Assembly: GCA_947095585.1 (NCBI GenBank)
Contig: OX352761.1
Location: 85,241,919-85,305,918 of the forward strand
Reading direction: 5' to 3'
Origin: Nephrocerus scutellatus
Taxonomy: Eukaryota > Arthropoda > Insecta > Diptera > Pipunculidae
Length of the DNA stretch: 64,000 nucleotides
Both the position numbers and the translations under genes were made by a program. Below the pieces are notes generated by a model. That model saw nothing but the letters and a program-made list of their open reading frames with translations, ran no database searches and was not told the origin of the DNA. This document shows positions 1 to 64,000 of this stretch, piece after piece (the stretch's first letter is position 1; each line of letters opens with the position of its first letter).

Positions 1-2991
1 TGATATTGGTAAATCTTTACCAATCTCACCTTGCGAGAGTACTGCACCTAAAGCGAAGTTTGAAGGTTCAGTCGTTAATATAAATTGTTTGTCGAAATCG
101 GGGTATTGCAATACTGGTGGAGTCATTAGTTTTTCTTTTAGTTTTTCAAAAGCATTCTGGCAGTTCGTTGTCCATGAGAATTTTGTGTTATTAGGTATAA
201 ATCTTCTGTAATAATTGCAAAGTGCAACAAATCGTCTGACTTCGTCTGAAGTTTTTGGTGTTGGGTATTCCTTTATAACTTTGAATTTAGCTGGGTCGGT
301 TTTTACTCCGTCTCTAGTTATAAGATGTCCTAAATAAACTACTTCTGGACGTAAAAAACAACATTTTTCTGCGTTTAGTTTAAGATTGTAACGTTTTAAT
401 CTATCTAAGACTTTAATTAGGTTTTGGTTGTGGTGGTTTAAGCTACATCTATAGATAATTATGTCGTCTACATATAGAAAAGCTTCCGTTTCTAGTCCAG
501 CTAGTGCTATGGTAAGCATTCTTTGAAAACTATTTGAGGAGATTTTGAGGCCAAAAGGTAGCCGTTTAAATTGGTAGTGTCCATTGGGTGTTGAGAAAGC
601 TGTAAGAGGTCTTGAGTCTTTTTCTAGTTCTATTTGGTGAAAAGAACTCGTCATGTCGAGTGTTGAGAACCATTTAGCTCTCCCTAGTTTGTCTAATATG
701 TGGTCTAAACGTGTTAGTGGAAATCTGTCGTTAATGATTTTATCGTTTAGTTTCCTATAGTCGACAACTACTCTCCATTTGGTTTTTTCGTTCGTATTTT
801 TCTTTGGTACGTGGAGGAGTGGAGCGTTGTATGGGCTAACCTAATGTTCTATTACGTCGTCGTTGTACATTTTGTTTACCTGGTTTGTAATGACTTCCAT
901 GTTTGCATGTGGTAGTCGGTAATTTTTTATGTAGACTAGTGTATTGTCATTTGTAGTAATTTTCTGTTTATAAAAGTTGTTTGTTGTTAGGTGGTCTTCT
1001 TCTAAATGGAATACTTCTTGATATCTTTTTAATATATCTAGGAGCATGTTTTTAGAATTTTCGTCATTGCAGGCTATATTTAAACAGTCTGTTATCTTTT
1101 TAAAACGTTTTTCGTCATGTAGTTCATGTCTGTTGAAGTTTAATATGTCATAGTCTTTTAAGGGCTTGGTTTCTAAATTAATGTTTCTAAGTGTTACTTC
1201 AGTGTTGGTCGCGTTTAAAATTCTGATATGTGTCATACCCGTTTTAGGTGCAATGGAATTGCTTAGAAAAACGCCGTCGGTTGATTCTTTATTCAGAATT
1301 ACTTTGTCTTCGTCTAGTTGTATTCTTATCGGTTGTATAATTTGTGTTCGGGGTGGTACTGTTATTGTCAGGGTCTGAAGTGGTTTTGTGTACATAGGTA
1401 GTGCTACGTTTGTTTTATTTATTACTATAGAGATTGCAAATGTCTCATAATTGATTTTACAGAAAAATCTTTTGAGAAAATCTCTGCTGAGTATACCGTC
1501 GGTGTCAATTGGAAAATTTTCTTTTGCCAATTGGAAATCGTGGTTAACGTATGAATTACCTATTAGAAGATCTAGTTCTAATATGCCTAAAGATCACGTT
1601 TCCTCTTGCGTAATTCCCGTCAGTTTGCATTTTTCTTCAGGGAAATACTGTTCATTTGCGACCTTGTTTGAGACTTTGAAAACTGATATGTCGGCGCCAG
1701 TGTCTATAAGAAATGTCATTTCATTGTGTTTGTTTTGAGTATTATGTAGTTGGTATTGCAATCCGAGATCTTGAAAATTTTTATTGTTGGCCTTGTGGGG
1801 AAAACATGTACCCGTGGCTTGCTCGTTTCCCTGGTCATTCATTTCGTTGTTTATTGTTCTTATGTAATGGTTGGGTCGTTGGTTGAAATTCGACCGTCTG
1901 TTTTGTTGATTGTAATTTTGGCTATGGTTTTGCTGGTATGTATGATTGTTCCTTTGCTGATTTCTTTGTTGTGCATATATGTTGCTCATATTGAAGTTGT
2001 TTCTCGGTCTATTATTTGATTTATTTCCTTGTTGTCTATAGCTGTTATTGTATCTCTGATTATTTTGTGAATGACTGTAGTTATTTTGTGGCCTTCGATT
2101 ATTGTCGTAGGTTCTATTATAACTTTGTCTGTTTGTATTTGTTGGTCTGTTTCTGTTGAAGTGTAGTATGCTGTTTGTTTGTTCTTTTTCTATTTCCAAA
2201 GCGAGGTTAATTGCCTCAGTGAAGGATTTAGGTTGAGCGGCAAATATTGTTGATTTGAGCGCATATGTGTCATTCATCTTTGTGATTATTGACTTTTCGT
2301 TTTGGGATGTGGTGTCGAGATCGTCAATCTGTAATTTGTTTAAGTCTGTAATAAGGTTAGTTATTCTGTCTTTGTATGCCGTGACAGAAAAATTTCTTTG
2401 TGTGATTTGTGTTAGTGATGTGTGTATGTGGGGTATAGTTGTTGTTGGTTTATACCTAGTTCTAAGTTCTGTAGTTAGTGCTGCTAGTGTTTCTGGTTGT
2501 GTGTGTATAGTCGATTTTACATTAGGGTTTAGTTTTATGTGGAACACGAATTCCAATAACTCTGCCTTTGCGGTTTCTGTAAGCGGTCTTTCGATTAGTT
2601 CTATAATTTTTAGAAAACTGTCTAAATCCCTATGATTTCCTGAAAAAGTAGGAATGGCCTTCATTGCCGTCTCTAGATTAAATGCTGCCATGTTTGTATT
2701 TTCTATGTTATCTTCTAAGTATAATTCGTTTAAATTTATATCGTCTTTATTTTCTAATTCTGTGTTTTCTAGAAATTTATTTAGTATTGCTAGTGTGTTT
2801 GTTTGTTTGTTTATTTCAGTGTGTTTTTTGTTTAAAGGGTTATTTGTGATTTCTATGAATCTATCTCTGAGTTTTTCTAGTTCTTCTATCTTCGTTTCTA
2901 TTGTGTCCTTTCTATATCTCCTATTTGAGCACTTTTTGGCATTTGTATGTAGTTTTTCTATTATCGAAATAATCTCTTGTGCCTTTTCCAT
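1..2991 (-). pseudogene. Ty3/gypsy (mdg1/412-like) gag-protease-RT, broken by two stops
   Basis: Read on the minus strand, a Gag-like region starts at an ATG at 2991. Its C-terminal part (about 2200-1800) is very rich in Asn, Gln and Arg and shows no CCHC zinc knuckle. An aspartic protease motif (FLIDTGADIS) follows near 1710, then the linker to reverse transcriptase. RT motifs in 1-840 include the YVDD catalytic box near 470. All parts lie in one register. It is interrupted by a TGA just after the protease (about 1594) and a TAG at 841, so the copy is a pseudogene as it stands. Sequence past position 1 (RNase H, integrase) is outside the window; the RNase H start is visible, with a TTDAS-like motif changed to TTEPS. 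The upstream small ORF and an LTR start of TGTAGT suggest the mdg1/412 group (inference). Confidence 0.85.
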
Positions 2992-3242
2992 TCCATAAAG
3001 ACAAATTCTCGTAGTTAAAAGAAAGTAGAAATACTAGTATATAAAAAAAAATTTTTGTTTTTTGTTTTTATTTATTTTTTTATTTTATACATTTTGTGTC
3101 TTATTAATCTGTTTATGGATGTAATTTCTGAGATGATTATTTAATTTTTTTAATAAAAATATTGTTAGTACTATGGTAATAATTACTGTTAATTATATTA
3201 CTAATTCTAAGTTAGTATTGTTTATCGTAGGTTTCTCGATGC

Positions 3243-3269
3243 TGTTGTTGTTGTTGTTGTTGTTGTTGT
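3243..3269. repeat. (TTG)n microsatellite
   Basis: About nine uninterrupted TTG units in the leader of the minus-strand LTR element, reading as CAA repeats on the element's own strand. Confidence 0.9.
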
Positions 3270-3416
3270 AGATCTTTTCCGTCTCTATTTTTGTTTCTTT
3301 TGAGAACCAATGTCCCATTGTTTTGTTTTTTGTTTTTCTTCTTGGAGTTTAGCTTCTTCTTTAAAATATGTATTTCCTCCCAGTATATTGTTGCTATGTT
3401 CCAGGGGATTGGATTT

Positions 3417-3665
3417 TCAGTTTTTCTTACTAGTTGAAGTAAGCTCGCCAGTCTTCTTCTGTCTCTTGTCTGTTGTCCTCCCCTTCTTCCTTGCGATGGA
3501 TGTGTCTATGTGCGGGATTGCGGTTCTTATGTTGTCTGCAATTTTTTGTTGATTCTTCAAATATTGGTCCAGTGTCAGCTTCTTGGGTCCTTGCTGCTTG
3601 TTGCTTGGTATATAAGTTGGAGGTTTTTCTTGTGTTGTTATTGTTGTAGAAATGTTTTCTTCCAT
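3417..3665 (-). CDS. small basic leader ORF of the mdg1/412-like element
   Basis: An 82-residue ORF from an ATG at 3665, between the presumed LTR and gag. It is Thr/Lys/Gln-rich with a strongly basic C-terminus (KKGRTTDKRQKK). I recognise no domain. mdg1/412-type elements carry a small ORF upstream of gag, and position and orientation fit that. It could also be chance coding in a long leader. Confidence 0.45.
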   Translation of the reverse strand: MEENISTTITTQEKPPTYIPSNKQQGPKKLTLDQYLKNQQKIADNIRTAIPHIDTSIARKKGRTTDKRQKKTGELTSTSKKN

Positions 3666-3786
3666 TTGTTGATTGTGTTTAAAAATTATTTGTTTAGTCC
3701 TTGCAGTCCTCTTTTTGGAAAAAATTTGTCTTTTGCGCAGTTTGCAGTTTGGACAAAAATCCCCAGCAAGGCGTGTCGAAAGTGAA

Positions 3787-4215
3787 AGATACGTTCAATC
3801 TGAATATATGATTAACTCTGTCTTTATTTGGTAAAATCTACCTCTTTTATAGTGAATCTAACAATGTAAGTTTCTTATCTACTAATAGAAAATATGTATT
3901 TAATAATGCAGTGCATCGTCATCGATGCACTTGAAATAGTTTTGTTATATACAATAGTGTGCTCATTATTGATGCACTTGAAATACTTATGCTATAGTAG
4001 GGCACGATGCAAATGCTCTACTTGTATGATTTATAGTGCACCGTGTCGGTGTTTGCCGAACGCGTGTGCTTTGTTTATCTTGTTATGTAATTTATGGTTT
4101 TGTGAGTGAGTGCGGTATTTGTATTGACATTTGGATTTTGCATTGGTGTCGTCATAAATTAGAGTTCTTTATTGTATTTATTTGGGTGGTGTGTATCTTG
4201 TGGATATACACTACA
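3787..4215 (-). mobile_element. probable 5' LTR of the mdg1/412-like element
   Basis: On the minus strand this stretch begins at 4215 with TGTAGTGTATATCC, the TGTAGT start typical of mdg1/412-type LTRs, and has an AATAAA near its inner end (about 3826). The outer boundary is supported independently: from 4216 the sequence matches an unoccupied copy of another repeat at 46414-46500, so 4215/4216 is an insertion point. The inner boundary and primer-binding site are unclear, and the partner LTR is outside the window. Confidence 0.55.
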
Positions 4216-4308
4216 CTACCAACACAACGAGCAGAAATTTATTTTTTTTGTCAAAAACAAAATCCATACATTTCTGTAACTCTTAAGTCTTAAGTGTTTC
4301 ACATGTGA
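4216..4308. repeat. dispersed repeat, right end copy 1 (other copy at 46414-46508)
   Basis: The segment starting ACCAACACAACGAGCAGAAA and running to CTTAAGTCTTAAG is nearly identical to 46417-46497. At the second site it forms the right end of an element with inverted ends, so this is probably the right half of a related copy interrupted by the LTR element. Confidence 0.75.
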
Positions 4309-4757
4309 GAGCGCTCTTAGGGAGCTTACAATGAAAAATCATTATAATTAAGACACAAGATTGTATGGATTTCCAACATAAAAAGCAAAATCTTTTTTTT
4401 GGTCAAATCTTGTAAGGTTTATGTGTGTGCAGCGAACGTCGCGTAAATGTTAATGTAGATGCAATATGAGCATATAAATAAAATAAATGAAATTCAGGCA
4501 AATATGTTGGTTGACTAGCGATTGCCCTAGTAAATGTACAGTTATTTCACAAAAACAATGAGTGAATAATTTCTACAGAAACAACTGAAGGAACAAAATA
4601 TCAATCACGTGACCAAAGAATATTCTGTTTGTAGCACCTGTATGTATGAGTAAATATTTATATTTCATTTTTACAGTGAACTTTATTAATTGTCAGATAA
4701 CGTAATAACAAACAACATAATTAATAACTAAAATATAAAAAAGTTATGCGGCTGTAG
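4309..4757. other. AT-rich spacer, no gene seen
   Basis: AT-rich DNA between the interrupted repeat and the mariner. No coding region, RNA gene or repeat structure stands out. Confidence 0.5.
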
Positions 4758-4759
4758 TA

Positions 4760-6033
4760 AAGGGTGTTTTTTTAGGAGGTTTGTTTTTCCGATAGATGTC
4801 GTTTTATTTTATGACAGTTGTTTTGACAGCTCAAAGTGGCATTTCTACTCAGTATTGTTTGGCAAATCATTATGAATAGGTTAACTCCAGAACAACGTTT
4901 TCAAATCGTGGAAATTTATTTTCAAAATCAGTGTTCAATTAAAAATGTTTATAGAGCACTTCGTGAATTTTATGGTGCACATAATCGTCCGTCAGAGACC
5001 ACCATAAAGAACGTAATTACCAAATTTCGGTCTACATTCACTCTTTTGGATGCCAAGCCACCGACAAGAATGAGAAGAGTTCGTACAGAAGAAAATATTG
5101 CTGTCGTTGAGGCCAGTGTCGAAGAAAACGACAATTTATCGATTCGTCGTCGTGCTCAGCAAATTGGACTTTGTCCATCGACTTTATGGAAAATTTTACG
5201 TAAAGATTTGGGTTTGGTGCCATACAAAATTCAATTGGTGCAAGAATTAAAGCCACACGACCATCGTTTGCGCCGTGAATTCAGTGATTGGTCGTTAAAT
5301 CAATTGAACGAAGATCCATTTTTTTACCGTAAAATTCTCTTCAGTGATGAGGCGCATTTTTTGTTAAATGGATACGTCAACAAACAAAATTGTCGCATTT
5401 GGAGCAAAGATAATCCACACGCCGTTCAAGAATTACCAATGCATCCTGATAAATGTACTGTTTGGTGCGGTCTATGGGCTGGTGGGATCATCGGTCCATA
5501 TTTCTTTAAAAATGAGGAAGGACGACGCGTTACCGTGAATGGAAATCGATACAGAACCATGTTAAATGAGTTTTTGTTGTCAAATCTTGAAGATATGGAT
5601 ATGGATGAAATGTGGTTTCAACAAGATGGTGCCACTTGCCATACAGCACGTGAAACAATCGACTTATTGAAAGAAACTTTCAACGACAACATTATTTCGA
5701 GAAATGGTCCGATGAATTGGCCTCCGCGTTCGTGCGATTTGACGCCACTCGATTACTTTTTGTGGGGATACGTGAAGTCATTGGTTTATGTGGATAAACC
5801 TCAATCGATTGACGCTTTGGAAACCAATATTCAACGTGTCATTGCTGACATACGCCCTCAAATGCTTGAAAAAGTGCTGGAAAATTGGACCTCCAGAATG
5901 ACATTTGTGAAAAATAGTCGTGGTAGCCATATGCCAGAAATTGTGTTTAAATGTTAAATGCCAAAAAATTATCTACCAAATATATGTGTTTTATTCAAAA
6001 AAAAAATCGGCAACCTCTTAAAAAAACACCCGT
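4760..6033 (+). mobile_element. complete mariner-type (DD41D, rosa-like) transposon
   Basis: A 1,274-bp element flanked by TA on both sides (4758-4759 and 6034-6035). It has terminal inverted repeats: the left starts AAGGGTGTTTTTTTAGGAGG and the right, reversed, starts ACGGGTGTTTTTTTAAGAGG. One uninterrupted transposase gene fills the interior. TA duplication, element length and transposase motifs all fit the Tc1/mariner superfamily. Intact ends plus an intact ORF suggest recent arrival. Whether it is active cannot be told from sequence alone. Confidence 0.93.
4872..5957 (+). CDS. mariner-family transposase, DD41D
   Basis: A 361-residue transposase that cuts and reinserts the surrounding element at TA sites. 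The ATG at 4872 (MNRLTPEQRF) is chosen because the frame upstream of it has only a GTG. An N-terminal helix-turn-helix region (about residues 1-110) is followed by the catalytic triad: D in FSDEAHF, D in QQDGATCHTA, and D in DLTPLDYFLW. I count 41 residues between the second and third Asp, the DD41D spacing of rosa-type mariners known from tephritids, against 34 in classical mariner. WPPRSCDLTPLD is the family's conserved block before the third Asp. No stop, frameshift or missing catalytic residue is seen. Length is normal for the family. It lies in its own element, upstream of amx, with no sign of host use. Confidence 0.94.
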   Translation: MNRLTPEQRFQIVEIYFQNQCSIKNVYRALREFYGAHNRPSETTIKNVITKFRSTFTLLDAKPPTRMRRVRTEENIAVVEASVEENDNLSIRRRAQQIGLCPSTLWKILRKDLGLVPYKIQLVQELKPHDHRLRREFSDWSLNQLNEDPFFYRKILFSDEAHFLLNGYVNKQNCRIWSKDNPHAVQELPMHPDKCTVWCGLWAGGIIGPYFFKNEEGRRVTVNGNRYRTMLNEFLLSNLEDMDMDEMWFQQDGATCHTARETIDLLKETFNDNIISRNGPMNWPPRSCDLTPLDYFLWGYVKSLVYVDKPQSIDALETNIQRVIADIRPQMLEKVLENWTSRMTFVKNSRGSHMPEIVFKC

Positions 6034-6035
6034 TA

Positions 6036-7857
6036 TTAGTCGTACTACACAAAGAATAATATTATTAAAGCTGATAATAAAAACAATGTTATCGAAAACA
6101 CAAGAATAGCGCGCTAGCATGTCTTTCGTATATGAAAGCAGAAAGCAAAACTGAAAACTAAAATGCTTATGCTATGAGCATCACAGTAAACTCGTTCGTA
6201 GTTGCAATGCTACAAAACAATGCATGTCGCATCACATGTTTATTCTAAAACAAACACTAAATGAAAAATTTTATTTCATTCTAATCATTACGAATATTCA
6301 GAATTTGACATAAAACGTTCTTTTATTTAGTACAAATAAATTATAAATAAATATAAAGGAATTAACTAAAAAAATTCGCACCAACATGTGGAGTTTCATG
6401 AGAATTGAATAGATGGCAACACAGTAATTATTGAATGAAAATGTAATTATTTAACAAAACTAAAAGCAAAAAATAAATAATTCATACTATGTATTATGTC
6501 AATGCTAGAAATAAAATAAAACAACATTTAATATTTATTTTTTGAATCTTTTTATATGAATACATTTTTTTAGGACACCAATTTTTTTATGTTATGCGTT
6601 TTGCAAAAATGCAACATTCTAATTTTAAAATATAATTCAATAATTTTTTTAACTAATAAAAATAAATGGTTAGTCAAATCTAATACTGTTTGTAAATATA
6701 TGGTTAGTATTGTCCAAAAAGTTTAAATTTGTTATTGTTACATTTTGTAAGCTCCTTAATACTAAATTGTTGTAGTTCAATTTTCATTATCAACGTGGAT
6801 TTTAAAAAAATTTACACATTCGCTAATAAATTTAAATACCGCTTTTGATGGGGTTACTAAATTACCCCATTTTTTTAATTAAAAAAATTAAAATCATTTT
6901 GCAGTTTTTCGCTTTTATTAACTATTTCTAAGCATTCTTTAGATGCCAAGAATCTTGGCAATTACTTGGCCTGTATATACCCTGACATGATATCGCAATC
7001 ATAGGAATCTAATTCAATATATCGACATTGCAACAGCATATTCAACAGAATAGATTTTTTTAAAATACAAAATATTGTGTACGTATGAATAATAACAAAA
7101 AACACAAAAACACGAAAAAATATTTTGAAACCACAGAATAAAGCATAAAACACAAAATGAACATCACCGCTTGGAGTTTTACGAGAAAAAAAATATTTAT
7201 TTTTATGACGTTTGATTTTGACAAATCAAAAAATAGCAAAACAAATATTTTTCGTTAAAAATGTTTGTACTGCCATCTGTCCTTTCGAAGCTTAGTTTTA
7301 ACGAAAACATGTTGTTTCGTGAATATATGATGAAAAATTGTACCATCTTGTCTTATAGTATAAATAAGTTATTTTTTTATTCTTTGTATTCTATTCCTTT
7401 TTTGGCTAATCTTTTATTTCTTCGGAATGTTAGAACGTATTATTTTTATACTACATCCATGGTAGAATAAACAGAATATTGTTTGACTCGTGATTGAAAT
7501 TCTGTACCTTCTATTCTTTCTGTAGAATGAATTACAGAAAACACTCTATGCCTCGATTTTATGAATGCGAGTAAATGATTAATTCGAGGATTAATCTTCG
7601 TTTGCAATTTATGAGCGACGATAAATGAGAAAATTAATCTGAAGATTTTTTTCTACTCTCTGTTTTAGCTGTTGCTTTTGTAAAGCCAAGCTGGATTAGC
7701 CAAAGCAACGTAGCAATTTTGGCAAAGCCAGCTTGGTTTTACTTTATTTCTCAGAGCAACACCTTTTGGGTTTACCGCGTTCTTACAATCCGGCCTGAAT
7801 AAAGGAGATCCATTGACAAATTAAAGAGTGTACAAAAGGATTAGAAGCATAACACAA
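6036..7857. other. AT-rich intergenic DNA, no gene seen
   Basis: Very AT-rich sequence between the mariner and the MITE upstream of amx. Short open frames (for example 7261-7470) have extreme AT-driven composition and no motif. A stretch with AGCCAAGCTGG and its inverse GCCAGCTTGG near 7685-7735 recalls a segment near 56700-56740, so an old repeat may be present. Confidence 0.5.
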
Positions 7858-8066
7858 TTGCTATATTGCTTTCAACAAAAAAATAAAAATTACAACACAT
7901 TGGATAGACCAGAAAGTTAACCAAAAAAAATTTTTGGTTAAGAATATTTAACCAAATTTTTCTTTATAATTCTCACCACCAAAATTTGGTTAGTTTTTAC
8001 TGTTGATTTGATCAGCCGTTAACCACAAAAAATACCTAACTCATTTTGTTGAAAGCAATATAGCAA
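7858..8066. mobile_element. MITE copy 1, about 200 bp upstream of amx
   Basis: A 209-bp element with perfect terminal inverted repeats CTATATTGCTTTCAACAAAA (left from 7861, right ending 8063), extended a few bases by TTG/CAA. The interior carries TTAACCAAA/TTTGGTTAA palindromes and no ORF. A close relative lies at 53748-54029. The family of origin is not recognised. The right end is 194 bp before the amx start codon. Confidence 0.88.
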
Positions 8067-8067
8067 A

Positions 8068-8086
8068 TGACGTGCTTGCGTCAGTG
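8068..8086 (+). promoter_or_regulatory. candidate amx promoter element (TGACG/CGTCA, Inr-like TCAGTG)
   Basis: Between the MITE and amx lie inverted half-sites TGACG (8068) and CGTCA (ending 8083), overlapping TCAGTG (8081-8086), which resembles the arthropod initiator. No TATA box stands at a good distance. Position fits a 5' UTR of roughly 175 bp. This is motif spotting only. Confidence 0.3.
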
Positions 8087-8259
8087 TCACTTAACATAGG
8101 AATACACACATAATTCAACTAATGCATCATTTTGCGACCAAAACCTGTCCTCTGGTCAGCATCAGCAGTAACTTATATACGTTTTTACTAACATAAGAAA
8201 AATTAAAAAAGCCGGAAGTCATTCAGGATCTATTTCCGAAAGCCCCAAATGATTTCAAC

Positions 8260-9075
8260 ATGTCACAATGCAAGTGTATTATTATCAATATAAGATCGGC
8301 AATTGTTTTAATTTTCATATTTTTTTTAAGTGGAATTAAGCAAAGCCTAACAGGTAAACCAATTTGTCTGAAATTTAAGGTAATAATATTAACAACAAAA
8401 TTCTATTTTAAGCAATTAATCTAATGGAAGTAGACATGAAAACAGATGTTCAAAAAAACAATACTGTCGATAATGTTCCAGTGAGAATTGTGAAAAACGT
8501 GAGCTTTTTTTTTATTATATCAAATCTTCATTTGTACATTGATACATTAAAAGATGAATGAAACTTTCTCCTGCCCAACCGATGAAGATTGCATCAACCT
8601 AAAATTCCCGTGCATCCGCTGCAGCTACAACTATTCGTGCATATATGGCAAGGATTTAAACGTGACGTGTGAAGTGGCAGCGCAAACTCACTGTCAGGTA
8701 AAAGTGCTACATTATTATATAAAATAATTTCTGTGAATTTCTCTCCTTTGTAGGGAGAAAGGTCTTTCATTAAGTTAATTAATTGCCGGTATTGCTATCA
8801 AACAGAAGTATGGCAGCAAACTTGTGTTCAGCGTGGAAATTGTAATTCAATTGATCAGTATTACAAGTAAGTTAAAGAGTATTAATATGATCACAAAGTT
8901 TCAGCCAAATATCTTTAATTCTATTGGGAAGAACCAACTGTACGGCTAACAGCGAAGTAATTTGTTTGGGTAACAGGACATTTTCAAAAAATGTCAAATG
9001 CAACTGGACGCAGGGCTATCAGTGGGGTTCCGCGCTCTTAATAAGCCTAACATTAGGAGGTTTTGGTGCAGACAG
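8260..9075 (+). CDS. amx: almondex / TM2D3-type TM2-domain protein, exons 1-5
   Basis: Exons by GT-AG splicing: 8260-8353, 8413-8498, 8554-8697, 8754-8866 and 8932-9075; exon 6 is 44285-44420. The total is 717 nt, 238 residues, with all phases matching. Residues 1-31 form a signal peptide (hydrophobic IVLIFIFFLSG core). A Cys-rich luminal region follows (exons 2-5, CLGNRTF and CNWT). The TM2 domain begins with hydrophobic segment LLISLTLGGFG (about 181-191) and ends exon 5 inside the DRF motif (193-195). TM2D3/Almondex proteins share this order; Almondex in Drosophila is a maternal neurogenic factor supporting Notch signalling. The exon 5 acceptor at 8931 is preferred over 8904 because the latter would leave a 38-nt intron; both keep frame. 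Introns 1-4 are 55-65 bp, whereas intron 5 is about 35.2 kb. Confidence 0.93.
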
Positions 9076-9099
9076 GTATGTTTGGTACAACATTTGAAA

Positions 9100-9789
9100 T
9101 CTATATATATAAAAATGAATCGTGGTTTGTTCGGATGGTTAAAACTTGAAAACGGCTTGATCAAATTGGATACTTCCTTCTGCGAGTTTGTTCGTAATTG
9201 CTACGCGAATGTTGTAGAGTTGGTTCAGCCACGCTAGATGGCGTTGGTATCGTTTTTTTTTCCTGAAAATTCTTATTTATGGAACGATTTGGCTCAAATT
9301 CACACCATATAATATTTAAATAAAAAGAAAGTCGTTGGACCCGATAGGTGGCGCTGGTGTCGTTTTTTTTCCCCGAAAATTCTTATTTATGGAACGATTT
9401 GGCTCAAATTCACACCATATAATATTTAAATAAAAAGAAAGTCGTGGACAAAATTTGGACCCGATAGGTGGCGCTGGGGTGGAAAATGTAGTTTTCCCTG
9501 TATATAATTTTTATATAAAGAATATTCCAACAAGTGTAAATTTTTTGCCTGTATAAGTGTCGATTCTATAGTTTTTTGGATTGGTGAGTTGGTAAGTTAT
9601 TGGGGTGTAAGTAGGCGTGGCGTCAGTGGGCGGGAGGTCAGTCGGATGGCGCAGCCGGGAAACGCGAGTGTAAGTGGTCGTGGCGGGAGGTCAGTGGGCG
9701 GGGGTCAGTGGGACGGGCCAGCCGGGAATCGCGGGCGTAAGTGGGCGTGGCGTCAGTGGGCTGGTAGCAAAGCGCCCGGGAACAGCTAG
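9100..9789 (+). mobile_element. non-autonomous Helitron, 690 bp
   Basis: Starts TCTATATATATAAAAATG directly after A and ends with a GC-rich CCCGGG palindrome followed by CTAG, next to T: the A|T insertion, 5' TC, hairpin and CTRR end of Helitrons. Inside are two copies of a roughly 120-bp unit (from about 9240 and 9360, each containing GGAACGATTTGGCTC) and a G-rich segment of GTGGGCG-type repeats at 9590-9780. No Rep-helicase coding. It lies only 24 bp inside intron 5, right behind the donor. Confidence 0.8.
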
Positions 9790-9950
9790 TAGCCTATGAA
9801 TTTCTCATCCCTCATAAAACAAACTTTACTTACATTCTGGTTATAATTAGCACCTAATACGATTAATTTTTTTTGTAATTTCTCACTAATCTCTACATAA
9901 ATACTAGTTATATAAATAATTAATTAAAAAAAGTAAAAATATATTTCTGC

Positions 9951-10065
9951 ATCGTAGGTATTAAGGTAATCGTAACCAAAATGTAATATGGTTAATATGT
10001 GGAATGGCCTGGCCCACCTTCTATATTTTGGTTATAATTTCCACCTAATACTATGCAGAAATAAA
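9951..10065. repeat. imperfect foldback repeat
   Basis: The left arm (ATTTCTGCATCGTAGGTATT...) and right arm (...ACCTAATACTATGCAGAAAT) are inverted copies with about 20 bp of loop, and related half-arms occur near 9826 and 10270. It looks like a small MITE remnant. The rest of 9790-10894 is AT-rich with no gene seen; a second small inverted repeat (AAAGTAAAATTTT / AAAATTTTACTTT) lies at about 10140-10195. Confidence 0.6.
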
Positions 10066-10894
10066 TGTTCAATTAAATATTTATATAATTTCTCATTCAT
10101 TTGTAAAAAATCCAATATTAATTATTGTCTGTTACTCAACCTAAAGTAAAATTTTCATTGCGAATGACAGATGATAAAATTTTACTTTACCAGACGAAAA
10201 TTTAAATTGCATTTATTTACATATGGGTGAGAAATATAAAACTAATTAACTAAAAAGTATAAATAATGTATTTCTACATATTTATATGTGCTAATTATAA
10301 CCAATGCAAGTATGTATGAGGCGTGCCCTACTCCAAAAGAAATTACGTATTTATAAGGAGGTGCACTTAAGTATAATATAAATATATAAAATATTAAAAA
10401 GTTAAAAATATTTCCTAAAGCCATTACTAGTCTTTTAAGCGTAATTCAAGAGCATGTTGTTATGTAAGAGAAACTGCTCGACCGCAGAACTTTTAAAAAA
10501 GGAAATCGAACACGAAAGGCGAAAATCTTTTGTTTACATTTTTTTGTTGCATGTGTTGTTGTTGTTGCTAGTATAAAGAGGGGTAAATCTCCCAAAATAT
10601 CAAGAGCTGTTTTAGCTCTACGGTAGAGTCGTTTTGAAGGGGAAACGAACAACTTGACAGCCAAAAAAAATCTGGGGCAGAGTTTTACGAAAAAAAATTA
10701 ACATAAAATTAAACTAAAATACTTTATTTTCAAACATCTTGCTACAAGTCCTACTATACCAGTCGTCTGTCCATTGTCATCCTTCATGCCCAATGAGATT
10801 TAGATTAGATTTATTATTATTTATTTTTTTATTAGATTTATTTAATTTAACAATAAATATAATACTTAAAAAATTTAAAAATTTAAAAAGCGGA

Positions 10895-13790
10895 ATTTTA
10901 TTTCATATGGCTTAGAGTGATGGTACAAGGGCGCAGCATTCACTACTGCTTTCTTTAAAGCAGCCCCAACTTTGAGTTTCAACTCTTTACGAGTTGGATG
11001 CACTGTCTGATTCAATTGCAGGAACTGTCATAAATAATGATAACACTGAAATCGTTATTGCGGGCGATTTCAATTAACACAATTTTGGGTGCCACAACAC
11101 CCGTAGGAAGGGATGTTGAGTTGTTCGCTGAGTTTAATCACCTTACTCAGCTTGTAAATTAGCCTACAAGAATAACTGACATTGCAAATCATTCCGCGAG
11201 CTCCATTGAGTTGTTCCTTACCTCTCGTCCTGATAATTACTCCGTCAATGTATTATCGCCTATAGACTCGTCTGACCATTGTGTTGTATAAGCTAATTTT
11301 TCGTTAATTAACCACGCAGTTAGAGAAAAAAAACTCCCAAAAAACAGTCTGGGAATACGAGAAAGCCAATTGGGACGGCCTTAACAACTTCTATGGGAAA
11401 ATTAACTGGTCGCTATTGTTTCGTGATAGCAACGTGGATGCCGCCGCTGATGCCATCACAAACATCATCATCAGTTGTAAAGAGGCTTCTAGGATTAGAA
11501 GGGTATGCTTTCGGTTTCACAAAGCAAAACCTACTGTGGAAAACCGAACAAATTTTAAACGGGACTGCCTTAACAAATTCTTTGGATGGTATGACTCAAG
11601 TTGTACAGAGGCTTCTAGGATTAGAAGGGTATGCTTTCGGTTTCACAAAGCAAAACCTACTGTGGAAAACCGACCAATTTTAAACGGGACTGCCTTAACA
11701 ACTTCTTTGGGAAAATTAACTGGTCGCTATTGTTTCGTGATAGCAACGTGGATACCGCCGCTGATGCAATCACAAACATCATCCTTATTGGTATGAGAGA
11801 CTTTATTCCTTCCAGGAATAAGTCTGTCAAACTAAAGGAGAATGGATGGTATGACTGAAGCTGTAAAGAGGCTTCTAGGATTAGAAAGGTATGCTTTCGG
11901 TTTTACAAAGCAAACCCTACTGTGGAAAACCGAACTAATTTTAAACGAGCCAGAAATGATTACAATGCTCATCTTCGGCGAATCAATTTCACCTACGACC
12001 AAAAATTGAGGCAAAAGATACTACAATGTCTCTTAAGGTGGTAAAAATCTTTGGTAATTCGTGAAAAGAATAAAAAATACAGGCTCGTCGTAAATTCCAA
12101 CGCTCATTTATAATGACACCTCAGTTGTCAATTCTAAAGACAAAGCCAATCTGTTTGCTACACATTTTGCAGCTAGCTCAACGCTTCTAGATTGTTGATT
12201 CATGCCGCCTGCACGTCCGAGTATTGAACACTATGGGACAGATCTTCATTCGTACTCGTGCTGCAGTTGCTAGAGTTTTAAGCGATCTCAACACACACAA
12301 ATCCGCTGGGACAGATGGTATTTCCCCATTAGCTCTGAAGAGGTATTCTTCGAAGCTGACATTACCATTGTGTAAGCTTTTATATCTGTCCTATTCTTTT
12401 GAATTCTTCCCGAGAAGTTGAAAAACAGTCTTTGTCCAGCCCATACCCAAAAAAGGCGAGCCTTCGTCTCCTTCTTCGTAGCGACCCATAGCACTAACAT
12501 CAATTTTTTCCAAGGTTATGGAAACGCTGATTAATTTTCATTTCATGAAATATCTTAAAACCAATGAAATCCTTAGTGACCAGCAGTACGGATTTCGTGG
12601 GCAACGTTCCACTGGTGAATTTATGGTATATCTCACCGAACAGTGGAACCGGTCTTTGTATCAATTTGGTGAAAGCAAAGCTGTTGTACTCGATATTTCC
12701 AAAGCATTTGACAGAGTTTAGCATCAAGCTCTTTTGTTCAAAGTGCGTGCTTATAGATTCGATGAAAAACTGCTTTATTGGACTAGAAGCTACCTTTTGG
12801 ACGGAATCTTTAGTGACCAGCAGTACGGATTTCGTGGGCAACGTTCCACTAGTGATTTTATGGTATATCTCACCGAACAGTGGAACCGGTCTTTTCATCA
12901 ATTTGGTGAAAGCAAATCTGTTGTACTCGATATTTCCAAAGCATTTGACAGAGTTAAGCATCAAGCTCTTTTGTCCAAAGTGCGTGCTTATAGATTCGAT
13001 GAAAAACTGCTTCATTGGATTAAAAGCTATCTTTTGGACGGAATTCTTAGTGACCAGCAGTACGGATTTCGTGGGCAATATTCCACTGGTGATATTATGG
13101 TATATCTCACCGAACAGTGGAACCGGTCTTTGCATCAATTTGGTGAAAGCAAAGCTGTTGCACTCGATATTTCTAAGGCATTTGACAGAAATTGGCATCA
13201 AGCTCTTTTGTCAAAAATGCGTGCCTTTGGTGTCGATGATAAACTGCTTCATTGGATTAGAAGCTATCTTTTGGACCGCTCAATTCAAGTTGTTTTGGAC
13301 GTTTTCAAGTCTGAAATACACCACATAAATGCTGGCGTTCCCCAGGGCTCTGTTCTGTCTTATTAATGATCTCTTATCTGTGACTTCTAATCCAATCCAC
13401 TCCTTCGCTGACGACAGCACTCTCAGCTTCTCATATAAGTTTAAGGAACGTCCCACCACATCTCATGTGGAACTCAAACAACTTCGTATGTTAAGCACGT
13501 TAAACTCTGACCTAGACAGCATAATACAATCAATCGAGTAGAATTTAACGCTTCCAAAACCCAATGATGTCTCCTGCCGTCAAAGCGAATCCTTAACCCC
13601 ATGCCATTATCCATGAATGGCACTTGCATCGAGGAAACTGAAAATCTCGCAATTCTCGGTATGTTCGTTAACGACAAGCTTCGTTGGAATGACTTCCTTA
13701 ACGCCTTAACGCCCACGCTGTGCCAAGCATATAGCCGAGCATTATAAGGGTGCGAAACCCTTGAAGCGTGCGCGAATTATAAAAAAAAAA
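10895..13790 (+). pseudogene. Jockey-like LINE copy A, ORF2 with internal duplications
   Basis: Decayed ORF2 of a non-LTR retrotransposon. It is 5' truncated within the endonuclease (a GDFN-type motif near 11065) and continues into reverse transcriptase with SAGTDGISPL (about 12300), QYGFRGQRST (12590), DISKAFDR (12690) and FADDSTLSFS, the catalytic ADD box, near 13400. It ends in a poly(A) run at 13781-13790. Many stops and frameshifts. Two duplications are present: a roughly 260-bp stretch of the pre-RT region is repeated between 11388 and 11950, and a 237-bp RT segment is present three times (12575-13285). Six further copies of the family are in this window. Confidence 0.88.
12575..13285 (+). 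repeat. triplicated 237-bp RT segment
   Basis: The segment beginning at SDQQYGFRGQ occurs at 12575, 12812 and 13049, exactly 237 bp (79 codons) apart each time, so frame is kept across repeats. The copies differ at scattered sites (for example GQRSTGEF / GQRSTSDF / GQYSTGDI). The third copy continues into the normal downstream RT. Confidence 0.9.
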
Positions 13791-15310
13791 GCCAATCTGT
13801 TGGCTGCACATTTTGCAGCTAGCTCAACGCTTCCAGATTGTGCATTCATGCCTCCAACACCCCCGAGTATTGAACACTCTATGGGACAGATCTTCATTCG
13901 TACTCGTGCAGTTGCTAGAGTTGTAAACGATCTCAACATTCACAAATCCGCTGGGCCAGATGGTATTTCCCTATTAGTTCTAAAGAGGTGTTCTTCCAAG
14001 CTGGCATTACCATTGCGTAAGCTTTTCCATCTATCCTATTCTTCTGGAATCTTCCCGAAAAGTTGGAAAACAGCCTTTGTCCAGCCCATACCCAAAAAAG
14101 GTGAACCGTCGTCTCCTTCTTAGTACCGACCCATAGCACTTACATCCATTCTTTCCAAGGTCCTGGAAACGCTGATCAATTTTCAGCTCATGAAATATCT
14201 TGAAACCAATGAAATCCTTAGTGACCGGCAGTACGGATTTTGTGGGCAACGTTCCACTGGTGATTTGATGGTATATCTCACCGAATAGTGGAACCGGTCT
14301 TTGCATCAATTTGGTGAAAGCAAAGCTGTTGTACTTGATATTTCCAAGCATTTGACAGAGTTTAGCATCAAGCTCTTTTGTCCAAAGTGCGTGCTTATAG
14401 ATTCGATGAAAAACTGCTTCATTGGATAAGAAGCTATCTTTTGGACAGCTCAATTCAAGTTGTATTGGGCGGTTTTAAGTTTGAAATACATCACATAAAT
14501 GCTGGCGTGCCCCAGGGCTCTGTTTTGTCCCCGACACTCTTTCTTATTTTTATTAATGATATCTTATCTGTGACTTCAAATCCAATTCACTTCTTCTCAT
14601 ATAAGTTTAAGGAACGTCCCTCCTCTTCTTTTGTGGATCTGAAACAACTACATATGTTTAGCACGTAAAATTCTGACCTAGACCGCATAATAAAATGGGG
14701 ACGCTTCCGAAACCCAATGCTGTCTGCTGTCATCTAAGCGAATCCCAAATCCCATACCGTTATCCATGAATGGCCTTGCATCGAGGAAACTCGCAATTCT
14801 CGGTATGTGCGTTAACGACAAGCTTCGTCGGAATGACCACATATTTACCGTCGCCAAAAATGCTACGAAATGTTTAGGTTTTCTAACCCAGTGCAAGAAA
14901 AATTTTACTCCCTCGGAACTGGCTACTATCTACAAGGCTTTTATTCGCCCTATTATATAATTATATAATATAATTGAGTATAATTGTCAGCGGTGCTCAA
15001 GAGAAATAGCTAGTTGCATGTCATTTCTCCGTGAATTGCACCGCAATACTCGTGGCGCTCTAAATGCTCATCAGTTTACCCTTATGACCATCTTCGGACG
15101 TAAAGTTAAGTTCAATGATTCGTTCTTCAGCCGGACAACACGTATGTGGCATGCTCTGCCAAGCTCTGTCTTTCCACATCACTATGATCCACAGGCATTC
15201 AAAACACAAGCTCGTAGACATCTCCTCTTTTCTTCTCCTTTTCCAAGCATATATCCGAGCATAATAAGAGTGCAAACACCTTTTCGCGTGCGCAAATTAT
15301 AAAAAAAAAA
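13791..15310 (+). pseudogene. Jockey-like LINE copy B, head-to-tail with copy A
   Basis: Begins abruptly in mid-ORF2 immediately after the poly(A) of copy A (GCCAATCTGT, matching position 12143 of copy A) and runs through RT (SAGPDGISLL, the AGVPQGSVLSPTL block near 14505) to the C-terminal region and a poly(A) at 15301-15310. It lacks the triplication. A deletion near 14590 removes the catalytic ADD box, and several stops break the frame. Confidence 0.87.
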
Positions 15311-15745
15311 CATGCGGGGCACATCAGTATATAAAAACTAGTTTTACAATATTCAGTGCTGAGTAGAAAGTTTATGTCCTACGGACACGTACTTTTACAG
15401 TTACAGCTTATAAAAAGGTTTCTATTTTTTTTTAATCTCGAGAAAAATAGGCCTTTTTAGACCTGAACACTCGTTTGCTTAATTCTGGTTTTATGATGTT
15501 TCGGCGGCTTAAACACAAATCAGAAAAATAAACGACTGCACTTTAATTCGATTTTGTGTTCTACCATCTGAAATAAATATCAGTTGGTCTAGCTTTGCGG
15601 TCTCATTGTTATGAAAATGGGAAGGTTTGATGTACGGTTCTGGTGTTATATAGAAATGCACAGACATCTTATATCTTATAAATGCACATCTGTTTGTTTT
15701 TAAAAACTTGACACAGGATGACTTACTGTAAGGCCATCGGAGACG

Positions 15746-16205
15746 CTACATAACGAAATTGTTTTTCATTCTTAAATCTGAATTTGGGGGTTTGTTAAAA
15801 ACTGCTTGTTGAAGTATTTCCATGTCTAAAGTCGTTGGTGTCAGTGTGTCTAAAGTCTCGTCTCCTATGGTTAATAAATATTGATAGAGATAAGGGTTTG
15901 TGACACCACTCTTCAGTGCGTTCCTGGCAAAATCCTCAAGCTGTGATTTCAGAGTTGGAGCTGCCGCAGCGTACTTCTCATCCACCGCCTCCTTGCACAG
16001 CAACAGCGTCGTACCAATTCTTGGTAAGTTTCCCTTGGTATTTAATTTCGATTAAGTAGTTTTTCGGCTTCCTCGAAAAAGTTTATTGGATTTGATGCGA
16101 ATAAAAGGTAATCCTCGACCCGCAGTCTTGTTGCGATAATTTGAAAAAACGCTTGTTGTTCTTCCTCTGGTAGGCGTTCTAGTAATTTCTTACAGCACCC
16201 TAAAA
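15746..16205 (-). pseudogene. unidentified host-like protein fragment
   Basis: Minus-strand coding-like sequence that resembles none of the transposons here. The upper part (16205-16060) encodes an EEEQQAFFQIIATRLRVEDY-like segment followed by FFEEAEKLL; the lower part (16003-15746) continues with VDEKYAAAAPTLKSQLEDFA and ends KPPNSDLRMKNNFVM then stop. The two parts are separated by a stop and a frame change near 16050. Composition looks like a helical, non-transposon protein. I do not recognise the family. It may be a decayed retrocopy or captured gene fragment within the amx intron. The flanks (15311-15745 and 16206-16675) show nothing clear. Confidence 0.5.
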
Positions 16206-16675
16206 AAGTATGTAGTTCACTAATTACTAGTGAATTTTGTGTGCCCTAGAATATGGGTACTAACTGAACCGTAATTTTTGCAATAATCGACGGACACTTT
16301 AAAGATTGGTTTGTTTATTTTTTTTTGATAATTTAATTGATAATTCCTGTACAGTTTCAAGAATGGAAATATTTAGCCAATTAAGAAATTCCCTACTTAT
16401 GTTTGGATCACTGACACTCAGAGTTGGCCAAATTGTCACTTTTTGGAAAAACTACATTTTTTACGTCTGTTACGTAGAATATGTAGTTAAAAGTAGTAAA
16501 TGTATTTAATGTAGCAGACGTAGTTTTAAATATGAAATTGTAGCTAAAATGTCACTATGAAACATTTGAATTTTATTTTTGATTGCATTTGCATTCAAAC
16601 TTGTATTTTTCAAAGTAACGGCAAACGAGTAAGACGTAAACCTTAATGATTTTGAAGTTTTAAGTGTCTATTGAA

Positions 16676-17110
16676 TGTCTGGCAGGAAGCTTCATAATTA
16701 CTGGGCTGAAGGTGAGTTCACGCCAATTAAAATGGACGATAGAATTGGTGCGCTCTGTGACATTTGCTCTGCCCTTCTCAAAAATACGACAGTGTTAAGG
16801 CTTCAGGCACAAAATACGACAGTGTCAAGGCTTCAGGCACATAGGTAAAAGAAATAGAAAATGTATTTGCATTACGCCATGCATCTGTTATTATTGCAGA
16901 AAACTTTGTATTGCAAAACCAAGGTCTTCTGAAATGCAAGCGTTTTCTCGCACACGAAATCATTTGGCGGTTTCAGTTCTAATATTGGACATAGACGCCA
17001 AGCAAATGAACTTGCGATTGATGATGAGGCTGATATAACCATTGTTCCTGGTCCAGTAGACATCACGACATTTCAAGTCCAGGGTCAAGATATTGAAAAA
17101 AGCCTTAATT
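16676..17110 (+). pseudogene. BED-finger-like transposase remnant
   Basis: From an ATG at 16676 the frame reads a segment with YWAEGEF and CDICSALLKN, a C-x2-C pattern followed by Leu and His as in BED zinc fingers of hAT transposases. A short CTTCAGGCAC-type direct repeat (16798-16840) and stops follow. Recognition is weak. Confidence 0.35.
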
Positions 17111-17760
17111 TCAACTAGTGGGTCTGTTGATCAAATTTTTGCTTTCACAGTGTCTTGATGAAATTGAAATTGGAGTAGATACTCTTTCTATGCCAGTGCC
17201 ACTATCAACAACAATTTTTCAAAAATCACAGTAAGCATCAGAAACATCATTGGATAGTTCCAGTGCCAGATCAACCCGTTCATCTATATATCCCCTTTTT
17301 AAATTCTCTTTATTAACTTCGCTCGCCCGTGGCTGGCGGACTGGCTGACTGGCTGGCTGGCTGGTCAGATCTTGTGATCAATTTTTAACCCACTTCCCAA
17401 AGCCAAATTTTATTGAAATTTTGCACTCGTGTATATTTCCGGTGACAATACTTTCTATTAGAGAGTGATCGGGCCACGGGGTCCGGGGGCTCCCATACAA
17501 ATTGTTTTTCCCGGCATTAGATCATTTCATACTATAATGACTGTATTCTGTGTGCGTTTGATCGCTGTGCGCTGTGGGCAGCGCATCTTGCTTTACGATT
17601 GGGGTTGTTTTGTTGTTGGATTGCAGTACTTCGTGTGTATTTTAATATTTCAGCATTTATGGTGGAGTTCAGTATAGTTTTGGTTATAAGAGAATTTACA
17701 TGAAAAATTTTATGGGTTGTTTTTATTTCATCCTCCTCGTCGCTACATAAAAGCTCTTCG

Positions 17761-18590
17761 ATGTCATCCGACAAAGACTTAGACAAAACTCAACAAAATA
17801 AGAAAAACATATTCACAAGTGCAAGTTCAAGAAAATCAACGAAGGCTTCCGAAACACCATCTGTTTTGAAATTTTTTATTGATAGCATTGATGAAAAGGA
17901 CTCGCAAAATAGATATGGCATTGGCAAAGTTTTTCTTTGGTTGTAGTATACCATTCGCTGTAGTTGATTCTGACCACTTTAAATAACTGATGATGCTTTT
18001 ACGACCATCGTAAAAACCACCCGTCTTGGCAGCAGGTCTTCTGGACGATGTGTATGAAGAAGTCCAAAAATCTAACCAAAACGAAACTGAAGGTGTATTA
18101 TTAATAGATTGGAAAAACAGCAGCAACAACACAAATAATAATGAGAAGAAGCTTGTTGACAGTGGAGATAAGAGAAATTCTTTTGAAAACTTTGTCCAAA
18201 ATTTAAAACATGTGAAAAGTTTGGCAGCCGAAGACAACCAAAAAATCATCAGTACCGAAATAAACAGCTTATTTTCGATGACTATTTTATACAATCTGTT
18301 AAAGAGGAAATATTTATTTATGATCCTGTGTGCAAGATAATAAATTAGTGCCAAAATGACAACACAAATATTTCGGAAGCTGTAAATTTATGGCTTCAGT
18401 TAGAAGCTCCCGAGAAATTTGCAGACAGCTTGGAAGAACGAAAAAATGGCCTTGACAATTCATTCGCTTGCAGCATATACTCTAGATCAAACCTACCGAG
18501 GATAAAACCTTTCCCAGGAGCAAAAGAATAACGTAGATATGCATTTGCTTGTGAATCTAACTGCAGATTAATATGATAACCAGTCACGTT
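17761..18590 (+). pseudogene. hAT-like (DUF659-type) transposase remnant
   Basis: Broken frames read FFFGCSIPFAVVDSDHFK (about 17930-17985) followed by KPPVLAAGLLDDVYEEVQKS (from about 18017). This resembles the 'F..GLPFAVVES..FK' and 'LA..LLDD.YEEV' blocks of the hAT/DUF659 transposase core. An opening frame at 17761-17946 (61 codons) precedes it with a Ser/Lys-rich linker. Several frameshifts; non-functional as it stands. Confidence 0.6.
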
Positions 18591-18992
18591 GCTTGTTCAA
18601 AGAGGAAGAGGAGGGAAGCCCTCTTCCATTTTATTATAATCTTCATTAACCTATACTATAAAATGTTACTATAATAATTACAATAATAACTACACTAATA
18701 ATATAAGGGTCTCTATGTACTACCTATAATAGCTCAATAGCTATGATAATTTCAAAAAAGGGGAAGGATTAAATTTTTCAATTCAATTTGTTTGTTTATT
18801 TGTAATTCTTATTCACAGTAAGATGTAATATCTTATAAGTTAGTGACAAGCTTAATAAATATTGTGTGAGAAGACAAACTTAAATAGTTTTAATTAATAA
18901 TAAAAAGAGAAACATAGCAAAAAACAAAAGAGGAAGAGAAAAAAAACAACCCATAAAAATTAAAATTTTTCTTGTAAATTCTCTAATCGGGG

Positions 18993-18994
<2 letters not shown>

Positions 18995-19034
<40 letters not shown>
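18995..19034. repeat. (AC)n microsatellite
   Basis: About 20 uninterrupted AC units in the right arm of the long-inverted-repeat element. Confidence 0.95.
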
Positions 19035-19037
<3 letters not shown>

Positions 19038-19439
19038 GTGCTCGTTTTGTGGCAAAATCATTCACAAATGACGCAACGGCAGCGAACAGCGCTGCTCACA
19101 AAGCACAGAGCTCATACTTTGCCGTGATCTGATGCGATATAGCGATATTTAAAAATTGTATATTGGGGTTCCCAAGGGGCCGATCGCTCCAAATTTTTAC
19201 AAAAAGTGTTTTCCATCGAAGCTGTAGGAAGTGGGTTAAAAATTGATCACAAGATTTGGCCAGCCAGCCAGCCAGCCACGGGCAAGTGAAGTTAATATAG
19301 AGAATTTAAAAAAAGAAAAAAGAAGAGAGACTGCTGTCAAACCAAAAAGAAAAATGTTAAACTGGCAGTTGCGCATTGTACGGGAAAGAAAAGAAATAAA
19401 ATAAATCAAACTCACAAGTAGTTGAATAATAATTATTTA

Positions 19440-20861
19440 TACTCGTAGATAGATAGTTTCTCTATTGAGTTTTAAGTATTGTCATATTATTCGTTCTTCT
19501 AATGTGGCGTGGCATAGTGTTCCACAAGCGAGCTGAATTTAAAAAAAAAAATACGTTCAGATATCGTAGATCTTTTCATAAAGATTGGTGAGGTAAAAAG
19601 ACTAAGCGTACGATATTTTAAAAGATTATCGAGCGTCATGCCGTAAAGACGAGAGATATAATTAGATACATGATCAAATGGTCGTAAACCAAAGACATAT
19701 CTTAATATGGCATTAAAGCAACATTTTGTTTCCTCTTACGTAGATACGTAGCAGCAATTGCAGTAAATTTCGCAACCATATGTAAGGACTGGTACAGCTT
19801 ATGTTTTTGCCAGTACAATTTTAGTTTTAAAAGTGGTGAAAGAACGTGGCCCACAAAGTACGAAGCCAAGTCACGACTAAAGGTCATCCCAAGATTTTTA
19901 ACCTTTTTAACATAATCTATTGGGGTGTTATTTAATGTGATTACAGAAAAATATGATAGATCCAACTGCTGCTTAGAGATGACTATGCATTTAGATTTGT
20001 TAGCATTTAGCATTAGACCATTACGATTTGACCATAGCGCTATCTTTGATAGATCCTCATTTATACAACTCACAGTATGCTCGATTAAGCCCAGCGGAAA
20101 ACTTAGAACGAGCTGAGTATCATCAGCGTACATATGAAGTGAACAGTGCCTTACAATAGATGGGACTTCATTTACAAACATGGAAAATAATAATGGTCCT
20201 AAAATGGATCCCTAAGGAACTCCACTGGTTTTAGGGAGAAAGTCTGAGAGGACCTTATTAATTTCGACTGCCTGAAATCTGTTTGTCAGATATGAAGATA
20301 TCAAATTCACAGCGATAGGTTCGAAATTGTAATGTCGAGATAGCTTTTGGCATAGAGTTGAGTGGTCGACAGTATCAAACGCTTTAGAAAAATCTAGTAG
20401 TACGAGCAATGAGACTTTTCCCTCACCTGATATGCCTTTTACGGCTGTTATGCAGCTATGTTTCTGCCGGAATCCAGATTGCTTAGGCGTTAAGATGTTA
20501 TGAGTGGAGAGGAATTGACTTATTTGTTTTTGTATTGTTTTTTCAAACATTTTGGATATAAATGGGATAATGGAGATTGGTCTAAACTCATCCCCTTTAG
20601 GTGTTTTGAGGACAGGCAGTACTTTTGCATGTTTCCAATTTGTAGGAAAAATACTTGTTGTCACCACTGCATTAAAGATGTACAAATATAGGGTAACACT
20701 ACTGGTAAGATGATTTTTAAAAAAGATGGGTGATTGAAGTGTAGTTTATACAACTTACAACATGTAGTTTATGAGGTAGAAAATTGAGTGTTGTTAATTC
20801 AGTGTCAGTGACACTGTCTGAAACTTTACAGATATCTCCTTGACTACTTTCTTTATTTATT
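19440..20861 (-). pseudogene. CR1-like LINE, RT and C-terminal region
   Basis: On the minus strand, RT motifs appear in order: FRPISIIPFISKMFEK (about 20600), GFRQKHSCITAV, LLDFSKAFDTVDHS (about 20390), SGVP-stop-GSILGPLLF, and the catalytic MYADDTQLVLSF (about 20125). The C-terminal conserved region (CFNAILRYVFGLRPFDHVSN) runs on to about 19475. One in-frame TAG replaces the Gln of VPQGS at 20212, and a frameshift lies upstream of 20690. Otherwise well preserved over 400 codons. It differs clearly from the Jockey-like family found elsewhere in the window. Confidence 0.85.
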
Positions 20862-21645
20862 AAATTTTCTATATTAACTTCACTTGCCCGTGGCACGGAT
20901 GTCGGTCGGCAGTCGGACGTCTGTCGTGGAATCTTGCGATCAATTTTTAACCCACTTTCCAAAGCCCGATTTTATTGAAATTTTGCACACATGTGTTTTT
21001 CCGGAGACAACACTTTCTATTAAAATTTGAGTCCCCTCGGGCCATGGGGTCGGTGGGCTCCCCTACAAATATTTTACAAAATTTTACTCGATTTTCTTCA
21101 AATTTATTACACATGTGTATCTTCGACAGACAAAACTTTTTGTAAAAAATTTGGTGACCCCAAGCCCCGAGGTCGTGGGTCTCCCAAATTTTTTTTTAAA
21201 AAAAAATAACCCGATTTTCTTCAAATTTTATATATGTACGTATGTATCTCCGATGAAAAACACTGACCCCGGGCCCCAGGGTCATTGGGCCCCAATAAAT
21301 TTTTTAAAAAACTTAACCTTAACAAAAATTTTGGTGGCCGGGGTAAACATTTTTCAAAAAAATTAACCCGATTTTCTTCAAATTTTATATACAAGTGTAT
21401 CTCCGATGGACAAAACTTTTTGTAAGTTTGTTGGAGTGATCGGGCCCTGACCCCGTGTGGTGTCCATGTAAATTTTTTAAAAATTAGCGCGGTTTTCTTC
21501 AACCCATCTCATATTAAAGAATTTACATGAAAAATGGTATTTTTATGGGTTGTTTTTTTTCTATGGAGAGTGCGAGAAACTTTGAAAATTAATGCGACTT
21601 ACTCTTTGTTTGCGTGTCTTATTTAGTTCTAATTTATTGAATCAC
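20862..21645 (+). repeat. modular arm with ~120-bp units, copy 2
   Basis: Starts AATTTTCTATATTAACTTCA, CTTGCCCGTGG and continues into several units of the form CCCGATTTTCTTCAAATTT ... TGTGTATCTCCGATGGACAA ... CTTTTTGTAA ... GGGCCC, ending with the TTTTTATGGGTTGTTTTT block and CTCTTTGTTTGCGTGTC. Homologous to the left arm at 17298 and to 24780-25778. No inverted partner arm lies nearby. Confidence 0.8.
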
Positions 21646-22382
21646 ACTGGAAACCAGAAATAGTCTCGGGTTTGAAGAATAGGTGTCTTTTAGAATCAAG
21701 GATTTTTAAGCACTTATTCTTACTGTGGCTTCCTTAATCCTACCAGCTGCCAATTGCTTTGGTGTTATACGATTATTCTGTTTTATTATATTTATTTCTA
21801 CTAATTTATATTAATTGTTACAAATTGCTTTGTAATATATGTTATAAAATATATGGAATATCCTACCGGCTGCGCGAAAATTGTTACACTATATCTGTAA
21901 GTGGGTGTGTCGTGTGTTGTGTTAATATATATGTTTTAATATATTTAATTATGTTAACACGGGCCAAGATTCTTAATGTGGCCGATAATGTGTGTTAAAT
22001 TTTGATATATGTAGAAGTGTATATATATGTGTAGGCTGGCAGGAATACTCAACGTCAATGTACCGTAATAAATTGATTTTTCTAAGACTGGCAGGATTGC
22101 CATGTAATAATAGGATTATTCTCGGTCCTATACTAATTGTATTTAAACTGGCAGGATCGCCATGTAATAATTGTTATATAATTTTAACAATTTTACTGTA
22201 ACTAACTGGAACTATTGGGGGAATAAGTTGCGATATCTGAACTCGTCCGGCGTGTTGCTTAACAAACGTTGACCAAAAAGCAAGCTGCTCTGTAGGGCGT
22301 CAGATATCGGAGAAATAATTATAGTTCGTTGATTAGAAGTCCCATTGTTTTCTGCACCAGCCAAAGTGGGATCTCATTTGAA
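21646..22382. other. AT-rich spacer with CTGGCAGGA direct repeats
   Basis: Three CTGGCAGGA-type segments (22036, 22089, 22149), the last two followed by ...CGCCATGTAATAAT or the like, and a GC-richer stretch at 22210-22380. It may be part of a decayed LTR, but no pair was found. Confidence 0.35.
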
Positions 22383-23560
22383 GAATCCTAGAGAGAGAGT
22401 TTCCCAGTGACTACGGCTCGTAAGCCAAATAAAACCGCTGTTGTTCCTTCTGAGTTCTAAGACCAAGTCCGTTTTATTGAAGAATTGTTTCACTATTTAT
22501 AGTAGCCCGAAGACTCAAATACATATAGATAATATGAATATAATATAAATATCTACAAATACAAATATATCGACCCTATATCCCATATTGCGCTTGTCAG
22601 CATCATTACATTACAGTGGAGTAATAGACCGAATACTTACGAATATGTTGTCACATACCGAGAATTGCGAGTTTTTCAGTTTTCCGTTGCAATATTGTGT
22701 TTTGGAAGCTTTAAATTCTACTCTATTATCTTCTTCCCATTTTATTATGCTGTCTACGTTAGAATTTAACGTGCTTAACTTACATAGTTGTTTGAGTTTT
22801 ACATGTGAGGATGAGGGTCGTTCCTCAAACTTATATGAGAAGCTTAAAGTGTTGTCACCGGCGAAAGAGTGACTTGGATTAGAAATCACAGACAAGAGAT
22901 CATTAAAAAACGAGGATGAGGATTGGGGAACGCCAGCATTTAAGCGATGGATTTCAGACTTGAAATCGTCCAAAACGACTTGAATTTGGCTGTCCAGAAG
23001 ATAATTTCTAATCCAATGAAGCGGGTTTTAATCGACTCCATAGGAATGCATTTTGTTTCAAAGAGCTTGATGCCAAACTCTGTCAAATTCCTTAGAGATA
23101 TTGAGTGCAAAGACTTTGCTTTCACCACATGATGAATACACTGGTTCCACTGTTCGGTAAGATATGCCATGAAATCACCAGTAGAACGTTGGGCACAATA
23201 TCCGTATATATCCGGTCACTAAGGATTTCGTTAGTTCCAAGATATTTCATGAGCTGATAACTAATAAGTGTTATGGGTCGGAACGAGGATAGATACGACA
23301 GCTTGCCTTTTTTTGGTGTAGGCTGGCCAAAGGATGTTTTCAACTTCTTGGAAAGAGTCCAGAAGAATAGGATGGGGTAGGGGACTAAGTGGATTAAGAT
23401 GGTGTAGGGTCAGTGGTAGTTAGTGGGTAGTTAGTGAGGGTAGCCGGGAAACCCCGGGTATTTCCGCTAGTCTATATATAAAAATGATTGTGCATTTGTA
23501 TGTACATAATTGCACAACGCCTAAACCACTGGACGTATCGAAGCCATATTCGCACCATAT
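22383..23560. repeat. 1.2-kb composite block, copy 1
   Basis: Begins AATCCTAGAGAGAGAGTTTC and is nearly identical to 32679-33893. In order: an LTR-like or unknown head (AAACCGCTGTTGTTCC...), a minus-strand Jockey-like RT fragment (about 22630-23370), a G-rich segment ending CCGGGAAACCCCGG hairpin plus CTAG (23467-23470), then the start of a Helitron (TCTATATATAAAAATG at 23471). The CTAG end is Helitron-like, so the block may be a Helitron carrying captured LINE sequence. Confidence 0.75.
22611..23371 (-). pseudogene. Jockey-like LINE copy C (RT fragment)
   Basis: Minus-strand RT pieces in several frames: a PTPKKGKLSYLSSFRPITLI segment near 23320, degraded NEILSD/YG block near 23220, LNAGVPQ near 22935, FAGDNTLSFSYKF (YADD-region remnant with Gly in place of the first Asp) near 22870. 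Same family as copy A. The fragment lacks both ends and its own poly(A). Confidence 0.8.
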
Positions 23561-24160
23561 GTTAGTTTGATCCTCCGATAAGTTTTTCGGTAGGTGGTTT
23601 TTTTATAATTCTAGCACGCGTAAAGGTGTTCGCACCCTTATAATGCTCGGCTATATGCATGGCACAGCGTGTGCGTTAAGGAAAAGGAGAAGAAAAGAGG
23701 AGATGTCTATGAGCTTGTGCCATGAATGCTTGTGGATCATAGAGATGTGGAAAGACAGAGCTTGGCAGAGCATTCCACATACGTGTTGTACAGCTGAAAA
23801 ATGAATCTCTGAACTTAACTGTACCTACGAAGCTCGGCTGAAAGGTAAACTGATGAGCATTTAAAGCGCTACGAGTAATGCGGTTGAATTCAAGGAGAGG
23901 TAGCATGCAACTGGCTATTTCTCGTGAGCATCGCTGGTTGAAGAAACGATAAACAGGTGGTGCTGGAGTCGAGATGCCATCACGCCTAAAGGACGTCAAC
24001 ATGTTTAAACCACTGGACTTATCGAAGCCATAATCACACTATATGTTCGGTAGGTTTATGTTTCTGAAGCTGGTAGGTGGCACATAAATCGAGACATCAT
24101 GTCCAAACCACTAAACGTATCGAGGCCATATTCACACCATAAGTTATCTTTTTTGAGACC
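23471..24160 (+). mobile_element. Helitron-like 5' part interrupted by a LINE 3' end
   Basis: Begins TCTATATATAAAAATGATTG right after the CTAG of the preceding block. The text CTAAACCACTGGACGTATCG ... CCATATTCGCACC recurs three times (23523, 24003, 24097), showing internal repeats. At 23601-24002 it contains a minus-strand LINE 3' end. The 3' terminus of the element was not found. Confidence 0.55.
23601..24002 (-). pseudogene. Jockey-like LINE 3' end (400-bp insertion)
   Basis: A run of T (reverse-strand poly(A)) at 23601-23607 is followed by AATTCTAGCACGCG and, on the minus strand, the C-terminal ORF2 segment (RITRSALNAHQFTFQPSF; RDSFFSCTTRMWNALPSSVF). Same family as copies A and F, heavily 5' truncated. 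Helitron-like sequence on both sides suggests insertion into it. Confidence 0.8.
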
Positions 24161-24779
24161 GTATTGTGGCGTTAGAGTCGAAATATTTACGAAAATGTGT
24201 ATTTATGATTGTCTGTAACGAGTTCAAATATCGGCATTTGGTGGGTTCAGGTGCTCCCATATAAATTTTTCCAAAATTAACTGGATTTAATTCAAACTTT
24301 GCACGTACACTTTCCATCAAAATTTGGAAGGTATCGGGCCGCAGGGCTGAGGGACTCCCATACATTTTTTTTGTAATATTTAACCCGATTTTATTCAAAT
24401 TTTATGCACATTTGTATTTTCAAAGACAACTCTGTAAAAATTTGGAAGTGAAGTGAAATTTTTTCAAAATCAACCCGATTTTATTCAAACTTTGCACACA
24501 TGTGTATCTTAGATAAGCTAATTTACGTGAACAATTTTTATGTTGCTTATTTTCATATTTTAGATTCACGAACAAATTAGTCAATTATTTTTCTAGATTA
24601 GTGATTTTGTAGAGCGAAATATGATGATGACATTTAATTCAAATTTTAACGTAAATTCGATTCCCACAAGCCAAATTGGTGCATTGAAGTCATTAGAATA
24701 CTTAAAAAAATTAAAAAGATCTTCACCAGATCTGTATTGACGATGCAGCATATTTGCACCTTTCCAATTATCATTTATT

Positions 24780-25778
24780 ATTTTAACCCACTTCCCAAAG
24801 CCCAAAGCTGTCGTGGAATCTTGCGATCAATTTTTAACCCACTTTCCAAAGCCCGATTTTATTGAAATTTTGCACACATGTGTATTTCCGGAGACAACAC
24901 TTTCTATTAAAATTTGAGTCCCCTCGGGCTACGGGGTCGGTGGGCTCCCCTACAAATATTTTACAAAATTTTATTCGATTTTCTTCAAATTTATTACACA
25001 TGTGTATCTTCGACAGACAAAACTTTTTGTAAAAAATTTGAAGACCCCGGGCCCGGGTTCGTTGGGCTCCATAACTTTTTTTTAAAAATTTAACCCGATT
25101 TTTTTCAAATTTAATACACATGTGTATCCGATAGATAAAACTTTTTGTAAAAAATTTGGTGACCCCGAGGTCGTGGGTCTGCAAATTTTTTTTTAAAAAA
25201 AAATAACCCGATTTTCTTCAAATTTTATATATGTACGTATGTATCTCCGATGAAAAACACTTTTTGTAAACATTTTGCAGACCCCTGGCCCCAGGGTCAT
25301 TGGGCCCTAAAATTTTTTTTAAAAAAATTAACCCGATTTTTTTTAAATTTTATATACGTGTGTATCTCCGATGGGCAACACTTTTTGCAAAAATTTTGGA
25401 GACAGGGTTTGGAGGGTCATGGGGCCCCAATAAATTTTTTAAAAAACTTAACCTTAACAAAAATTTTGGTGGCCGGGGTAAAAATTTTTCAAAAAAATTA
25501 ACCCGATTTTCTTTAAATTTTATATACAAGTGTATCTCCGATGGACAAAATTTTTTGTAAAGTTTTTGGAGTGAGGCCCTGAGGCCCGAGGGGGGTCCAT
25601 ATAAATTTTTTAAAAATTAGCTCGATTTTCTTCATATTTTAAACACATGTGTATCACTGATGGACAAAACTTTTTGTAAGTTTGTTGGAGTGATCGGGCC
25701 CTGACCCCGAGAGTGCGAGAAACTTTGAAAATTAATGCGATTTACTCTTTGTTTGTGTGTCTTATTTACTTCTAATTT
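24780..25778 (+). repeat. modular arm with ~120-bp units, copy 3 (tandem array)
   Basis: A tandem array in which CCCGATTTT recurs at 24852, 24974, 25094, 25207, 25332, 25502 and 25621 (spacing mostly 113-125 bp, one unit 170). Each unit has GTGTATCTCCGATGG and CTTTTTGTAA, then a G/C-rich CCCCGGGCC block. The tail (CTCTTTGTTTGTGTGTCTTA) matches 21595-21625. It stops exactly where a truncated LTR begins. Confidence 0.85.
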
Positions 25779-26399
25779 ATCGGCACAGCCTGTCACATTG
25801 CCAGTACATTCGTGTACCGAATTTTCGAATTCACATCCACCACTAATCTGCAGAGTACGTACGGATGGCTGGTGTTTGTAATAAGAAACCGATCGAGATA
25901 CGATAAAGGCATTTTTGATCCTTTATTCATCTCGAGTTTCGAGCACAGCACGCAGCTCATAAATGCCGATACGATACCGAGAAATAGTTGGTGCACATGC
26001 AGATATAACGAAATAGTAATATCAGCAGGAGGGCAATTTTAAGGCGACCGTTAAGTGGCTCGACTGCAGAAGGGAAACAGATGTCGCAGGCCGACTGTGT
26101 GTGTTCTATGCTTGCACTTGTATTTGTGTATTGAACCCTTGTTCATGCACACGATGCTGTCGTTGGTTGGTCGATCCATCCAAAATATTATAAAAGACCA
26201 CTGCTGCGATTACTAAGGGCGTCAGTTGAAACCAATAAACAGAACTAATAGTAATAAGTGAAAAGAATAATAAAATAATAATAAATAAGGTATTATTTGA
26301 ATCTTAAAACTAACTTTTCGTGTTTTTGTTAATTATCAACGCGCCCGTTTGACACTCTTCTCTCGGCTACCCGAGAAAGCACGGTGTCTAAACGTAACA
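25779..26399 (+). repeat. 5' LTR (lacks its first ~90 bp)
   Basis: Matches 32056-32678 from ATCGGCACAGCCTGTCACAT onward; contains TATAAAAG (26189-26196) and ends GTGTCTAAACGTAACA. Reading frames inside the two LTRs are shadows, not genes. Confidence 0.93.
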
Positions 26400-26401
26400 T
26401 T

Positions 26402-26421
26402 TGGTGGCAGAGGTGGGATCG
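26402..26421 (+). promoter_or_regulatory. primer-binding site, tRNA-Leu type
   Basis: TGGTGGCAGAGGTGGGATCG starts two bases after the LTR. Its complement resembles the 3' end of a leucine tRNA (...CCCACCxCTGCCACCA) with few mismatches, from memory of that tRNA family. Confidence 0.7.
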
Positions 26422-26832
26422 CACCAAATAAAAAATAAATATTTTTTTTTAATTAAAAATTCAAAACAAATTTTGAAAAAATAAGAAAAGGCGTAAAAAA
26501 CCCGGCCGCAACAGGGGAATTTCAAAAATAATAAGTGATAAAGTGTTAGTACCATTAAATCTTTATAAGCGTTAACCCGGCTAAAACAGGGGAAATAATT
26601 GTAAAAAGTGATAAAAGTGCAAAAGACCCAAGACAGTGAGACCTTGCGAACTCCTAAGTGGACGCCGGAGGCAAAGTTTGGGCAGTGTTAAAGACCAGGT
26701 CGTAATACCAACTTTGGGGCGCGAAGCCTACCTGGCAGCATCATCATCAACGAAGGCAGCAGGAAAATTGATCGAGAAAAAAAAGCAACAGGAAAAGCAA
26801 CACCCGCCAAACTAAGGGGCGGACAGCAGGAT

Positions 26833-26945
26833 TATCAGCATCATCATCAGCATCAGCATCAGCATCATCATCATCATCATCATCAGCATCATCATTACTG
26901 GCATCAGCAGGATCATCAGCGCCAGCATTATCAGCACCACCATAC
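26833..26945. repeat. (CAT/CAG)n-rich leader segment
   Basis: Runs of CATCAT and CAGCAT in the 5' leader of the Ty3 element. The Asp-rich frame on the opposite strand is a by-product of this repeat. Confidence 0.85.
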
Positions 26946-27242
26946 ATACAAATTTAATTCAGGGTAAATACAAAAAAAAAATTTTTTTTATTATATAAAA
27001 AAAAAACAAAAACAAAACACAACAAGACAAAATCGAAAATTTTTATTATTCGTATATAATTTCTATATATATATATATTCTTATAATTGGTATCCTGTAA
27101 AGTGTAAAGGGTTATTCTCGTTCGCGTAAGTTTCGCTCAGTAATTTTTCAAAATTTTTACGCGTAATCGTTTAAGGACAGTTAACCTGTTCGAAGAGTTA
27201 CCTTTTCAGTGCTATCCCTTTTTGACTCCTAACACTCCTACA

Positions 27243-28253
27243 ATGGAAGTTACAATTACCATGTCAGATGCATATAATTTAATACCAGAGTTTGACGGAA
27301 CTCCGGGTAAATTAAATAAATATGTGCCATGTTGTAAAACTATTTTTGCGCATACAAAATCCGAAGTGGAAACGCAACTATTTCTGGAAATTGCAAAAAC
27401 TAAATTTCATGGGAAAGCATTCGATATTATTCAATATCGAAATGTAACCACATGGTCGAAATTAGCGATACAATTAGAGAGCCATTTTAAAGATGATCGC
27501 TCTCGATGTTCAATCCAAGGAGAAATTTCTCAAGCTAAGCAAACTAGCAGAGAAACAGTCCAAGAATTTGGTGAAAGACTAAGTAGTCTATTAAACGCCC
27601 TAAATTCCTCAACCTACTCCCAAATAGCCGACGAAAATGTCAGGAAATTCCTGGTTGCTGAAAATGAGCGACTAGCTATCAACGCATTTGAGGATGGATT
27701 AGTAAATCATGACCTTAAAATTCTCGTAAAGGCACGAGCAATAGGAGATATGACGCACTATGCCCATGAGCAATCTCTGCGTTTGAATTTAGCGAGACAA
27801 ACTGTTAGGACGACTGGACGTTACACACAGTCAAATGAACACATATTCTGCAATACTTGCAAAAAGGCTGGTCATACGTCTGAAATGTGTTTTCGAAACA
27901 AAAGTTTCCCAAATTTTATCCCGAAGAGTATAAAGAAAGAGGTACAGCGTTTAATTTGTAGTTACTGCAATAAGTCTAATCACTCATATCAAGAATGCTG
28001 GACGCGGCAAAGAAACGAGGTACAAAGGAATCCGCGACCTCAAGATCAAACTCCCCGCACATCTCAGTCACAACAATTTAATCCTTTCCGTGAAAATAGA
28101 TTAAATAACAATAGTCACGATCTAAGATATGCGACAACGGAACCACATTACAGTTGCAACTCGCAAGCAAAAAACGAGCTACGGGGAAGGAAGGCAGCAT
28201 TCCTCCCCAATTCAAAACGACTGCCGAAATACACAAACACCAGTAAGACTTGA
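27243..28253 (+). CDS. Gag of the Ty3 element, two CCHC knuckles
   Basis: 336-residue capsid/nucleocapsid protein starting at ATG 27243 (the open frame extends back to a TTG at 27222). The capsid-like first part (about residues 10-190) has the PEFDGTPGKLNKYV segment usual near the start of such Gags. Two zinc knuckles follow, CNTCKKAGHTSEMC and CSYCNKSNHSYQEC, both C-x2-C-x4-H-x4-C, binding element RNA. A Gln/Asn/Arg-rich tail overlaps the start of the protease frame (28129-28253), which lies in a different register, as in elements that make Pol by frameshifting. This is the only intact frame of the element. Confidence 0.85.
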   Translation: MEVTITMSDAYNLIPEFDGTPGKLNKYVPCCKTIFAHTKSEVETQLFLEIAKTKFHGKAFDIIQYRNVTTWSKLAIQLESHFKDDRSRCSIQGEISQAKQTSRETVQEFGERLSSLLNALNSSTYSQIADENVRKFLVAENERLAINAFEDGLVNHDLKILVKARAIGDMTHYAHEQSLRLNLARQTVRTTGRYTQSNEHIFCNTCKKAGHTSEMCFRNKSFPNFIPKSIKKEVQRLICSYCNKSNHSYQECWTRQRNEVQRNPRPQDQTPRTSQSQQFNPFRENRLNNNSHDLRYATTEPHYSCNSQAKNELRGRKAAFLPNSKRLPKYTNTSKT

Positions 28254-31200
28254 TATTTCATTTTGTGCGCAATACAAAGAACCTATCATAAAAATTAAAT
28301 TTAGACCATCTGAAAAAAGATATCTAAATTTATTAATCGATACAGGCGCTCAGGTTAGTCTTTTAAAAAATTCAGCTGCTTTAATAAATCTGCTTAACAA
28401 CTCACCGAAAAAACAAAAGTGCACTATATCAACGATTGCCGGTGATCGTATGGACACTCTTGGCACAATTTTCGTTTCAATAGAATTCGATTCAGATGCA
28501 GAATTTATTTCTTTTAAGCACACTTTTCATGTTTTAACCAACAATGTTCATTTACATTACGATGGTATATTAGGAAACGACTTTTTGACTAAATATGGGT
28601 GTAAAATTGATTATTTCAAACAAAATTTAGGCTTTAATTTAAAACATGACGCTATTTATACAATAAAAAACCAAACTCCAGCAAATATAGGTCCAAATCA
28701 ACCTAAAAATTTTCAAAATAATGAAATAAAATTCTTACTTGATAAAAGTGTACTACCTACGGGTGATCGTAAAAATCGGTATGAAAGCACATCAAAAGTG
28801 GACGAATGCCACAACTATCACGATACTATAGCTTACTAGCAACGATCTACCACCTTAAAAAATCAGAATAAAACCGCTTTTGGAAATCAAAATCTTAAGA
28901 AAAATGATAACCGTAACACAACTTCATACGACGCAATTGTTTCTGAGCAGCGCTTTGTGACCCTAAAACCTAGGTGTGAACAACTAACAGAAATCCCATT
29001 CCCCTACAAAAAAGACGCTATAATATAAGCAAGTTAGTCCTGACGTTTATCTGGCAGAGACATTGGTAAGACCAGAACAAGAAAAGGTAAAAATTTTGTT
29101 AATGAACACATCGGAAAAAGACATTAAAATCAATTTAAATGAACTTAAATATGAATGGAATGCATTAGACGCTTTCGACGTTATTGAAATGGATGCCTCT
29201 AAAGACCCAATAAAGAAAAGGTTATTAAAATTAGAGTCAATGCTGAATTTAGATCACTGTAATGAAGAAGAAAATAAGTCAATTAAAAATATATGCCGTA
29301 AATATAATGACATATTTTTTTTGGAAGGTGATCATCTAAGTTATACTGACAGAACTAAACACCGAATTATTACGAATTCTGAAGCACCGATTTTTATAAA
29401 GCCCTACAGATTACCTGAATCCCAGAAGGAAGAGATACAACACCAAGTTAAAGAAATGTTGAACGATAACATTATAAAACCCAGTTGCAGCCTTTGGAAT
29501 TCACCACTTCTACTTGTGCCCAAGAAACCAGATAGCAATGGTAAAAAACGTTGGAGGGTGGTTGTTGACTTCAGGAAACTGAATAACATAACTATCGGTG
29601 ATAGTTATCCACTACCAAACATAACCGATATATTGGATCAATTAGGCAGAGCAAAATACTTTAGTACACTGGACCTAGCCAATGGGTTTCACCAGATAAA
29701 AGTGGATGAAAGAGATCAGGAGAAAACAGCTTTCAGTACTCCTTTTGGCCATTACGAGTACAATAGTATGCCTTTCGGTCTCAAAAATGCACCGGCTACT
29801 TTTCAGCGCACAATGAATAATGTTTTAATTGGACTACAGGGTATGATCTTAAGGAACACAACGAGAAATTGTTAAAAATATTTAACAAACTGCGAAGCAA
29901 TAGTCTGAAACTGCAACCCGAGAAATGTAATTTTATTAAAAGAGAGTTATTAAAGCCCCAGTTTTAGCTTACCCCCATTTCAGTAAAGAATTCTTAATAA
30001 CAACTGATGCAAGCGATTTTGCCTTGGGAGCAGTCCTTTCACAAGGAAAAATAGGAGAAGACCGAGCGATCTGTTTTAGCAGCCGAACAATGAATTTAGC
30101 AGAAACAAGGTACAGCACTACAGAAAAAGAATTGTTAGCCATAGTATACGCAGTAAAACAATTCCGACCTTACATATATGGCCGCAAATTTTCGATAATC
30201 ACAGACCATCGACCTTTAGAATGGCTATTAAACTTAAAGGATCCTACATCAAGACTTGCTCGTTGGAGAATCCTATTAGACGAATATGACTATGAAATTT
30301 TATACAAACCTGGTAAATACAATGCTAATGCGGATGCTCTTAGTCGTATAAAGGAAAGTGAAATAGAAGGCAATAACGTGATGGTTTTAACCAGATCTCA
30401 TGCTAAAAAGCAACGAATTCTTTCGGAAAAGGTAAATGAGGATAACAATTTTGGAAATAGCTCCGAAACGAACAGAAACAATCAAAATTTTAGAATAATA
30501 GAAAAAAGAAAGACGATCTTCGCCAACAACGACCCAGAACCAAAGATAATAATTTTACCTTTAGTATCGTCACCTGACGAATTTATTCTTAAAACCCTTG
30601 ATGAAAAGTTTATTAAACCTTCCATAGCACAAACAGATTTTTTTTGCACTACTTTACCCATACCCTTTCGAACAAACACAGACAAAAATACGACTAAAGC
30701 GACACTAAAGGCGATTTACGACATTCTTATGTAAAAAGACTATCGTAAAATCGAGTTTTCAATTCCCAAACTTGAATTTGAAGCCAAAAATGAGTTTAAA
30801 AATTTATTAGAAGACATATATTGCAACCAGAGTGCTGACATTTTTCTTTTTATTGATGACACCATACATTAACATGACGATAAAGACATTTTAGAGATTT
30901 TAATACAATATCATGCCTCACAACTCGGAGGACACCAAGGCATCCAACAAACATTAAAACGCATAAAATCTAAATATTATTGGCCTACAATGAACTCAGA
31001 CATTAAAAATTACATTAAAAAGTGCACCTCTTGCCAACTAAATAAAAGCAAACGAAATCCACCCATACCAATGAAACTTACAACAACGAGCTCCACACCT
31101 TTTGAAAGAATAACACTAGATATAGTAGGACCCCTACCCTTAAGTCACAACGGAAATAAATACATCTTAACATTTCAAGATGACCTAACAAAATATTCAG

Positions 31201-31545
31201 AGGCATACCCGTTACCAAATGCAGAAGCGCCCACCTTAGCTCGAATTTTTGTAGAAAACACGGTTTGTAGACACGGTATACCATTAACAATTCTGACTGA
31301 CCAAGGCACGAACTTTTTGAGTAATTTATTTAAGGAAGTATGTAAACTCCTTAAGGTTAGAAAAATTAACACAACCCCCAAACTAACGGAGCGCTAGAAC
31401 GAAGTCACCGTACCTTAGCAGAATTCCTTAGGCATTATGTTAATAAAGATCCATTAACTTGGGACACATGGATTCCTTATGCCATGTTTGTATACAATAC
31501 CACAACCCAAAAATTTAACGAGAAAAACCCTTTATAATTAATCGT
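28240..31545 (+). pseudogene. Ty3 Pol: protease, RT, RNase H, integrase; several deletions
   Basis: Protease with LLIDTGAQVS (about 28333) to 28839; a stop-rich gap to 29063; RT palm start (WRVVVDFRKLN, FSTLDLANGFHQI, MPFGLKNAPATFQR) to about 29840. There a deletion removes the YVDD catalytic box, the text jumping to a YDLKEHNEKL-like sequence in a new frame. A second, larger deletion near 29955 removes the thumb/connection. RNase H (LITTDASDFALGAVLSQ, TDHRPLEWLL) follows from about 29990. The integrase has an HHCC region (CTSCQLNKSK near 31023), LDIVGPL and ILTDQGTNF; a frameshift near 31375 precedes the glutamate region and the C-terminal domain is missing after 31540. Cannot supply function in cis. 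Confidence 0.9.
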
Positions 31546-31954
31546 AATTATAAGATAAAACTACATATATATATGTGATTTCATCTAAAAAAAAATCACA
31601 ATAAATTAGTATTTTTTAGCCTTTACTATCATATTATATATATATTATAAATTAACTATTTTAAACATAATAATATTATATTACTACATTCACTTATAAA
31701 AAAAAAAATTTTTTTAAGCTTTGAAAAAAAAAAGAAGAAAATAAAATTATTGTAATTACAAATTATTTTTTGTAAGAATTTTGTGCATTTAACCCATTTA
31801 TACATATACAATAATAAACAAATTTGTACGCCAACCAGTATTCTCAAATCAGTGGTTTTTTCTGGTATTCTTATAACGACAAATCACCGCGGCAAGTTCA
31901 TTCCTGTTTAACGAAAATTTTTACCTACTCCTGGTAAAGAATTTTCTTATTCGT

Positions 31955-31966
31955 AGGGGGAAGGGA
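31955..31966 (+). promoter_or_regulatory. polypurine tract
   Basis: AGGGGGAAGGGA immediately before the TG of the 3' LTR, the usual plus-strand primer of LTR elements. The 400 bp before it (31546-31954) are AT-rich without coding sequence. Confidence 0.88.
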
Positions 31967-32678
31967 TGTTGTGACCGGCACAACTATTCGATCCCTGACC
32001 ACACACTCGCTGCACTCTACCCACATCTGCTTTTCATAAATTACTTATTTTATGATCGGCACAGCCTGTCACATTGCCAGTACATTCGTGTACCGAATTT
32101 TCGAATTCACATCCACCACTAATCTGCAGAGTACGTACGGATGGCTGGTGTTTGTAATAAGAAACCGATCGAGATACGATAAAGGCATTTTTGATCCTTT
32201 ATTCATCTCGAGTTTCGAGCACAGCACGCAGCTCATAAATGCCGATACGATACCGAGAAATAGTTGGTGCACATGCAGATATTACGAAATAGTAATATCA
32301 GCAGGAGGGCAACTTTAAGGCGACCGTTAAGTGGCTCGACTGAAGAAGGGAAACAGATGTCGCAGGCCGACTGTGTGTGTTCTATGCTTGCACTTGTATT
32401 TGTGTATTGAACCCTTGTTCATGCACACGATGCTGTCGTTCCATTGGTGGATCGCAACCAACCAATCATATTGGTTGGTCGATCCATCCAAAATATTATA
32501 AAAGACCACTGATACGATTACTAAGGGCGGCAGTTGAAACCAATAAACAGAACTAATAGTAATAAGTGAAAAGAATAATAAAATAATAATAAATAAGGTA
32601 TTATTTGAATCTTAAAACTAACTTTTCGTGTTTTTGTTAATTATCAACGCGCACGGTGCACGGTGTCTAAACGTAACA
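31967..32678 (+). repeat. 3' LTR, complete (712 bp)
   Basis: Starts TGTTGTGACCGG and ends CGTAACA (TG...CA). TATAAAAG at 32498-32505. Directly abuts the second copy of the 1.2-kb composite block. Confidence 0.93.
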
Positions 32679-33893
32679 AATCCTAGAGAGAGAGTTTCCC
32701 AGTGACTACGGCTCGTAAGCCAAATAAAACCGCTGTTGTTCCTTCTGAGTTCTAAGACCAAGTCCGTTTTATTGAAGAATTGTTTCACTATTTATAGTAG
32801 TTAGAAGACTCAAATACATATAGATAATATGAATATAATACAAATATCTACAAATACAAATATATGGACCCTATATCCCATATTGCGCTTGTCAGCATCA
32901 TTACATTACAGTGGAGTAATAGACCGAATACTTACGAATATGTTGTCACATACCGAGAATGGCGAGTTTTTCAGTTTTCCGTTGCAACATTGTGTTTTGG
33001 AAGCTTTAAACTCTACTCTATTATCTTCTTCCCATTTTATTATGCTGTCTACGTTAGAATTTAACGTGCTTAACTTACATAGTTGTTTGAGTTCTACATG
33101 TGAGGATGAGGGACGTTCCTCAAACTTATATGAGAAGCTTAGAGTGTTGTCACCGGCGAAAGAGTGACTTGGATTAGAAATCACAGACAAGAGATCATTA
33201 AAAAAGAGGATGAGGGTTGGGGAACGCCAGCATTTAAGCGATGGATTTCAGACTTGAAATCGTCCAAAACGACTTGAATTTGGCTGTCCAGAAGATAATT
33301 TCTAATCCAATGAAGCGGGTTTTAATCGACATAGGAATGCATTTTGTTTCAAAGAGCTTGATGCCAAACTCTGTCAAATTCCTTAGAGATATTGAGTGCA
33401 AAGACTTTGCTTTCACCACATGATGAATACACTGGTTCCACTGTTCGGTAAGATATGCCATGAAATCACCAGTAGAACGTTGGGCACGATATCCGTACTC
33501 CCGGTCACTAAGGATTTCGTTAGTTCTAAGATATTTAATGAGCTGATAATTAATAAGTGTTATGGGTCGGAACGAGGATAGATACGACAGCTTGCCTTTT
33601 TTTGGTGTAGGCTGGCCAAAGGATGTTTTCAACTTCTTGGAAAGAGTCCAGAAGAATAGGATGGGGTTGGGGTCTAAGTGGATTAAGATGGTGTAGGGTC
33701 AGTGGTAGTTAGGATGGGGTAGGGGACTAAGTGGATTAAGATGGTGTAGGGTCAGTGGTAGTTAGTGGGTAGTTAGTGAGGGTAGCCGGGAAACCCCGGG
33801 TATTTCCGCTAGTCTATATATAAAAATGATTGTGCATTTGTATGTAATTGCGCAACGCCTAAACCACTGGACGTATCGAAGCCATATTCGCAC
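32679..33893. repeat. 1.2-kb composite block, copy 2
   Basis: Near-identical to 22383-23560, in the same orientation about 10.3 kb away, with one extra tandem copy of a roughly 60-bp G-rich segment (GGATGGGG...GTGGTAGTTA, 33660-33770). It ends CTAG (33809-33812) followed by TCTATATATAAAAATG. Identity stops near 33893, where a modular-arm repeat begins. Confidence 0.85.
32906..33660 (-). pseudogene. Jockey-like LINE copy D (RT fragment in block 2)
   Basis: Same RT fragment as copy C (PTPKKGKLSYLSSFRPITLI; SDREYGYRAQRSTGDFMAYL; FAGDNTLSFS). Slightly better preserved: the YGYRAQRSTGDF block is readable here and scrambled in copy C. Shares the Gly-for-Asp change in the catalytic box, so the two copies descend from one already dead fragment. 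Confidence 0.82.
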
Positions 33894-34130
33894 CCATACA
33901 AATTTTATAAAAAAGTACCCGATTTTCTTCAAATTTTGTACGCATGTGTATCTCCGATGGACAACACTTTTTGTAAAAATTTGGAAGTGAAATGGCCCGG
34001 TCGGTGAACTCTCTAACAAAATTTTAAAAAAAATTTCCGATTTTATTCAAACTGCACATTGTGTATTCCCGATTAGAGAATTAACACGAAAAATTTTAAT
34101 TTTTATGGGTTGTTTTATTCTGGCCATAAG
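33894..34130 (+). repeat. modular-arm fragment, copy 4
   Basis: Two units with CCCGATTTTCTTCAAATTTT, GTGTATCTCCGATGGACAAC and a GAATTAACACGAAAAATTTT...TGGGTTGTTTTA terminal block, as in the other arms. Confidence 0.75.
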
Positions 34131-34149
34131 TTTCTATGTAGAAACATGG

Positions 34150-35300
34150 GTCCGTTAAAATCACAGCGTGCATGATGATAATACTGCTGGTTGTACTCCT
34201 CTTGATATTGTAATGGTTTGGTACCACCTATCATCTTCATGCATAAATGTTTGCCGGTACTTTTTGTATATTAATGCAAAAGACAAACCTCGGCAATCGA
34301 AATCGAAGTAAGAGTGAAAATAGTTCACCCTGTACTGTTGGGCTCGTGTACATTATACCGTTTATTGCAAGTCCTGATGTATTTGACGATGCATTAAACA
34401 CGACTCGAAGCTTGGTAGTGCTGCTGTCAGCCTTAAAAATGCAATGGTGAGAAATGATGTATTGTGGTGATATAATGTCACCGATATTGATTTTTTTTCA
34501 TGGGGCCAAATGATCCATATTCGCCCATGAATTATATCTATTGAGTCTTCAACTCCGAGTTTCAGGATAGTCGTTTCTCTAAGGCTAGGAACCTGTTCAA
34601 TGAAAATTATTGAGTTTTACCAAGTCTGCTTGTATCCTCATAAAATGGCAGCCTTACAATAAGGCGAGCATCACTAATCTTCCGGGAGGTTTGTGCAAAG
34701 TGTGCTTCACACAACTCTTCATCCCGGGAAAAATGGATTCTTACTGCTTCTACTTCATCGAGGCGCCATAACCGTTTAACCAAATGGTGTAGATCGTGGT
34801 CGTTATAAGTAGAAATTCCACATGCTGCTGTTATGAGTTGTCCTTTGCCTACCATTACCTACCCAATGGAAAGTAATCGATGATATAATTCGGCACCAAA
34901 TAGGATGTCAGTCTAATCTGTGCGATGGAATGCTGGGTCGGCAAGGGGAATGTTGTTTGGTTTTCCCCATTATGAATTGTTTAAAAGTTGAGAAGGATGT
35001 GGTGTAATGATGTGCGGAAAAACGAATGCTTCCAACTGAGCATCAAAGCCATTAATTCTGACTGAATGCTACCATTAATGCGGTGATCGGATTCTCTTTT
35101 TTCGTTGCCAATGCTTTGCATACTGATTGATGTTGCCCTTGTGCGAAGTCTTAATCATAATCTTAAGTTTAACCAGCTGCAGTTATACAAACTAATAGTA
35201 CGGTTAAGGGATGAATCGCCAAAAATCATGTCGTTTTAGTGTTACACTCCTACTGGCAGATCAGGAGCAGTACGATCTATTCAGAATGATAGCCATTCCA
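34150..35300 (-). pseudogene. BEL/Pao element, protease-RT junction fragment
   Basis: Minus strand, broken frames: LADPAFHR... and LFGAELYHRLLSIG (34985-34860, the BEL/Pao protease-RT linker), LVKRLWRLDEVEAV and IVRLPFYEDTSRLG (34800-34620), and finally DSSTTKLRVVFNASSNTSG and PTVQGELFSLLLRFRLPRFV (34440-34290), the start of the Pao-type RT. Stops and frameshifts separate these; the catalytic region is missing. 35300-35700 shows no clear content. Confidence 0.78.
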
Positions 35301-35699
35301 AGTCTCATCAACAACACCATTATTGCTGCTCGAACCTGCGCCTAGTATTGGCCATAAGTTTCCCACGCGATGAATAATTTCCAATAGATTCCACAACCCT
35401 TAGATCCTGCTTTAGTCTGAAGGACGAGGAATATCTGTGTTTCAATATCCAATCAAAATACACATTTTCTACAACGAAACTCAATCAACCTGTAATGTCG
35501 AAAGGAGTGAGAATAATTCGACATGGATTAAAATGGATCACAAAACACTTAAAAAGTAGAACAAGTCAAAGGCACATTGCGTTTTTTTTTTTACCTCAAG
35601 TAAACCGAAAACAGTATAATCATGAATTTCGGACGTTTACTTCCAATTTACAAAAAAAAATCGAAATCAATTAAGTGAAACTAAATCTAAAATTTTGAC

Positions 35700-36560
35700 A
35701 TAATTCTCATCATTGCATGGACACATTAATACCTGTTTTTTTGTCTGCCATTTGTTTATTAGTCGCCACGTATTCCAGATGAAAAATTACTTTGTTGACC
35801 TTCTCACGGATAAACCGCACATCAATGTGCTTAGTTCGCTTGTGGAACTCTGAATTCTTTACTAATTGAATCGCACTCTGATTTTCCATGTAGAACATTA
35901 GCCTTTTCAGGTCAGTCGATAAGCAGTTGACGCCGCTATATATTCGGACTCCGTTTTTTATAACGCCACCGATTTTCGACGCCCCGAGCCCCAAGTCCAT
36001 TTCCAAATATAAGGGTATATCCAGACGTCGATCGGTTCTAATGTCACCTGCTTAGTCTGCGTATCCACAAAGCAACGAATCCACATTTGACTCGTATCGA
36101 ATGCCCATGCTGCTTTTATCTACCTTAAAATTCGCTTCACTGCATTCGCATGAGCCATCGCCGGTTTTTCCATATACTGACTACGTTGCCGATAGGAAAA
36201 CTAATGCCCGGTGCGTTGCCACATACATTAAACTACCGACTGCCTCACGACACGGGAACTCTATTTTTGCATCCGTCTCAAAATCTTCAAGATTCTGGGT
36301 ACTGTTTTATGGTTTGCCCTGTTTTACAATTCGCCATGCCAAAACGGTTAAAACCCTTTTTTTAATGCGCCTGCTGATGTACATGAATCGATCCGTCTGG
36401 TTGCTGACCAAACTTTAGATATTTCAACTGCTGCACAATTTCAGTAAGCTTCGATAAAAACGTCGCAATGTCATCGCCCGGCTCCTTTGTGAAAATTTTG
36501 CAAAAATACTATATTCGATTTTGATGCGTTGTCCACATCAATTCGGTCGTTTCACAGTTC
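35700..36560 (-). pseudogene. Ty1/copia element, end of RT and RNase H
   Basis: Minus strand: VGSLMYVATH-like block (about 36230), an ADQAGD...DRRPGYT-like RNase H start (about 36050), then MENQSAIQLVKNSEFHKRTK, HIDVRFIREKVN and LEYVATNKQMADK (35870-35730), the typical end of Copia Pol. Frames are broken upstream of 36006. No LTR recognised. Confidence 0.85.
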
Positions 36561-36879
36561 ATAAGCTGCAGCAAAGGCTGCTTATGACACATCATGCTAA
36601 TTGTACACCAAGCTTTGGCGTCTATCCTTTTCCATGTCACCAACTTTGTCGCATTATCTGCACTACCAATTGTTGGTTTGGTATCCGTACTGCCCACCGA
36701 ACAACTCACCGGCCTCAAGCACTTGACGAATTACAAATTTTCACGTCAGTCAATTTGAGCCGCTTTCGAGCTTCTCGATGTTCATACGGTCACTTTCCAT
36801 TTTGTACTAATTTGTTTAGCAAATACAGATTTGATTTTTACAAAATTCGAGACAGAAATCTATTTGTCCAGAACCATTT

Positions 36880-37230
36880 TTTTACAAATATTCGCACAAG
36901 ATCGAAACTATCCTTTCCTGAAAATCAACGAATCGATTTTCACAAAAATCTGCACTGGACAACCATTTTTGTAAAAATTTGGTAGTGATCGGGGCCGGGG
37001 TCGGGGGCGCCCATTCAAATTTGAAAAAAAAGTACCAGATTTTCTTCAAATTGTATACGCATGTGTATCTTCGATGGACAACACTTTTTGTAAAAATTTG
37101 GAAGTGGCCCATACAAATTTTATAAAAAAAAATACCCGATTTTCTTCAAATTTTATATACATATGTATCTCCGATGGACAACACTATTTGTAAAAATTTT
37201 GGAGTGATCGGGATTTTTAAAAATTTACCC
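36880..37230 (+). repeat. modular-arm fragment, copy 5
   Basis: At least three units with GATTTTCTTCAAATT...ATGTGTATCTTCGATGGACA and ACTTTTTGTAAAAATTTGG. 36560-36880 between Copia and this array has no clear feature. Confidence 0.7.
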
Positions 37231-37974
37231 GATTTTATTTAAGGTTATGGTGGCTGTCAGTGGAAAAATTATTTAACGTGACTTGACCCATTTTTGTCTG
37301 TATTTTCGACTACTTTGAGGTTCTTTTAAACCACCTTCCACACGACCTAGAGATTTTGTGAGTGTCCAAGTCCCGATTAGCATTTTTTATATTCCGCGTG
37401 TGACGTCATTTTCCCGTTTTTTTGAGGTCCCTTTTTTAAATGTTTATTTTTTATACAGGGTGTTCGGGTTTGGGTTCATTCTGAGAAAAAAAATCGAATG
37501 GGAGGGGGGTCAATTTTTGATATCCTTTGAGATGCAGGGTGTTTCAATATTGTTGTTCAGAAAAACATCACACAAATATTAAACTGTAACATTCAAAATA
37601 TTTATCGGAGAGCAACCAACTTAAGTCTTATTTGACTGGTAATTGTATAGGCTAATTTAAGATCTAAGTGGTTATCTTGCATCTTGATGCTTTAAAGTAG
37701 AAAAATATGATTTTTTTATAAAATTTAATATTTCTCAAAAAAACCGTTATAATTTTTCATTTTTTTTTGACCTTATTTTAATTCGCCTTGATATTCTCTA
37801 CAACTCCTAATACAAAGTTTAGCTCGAGACTCCCGATTTATTGTGGTATAAAGGTTTGAATATGTGATAAAAACATTAACATTTTTAAATATTATATTAA
37901 TTAAAATTACTTCATCTTGTTATAAAAGATGCTCAAAATGTCCTCATTGTGATTGAATACAGGCTAACATTCGT

Positions 37975-38245
37975 CTAAGTATGTACGCCTTTGGTTATTT
38001 CTAATACTGTTAGATCTGGGGATCTTACAGGCCAATGAATTGGACCATTTCTTCCAATCCAATTATTTGGATAATTTTCATTTAACCAATTTTTAACATT
38101 TATACCGTAGTGACTAGGTGCACCATCATGTTGGTATGTGTGCAAGAATCTACTTAAAACAGAAACATCATCAAGGAGGAGTGGCAAATCATTTTGTAAA
38201 AATTGTAAATAACGTTCACTATTTAATGTCGATGGTAATATGAAT
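37975..38245 (-). pseudogene. DD41D-type transposase, second catalytic part
   Basis: Continues the transposase beyond the LINE: YLQFLQNDLPLLLDDVS, then YQHDGAPSHYG with the second catalytic Asp, NWIGRNGPIHWPVRSPDLT and VLE. The third catalytic position, 41 residues after the second, reads Glu where Asp is expected, and the C-terminus is lost. Reading across the 12-bp duplication links the two parts in one frame. Confidence 0.78.
38234..38245. repeat. 12-bp target-site duplication (left)
   Basis: GGTAATATGAAT, identical at 41733-41744. The two copies bracket the RTE-like insertion. Confidence 0.85.
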
Positions 38246-38289
38246 CATCATCATCATCATATTTGGCTCTACAACCTGATTCGAGCCGA

Positions 38290-41076
38290 TGTCATCCAAT
38301 TTGGCATCCCTAAACTCTGAGCGTCCTGGTCTATGCCATTCTTCCAGCGTAGGCTTGGCCGGCCTCGCTGTCGTGTTCCATAAATCCTACCGCAAAAGAC
38401 TTTCCGAGCAGGATCCTCTTCGCTCATGCGAGTTAGGTGTCCTGCCCACCGGAGCCTACCGAGCTAAATTTTCTTCACGATGTCGACATCGCGGTAGACC
38501 TCATCATTATAAAGTCTCCGGAATCGTCTTTCCTCACATACGAGGCCAAAAATTCTCCGTAAGACTTTTCTCTCGAACGGGGCTAAGAGGTCAGAATGCT
38601 TTTTGCTACGCACCGAAGTCTCGGATCCATATGTAAGTACTGATTGGACCATTGTCTTATATACCAGTAGCTTGGATGTTTGGGTTAAATTCCTGGATTT
38701 GAAGAGTCTGGACTGACTATAGTAGGCTTTGTTGGCTTTAAGCAACCGTGCGCGTATTTCTGGATCCATTCTGTTATCGGCTGCTACAGTTCACCCGAGA
38801 TAGTTAAAGGATTGCACTACTTCAAATTCGCGCTCCACTATTTGATTTGAGGGTCCAATGTTAGATCTTCTACTCGCAGACGTGGCCACCATGTAGTTTG
38901 TTTTGCTCTCATTTATGTACAGCCCCAGACTTCCGCCTGCTCGATCTGGATGAAAGCTTCCTGTACAGCTCTTCGATTTCTACCAACGATGTCAATATCG
39001 ACTTATAGAGGATTGTGCCTCTCGCTGTTACGTCAGAGTCTCGGATCACTTTCTCCAACGCATGGTTGAAGAGGACGCAGGCCAGTCCATCCCCTTGTAG
39101 GCGCTTGTTATAGATGTTAAATGGGCTTGAAAGTGATCCGGATATTTTACTTGGCTTATAACATTGGTCATGGTCAACCTACATAGTCGTGTCAGTTTAT
39201 TTGGGATGCCGAATTCTCTCATGGCTTTATAAAGTTCTACTCCGGCTATGCTATCATAGGCGGCTTTAAAGTCTATGAAAAGATGGTGTAGTGAGTTTTG
39301 AAACTCTAGACATTTTTCCATCACCTGCATAAATCTGATCAGTTGTTGATTTGTCTGGGATGAAGCCACACTGGTATGGACCAATGATCCCTTTAGCGTA
39401 TGGGGCTATCCTGTCTTGAAGGCTAGAGGAGAAAATCTTATACGCGGTACTCAACAACGTTATACCACGATAATTGCTGGCCTCTTCGTCAGTCTTCCGT
39501 CATCGCTTCTTCCTCCCATACTTGCGCTATTATATCATGAATTGCTTGGTGTATTGCGTGACCTCCGGTTTTAATCAGCTTCGCTGGGATACCATCAGAT
39601 CCCGGGGCCTTATTATTTTTGAGCCGATTTATCGCTCTGCTTACTTCGTCTATACTTGGTGGCGGCATCATAGTGTCGTCTTCGGTCATTGCTGGAGCCT
39701 CCAATTCCTCAGTTAGCTGGCCATTAAGCAACTCATGAAAGTGCTCTTCCCATCGCTCTAAGATGCCTTTGAGATCGGCAATCAGATTACCCTCTTTGTC
39801 TTTGCATTATGTGCAACGCGCTGTATATTGCGTCATACCGCGGACTCTTTATACTGTTCTAGTTCACGGACGTGATTCTTCTCCCAGGCTGCTTTCTTTT
39901 TCCGGTGAACTGTTTTCGATATCTTCTGAGCTCTTTATATTCATCTTCGGATGCCCGCGTTCTATGATATTGTTGCATTGCTCGGTACGCAACATTCTTA
40001 CGTTCAGCCGCTAGCTTACATTCGTCATCGAACCAGTCGTTCCGATCTCTACGACTACTGCCTAAGATGGAGTCAGCAGTACTAATGACAGTATTCTTAA
40101 GGCGTGTCCATTTCTCTTCTACTCCCGGCATCTCAGCCCCAGGACCTACTCTTCCTGCATTTAGGGCGAGTCCTATCGCTTGGTCGTAGTTTTTCTCCGT
40201 GTTGACTCGAATTTTATTTGCGGATGCCGTCTTTCTTGATGATGCAATCGGCGCTCGGAGCACCATACCAACAAGATAGTGGTCCGAGTCGACGTTGGCG
40301 TTCGGGTTGTGACGGCGGTCTATTAACACGTGGTCTATTTGGTTGCGAGTGGCTCCATTAGGAGATACCCAGGTGGCTTTGTGGATATTTTTACGCGCAA
40401 ACCTTGTACTCGCAACGACCAAATTATTGCTTGCTGCCATCTTTATGACTTGTTGTCCATTGTCATTAGTGTTCTTGTGTAAGCTATGGGTGCCAATGTA
40501 CTGCCTAAATACTGGCTCCCTACCTATTTTGGCATTCATATCCCCCAGAATGATTTTTAAGTCATACTGAGGACTGGCATGGAGTTCCCGTTCTACTGAT
40601 TCGAATTCTTCTTTTTAATCAACTGGGGAATCCTCTGTAGGTGCGTGAACGTTTATGAGGCTTATGGTTTTAAATCTGCCCCGCACGCGATGGGTGCATA
40701 GCCGTTAATTTACTGCTTTAAAGCCGATAACTATGGGTTTCATTCTTTTGCTGACTAGAAACTCCACCCCGAGCACATGATGTCTTGCATGACAGCTGTA
40801 ATATATGTCTTATTCTGATTTTTGTAAGACACCATTCCCCGTATATCGCATCTCCTGAATTGCTGTTATGTCAGCATTATATTTGGACGGGGTATCGGCT
40901 AGCTGCTGTGCAGCTCGGGCTCTATACAGTGAGCGTACATTCCATGAGAAAATTCTTAAATCGTTTAGCCGTTTTCGTTGCCGTGGTCGTCGTCGTTCAT
41001 CAGTGTATCCGAGGCTGATTTTGGGTTCCGTAATATGGTTTAATATGGCAAGTACAAGATCCAACATTGGTCCCAC
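38290..41076 (-). pseudogene. RTE-like ORF: endonuclease, RT, C-terminal region
   Basis: Minus strand: endonuclease start (LRIFSWNVRSLYRA, AIQEMRYTG) at 41000-40830; endonuclease end (DFNAKIGREPVF-like, NLVVASTRF, HKATWVSPNGATRNQIDHVL and SDHYLVG) at 40540-40250; RT start (NNKAPGSDGIPAKL, about 39600), GPYQCGFIPDKSTTDQI (39375), LFIDFKAAYDSI (39260); C-terminal YKTMVQSVLTYGSET and ERKVLRRIFG (38650-38540). This is the 'craniofacial development protein 2-like' endonuclease type that annotations often mislabel as a host gene. Several frameshifts; the RT catalytic box falls in a damaged stretch. Confidence 0.85.
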
Positions 41077-41732
41077 AATTCAAATAGTGGAGCGCGAATT
41101 TGAAGTAGTGCAATCCTTTAACTATCTCGGGTCAACTGTAGCAGCCGACAACAGCATGGAACCAGAAATACGCGCATATACGGTTGCTTAAAGCTAACAA
41201 AGCCTACTATAGTCTGTCAAGACTTTTGAAATCCAGGAACTTAACCATAACATCCAAGCTGCTGATATATAAGACAATGGTCTTACCAGTACTTACATAT
41301 GGATCCGAGACTTGAGTGCTTAGCAAACAGCATTCTGACCTCTTAGCCGCGTTCGAGAGAAAAGTCTTACGGAGAATTGTTGGCCCGTATGTGAGGAAGG
41401 GCGATTCCGGAGACTCTGTAATGATGAGATCTACGAGCTTTACCGCGATGACGACATTGTGAAGGAAATTAAGCTCGGTAGGACACCTAGCTCGCATGAG
41501 CGAAGACCCTGCTCGGAAAGTCCTTTGCGGTAGGATTTATGGAACACGACAGCGAGGCCGGCCAAGCCTACGCTTTTCCCAATAATTTCGCTTTTCCTGT
41601 ACTGGAGGAAAATTAGCTACGGCCACCACGTGGAGGTTTGATCGCACTTCCACCAGTCAGAGATAGTTGCGGCCACATGCATTTCTGAAGCATTCTGTGT
41701 TATTCGCCCTACTCTGCTGATGGCTGACCGCC
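41050..41732 (+). pseudogene. inverted copy of the RTE 3' coding region
   Basis: Plus strand: IVEREFEVVQSFNYLGSTVA, MEPEIRA, LLKANKAYYSLSRLLKSRNL and YKTMVLPVLTYGSET, corresponding to minus-strand 38885-38470. After about 41580 the 3' sequence differs from that of the other arm. Confidence 0.85.
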
Positions 41733-41744
41733 GGTAATATGAAT

Positions 41745-42180
41745 GGTCCAATTAAATTATCGCCAATTACACCATTCCATACGCTTACACTGAAGCGGTG
41801 CTGAAATGATGAAATGAAATGAATTTGTTTTGTGGAATGACGATTTTCAGCAGCCCACGGTGTAGATTGTGAAAGTTTGTTATGCCATCTCTTGGTAATT
41901 GAGATTCATCCGTCCATAGAATACGTTTCACAAAACTATCATTGTCAAAATTCCTTCCAATCAACCAATTACAAAACTCAAATCTTTTATGGTGGTATTT
42001 GTATAAGTATAGTGAAGTATGGTATGGATGAAGATGCTCCTTGTGCAATACTTGATGAATTCGGTAGCAAGAGACGTTCAATTGTAAAGCGAGTCTCCTA
42101 TGCTAATAGATGGATTTGCTATTACATTACTGGAACTGAAAAGTCAGAAATGCGACGCGTTGGGAATCTGCGTTGATATT
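41745..42180 (-). pseudogene. DD41D-type transposase, N-terminal and first catalytic part
   Basis: Minus strand: LHKEHLHPYHTSLYL, FEFCNWLIGRNFDNDSFVKR and ILWTDESQ, where D in WTDES is the first catalytic residue, then VWNGVIGDNLIGPFIL up to the LINE insertion at 41744. Stops and frameshifts lie upstream of 42081 and near 41900. Confidence 0.72.
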
Positions 42181-42785
42181 CATTGCGAGCTCGTGATGCA
42201 TTACCATAGCAAAATCCATAAAAAAAGATGGATATCAACGTGCTCCTCACCTGAAAAATATGCCACCATTAAGACAAAAGACACAGCTTACTCAAAAGAA
42301 GACATTGCTTAATCAACAAAAGATACTGCTTACTCATCAATAATCGCCACATAAGAGTACCGAAGCAGAGACAGTAACCGCACACAAAATATCTAATACG
42401 AGTATTAAGCGTTAGCCAGATGCATAACGCCAGTGACCAACGGTTTTATCTGGTGTTTTTTTTTGCGTTTTTTTCGCTCGGGTTTTTATGCCATCTTTAA
42501 CGAATATTAGCCTGTATTCAATCACATTTGAGCATCTTTTATAACTACATAAAGTAATTTTAATTTTTTTTTACTTTAAAGCATCATAGCTCTCAAACGG
42601 ATGCAGATACATGATAACGGCTTAGTTCTCCTTATTAGCCCATACAATTACCAGTCAAATAAAACTAGGTTGTTTGCTCGCCGATATTTTGGAAGTTACA
42701 GTTTAATATTAGTGTCTATTTTTTTCTGAACATTTTTTAAACACCCTGCAAATCAAAGGATATCAGAAATTGAACCCCCTCTCAG

Positions 42786-43500
42786 GAGAAAAGAGGAGAT
42801 GTCTATGAGGGGTTTGCACCCTTATAATGCTTAGCACAGCTTGGGCGTTAGGAAATTAGGGAGAGGAAATGATGAGATGTCTATGCACGCTTATCTTAAA
42901 CGACTGCAGATTATAAAAATGCGGAAATACAGGATCAGGCAAATCATTCCATATAACTATCGTGGTAAGGAAGGAATTAATGGTGGACCCGTGAGCTCGA
43001 TTTGAGGCACGGGTATTAGGGTTGGCTTGGAGAATGGCGGGATGCATCTGGATATTTCTTTTGAACACCGCTTGTGGAAAAAGCGACAAAACAGTGACAG
43101 GCAGGAAACATGCCTACGATGTTCAAGCGATTCGATTATTTTCGCGATATGTTTCACCAATAAGTTTTAACGCGCGGTGCTGAACTCTGTCAAGTAGATG
43201 CAATGTGGTCTTGGGGGCACCTGCCCAGACAATAAAGTTGTATTCAAGTTTAGGGCGAATATACGCCTTGTAAATAGTAGCCAGGTCTGAAGGAGTGAAG
43301 TAAGTTTTGAATGTCGTTGGTTCATAGTGAGGTGGAAAGACAGAGCTTGGCAGAGCATTCCACATACGTGTTGTACGGCCGAAGATGGGCTTGAGGGTAA
43401 AATGATGAGCATTAAAACTCCACGAGTATTGCAGTTGAATTCAAGGAGAGGTGGCATAAAACGGGCTATTTCTCTTAAGCATCGCTGGTGAAAGAAGCTA
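42786..43500 (-). pseudogene. Jockey-like LINE copy E (C-terminal pieces)
   Basis: Minus strand, two overlapping C-terminal ORF2 pieces: 43160-42800 (SLFCRFFHKRCSKEISRCIP) and 43500-43150 (RIFALNLNTTLLSGQVPPRP; NALPSSVFPPHYEPTTF). The order is scrambled relative to copy F, so this is two fragments or an internal rearrangement. Confidence 0.72.
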
Positions 43501-43559
43501 TAAAATAATATGTAAAAGGCTTCTATAATCTGAAAAACCTATATAGATCAAGTAAAAAT

Positions 43560-43875
43560 TAAATTTCAAAACTTTTACTTTCGTGAGCGCCGAGGATAAG
43601 TGCATAGCTTCCGAGCACTGAGGGGTTCGTGGTTCGAATCTCAGTAACACCAAAAAGTATTTTTCACCGTGTCCGACCTCTCGCGAATGTCTTACAAACG
43701 CCCGAGAGTAATAACATGTCACGGAAAGCCTCTCAATTCACCTTTCGGATACGGCGTTAAATTGTAGGTCCCCTTCCATTAGTGTGCAAAAAAAAAACAT
43801 GCACAACACAAATGGTCGCGAGAAGCTAGGCCTTGGACCGCAACGGTCTGTCGCGCCGGCTATTATTATTAATAT
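43560..43875 (+). mobile_element. tRNA-derived SINE
   Basis: A tRNA-like head containing a B box (GTGGTTCGAATCTCA, about 43630) preceded by a candidate A-box region (AAGTGCATAGCTTCCGAG), then a body with ACATGTCACGGAAAGCCTCT and a GGACCGCAACGGTCTGTCGC palindrome, ending in an ATT repeat (ATTATTATTA). No ORF. The tRNA of origin is not identified. 43876-44284 to exon 6 shows nothing further. Confidence 0.68.
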
Positions 43876-44284
43876 GTCGTAAAACAACATTCCAAATATT
43901 TTTGGATAGGTATTCGGGAGCAGTTTTTATCTTAAATTCGCCGTTCAGTAACTCTTACTTCACGTCACTTACTTTAAAATTATATACGTAATTACATTTT
44001 GAAAATATCTTATAATTCGAGAAACACAAAAGATCATGATTTACTGATAATTGAAGTTGATCAAAACTAATAACATATTAAGAAAAATTAATAATCGGTT
44101 TTACTTGGCTTGCATGCCTCCACTTGAATTATGTTTTTTGTTTTCAAAGAAGACGGAAGACAGGACGATTACAGTTGGGTTTAGATATAGATATGCATAC
44201 TTTAATGTATTGTAAGAATGTTTGTTTCTTGACATTTTTTATGCGTGTTAACTTAATTTTAAATAATTGTTTTTCTTCTTCCAG

Positions 44285-44420
44285 GTTTTATTTGGGTCAC
44301 TGGCAAGAAGGAATAGGAAAACTTTTCAGTTTCGGAGGTCTTGGCGTTTGGACAATAATCGACGTGCTGCTTATATCATTGCATTATTTGGGTCCAGCGG
44401 ATGGTTCACTTTATATTTAA
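44285..44420 (+). CDS. amx: almondex / TM2D3-type protein, exon 6 (C-terminal)
   Basis: After a pyrimidine-rich acceptor (TTCTTCCAG, ending 44284) this exon completes the Arg codon left by exon 5 and reads FYLGHWQEGIGKLFSFGGLG, then WTIIDVLL and the terminal GPADGSLYI before TAA (44418-44420). The second TM2 membrane helix and the conserved GPADGSLYI end identify the TM2D3 branch. The exon 5 donor (9076) and this acceptor are both phase 2, so joining restores the DRF motif exactly. No second copy of this exon was seen in the window. Confidence 0.93.
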
Positions 44421-44430
44421 AAAAAAATTG

Positions 44431-44436
44431 AATAAA
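44431..44436 (+). terminator. amx: amx polyadenylation signal AATAAA
   Basis: AATAAA lies 10 bp after the amx stop codon. It implies a very short 3' UTR. Confidence 0.7.
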
Positions 44437-45023
44437 ATCATGTTTTAAATTTTTAAAGGTAATTTTATTTCTAATAATATGAGTAAATTCGTAAATTAAT
44501 GTTTGGTTACTTGTGTCTCTTTGGTATAGTTAAGATTTTTTTTTCTATAATTTTGTTCAATGAGAAAAAAGGCAGAACAGAACAAAAATGTCAAAAATGA
44601 CTTCATTTTCTATTAACGGATAGTTATTTTAGTTTTGACTGAGGTGTAAGAGCAATCGTGAAATATAAATTAAACAGGAATGGAGCTCGATTTTTGTTAA
44701 CAAATGGTATAAGAAGTGATTGATATTGATTCGCAAAGTGAAAATAGTTTTTCAAGTGTTACAAGTTCCAGCAACGCCGAGTAGAAAGCATGAAATTTGC
44801 AATTACTGCTGATTTTGACATTTCTCACAAATCTGTTCTACCTCAAGAGTAGGTGCAAAAAACCTGTCCAGAGCAGAGTCATTTGAACACAAAGTAGAAC
44901 AGTCTCAGACTGAAATTTTTTCTCATTAAACACGAAAACCTGATATTTTCTGCTCTGAACTGCTCGGAACAGCATCTAAACAAAATTTATGTTAACATTT
45001 GACGTTACACAACTGTAACCATT
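44437..45023. other. intergenic, no gene seen
   Basis: AT-rich DNA after the amx polyadenylation signal. GTCCAGAGCAGAGTC and GAACTGCTCGGAACAGC segments near 44870 and 44960 look like parts of an old repeat. Confidence 0.4.
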
Positions 45024-45186
45024 TCTCACAATGAAAAACTTAAGACTTAAATTTAAAGCCCCTTTTAGACGATCAGTTGTCAGTTCAGTTAAAAAAAGAC
45101 AGTGTATTTAGACGTCAGTCCGGTGTTCAGTTGAGCTTTCATTTTACTTGTGAGCATTCGAAAGTCAGAAGAAATACATCGCGTAA

Positions 45187-45569
45187 TGGACAGATGAAAG
45201 ATTGGTACTTAAAAAGACGAACCCTATCGCACGTAAATTTAATGAGGGAATTGAACATGGTGATTGGATAAACTATTTACGTATGAGTGAAAGCGTATAT
45301 TTGGAGCTACTGCAACTAGGTGTCATCATTGGACACTGTCTCATAGGCCGGCATGCAGCAAGACTTGGAGTCTTTTCGAATGACTTTTGCAGAACTGCAT
45401 GAATAAGGAGGAGAAGCAGACCATCATCCATCTTCTCTGTACTTGTCCAGTCCTTTCCAAAAGGCGTAAACTCCAGATAGAAGCTTTCTTCTACAACGAC
45501 ACTAATGATCTCATCAACATTGGTAGTCTTCTTCGCTTCATACGAAGCTCTAACTGGTCCATCGAGTAG
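45187..45569 (+). pseudogene. Harbinger-like N-terminus fused to a LINE C-terminal domain
   Basis: One frame (45202-45402) reads a PIF/Harbinger-like N-terminal segment (KFNEGIEHGDWINYLRMSES, then LELLQL) and passes without a break into GHCLIGRHAARLGV and NDFC, the C-terminal Cys-His region of I/R1/LOA-type LINEs. A frameshift near 45390 continues with EEKQTIIHLLCTCPVLSKRR and LLRFIRSSNWSIE, then stop (45567-45569). The DDE catalytic part of the transposase is absent, so the copy is defective. Confidence 0.6.
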
Positions 45570-45745
45570 GTGAAGGCATTTTTTCTGATCCGTGTGGTAT
45601 CACAATAGACCATGCTCAATCATCGGAATTTTGGTTACTGAAAGTAATGTTACAAATAATTATCATGTACATTATACATGTAGGAAAACTTAAAAAAAAT
45701 TTATATTTTCCAACAACCAAATTTAACTTTATATTTATAATATCA

Positions 45746-45800
45746 CTAGCTGATTACCCGGCGTTGCCCAGGTATTTATTCATCCCAATCTTCTATTAGG
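45746..45800 (-). mobile_element. Helitron-type 3' terminus
   Basis: Read on the minus strand this ends CCTGGGCAACGCCGGGTAAT followed by CAGCTAG, next to T: a GC-rich hairpin plus CTAG. The 5' end was not located. Confidence 0.5.
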
Positions 45801-46508
45801 CAGGGGTAGAAAAAAGAATGATATCTATCTATAAGGTAAAATTGCTATTTTTATTAACAAAATTATCATTCAGCGGCAGATTTCAAAAATCGATGTCAAT
45901 TTTCTTTTCACTGAATTGTGATAAAAAAGGTCACTTTTCTTCCACAAACATGGACACACGCGATAAATTTCAATGAAATCGACTTTATTATTACTCCGTT
46001 TCGACATATTGAAAAAAAAAAACAAGAACTCGAAAATGTTGATTCACCGCCAACTGCAATTAAAATGACGACTGAACTGATAACTGAACTGAAACGTATT
46101 TACACTGTTTAACTGATAACTGAACTGACAACTTATGGGAATTCCATCAGTTTCAGTTAAACGCTTCAGTTTTGGCATTTAGACATCAGTTTAACTGAAA
46201 GCTTAACTGATAGCTCAACTGAAACTGAAATGATCGTCTAAAAGGTGCTTAAAAGAGCTCGCACAATGAATACATAAAGATTTAGGTTGTGACTACAAAG
46301 TTTTATATTGTGACAAGCTTCATTGTTATTATATTTAAGACAACAACAACAATATAAAATATGCGAATTTCATTCTGTATATCTTCAAAAGTTTGTAAAC
46401 TTAAGAACTAAGGTCTACCAACACAACGAGCAGAAATTTATTTTTTTTGTCAAAACCAAAGTCCATACATTTCTGTAACTCTTAAGTCTTAAGTTTTTTA
46501 TTGTGAGA

Positions 46509-47340
46509 TCGCCCTAACCAGGGTATAGTGTAATTGGTATTTCATTTGCAAACTCAAAACAAATGTTTGAGCGAATATTTTTCGATTCCGATCAGCCTAC
46601 GTTTGTTGAAACAACATTTTATATCCCGTTCTTCGCTTCTTCAGTATACAACAGATATCACAAGGAATTTTTGGTTAATGTGGGGTTTCATATCATTTGC
46701 ACACCTTCCACAACGAAATCTGTGAAAACCTTGGTAATTTGATTGCTAGAATATGGATATGATAAATTTTTTGTACAATTGGAAAGAGACATTAATATAA
46801 TAGCAACCATACATATCCAGAAAGTTAGTCAATAGCAAAAAAAGGTTCATGTAGGTCCGTCTAACAGAAACAGTAACAAAACAACGAAAATTTGCAGCCC
46901 TAATCCCATATTTTTTGATTTTTTGAATGTTATTTTTTGTTCTAAAACAATAATAAATACGACATTAGTCGATTCATGCGATACGATAAATGACAGCAGC
47001 TATACGCATCTGGCAGCACTAAAAATATTTTTCCTTATAATTGACGTAATATCTATTGTTATTCAGATTTCAGTAGTGGTTTTTCCTTCGTTTGTTATTT
47101 AAAAAAGATTAATAATTTAACAATTAAATTATTGTACAATTGTAAATGTAAGAATTATTTTCAATCTATAGGGAATCATTCAGTTTTATGCTATCGATAA
47201 TTGAAAATAAATAAGAAAAAACCACCATCGCTCTTAGCCTAAAATAATATATGTATAAAAAATTACTATATCTTTCATAAGAACATAGAATATATATAAT
47301 TATACTATTAAGCTGTATAACAAGGCTGTTCAACTATTCC
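46509..47340. other. intergenic, no gene seen
   Basis: AT-rich sequence. The short open frame at 46534-46725 has no recognisable domain. Confidence 0.4.
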
Positions 47341-47650
47341 AATAACTTTCTTCCATTTTTTTAAAAAAATGTTTCCATCGGAGATACAGATGCGCATTAA
47401 TATTGAAGAAAATTGGGTATATTTTTTAAAAAATGTATGGGAGCCCCCTGAGCCCGATCACTACCAAATTTTTACAAAAAGTGTTGTCCATCTGATACAC
47501 ACATGTGTTTAAAATTTGAATAAGGTTGGACTAATTTTTAAAAAGTTAAATTGGAGCTCCTCTGCCCTGGGGCCACTTTCAAAATTTTACATAAAGTAAA
47601 AAGAACGGATTAAATACATGGCTATAGAATCTGAAGAAAATCGGGTAATT
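47341..47650 (-). repeat. modular-arm fragment, copy 6 (inverted)
   Basis: Reverse-orientation units (AAGAAAATTGGGTATATTTT; ACAAAAAGTGTTGTCCATC; GAAGAAAATCGGGT), with GGGAGCCCCCTGAGCCCGAT between. Confidence 0.7.
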
Positions 47651-47849
47651 TTTTTCTTTTGTACTTTCTTTTGCACTTTTTGCTTTTGCTTTTGCAAAAG
47701 CTCGAAAAACTGTCCAAGTAAACTGGCACTTCCGGTTGTCAGATTTCCATCAAAATCAAATGGGACCTCACAATTTATGTAAAAAGCTTGAATATAATCA
47801 TCCTCGTTGTCTATTTTACGCCGTCGTGATCGGATGTGCTTCGTGCTTG

Positions 47850-47980
47850 CACATCGACACAAAATCAGGAATCAACAATACAAAAACAAAATACAGCAAT
47901 AATTGCAATAGCATCGACATCGACACAAAATCAAGAATCAACAATACAAAAACAAAATACAGCAATAATTGCGGCAAATA
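47850..47980. repeat. two-copy tandem repeat of about 66 bp
   Basis: CATCGACACAAAATCA(G/A)GAATCAACAATACAAAAACAAAATACAGCAATAATTGC occurs twice back to back. No function apparent. 47985-48830 holds pyrimidine/purine runs (including a G9 run at about 48402) and no gene. Confidence 0.85.
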
Positions 47981-48837
47981 TGCGTTTTAAGGATTTTGAA
48001 TTTTGAATAAAAAATTTGGTCCAATCCAACCCCCCTCGACGGAGTTAGAACCATTCTGCAGGGGGCGTATTCAAAAGTGGGCGGGCCCAAATATTGGTAT
48101 GAAATGAAATTATATCATATGATAATTACTTCTACACGGCCGTACTTTTTTTATTGGCGTAGGCCAGCTAAAACGGAAGTTTGATCAAGTTCATGTTGTT
48201 TTTTATCTAATTGAGTGAAATATCATATGATTCAGTTGCTCCCATATAAGAACAGGTATGTGTAACAATTAATTGGTATCATATGAAAGGTAATAAAAAT
48301 ACCTTCCGTCCTATAAAAAATGCATTTTTCAAAAAAGTGCTCAAAATATTAAAACCCCTTCTCTCCTTGAGGGGGAATTTCAATAAGGGCTTTTGGATGA
48401 GGGGGGGGGGTCCGAAAGCCGTAACTCTATGTTCCCTAAAACGCACTTAAGCCATAATTGCAATAGCAAACAAAAAACACCGGTTCGCGTGTGCCAATTT
48501 TTGTTAATGCAAAGTGTAGTGTGTGGTGTCCGTTCATCCCATCCTCTACAGCTCAACTAAAGAATTTGGAAAATTATATTGTTGCATGCTTGCGTGAGTA
48601 GTGTGATGATCTAATTCTTTAGTAATTAAATAACGTTTTGTGAGTGTTTCTTCTGATGTTTTGACTCATTTCGTCGTGAAGGTATAACACTGGCGACAAT
48701 TTGTGTCAATGATCCATTTTAAGGCATTCATTTCTCAATCCGGTTAAAAGAAGCGGCAAGTTGTGTTTTGTGTTTGTTTGTTTTTGTAGTTATATGTTAT
48801 TTCAGAGCTGACCTCAATTACATACGTGGGCTGAGAT

Positions 48838-51305
48838 CGAATTTTTCGCTGTGTACGCCCATATTAATTCCCACAGTCCAGCAATTCTGGCACTGAGTAA
48901 AACTCAGGTATTTGATAATTCCGATACCTCGGAATTAAATCTGCCTGGGTACAGCTATGTGCCATTATGTTTCCTTCAACGCAGACTCGCAATTTATGTC
49001 CGTAGTGATGTTGCATTCATATCCGGAATTTAATTTCATATGGTTGAGAGTGCAGGTACAGGGGCGTAGCATTCACTATTACTTTTTGTATAGAAGCCCA
49101 AACTAAGACAGTGTTTGAACTAAGATCGTGTTTGATGCACTGTCTGAGTCAATTTTAATATTTGTCACAAAATACGAGTATCGTAAAACTGAAATAGTTA
49201 TTACGATCGATTTCAATGTTCACAATTCTGGGTGGCTTCGTCATTCTGTCCAGACGGAAAGAAGGTGTGTTGAGATGTTCGCTGAGTTAATCACCTTACT
49301 CAGCTTGTAAATGAGCATACAAGAATACCGGACATTGCAAATCATTCTACAAACACCCTTGAATTCTTCCTTACCTCTTGTCCTGCTAATTATTCCGTCA
49401 ATGTATTATCGCCTCTAGGCTCGTCTGACCTTATTGTTGTATCAGCTAATTTCTGGTTAATAAACCACGCAGATAGAGAAATAACACCCAAATAACAGTA
49501 TAGCAAAACGATAAAGCCAATTGAGACGGCCTTGAAAATTTCTTCGGGAGAATTAACTGGTCGCTATTATTTCGCGATAGTAACGTGGATGCCGCCGCTG
49601 ATGCAATCACAAACATCATTCTTATTGGTATGGTATGGGAGACAAAGGAGGATGGATGGTATGACTCGAGCTGTAAAGTGGCTTCTAGGATCACAGAGGT
49701 ATGTTTTCGGTTTTACAAAGCAAACCCAACTGAGGAAAACCGAACGAATTTTAAATGAGCCAGAAATGATTGCAATGTAAGTCAAATTCGCCTATAACCA
49801 AAAATTGAGGCAAAAAATACTACAATGTCCCAAAAGCAGTAAAAATGTTTGGTAATTCGTGAAAAGAATCAAAAATACAGCCTCGTCGTCGACTCCGACG
49901 CTCATTTATAATGACATTCCAGTTGTCAGCTCTGTAGACAAGGCCAATCTGTTTGCTGCGCATTTTGCAGCTAGCTCCACGCTTTCAGATTGTGCATTGC
50001 TACCATCTGCACCTCCGAGTATTGAACACTATGGGACAGATCTTCATTCGTACTCGTGCAGTTGCTAGAGTTTTAAACGACCTCAACACTCACAAGCCAG
50101 ACGGCATTACCCCACTAGTTCTGAAGAGGTGTTCTTCCAATGTAGCATTACCATTGTGTAATCTTTTCCATCTATCCTATTCTTTTGTACTCTTTTCGAG
50201 AAGTTGGAAAACAGCATTTGTCCAGCCCATACCTAAAAAGGTGAGCCGTCGTCTCGTTCTTTACAGAGTTTGGCATCAAAATGCGTGCTTATGGAGTCGA
50301 TCTAAAACTGCTTCATTGGGTAAGTAACTATCTTTTGGACCACTCAATTCAAGTTTCTTTGGACGGTTTCAAGTCTAGAATAAATCAGATACATTTTTTT
50401 AATGATCTTTTGTCCATTACTTCTAATCCAATTCAATCTTTCGATGTTGACAGCGCTCTTAGCTTCTCATATAAGTTTGAGGTACGTCCATCCACTTCTC
50501 ATGCGGAACTCAATCAACTACGTATGTTAAGCACGTTAAATTCTGACCTCGACAGCATACTAAAGTGGGGAGAAAACAATCGAGTAGAATTTAACGCTTC
50601 CAAAACCCAATGCTGTCTCTTGTCATCTAAGCGAATCTTAAATACAATGCCATTATCCATGAATGGCACTTGCATCGAGGAAATTGAAAAATTCGCAATT
50701 CTCGGTATGTGGGTTAACGACAAGATCCGTTGGAATGATCACATATTTACCGTCGCCAAAAATGCTGCGAAATGTTAGGTTTTCTAGTTCCGTGGAAGAA
50801 ATACTTCACTCTCTCTGTGATCTGGTCGGGTGAGCCTAAAACTACCTTGCATCAGCTAGATAGAATACAAAACCGTGCGATAAAACTTATCGGTGACGAA
50901 AACATTGCGAAATCAATAGATTCGCTTGAACACCGCAGAAACGTTTTCTGCTTGTCACTGTTTTATCGTTTCTTCCACCAGCGATGCTTAAGAGAAATAG
51001 CCAGTTACATGCCACCCCTCGTTGAATTTAACCGCAATACTCGTGGCGTTTTAAATGCTCATCAGTTTACCCTTAAGCACATATTCGGACGTACAGTTAA
51101 TTTCAAAGATTTGTTCTTCAGCCGTACAACACGTATGCTCTAACAAGCTGTCTTTCCACATCTCTATGATCCACAGTCATTCAAGGCACAAGCTCATAGA
51201 CCTCTCCTCTTTTCTTCTCCGTATCCTTAACGCCCACCCTGTGCCAAGCATATAAGCGACCATTACAAGGGTGTGAACCCTTTACGCGAATTGTGAAAAA
51301 AAAAA
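48838..51305 (+). pseudogene. Jockey-like LINE copy F, most complete ORF2
   Basis: Starts in the endonuclease (LALSKTQVFDNSDTSELNLP, about 48885), then the DFNVHNSGWLRHS segment near 49215, the pre-RT region (49530-49770), RT (DLNTHKPDGITPLVLKRCSS, about 50080; LSFSYKFEVRPS near 50460; KTQCCLLSSKR near 50605) and the C-terminal region (RTTRML, 51120), ending in poly(A) 51296-51305. A large deletion after 50235 removes the central RT fingers/palm, and the catalytic ADD reads VDSAL. Numerous stops. Copies A, B and F share the 3' terminus. Confidence 0.88.
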
Positions 51306-51419
51306 TCTCCATTAGTTCAGCAGTCTGGACTATAGAGTGGGCACAGACAGACAGAGATTTTATTCGCTTGGGTATGGGTAAAACTGCAAAAATCCCGAGA
51401 TCGAAAATTTTCATGAATT

Positions 51420-51630
51420 CTATACTTGGTTTACTCCGATCACTCCAAAATTTTTACAAAAAGTTTTGTCAATCGGAGAACACCAGAGTGTTGTCACCGG
51501 AAATACACATTTGTGCTTTTTCGATAAAATTGGGCTATGTGAAGTGGGTTATGAATTGATCCAAAGATTTTACGACAGACAGATAAACAAAAAGATCCAC
51601 GGGCACGCGAAGGTAATATAGAGAATTTAA
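51420..51630 (-). repeat. modular-arm end, copy 7 (inverted)
   Basis: Reverse-orientation arm: CTCCAAAATTTTTACAAAAA, CACCGGAAATACACA, GTGGGTTATGAATTGATCC and the terminal CACGGGCACGCGAAGGTAATATAGAGAATTTAAAA, matching the outer end at 19312. Lies just downstream of the TMUB-like gene. Confidence 0.72.
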
Positions 51631-51644
51631 AAATAATATTTGTT

Positions 51645-51650
51645 TTTATT
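51645..51650 (-). terminator. polyadenylation signal of the TMUB-like gene
   Basis: AATAAA on the minus strand about 140 bp after the stop codon. Confidence 0.55.
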
Positions 51651-51788
51651 ATTGTATATTAAAACAACAAACTATTAAAAACAACAGCATTAATTGCATC
51701 TACTTTCTTTTGCTCTTCAGTTTTCAATCAACTCCAGCAATTTTTATGTTTGCTTTAGATAAAATCTGTCCAATTTGTAGCAATGTAC

Positions 51789-53334
51789 CTAAGTTAGTTG
51801 TTGCAAATCGTTTTCGATAGAGATAAAAAGCGGTATAAATATTGATATAATAACGGTGACAAGAACCAATCCCATTGTCGAGTACCAAGAAAAAAACAAG
51901 TGGTATTGGATTCTGAAAGAAAAATCATAAATTAGCTTTGTTGGCTTTAATAGGTAGGTGTGCGTTTTCGATTACCTGCAGTACCAGCAAAATGTTAAGA
52001 ATAATATTAGTAATGCTAAGCCAGTATATATGACAATCAAACGACTACTAGATTGATCATGATTAGGTGAAAGAAATACCTGTTGCGCAGAGTTAGTTCT
52101 GGTATTGGATTGACCATAAAATCTTCGTTCTCCTAGTTTTGAGAAAACAGATAATATATAAAAATGTTCCCTTTGTATAAAATTGTACCTTGATCTGAAG
52201 TATCACTTCCAATTATTGTCTGCCTGCTGACCACATTTGGAGTGGTGTTGTGAACCAAGCAATGTACAACACAGTTATCGAAAAGACCGCAAGCTTGTAA
52301 AGTTGTTGAATCGGGTTGTAAAACATGTCCATTGAATACCAAGCGAACAAGTTTTTGTGCGGCTAGTTCCAGAGTGAAGTTACGTCTACAATAAACCAAG
52401 TATAAGAACATGAGGTACAATTTTGTAACATATACTTCTTGAAATCGCCAATATTTTCTGATGGAGAGCCTTTCACAAGTTTTATCTCATCGTTTAGGTA
52501 CTTCAACTTAATTCGAAATTCTTCAAGGTTTCCTGTGCTCAAGTTTAATTCATCAGAACACCTACTCACGATGTTTTTATTTTCCACATTGGATCTATCT
52601 TCTTTGTGTTCATGTTTATAACAACTTTCCGAAGAGGTGGCAATGACTATAGTATCGCCTGCGCCATCTTCTGAGTTAGAGATTGCACGCGATCCTCCTA
52701 ATTCCTGACTAGATTGAGATGATCCTGGACTCTGATGTTCATAAAATGCTAAACGACGTCTTCGAATACTTTCAGCCGTATTTGGGGCGTCCATATCTCG
52801 TATTATATTCTGTTGGTCGTTTTCTTCCAAAATAAAGTTAATATCTTCTTCAAGAGTTTCCAATGTTCGATAGGTATTCCCATTCAATGGTTGCTGCTCC
52901 TGAACTAAATCATTCACCTCATCTATGATGACATCCATTGATGGAGGTGGTTCTAGAAATTGTAAATGATTCTCTGACCTGTAAGCCTGGTCAACAAGTC
53001 CATCTGCGCTTGAAACACCGGTTTCTAGGTGTCTGGTTTCGCTCTCTTCTCGTCTTACTTCCTCTAAGAATGAATTGTTATTTACAACACGCCTAACTCC
53101 ACGGACACGTGTTCTTTCACCAACAGACTGGTCAGTAGTCGTGTTTTGAGAATCACCTATGTCTACCAGTACTCGCCGATTATTTTCAATAATAAGTACA
53201 GTATTTGCCCGCAGTCGCGGCTCTCGAACATACGTAGATTCCCAAGACAAATACACAATCAATAAAACAGCAAAAGTAATAAAATAATTCTTGAATTCAA
53301 ACTCATTAAACAATTTATCAAACCAAAATAGCAT
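51789..53334 (-). CDS. TMUB1/2-type transmembrane and ubiquitin-like domain protein
   Basis: Four coding exons by GT-AG splicing on the minus strand: 53334-52436, 52385-52189, 52132-51976 and 51912-51789. The total is 1,377 nt, 458 residues, with phases 2, 1 and 2 all consistent. Introns are 50, 56 and 63 bp. An N-terminal membrane segment (FITFAVLLIVYLSW, about 18-31) precedes a long acidic, Ser/Glu-rich linker (about 60-270). A ubiquitin-like domain follows (IKLKYLNDEIKLVKGSPSEN through RLVFNGHVLQPDSTTLQACG and DNCVVHCLVH, about 273-345), then two C-terminal membrane helices (LIVIYTGLALLILFLTF; GLVLVTVIISIFIPLFI). This order is that of TMUB1/TMUB2, ER/Golgi membrane proteins linked in vertebrates to ER-associated degradation and receptor recycling. 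Start: ATG at 53334, since the frame upstream offers only TTG. A possible acceptor (TTTTTTTCAG) near 53431 suggests a 5' UTR intron. Confidence 0.92.
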
Positions 53335-53747
53335 GATTAGTTTTGAGATACAATTAATGTTTGTTACCAATGCTATGCTCCCGAATAGCAATATTGCTTG
53401 CAATGGTAACTTTCAAGATTTTCCTCTGAAAAAAAACTAGTTTAACACTTGAGCTAGAAATAATTTTCACTTCTTAAAATTTAACATTTCTGGATGAAAC
53501 CGACGGAAATAACAAAAAAGTATTCAAACCAAAACATGGCCAATAATATTGTTTTTACGACACAAAAACTGGTTTATCACAGTGTTTTTTTACGTTTCTA
53601 CCAAGTACTTAAGCCGTTTTTATTTGCCGAGGAACAGCTGGTTTTGGCTGGTTTTGACATTCGAATTCCGAACACGCTTGGCAAATAAAATGCAGCTCTA
53701 ATCATTTCCAAAAAAATAACTTTTAATTGTCTCTGCCCACATGACAT
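53335..53747 (-). promoter_or_regulatory. upstream region of the TMUB-like gene
   Basis: About 410 bp between the start codon and the MITE; it should hold the promoter and 5' UTR. No TATA or other firm element recognised. Confidence 0.35.
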
Positions 53748-54029
53748 TTGCCATATTGCTTTCAGCAAAAAAATAAAAATTACAACAACAAACACATTGG
53801 ATAGAGCAGAAACTGGGTTAGCGTTAACCAAAAAAAATGTTTTGGTTAAGAAATATTTAACGAAATTTTTATTTATAAACCAGAGTCGACTTTTAAAAAT
53901 TATATATGGATAAGTTGGCAAACACATGAAACAAAAAACTTACCAAAATTTGGTTAGTTTTTGCTGTTGCTTTAATCAGCCGTTAACCACAAAAAATACC
54001 TAACTCATTTTGTTGAAAGCAATATAGCA
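53748..54029. mobile_element. MITE copy 2, upstream of the TMUB-like gene
   Basis: Same family as 7858-8066: left end TGCCATATTGCTTTCAGCAAAA, right end TTTTGTTGAAAGCAATATAG, shared interior (GGTTAAG, TCAGCCGTTAACCACAAAAA, ATACCTAACTC). It has about 66 extra internal bases (near 53880-53940) absent from copy 1. Its inner edge is about 415 bp upstream of the start codon. Confidence 0.88.
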
Positions 54030-54514
54030 TTTTATTATTCCACTCTTTCGATTTGCTCAACCAACAAACATATAAACAAACATTCCTTTGGTCTGGTTTT
54101 ACACGGCGCGTGAATGTAACGCGCATGTTTTGGTGATTTTCTTTTGAACTTTCATTCCGTCACGCGTACGTCATTACACGAAGGCTTTTTTTTAATTCCT
54201 CGGTATACGTGATATTTGACAGTTCTCTGTCCATTTGAATGCATCACCCATTGCGACGTCACCAAATAAAAAAGCCAAATGAAGCAAATTCGAAAAATTT
54301 AGATAAAAATTAGGATTAGATTCCCTATTATTTAAATTGTAATTTATTTATTTAAGTAGTAATAGTTATGATCTTAAAACTTAAAAAATTTGGCGGTATT
54401 TTAGTCTATTCAGAGGAACCTGTTTTGTAATCGATAGTCCACGTTGTAACTTTCTTAAATTTGTTTTTCAGTTTATATATCGTTGTTAATAGAATATTTT
54501 ATAAGAAAAATAAT
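54030..54514. other. intergenic, no gene seen
   Basis: AT-rich sequence with a GC-richer patch at 54100-54190 (GGCGCGTGAATGTAACGCGC, partly palindromic). No coding region. Confidence 0.4.
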
Positions 54515-55760
54515 TTTCTATCTATATATGTATATAAAAAGAAGTGTACATTTTGATTGACACTCCATAACTTGAGAACGGCTCAACCGATTGCCATTAC
54601 ATTTTTAGGGAAGGTGCAGGGAGGAGTGATGATGGTTAGTTGAAATCCAAAATCGGTCCAGCCATTCTCGAGTTATGATTTTTTTCCTGAAATGAACTCG
54701 CTCTTTCTAAAACAACAACAAATACACGTGAAATCGAAAAGTGAAACTTTGTATGTATGTATGTCCGGTATGGACTGCCAAACCCTTCAACCGATCGCGA
54801 TCTAACTTTGCATATGGATTTTCTACCATAATAGGCACTTAATAGGCATATTTTGAAAGTGGTCAGACTCCTAAGTCAAGGGGTCACCATACGAATTTTT
54901 TTATTGTTTTTACAAATTGTATGTTTTTATGAATCGATCGCGTTCAAACTTTGCATAAGGGTTTTATACCATAATGGGCACATAATAGGCATATTTTGAA
55001 AGTGGTCAGAATTCTAAGTCAAAGGGTCTCTTTATAAGAATTTTTTTTATTGTTTCTACAAATTGCATGTTTTTATGAACCCATCGCGTTCAAACTTTGC
55101 GTAGGGGTTTTATACCATAATGGGCACTAAATAGGTATATTTTGAAAGTGGTCAGATTCATAGGTCAAGGGGTCACCATACGATTTTTTTTTATTGTTTT
55201 TACAAATTGCATGTTTTTATGAATCGACCGCGTTCAAACTTTACATAGGGGCTTTATACCATAATGGGCACGTAATAGGCATATTTTGAAAGTGGTCAGA
55301 CTCCTAAGTCAAAGGGTCTCCATAATATTTTTTTTATTGTTTCCACAAATTGCATGTTTTTATGAACCAATCGCGTTCAAACTTTGCGTAGGGGTTTTAT
55401 ACCATAATAGGCATATAATAGGTATATTTTGAAAGTGGTCAGACTCCTAGGTCAAGGGGTCACCATACGATTTTTTTTTATTGTTTTTACAAATTGCATG
55501 TTCTTATGAATCGATCACCTTCAAACTTCGCATAGGGATTTTATACCATAATTGGCACATAATAGGCATATTTTGAAAGTGGTCAGACTCCTAAGTCAAA
55601 GAGTCTCCATAATAATTTTTTTATTGTTTCTACAAATTGCATGTTCTTATGAACCAATCGCGTTCAAACTTTGCGTAGGGGTTTTATACCATAATGGGCA
55701 CTAAATAGGTATATTTTGAAAGTGGTCAGACTCCTGGGTCAAGGGGCCACCATTTCACAA
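54515..55760 (+). mobile_element. Helitron-like element with a seven-unit tandem array
   Basis: Start TCTATATATGTATATAAAAA and ...GAACGGCTCAACCGATTGCC are typical of Helitron-type (Helentron/DINE-like) 5' regions. From about 54780 a unit repeats seven times: CGTTCAAACTTTGCGTAGGG or variants at 54798, 54941, 55087, 55231, 55374, 55518 and 55661, spacing 143-146 bp. Each unit has ATAGGCATATTTTGAAAGTG and CAAGGGGTCACCA. The 3' terminus was not identified. Confidence 0.65.
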
Positions 55761-57484
55761 ATTGCCACATTTTTAAACTGAATTTTTTGAATTTTTAAGA
55801 TATATTATTGGCAGCTAGGGGAAAGTTATAGGTATATATGGAAGGGGAGAAAGGTAAAATTTTAACATGAGATTTACAAACGTATTTTTAAAAAAATGTC
55901 AACGTAAATTATTGGCAGGTGAGGGATGGTTATAGGCTATAGTCCCTAAGGCTATAGTGTCTAATCCTACTTTTAGGTGGAATGAAATTATTCATTCCGG
56001 ATTGAAATTTATATGGAATTGTTGTTGTAAAATTCCCAAAGTAAGATGTAAATATGTCATTCAAGTATTGAAATAAAATACTTATATCAAATTAAATGAG
56101 TTTTTTATTGAAATAAAAAAATAAAAATTTATCATCTTTGGAACCAATCTACTGCCAAAAGTATTGAATTGTATGGGAAAATTAGTTTCGATTTTTGTCA
56201 CAAAATATATTTGTTGTAAACTTTTGAACCAATCTACAACCAATTGTATAGGAATATACGAGAAAATGTGTTTTGGTTTGCGTTGTTTCGTTTTGCGTCC
56301 ACAATTTTTAGAACCATTCTACGAAGCAAATCGGGACCCCAGTGTATAGTTAAGATATTTCTTTCAGGTATGGATGGAGCTAATCGAAAAAGGCAAAATA
56401 ACAGAGTTTACGTGGTTAATACTTTGAAATAATAACGCCAAACCAAAACCAACCAAAATGTCAAAAACAAACTGAGAATTTGTCTGCTTGCTTAAGTTTG
56501 CAAATAGAATGCCAAACCGAAACCTAGAAAGAAAAATCTAAACTCTATTGTCTATTCTGGAAATCGAAAGAGGCAATAAAATTCGATGTTTTAGATCCAC
56601 ATTCCCCAACTCTCCTTACTTTTTGTTTGTACGCAATGCTGTATTACTGTGGTGTGAACGCTGTGTAAGAAGACACACCAATCGCGGCGTTGTTTAACTC
56701 ACTACATAGCTGTGTTGCTTTGGCAAAACCAGCTTGGCTTACAAGACAATCGCATAAGCATAAAGCCGAAAGTAAATCCAAAAAATTTGAAGGATTAAGA
56801 AACTAAAGCCATTTTATAGTTATGGTGCTCACCGTAAGGCGGTAAAACAAAAAGCTGTTGCTTTGAGAATTAAAGTAAAGTCAAGGTTTTGCCAATGCAA
56901 TTTAGCAATTGTTTCCTAATGAAGAAAAATTGAGTTAGCAAGACGACCACATATTTTATATATATTTATATTTTAAATTTATTAAAAATAAAATATGTAA
57001 AAATAAATAAAAATGTTGGTTTTCTTTACAACACCAGAACTATAATTTGGCAAGACGACCAGATATAAAGATGTATATTATTATTATTGGTGTTCACACA
57101 AGGAAATGTACTAGGACTTTACTTGGGGGTATACTGAGAGATTCTCTTTTGAACCGCGAACGAAGTCAGACGTGCAACAGAACAGAATTTGCATCTCAGA
57201 AATTTAATAATAAAAAAATTATTTGAATAGTTTCTATAGTTTTTTTTGTGTGTTAAAAAAAATAAAACTGGTGTGCAAAATTTAATAATTTCCCGAAAGT
57301 TGTGAACATTGTTGTTAATAGTATCATTTTTTATTATTAGTATTATTTTAAAATAAACAGTGAGGGTTATTTTGAAGTTTAGCGAGAGGAGCAACCACAA
57401 AAGTGGAACCTCCATAAAATATGTGGCATCTTTAAAAGATCCGTAAAAATTCTTGCAAAGTATAAAAAGTGTAAAAAAAACCAA
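55761..57484. other. intergenic / LINE 5' region, no gene seen
   Basis: AT-rich DNA. A short inverted pair of CAAAACCAGCTTGGC and AAGCTGG-type text (56710-56760) recalls 7680-7735. The last few hundred bases may be the 5' UTR of the LINE that follows. Confidence 0.4.
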
Positions 57485-58392
57485 ATGAGTGTTAAATATC
57501 TCTTACCTAATGAAGATTTTAAAAAATTAAGATTTTACGAAGAAATTCAGGACGCCGAAGAGGGATTTTCCCATAATCAAGAAAAAAACGACGACACGCC
57601 AATACAAAACAACGCCGCGCCGTTTCAAAGTAAAATAAAAATGTCGGACAAAAAAACCAGTGCTGCCAGCTCACATGATGAATGGAAACTTATTAAATCA
57701 AAAATTAATAAAGTGGTCAGGGGATCTGATGAATCAACGAAAATAAGTCGTATAAGTCAAAATGAACGGAATATTAACAGGTTTGAATTATTAGCGGACA
57801 AAAAAATGGACAAGGGTGAAAATTTACACAACACTACCTTTTGTCCACCAATTTTTGTATTTAAATTGAGTTGTGATTTTTAAAAAAATAATTGAATTCA
57901 CTGCAAAAGAGTGCATAATTACTGAATATAAGTATAAATATATAAATGTTGGGTATCAAAAAACAAAAGTTTATGTCCAACAATATCATCCACAGGGAAC
58001 TGATCGCTAAGATTCGCGAAACTGAGGCACAAGCATTCTCCTTTACCCCAAAGGAATGTCTGAAGGTTTCAGTTTTGCTAAAAGGAATGGATGCAGACAC
58101 ATCGCTATTAGCTATTAGGCAACAGGTTCCTAACATTAAAATAAATAAAATCTCCAATTTTTCTACTCCGCGTTCAAATGAGAGAAACAAGAAACTGAAC
58201 ATTTTTACCATTCAATTGGAAGCGGGTGAATCGCCCCTTGAGCTAGTTAAAATACAATTTTTACTTAACCAAAGGGTTTTTTGGGAAAAGAAAACTCATA
58301 GAAACATTACCCGCTATTTTAGGTGCCAGCGCTTTGGATACACTGGACAGTTTTGTGGAATAAGGCCTTTGCAAAAAGACTCAAAGAAATAA
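57485..58392 (+). pseudogene. Jockey-clade LINE ORF1 (Gag-like, PRE-C2HC type), two frames
   Basis: The first part opens at ATG 57485 and ends prematurely at 57883. After about 60 bp of damage the frame resumes (57946) with IIHRELIAKIRE, FTPKECLKVSVLLKGMDADT and FTIQLEAGESPLELVKIQ, the PRE-C2HC domain, then the zinc-knuckle start CQRFGYTGQFC. The terminal knuckles are missing. RNA-binding Gag-like protein of Jockey-clade LINEs. Distinct from the Jockey-like family of copies A-G. Confidence 0.78.
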
Positions 58393-58446
58393 AACCTTCT
58401 CCTTCAGCTTTTAAAGAAATCGATAGAATATCAGGTAGAAAATTCT

Positions 58447-59290
58447 TTGGTACTGATATTTCAAAATGTACACTTTCTTTTAATAACCACGCCCTTAACA
58501 ATAGTGATGCTAAGCTCGGTGCCTTTCACGATTTCTTTGCAGGTATACTCTGAAAAACTGCCTTCAGCAAACAACCATCTGAACACAACTGTCTATAATT
58601 TCACCAGTAACTTTTTTAGCAACTCTAGAAACAGCATAATAACAGTTTTTTCGCCTACTAACCTAGCCCCAAGTCCAGATAACCCATCTGTCTTTACTAA
58701 TGCAGATGAATTTGAGGAATTAAGACTAAATCTTATCAACAAAAAATCGGCAGGTACAGATGGTATTTCAAATTTTATTATTCGTAAATGCCCCCATTAT
58801 TTGGACATTAAATTATCTATAATCTTCAATCACTGCATTAATAATGGTTATTTTCCTTTAGCATGGAAAGAAGCTAAATTGATCCCATGGGCAAAAAAGA
58901 AGAATTCCAGAGATAAAAAGGATTTTAGGCCAATATCACTACTTTCAAATATGGGCAAACTGTTTGAAAAAGTCTTGGAAGGAGGGATAAATAAAGTCTG
59001 TCCCGGCCAAAATATAATTCAGAATAACCAATTTGGTTTTAAGAAATATCATTCCACTAACCATGCGATTATGCTCCTTTCAGATAAAACTACACAAAAC
59101 CTAAGAAATGGGCGATGCACAGTATGTTTAGAATTAGATTTTGAGAAAGCGTTTGATTCAGTGTGGCACAAAGGTCTTCTCTTCAAACTTCACCAACTTA
59201 ACTTCCCTGCCTATATAATAAAAATAATTGGAAGTTACTTATCAAATAGAAACACCAGTCTTTATAAAAAATTAAAGATCTGGAGTAATT
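58447..59290 (+). pseudogene. same LINE, ORF2 reverse transcriptase N-terminal half
   Basis: Open frame without a proper start: endonuclease is missing, then KKSAGTDGISNFIIRKC, PLAWKEAKLIP, DFRPISLLSNMGKLFEKVLE, NNQFGFKKYHSTNHAI and VCLELDFEKAFDSVWHKGLL, with the first RT Asp region intact. It stops after SYLSNRNTSLYKK at about 59275, before the YADD box, running into (AT)n (59298-59317). ORF1 is joined directly to mid-ORF2 by deletion. Confidence 0.82.
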
Positions 59291-59444
59291 CCAATTTTAT
59301 ATATATATATATATATATAAATTTCAACACACATTTAGATTTATTTTTTCTTTCGTTATGTTAACTAGTTATAAGTGCCTATGAGGCAGAAAAAGATGTA
59401 AGCTATGAGCAAGCAAATACACTATACATATAATTAAGAGTACA

Positions 59445-59600
59445 CATACATCTGTTAAAAACGCAACATAACATCTTTTAAAAAAGTAACGTTCCCTAAA
59501 ATCTGTTAAAAACGTTCCCCAACATCTGTTAAAAACGCAACATAACATCTGTTAAAAAAGTAACTTAACATCTGTTAAATAGTGACATTTAACATTTGAG
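59445..59600. repeat. ACATCTGTTAAAAA minisatellite
   Basis: Six or seven imperfect copies of about 20-24 bp, variants of ACATCTGTTAAAAACGCAAC, placed between the RT fragment and a second ORF1 start, so it may be 5' UTR repeat of the LINE. Confidence 0.8.
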
Positions 59601-59603
59601 TTT

Positions 59604-59940
59604 TTGAACATGTACCCCCTTAAACCTTGGAGTGAGACGTTGTCACGTCAAAATAAAATTGTCCGAAATGATGAATGGACACTTATTAATAAAGTGGTAA
59701 TGGGATCTGATGATTCTTCAAAACGAAGACGTATAATACAAAATAATGGGAATATTAACAGGTTTAAATTATTAGCGGACACGGCACAAGAGTGCAAAAT
59801 CACAGAATATAAGTACAAATTTATCAATTTTGGGTATCAAAAAACAAAAGTATTTGTCCCCAACAATATCATCCACAGGGAATGATCGCTAGGATGCGCG
59901 AAACTGAGACATAAGCATTCTCCTTTAACTTAACTTAAAT
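59604..59940 (+). pseudogene. second partial ORF1 copy of the Jockey-clade LINE
   Basis: NDEWTLINKVVMGSDDSSKR, NGNINRFKLLADT and VPNNIIHRE correspond to 57680-58000 of the first copy, with the middle deletion placed differently. Stops at 59885. It shows a head-to-tail arrangement of two truncated copies. Confidence 0.8.
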
Positions 59941-59941
59941 C

Positions 59942-60994
59942 TGTAGGGTCTGCAGGGCTCACTATGTGACAACCGCCCGTGTTGTATATTCAGTGCACAC
60001 TCACATACGTGTGCCGTTGACGTACTGAGCGAGACGCTTGGTTGAAGTTCAGTCATCTTCGCTGTCGGCACACGCGTCTCATCGCCATTTAGTAAATAAG
60101 TTTTAGTTGATCCAATAAATACAATCAAATTGCGTCTTTGCGCACTACACACAAAGCTGACATTGGAGCTTCAGCTGCAGAACTTCTGTATGGCCAGACT
60201 CTACGGTTACCTGGAGAATTTTGTTGTGCATCAAAAACACACAATCCGATTTTGTAAAGATACTGCGGGAACACATGAACAGCATACGTCCAACAGTAAC
60301 GGCACACTATCAAGCAGAGCAGCATCCAGTCTTCACACAAAAAGAATTGCAAGACTGCACACATGTTTTCGTCCGCTGCGATGCAGTACCAAAACTGCTG
60401 CAGCCGCAATATAACGGACCCTACGAAATTTTAAAGCGATATACAAAATTCTACAAAATAAAAATAAAAAACAAAGCAGTCAATATATCCATCGATAGAC
60501 TAAAAGCAGCACACAACACTACAGAAGGAAACCAAAAAGCACAGCTAACAACAACAACTTAATCGATAGAAAAAACCAGAAAGGTCACTTTAAATGAACT
60601 GCAACGAGAGCGTGAAACACAGCAAAACAGCAGGGTAAAACCAAAAGATGCAACAACGAAGAGCAAACAACAGCAGACAACCCTACACACTAAGAAAAAC
60701 CTATCAAGAGACAACATCATTACGACTCGTTCAGGGAGAAAAATACGTCGACCAAATCGTTACATCAACGTCAAGGGGGGAGTACTGTAGGGCCTGCAAA
60801 TCCCACTATGTGACAACCGCCCGTGTTGTATATTCAGTGCACACTCACATACGTGTGCCGTAGACGTACTGGTTGAAGTTCAGTCATCTTGTAACAAGAT
60901 TCTTGTTGTCTTCGCTGTCGGCACACGCGTCTCATCTCCATTTAGTAAATAAGTTTAATAGATCCAATAAATACAATCAAATTGCGTCTTTGCG
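59942..60994 (+). mobile_element. internally deleted Ty3-type LTR element (1.05 kb)
   Basis: 5' LTR 59942-60142 and 3' LTR 60786-60994 share TGTAGGG start, ACAACCGCCCGTGTTGTATA and AATAAATACAATCAAATTGC (polyadenylation) text, differing by small indels. The 3' LTR is preceded by a polypurine tract (AAGGGGGGAG, 60773-60782). The interior is only 643 bp and begins directly in integrase sequence; no primer-binding site, gag or RT remains. A trailing short repeat of similar type is not seen elsewhere. Confidence 0.85.
60139..60562 (+). pseudogene. integrase C-terminal end of the deleted LTR element
   Basis: Two frames: ADIGASAAELLYGQTLRLPG (60155-60215), then EHMNSIRPTVTAHYQAEQHP, CTHVFVRCDAVPKLLQPQYN, GPYEILKRYTK and VNISIDRLKAAHN. 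This is the Pol C-terminus of Ty3-type elements (chromo-like tail region). A frameshift lies near 60220; the DDE core is absent. Confidence 0.8.
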
Positions 60995-61069
60995 TTTTAT
61001 TTTCAAGCAAAGCCATAAATCTATGAAGTATAAATCAAGACTCTCACCTAAATAATATTTTATTAGAAC

Positions 61070-62719
61070 TTAACTCTATGAAATATAAATAAAGACTGAA
61101 GGTTGAGACTTATTTGGTGAGAAGCAAATAAAAGAAAGAGAGAGAGATAGAATAAAAGGAGAGGAATATAGATCTGGCTCCCCTTTAAAATCTGACGAAG
61201 TCATCCAAATATCGTGGTGGAATGCTTTAGCTCGCTCGCTTCGTCTTGGAGTTGGTTCCTCTTGAACTTTTTTTTTCACTTTCGTTCAAGTTGTTGTCGA
61301 TTGATTGATTGTTGTCTTCATCTCGTACGCCTTGAATTCGTGGCATAATGAAAGGTTCAATATCTATAATTTCGTCGTCGAACTGGGATACTTCTAACAG
61401 TTCATTAAAAATGTTTTTGGAATAGCGGGTCTTAAACTGGTTCGCATGGGCTTTAATGATTCGCTATCCTGAAGTAGTTTCGACTGCGATGTTTACTCTT
61501 TCAATTCTTTCAACGATTTTTGCTGGAGCCTAGTTCCATTTGTCGTTTGATTCTTGTAACTTGTAGAAGACTTCATCATTGGCTTCAAATTCTAGCTTGT
61601 TGAATTAAAGTTCCATTTTACTATTTTCGTTGCTCGAATTTGATTTGCTTTCTTTGAACATGAGCAAATCCAATAATGTTTTCATCTTCCGATTGTTTAG
61701 CAACTCTGATGGAGATTTCATTCATAAGTTATATGATGGTGTTCGACGATAATTGAACAGGAACTTTCGCTGTTTCTGGTCGACGTTTCCTTTTCCTTCT
61801 TTAGACCAGTTTTTACTAGATCCACGAATCGCTCGGCAAGCCCATTCGACTGAGGACTGTAAATTGCGGTTCTGATGTGTTCAAATTTATTTTACTCGCA
61901 GAAATTTTTGAATTCTTGTAACGTGAATTGTGCACCATTGTCCAATACTACTGTTTTGCAGATGTCAGCCATTTGCTGTAGGCATCGACGATTACAAAGA
62001 AGAAGTCTCCATTTACTGGTACAGCGTAGTCAATGTGAATTCATGACCATGGATCATTTGGAATCTGCCAAGGTTTTAAGGCACATTTGATCGGTGATTT
62101 TCTGGAAACAGAATTCCAGAATTTTCTCGTGATATTTTGATGGAACCACGAGTCGCTCTTCGTAGAAAATGCAACCTTGGATTTGGGAAATGTGTTTTTG
62201 GACCATGAAGATATCTCTGATTGCGTTTATTTTTATATGTTTTGCTTGAGATGGCCAAGAATTTGTGCTAATCCTTTTTGCAACCTTGCTGAGTGTCGGG
62301 CATTGAGTTGTGGCTTCTCTGATGTACTCAATGTTGACTGGCAGTGTTTTGCGATTGTCAGCATTTTGCAGCATATATCGTCGGTCTTGACTGATGCAAT
62401 TACGATTTCCTCACTTAGCTGTAGCTGGCTTTTGATGAGTCTTGATAAGACGTCTGCGTAACCGAATTCGTCAGTTTCAAGTATTTGATTGTGAAATCGT
62501 AGGCGAGAGCGTAACGCTGGAGCCGATTTGCCGTATATGCTGGAATTCCGTATTTCTTGCCAAATATCGCCACCAAAAGTTTGTTGTCAATCTGGATCTC
62601 GAATTTTCTGCCGTAAATGTAGCTGTGAGCTCTCTTCAGGCCGAACACAAAAGCGCGAGCTTCCTTCTGTATCTGGGTATAATTTCGTTCTGCAGCGTTG
62701 AGTGTGGCTGAATAGTGAA
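61070..62719 (-). pseudogene. Ty3/gypsy Pol, RNase H to integrase
   Basis: Minus strand: RNase H segment FGLKRAHSYIYGRKFEIQID, ANRLQRYALAYDF (62640-62500), integrase N-terminal linker YIREATTQCPTLSKVAKRIS and IFYEERLVVPSKYHEKILEF (62330-62090), degraded integrase core (EWACRAIR... near 61845; FLFNYRRTPS near 61755), and a C-terminal tail (PRYLDDFVRF, 61200). Many stops. It is not the same family as the LTR element at 59942. Confidence 0.82.
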
Positions 62720-63703
62720 TTTTTTTTTATAATTTGCGCACGCAAAAGGGGTTCGCACCCTTATTATGTTCGGCAATATGCTTGGCACAGCGTGGGCGTT
62801 AAGGAAAAGGAGAAGAAGAGAGGAGATGTCTATGAGCTTGTCTTGAATGTCTGTGGATCAAAGTGATGTGGAAAGACAGAGCTTGGCAGAGCATTCCACA
62901 TACGTGTTGTACGGCTGAAGAACGAATCCCTGAACTTAACTGTACGTCCGAAGAGGGGCTTAAAGGTAAACTGATGTGCATTTAGAGCGCCATTAGTATT
63001 GCGGTTGAATTGAAGGAGAGGTGGCATGCAACTGGCTCTTCTCTTGAGCACCGCTGGTGGAAGAAGCGATAAAACAATGACAAACAGGAGACGTTCCTGC
63101 GGTTTTCAAGCGAATCTATTGATTTCGCAATGTTTTCGTCACCGATAAGTTTTATCGCACGGTTTTGTATTCTATCTAGTTGATGCAAGGTGGTTTTAGG
63201 CGCACCAGACCAGATATGGCATTTGTACTCAAGTTTAGGGCGAATAAAAGCCTTGTAGATAGTAGCCAGGTAAGAGGGAGTTAAATATTTCTTGCACCAG
63301 ATTAGAAAACCTAAACATTTCGCAGCATCGTTAACGCACATACCGAGAATTGCGAGATTTTCAGTTTCCTCGATGCAAGTGCTATTCATGGTTAATTGCA
63401 TGGGATTTGGGATTCGCTTGGACGACAGGAGACAACATTGGGTTTTGGAAGCGTTAAATTCTACTCGATTTCCCCCCTCCCCATTTTATTATGCTGTCTA
63501 GGTCAGAATTTAACGTACTTAACATACGAAGTTGCTTGAGTTCCACATGAGATATGGAGGGACATTCCTCAAACTTATATGAGAAGCTGAGAGTGTTGTC
63601 GTCAGCGAAAGAGTGAATTGAATTAGAAGTCACAGATAAGAAATCATTAATAAAAATGAGAAAGAGTGTCGTGGACAGAAGAGAGCCCTGCGGAACGCCA
63701 GCA
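62720..63703 (-). pseudogene. Jockey-like LINE copy G
   Basis: Minus strand, from a GVPQGS-like 5' truncation at about 63703, through SFADDNTLSFS-like catalytic region (63600), KTQCCLLSS (63430), IRPKLEYKCHIWSGAPKTTL (63240-63190), to SFFSRTTRMWNALPSSVFPH (62930-62870) and a 3' poly(A) seen as T at 62720-62728. 5' truncated, few breaks, and the best-preserved 3' half of the family. It sits between Ty3 pol and gag remnants. Confidence 0.85.
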
Positions 63704-64000
63704 GATGAAGCTTTCTTTAGCTGCTGAACCGCTTTGACTTCGAACTCTTTGACAACTTTTGTCGCGCTTCAGGCAAACGATTCTATCTGCTTCGTTACCC
63801 AGATCCTGAAGCGAAAGTTTTTTGAACACTTCGATTTGCTGAGGATCGGTGAGAGCTCCGAGTTGCTTTAGTTTTGAAATAAATTTGTCAAAATCCAGCT
63901 CCGTAGGGTTTTTCGGTAGTACGTGATCAGCGAAGGTTTGATAGTTTCCTTGTGAAAATTTGCTGAGCAAAAGCTGGATCTTAATTTTTGGCGTTAGTTC
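63704..64000 (-). pseudogene. Ty3/gypsy Gag N-terminal fragment
   Basis: Minus strand: LLLSKFSQGNYQTFADHVLP and KNPTELDFDKFISKLKQL resemble the Gag capsid start of mag/K02A2.6-like Ty3 elements. It is followed by a scrambled FKKLSLQDLGNEADRIVCLK segment and then the LINE. Probably the upstream part of the element whose Pol end is at 61070-62719; the frame continues past the window edge. Confidence 0.68.

What the first reader, a model, noticed from the sequence alone, without database searches (positions are those of the whole stretch)
9076..44284. A 35-kb transposon-built intron splits the DRF codon of an almondex/TM2D3 gene
Introns 1-4 of this gene are 55-65 bp; intron 5 is about 35.2 kb and is made of nested elements of at least ten kinds. 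Donor and acceptor are both phase 2 and rejoin the invariant Arg of DRF between the two TM2 helices. The gene's expression then depends on transcribing through a dense, two-strand array of transposons. Such an intron could be a source of small RNAs or a splicing liability.
Basis: partly seen in the sequence, partly recalled or inferred. Interest (0 to 1): 0.75.

Follow-up and report, generated by a model that had tools for sequence, protein, structure and literature searches.

The report
Transposon-swollen intron in fly almondex gene
A conserved fly gene (almondex, needed for Notch signalling in Drosophila) has one 35-kb intron stuffed with transposon copies while its other introns are about 60 bases; this looks like the ordinary way introns grow in repeat-rich fly genomes, and nothing found in the DNA shows a new function.

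Summary
8260-44420 (+) encodes a complete 238-residue almondex/TM2D3 protein in six exons. Introns 1-4 are 59, 55, 56 and 65 bp; intron 5 is 9076-44284, 35,209 bp, GT-AG, phase 2, cutting the Arg codon of DRF. The protein is 68% identical over its length to Eupeodes corollae almondex. The 44 residues after the split Arg equal those of two relatives, so exon 6 looks constrained and used. tblastn shows no credible second exon 6 in the window. The intron holds pieces of a Ty3/gypsy-type element, two clear and one weakly supported non-LTR groups, and satellite-like and short repeats, on both strands. 'At least ten kinds' is not verified; I separate about eight or nine. Its repeat load resembles downstream intergenic DNA (40% against 30-38% self-repeat cover); a neighbouring TMUB1-like gene is compact. 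Swelling of a subset of introns by transposons is documented on the D. ananassae F element (PMC5555453, passages). Best reading: an older intron enlarged by neutral insertion and spliced normally. Splicing and age are inferred; no RNA or close relative was available. Small-RNA and splicing-liability ideas are untested. Ordinary.

The parts
8260..8353 (+). amx exon 1 (coding part, from ATG)
   Evidence: spliced translation; aligns to dipteran almondex from its first residues
8413..8498 (+). amx exon 2
8554..8697 (+). amx exon 3
8754..8866 (+). amx exon 4
8932..9075 (+). amx exon 5, first TM2 helix up to GAC AG of DRF
   Evidence: TM2 Pfam
9076..44284 (+). intron 5, 35,209 bp, GT-AG, phase 2
   Evidence: donor and acceptor sequences
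44285..44420 (+). amx exon 6, rest of DRF and second TM2 helix to the stop codon; AATAAA at 44431
9232..9752 (.). repeat with tandem units of 110 bp and 67 bp at the 5' end of the intron
10891..15309 (+). non-LTR retrotransposon copies, group A; RVT_1 at 12722-13366; includes a three-copy 237-bp tandem repeat at 12568-13278
19702..20745 (-). non-LTR retrotransposon, second group; RVT_1 in two pieces; no match of 150 bases or more to group A in the self-comparison
20921..25780 (.). region with satellite-like units of about 120 bp (also near 33890-34119 and 36948-37242), interrupted by a group A copy on the minus strand (22384-23953)
25762..32655 (+). Ty3/gypsy-type LTR element, interrupted; domain order protease, RT, RNase H, integrase; LTR alignment identical at 573 of 583 ungapped positions, with one 32-base indel and two short gaps; exact ends and insertion-site duplication not determined
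32679..33894 (-). non-LTR group A copy, 93% identical to 22384-23556
38346..41574 (-). probable non-LTR element: RT-like piece 39049-39405 (E 3.1e-4, below the curated cut-off) and endonuclease-like piece 39862-40614 (E 0.036, weak), between inverted arms 38346-38877 and 41048-41574
43013..43509 (-). non-LTR group A fragment near the 3' end of the intron

Best explanation
This is the ordinary almondex/TM2D3 gene of a higher fly. Its last intron, which probably already existed in the TM2-coding region, was enlarged to 35 kb by repeated transposon insertion without selection for a function. The spliceosome removes it by pairing the 9076 donor with the 44284 acceptor, giving a standard protein. 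Shown here: reading frame, splice-site sequences, protein conservation and repeat content. Inferred: that it is transcribed and spliced this way, that the intron is old, and that the growth was neutral.
For: Complete 238-residue spliced reading frame. Full-length homology to named dipteran almondex proteins, 68% to Eupeodes corollae. The 44 residues encoded after the split codon equal those of P0002 and P0003. Each exon is matched once in the window. Splice sites: intron 5 has 14 of 15 pyrimidines and CAG at its acceptor against 7, 9, 9 and 12 of 15 for the other four, and 8 of 9 donor consensus positions against 7, 7, 7 and 8 (consensus recalled). RT, RNase H, integrase and protease domains inside the intron. 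Some of the same repeat families lie inside and outside the gene, and self-repeat cover downstream is similar. Precedent: expansion of a subset of introns on the D. ananassae F element, attributed mostly to transposons (PMC5555453, passages). Mouse Tm2d3 exon 5 encodes part of the transmembrane domains and is not a multiple of three long (PMC10684865, passage), which fits an older intron in this region.
Against: No RNA reads, no long reads and no DNA of a close relative could be used; all eight searches of the own genome did not complete. [quoted passage not shown] The exact intron position in mammals was not compared. Self-repeat cover is only 40% of the intron, so more than half of it is not shown to be repeat by that measure. 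Upstream DNA (1-8259) has a cover of 5%, so the likeness to the surroundings holds for the downstream side.
Confidence: 0.88

Rival explanations
1. The two parts are not one gene in the animal: misassembly, or a rearrangement that leaves exon 6 stranded and the gene broken.
For: The interval holds long similar repeats (group A copies 93% identical over 1.2 kb; LTRs identical at 573 of 583 ungapped positions) that can mislead an assembler, and there are no read data.
Against: Exon 6 is in the right order, strand and phase, has sound splice sites, an AATAAA at 44431 and conserved coding. No credible second exon 6 in the window. No N in the window.
Confidence: 0.07
2. The intron is a regulatory switch or small-RNA source: retention or early poly(A) use ends the protein in DRYVWYNI, without the second TM2 helix, or inverted transposon copies in the pre-mRNA form double strands that feed endogenous siRNA or piRNA.
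For: Reading on from exon 5 gives DRYVWYNI and a stop; AATAAA occurs at 9319 and 9429. Arms 38346-38877 and 41048-41574 agree at 473 of 514 ungapped positions (5 gaps) with a perfect run of 53; duplex energy -864 kcal/mol against a mean of -155 and a lowest value of -222.5 for 20 random pairs of 530 bases.
Against: Most introns read to a stop soon; both AATAAA sites lie in the tandem repeat at 9235-9449; inverted copies are expected where a few families are inserted on both strands. No RNA data.
Confidence: 0.05
3. The intron is removed in steps by recursive splicing, which flies use in long introns. (This bears on the manner of splicing and does not exclude the best explanation.)
For: Recursive splicing is described as common in fly introns over 40 kb (PMC6110457, passages), close to this length.
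Against: No site of the form YAG|GTRAGT in the intron on the sense strand (0; mean 0.41 in 100 Markov sequences) and none of a looser form with a pyrimidine tract (0; mean 0.58). Since less than one is expected by chance, absence is weak evidence, and the patterns are recalled.
Confidence: 0.05

Closest known systems
almondex (amx) / TM2D3 genes
   Same: Cysteine-rich extracellular part, TM2 domain, DRF between the two helices, full-length homology.
   Different: [quoted passage not shown] this one has five introns, the last 35 kb.
Transposon-expanded introns of the D. ananassae F element
   Same: A subset of introns is greatly enlarged by transposons while others stay at about 60-70 bp (PMC5555453, passages).
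   Different: Here one gene in an unnamed fly; chromatin state and chromosome are unknown.
Giant introns of Drosophila Y fertility genes
   Same: Introns enriched for repetitive DNA and harbouring transposons (PMC13370334, title and start of abstract in a search listing).
   Different: Those are described as megabase-scale; this is 35 kb.

Membership tests
almondex/TM2D3 | full-length similarity to proteins named almondex | tested here: met
   68% over the full length to Eupeodes corollae almondex; the 120 listed of 884 hits carry the Pfam TM2 domain, many are named almondex, others are unnamed or hypothetical
almondex/TM2D3 | closer to TM2D3 than to TM2D1 or TM2D2 | not tested
   no separate comparison was made; the naming of the best hits is the only support
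almondex/TM2D3 | TM2 domain with DRF between the helices | tested here: met
   Pfam TM2 at residues 174-221, E 8.6e-15; DRF invariant in 21 of 21 rows
almondex/TM2D3 | N-terminal signal sequence | not tested
   a hydrophobic stretch is visible near the N-terminus; no predictor was run
almondex/TM2D3 | role in Notch signalling | not testable with these tools
   reported for Drosophila (PMC8714088, passages), not for this species
ordinary spliceosomal intron enlarged by transposons | GT-AG ends, frame kept across the junction | tested here: met
ordinary spliceosomal intron enlarged by transposons | bulk of the sequence from mobile elements | tested here: inconclusive
   many element pieces found; self-repeat cover is 40% of the intron, which counts only repeats with a second copy in the window; no repeat library was at hand
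ordinary spliceosomal intron enlarged by transposons | shorter version of the same intron in relatives | not tested
   no DNA of another fly could be reached; scans of genome contigs and viral contigs gave no relative
recursively spliced intron | juxtaposed acceptor and donor (ratchet point) | tested here: inconclusive
   0 sites by two patterns, with 0.41 and 0.58 expected; weaker sites would be missed

The most novel reading that the evidence does not exclude
The intron has been put to use: the inverted transposon arms fold within the almondex pre-mRNA into long double strands that make siRNAs against active relatives of these elements, tying almondex transcription to transposon defence.
Probability: 0.04. 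Interest if true: 0.55.

Novelty: new member of a known kind. Interest (0 to 1): 0.15.

Why it matters
As it stands it is one more clean example of transposons enlarging one intron of a compact, conserved gene. It could serve as a test case for how a Notch-pathway gene, maternally needed in Drosophila, copes with a 35-kb repeat-rich intron, because the same gene is described as single-exon in Drosophila.

Tried and rejected
Nested host gene in the intron: Pfam on 102 of the 181 stop-to-stop pieces of 60 or more residues inside the intron (those of 75 or more that passed a low-complexity filter; the other 79 were not scanned in that call) gave host-like names DPOA2_OB (E 7.8e-5), DEP (E 1.6e-4) and Hexapep_2 (E 0.0079). 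All three come from the plus and minus frames 12549-13325 and 12503-13210, other frames of the tandemly repeated RT stretch, below the curated cut-offs, so I reject them. SBF2 (E 0.035) and SIS (E 0.065), below the cut-offs, I take as chance. One piece matched Exo_endo_phos at E 5.7e-4; I did not find which. RNA genes: 0 tRNAs and 0 Rfam matches at gathering scores in the window. A second copy of the last exon: the best other tblastn match within the part encoded by that exon is 37230-37277, 16 residues, 50%, E 5.2; a longer chance match that also covers part of it (36587-36883, 26%) has E 1.8; all matches other than the six exons have E 0.45 or more. Recursive splice sites: none by two patterns; one donor-like MAGGTRAGT site lies on the sense strand of the intron. 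Relatives with DNA: genome contigs (49 pattern matches, none confirmed) and viral contigs (19, none confirmed). Solved structures for the TMUB1-like piece: 0. The own genome could not be searched: all eight genome-search runs came back busy. A paper search for hoverfly intron length gave 0 papers.

Full report
Gene. The finding's gene model was rebuilt from the sequence. Exons at 8260-8353, 8413-8498, 8554-8697, 8754-8866, 8932-9075 and 44285-44420 join into one frame of 238 residues and a stop. Introns 1-4 are 59, 55, 56 and 65 bp, intron 5 is 35,209 bp. All five begin with GT and end with AG. Intron 5 is in phase 2 and cuts AG|G, the Arg codon of DRF.

Identity. A search of a large public protein collection gave 884 proteins at E <= 0.001, of which 120 were listed. 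The best is almondex of the hoverfly Eupeodes corollae, 68% identical over the whole length (E 1.6e-109). Pfam finds TM2 at residues 174-221 (E 8.6e-15). I aligned the query with 20 of the 120 listed hits. DRF is invariant in all 21 rows. The part encoded after the split codon (residues 195-238) is identical in P0002 and P0003, both from an unnamed source, and differs by few residues in the other rows. Such conservation on the far side of a 35-kb intron says that exon 6 is most likely still translated as the end of this protein. tblastn of the whole protein against the window matches each exon once; all other matches have E 0.45 or more.

Intron content. Of 102 pieces scanned (of 181 of 60 or more residues), 8 match reverse transcriptase at E <= 0.01, and single pieces match RNase H, integrase, protease, gag (E 0.0016) and endonuclease (E 5.7e-4, piece not identified). 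A Ty3/gypsy-type element with two similar LTRs lies at about 25762-32655 on the plus strand (573 of 583 ungapped LTR positions identical, one 32-base indel, two short gaps); its frames are interrupted. Non-LTR copies of one group lie on both strands (10891-15309 plus; 22384-23953, 32679-33894 and 43013-43509 minus), with further copies outside the gene at 49024-51313 and 62711-63703. A second group is at 19702-20745 (RVT_1 in two pieces). A probable third, between inverted arms, is at 38346-41574; its support is weak (RVT_1 E 3.1e-4 below the curated cut-off, endonuclease E 0.036). Units of about 120 bp fill other stretches. With the 5' tandem repeat (9232-9752), two short dispersed repeats (17296-17502 with 20857-21070; 37499-37684 with 42605-42784) and a SINE-like stretch near 43570-43850 judged by eye from recalled features, I separate about eight or nine classes. 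'At least ten' is plausible but not verified. No host gene was found inside by Pfam and no tRNA or Rfam family in the window.

Surroundings. Self-repeat cover (blastn, E <= 1e-5, pieces of 60 or more bases) is 0.396 in the intron, 0.384 in 44421-51791, 0.300 in 53335-64000 and 0.051 in 1-8259. The last is low, perhaps because the elements there have no second copy in the window. Downstream, on the minus strand, 53334-51792 encodes a TMUB1-like protein, closest to those of Episyrphus and Eupeodes (42% and 39% over 91% of the query), in blocks separated by short gaps. So the downstream side is repeat-rich DNA with an intact compact gene, and intron 5 has about the same repeat load as the DNA between genes there.

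How it works. The likely mechanism is plain: polymerase reads through the repeats and the spliceosome joins 9075 to 44285. The acceptor of intron 5 has 14 pyrimidines of 15 and CAG, better than the other four (7, 9, 9, 12); its donor matches 8 of 9 consensus positions against 7, 7, 7 and 8 (consensus recalled). Ratchet points, described as common in fly introns over 40 kb (PMC6110457, passages), were not found, but the chance expectation is below one, so this says little. In Drosophila the exon junction complex aids splicing of large introns and the definition of neighbouring introns (PMC4197968, start of abstract in a listing); the four short introns upstream could supply it here. That is inference.

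Age of the intron. [quoted passage not shown] In mouse, exon 5 of Tm2d3 encodes part of the transmembrane domains and has a length that is not a multiple of three (PMC10684865, passage). The simplest reading is an old intron within the TM2 region, lost in Drosophila and swollen here. Exact positions were not compared, and no relative's DNA was seen.

Against a special role. The prior example is close: on the D. [quoted passage not shown] the difference in median intron size from D. melanogaster was not significant in that paper, that in total intron size was). Y-linked introns are far larger (PMC13370334, listing only). The feature left open is small RNA: arms 38346-38877 and 41048-41574 could form a strong duplex (473 matches, 41 mismatches, 5 gaps, longest perfect run 53; -864 kcal/mol against a mean of -155 and a lowest value of -222.5 in 20 random pairs). 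Other inverted pairs exist because elements lie on both strands. Without RNA data this is only a possibility.

Verdict. Observation confirmed; most likely an ordinary transposon-expanded intron in a conserved gene; interest low.

Noticed in passing
window 4866-5957 (+): Uninterrupted 363-residue transposase frame with a DUF4817 helix-turn-helix; best hit 98% identical (P0154, unnamed source), some other relatives are named DD41D transposase. Possibly recently active. Terminal repeats not examined.
   Followed up: partly
window 51792-53334 (-): Compact TMUB1-like gene, tail to tail with almondex; nearest named relatives are hoverflies, as for almondex.
   Followed up: partly
window 12568-13278: Three tandem copies of a 237-bp (79-codon) stretch inside a reverse transcriptase frame, 89-95% identical to the first copy; origin unclear, a real tandem duplication or an assembly effect.
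   Followed up: partly
window 38346-38877 and 41048-41574: Inverted arms, 473 of 514 ungapped positions alike, around an RT/endonuclease-like element; strong potential duplex.
   Followed up: partly
window 54789-55753: Satellite-like array with units of 143 and 287 bp, about 6.7 copies of the short unit.
   Followed up: no
window 841-3033 (-): Part of another retroelement: the piece 1594-3033 has a weak gag match (E 1.5e-4, below the curated cut-off); the open frame goes on towards the window edge.
   Followed up: no
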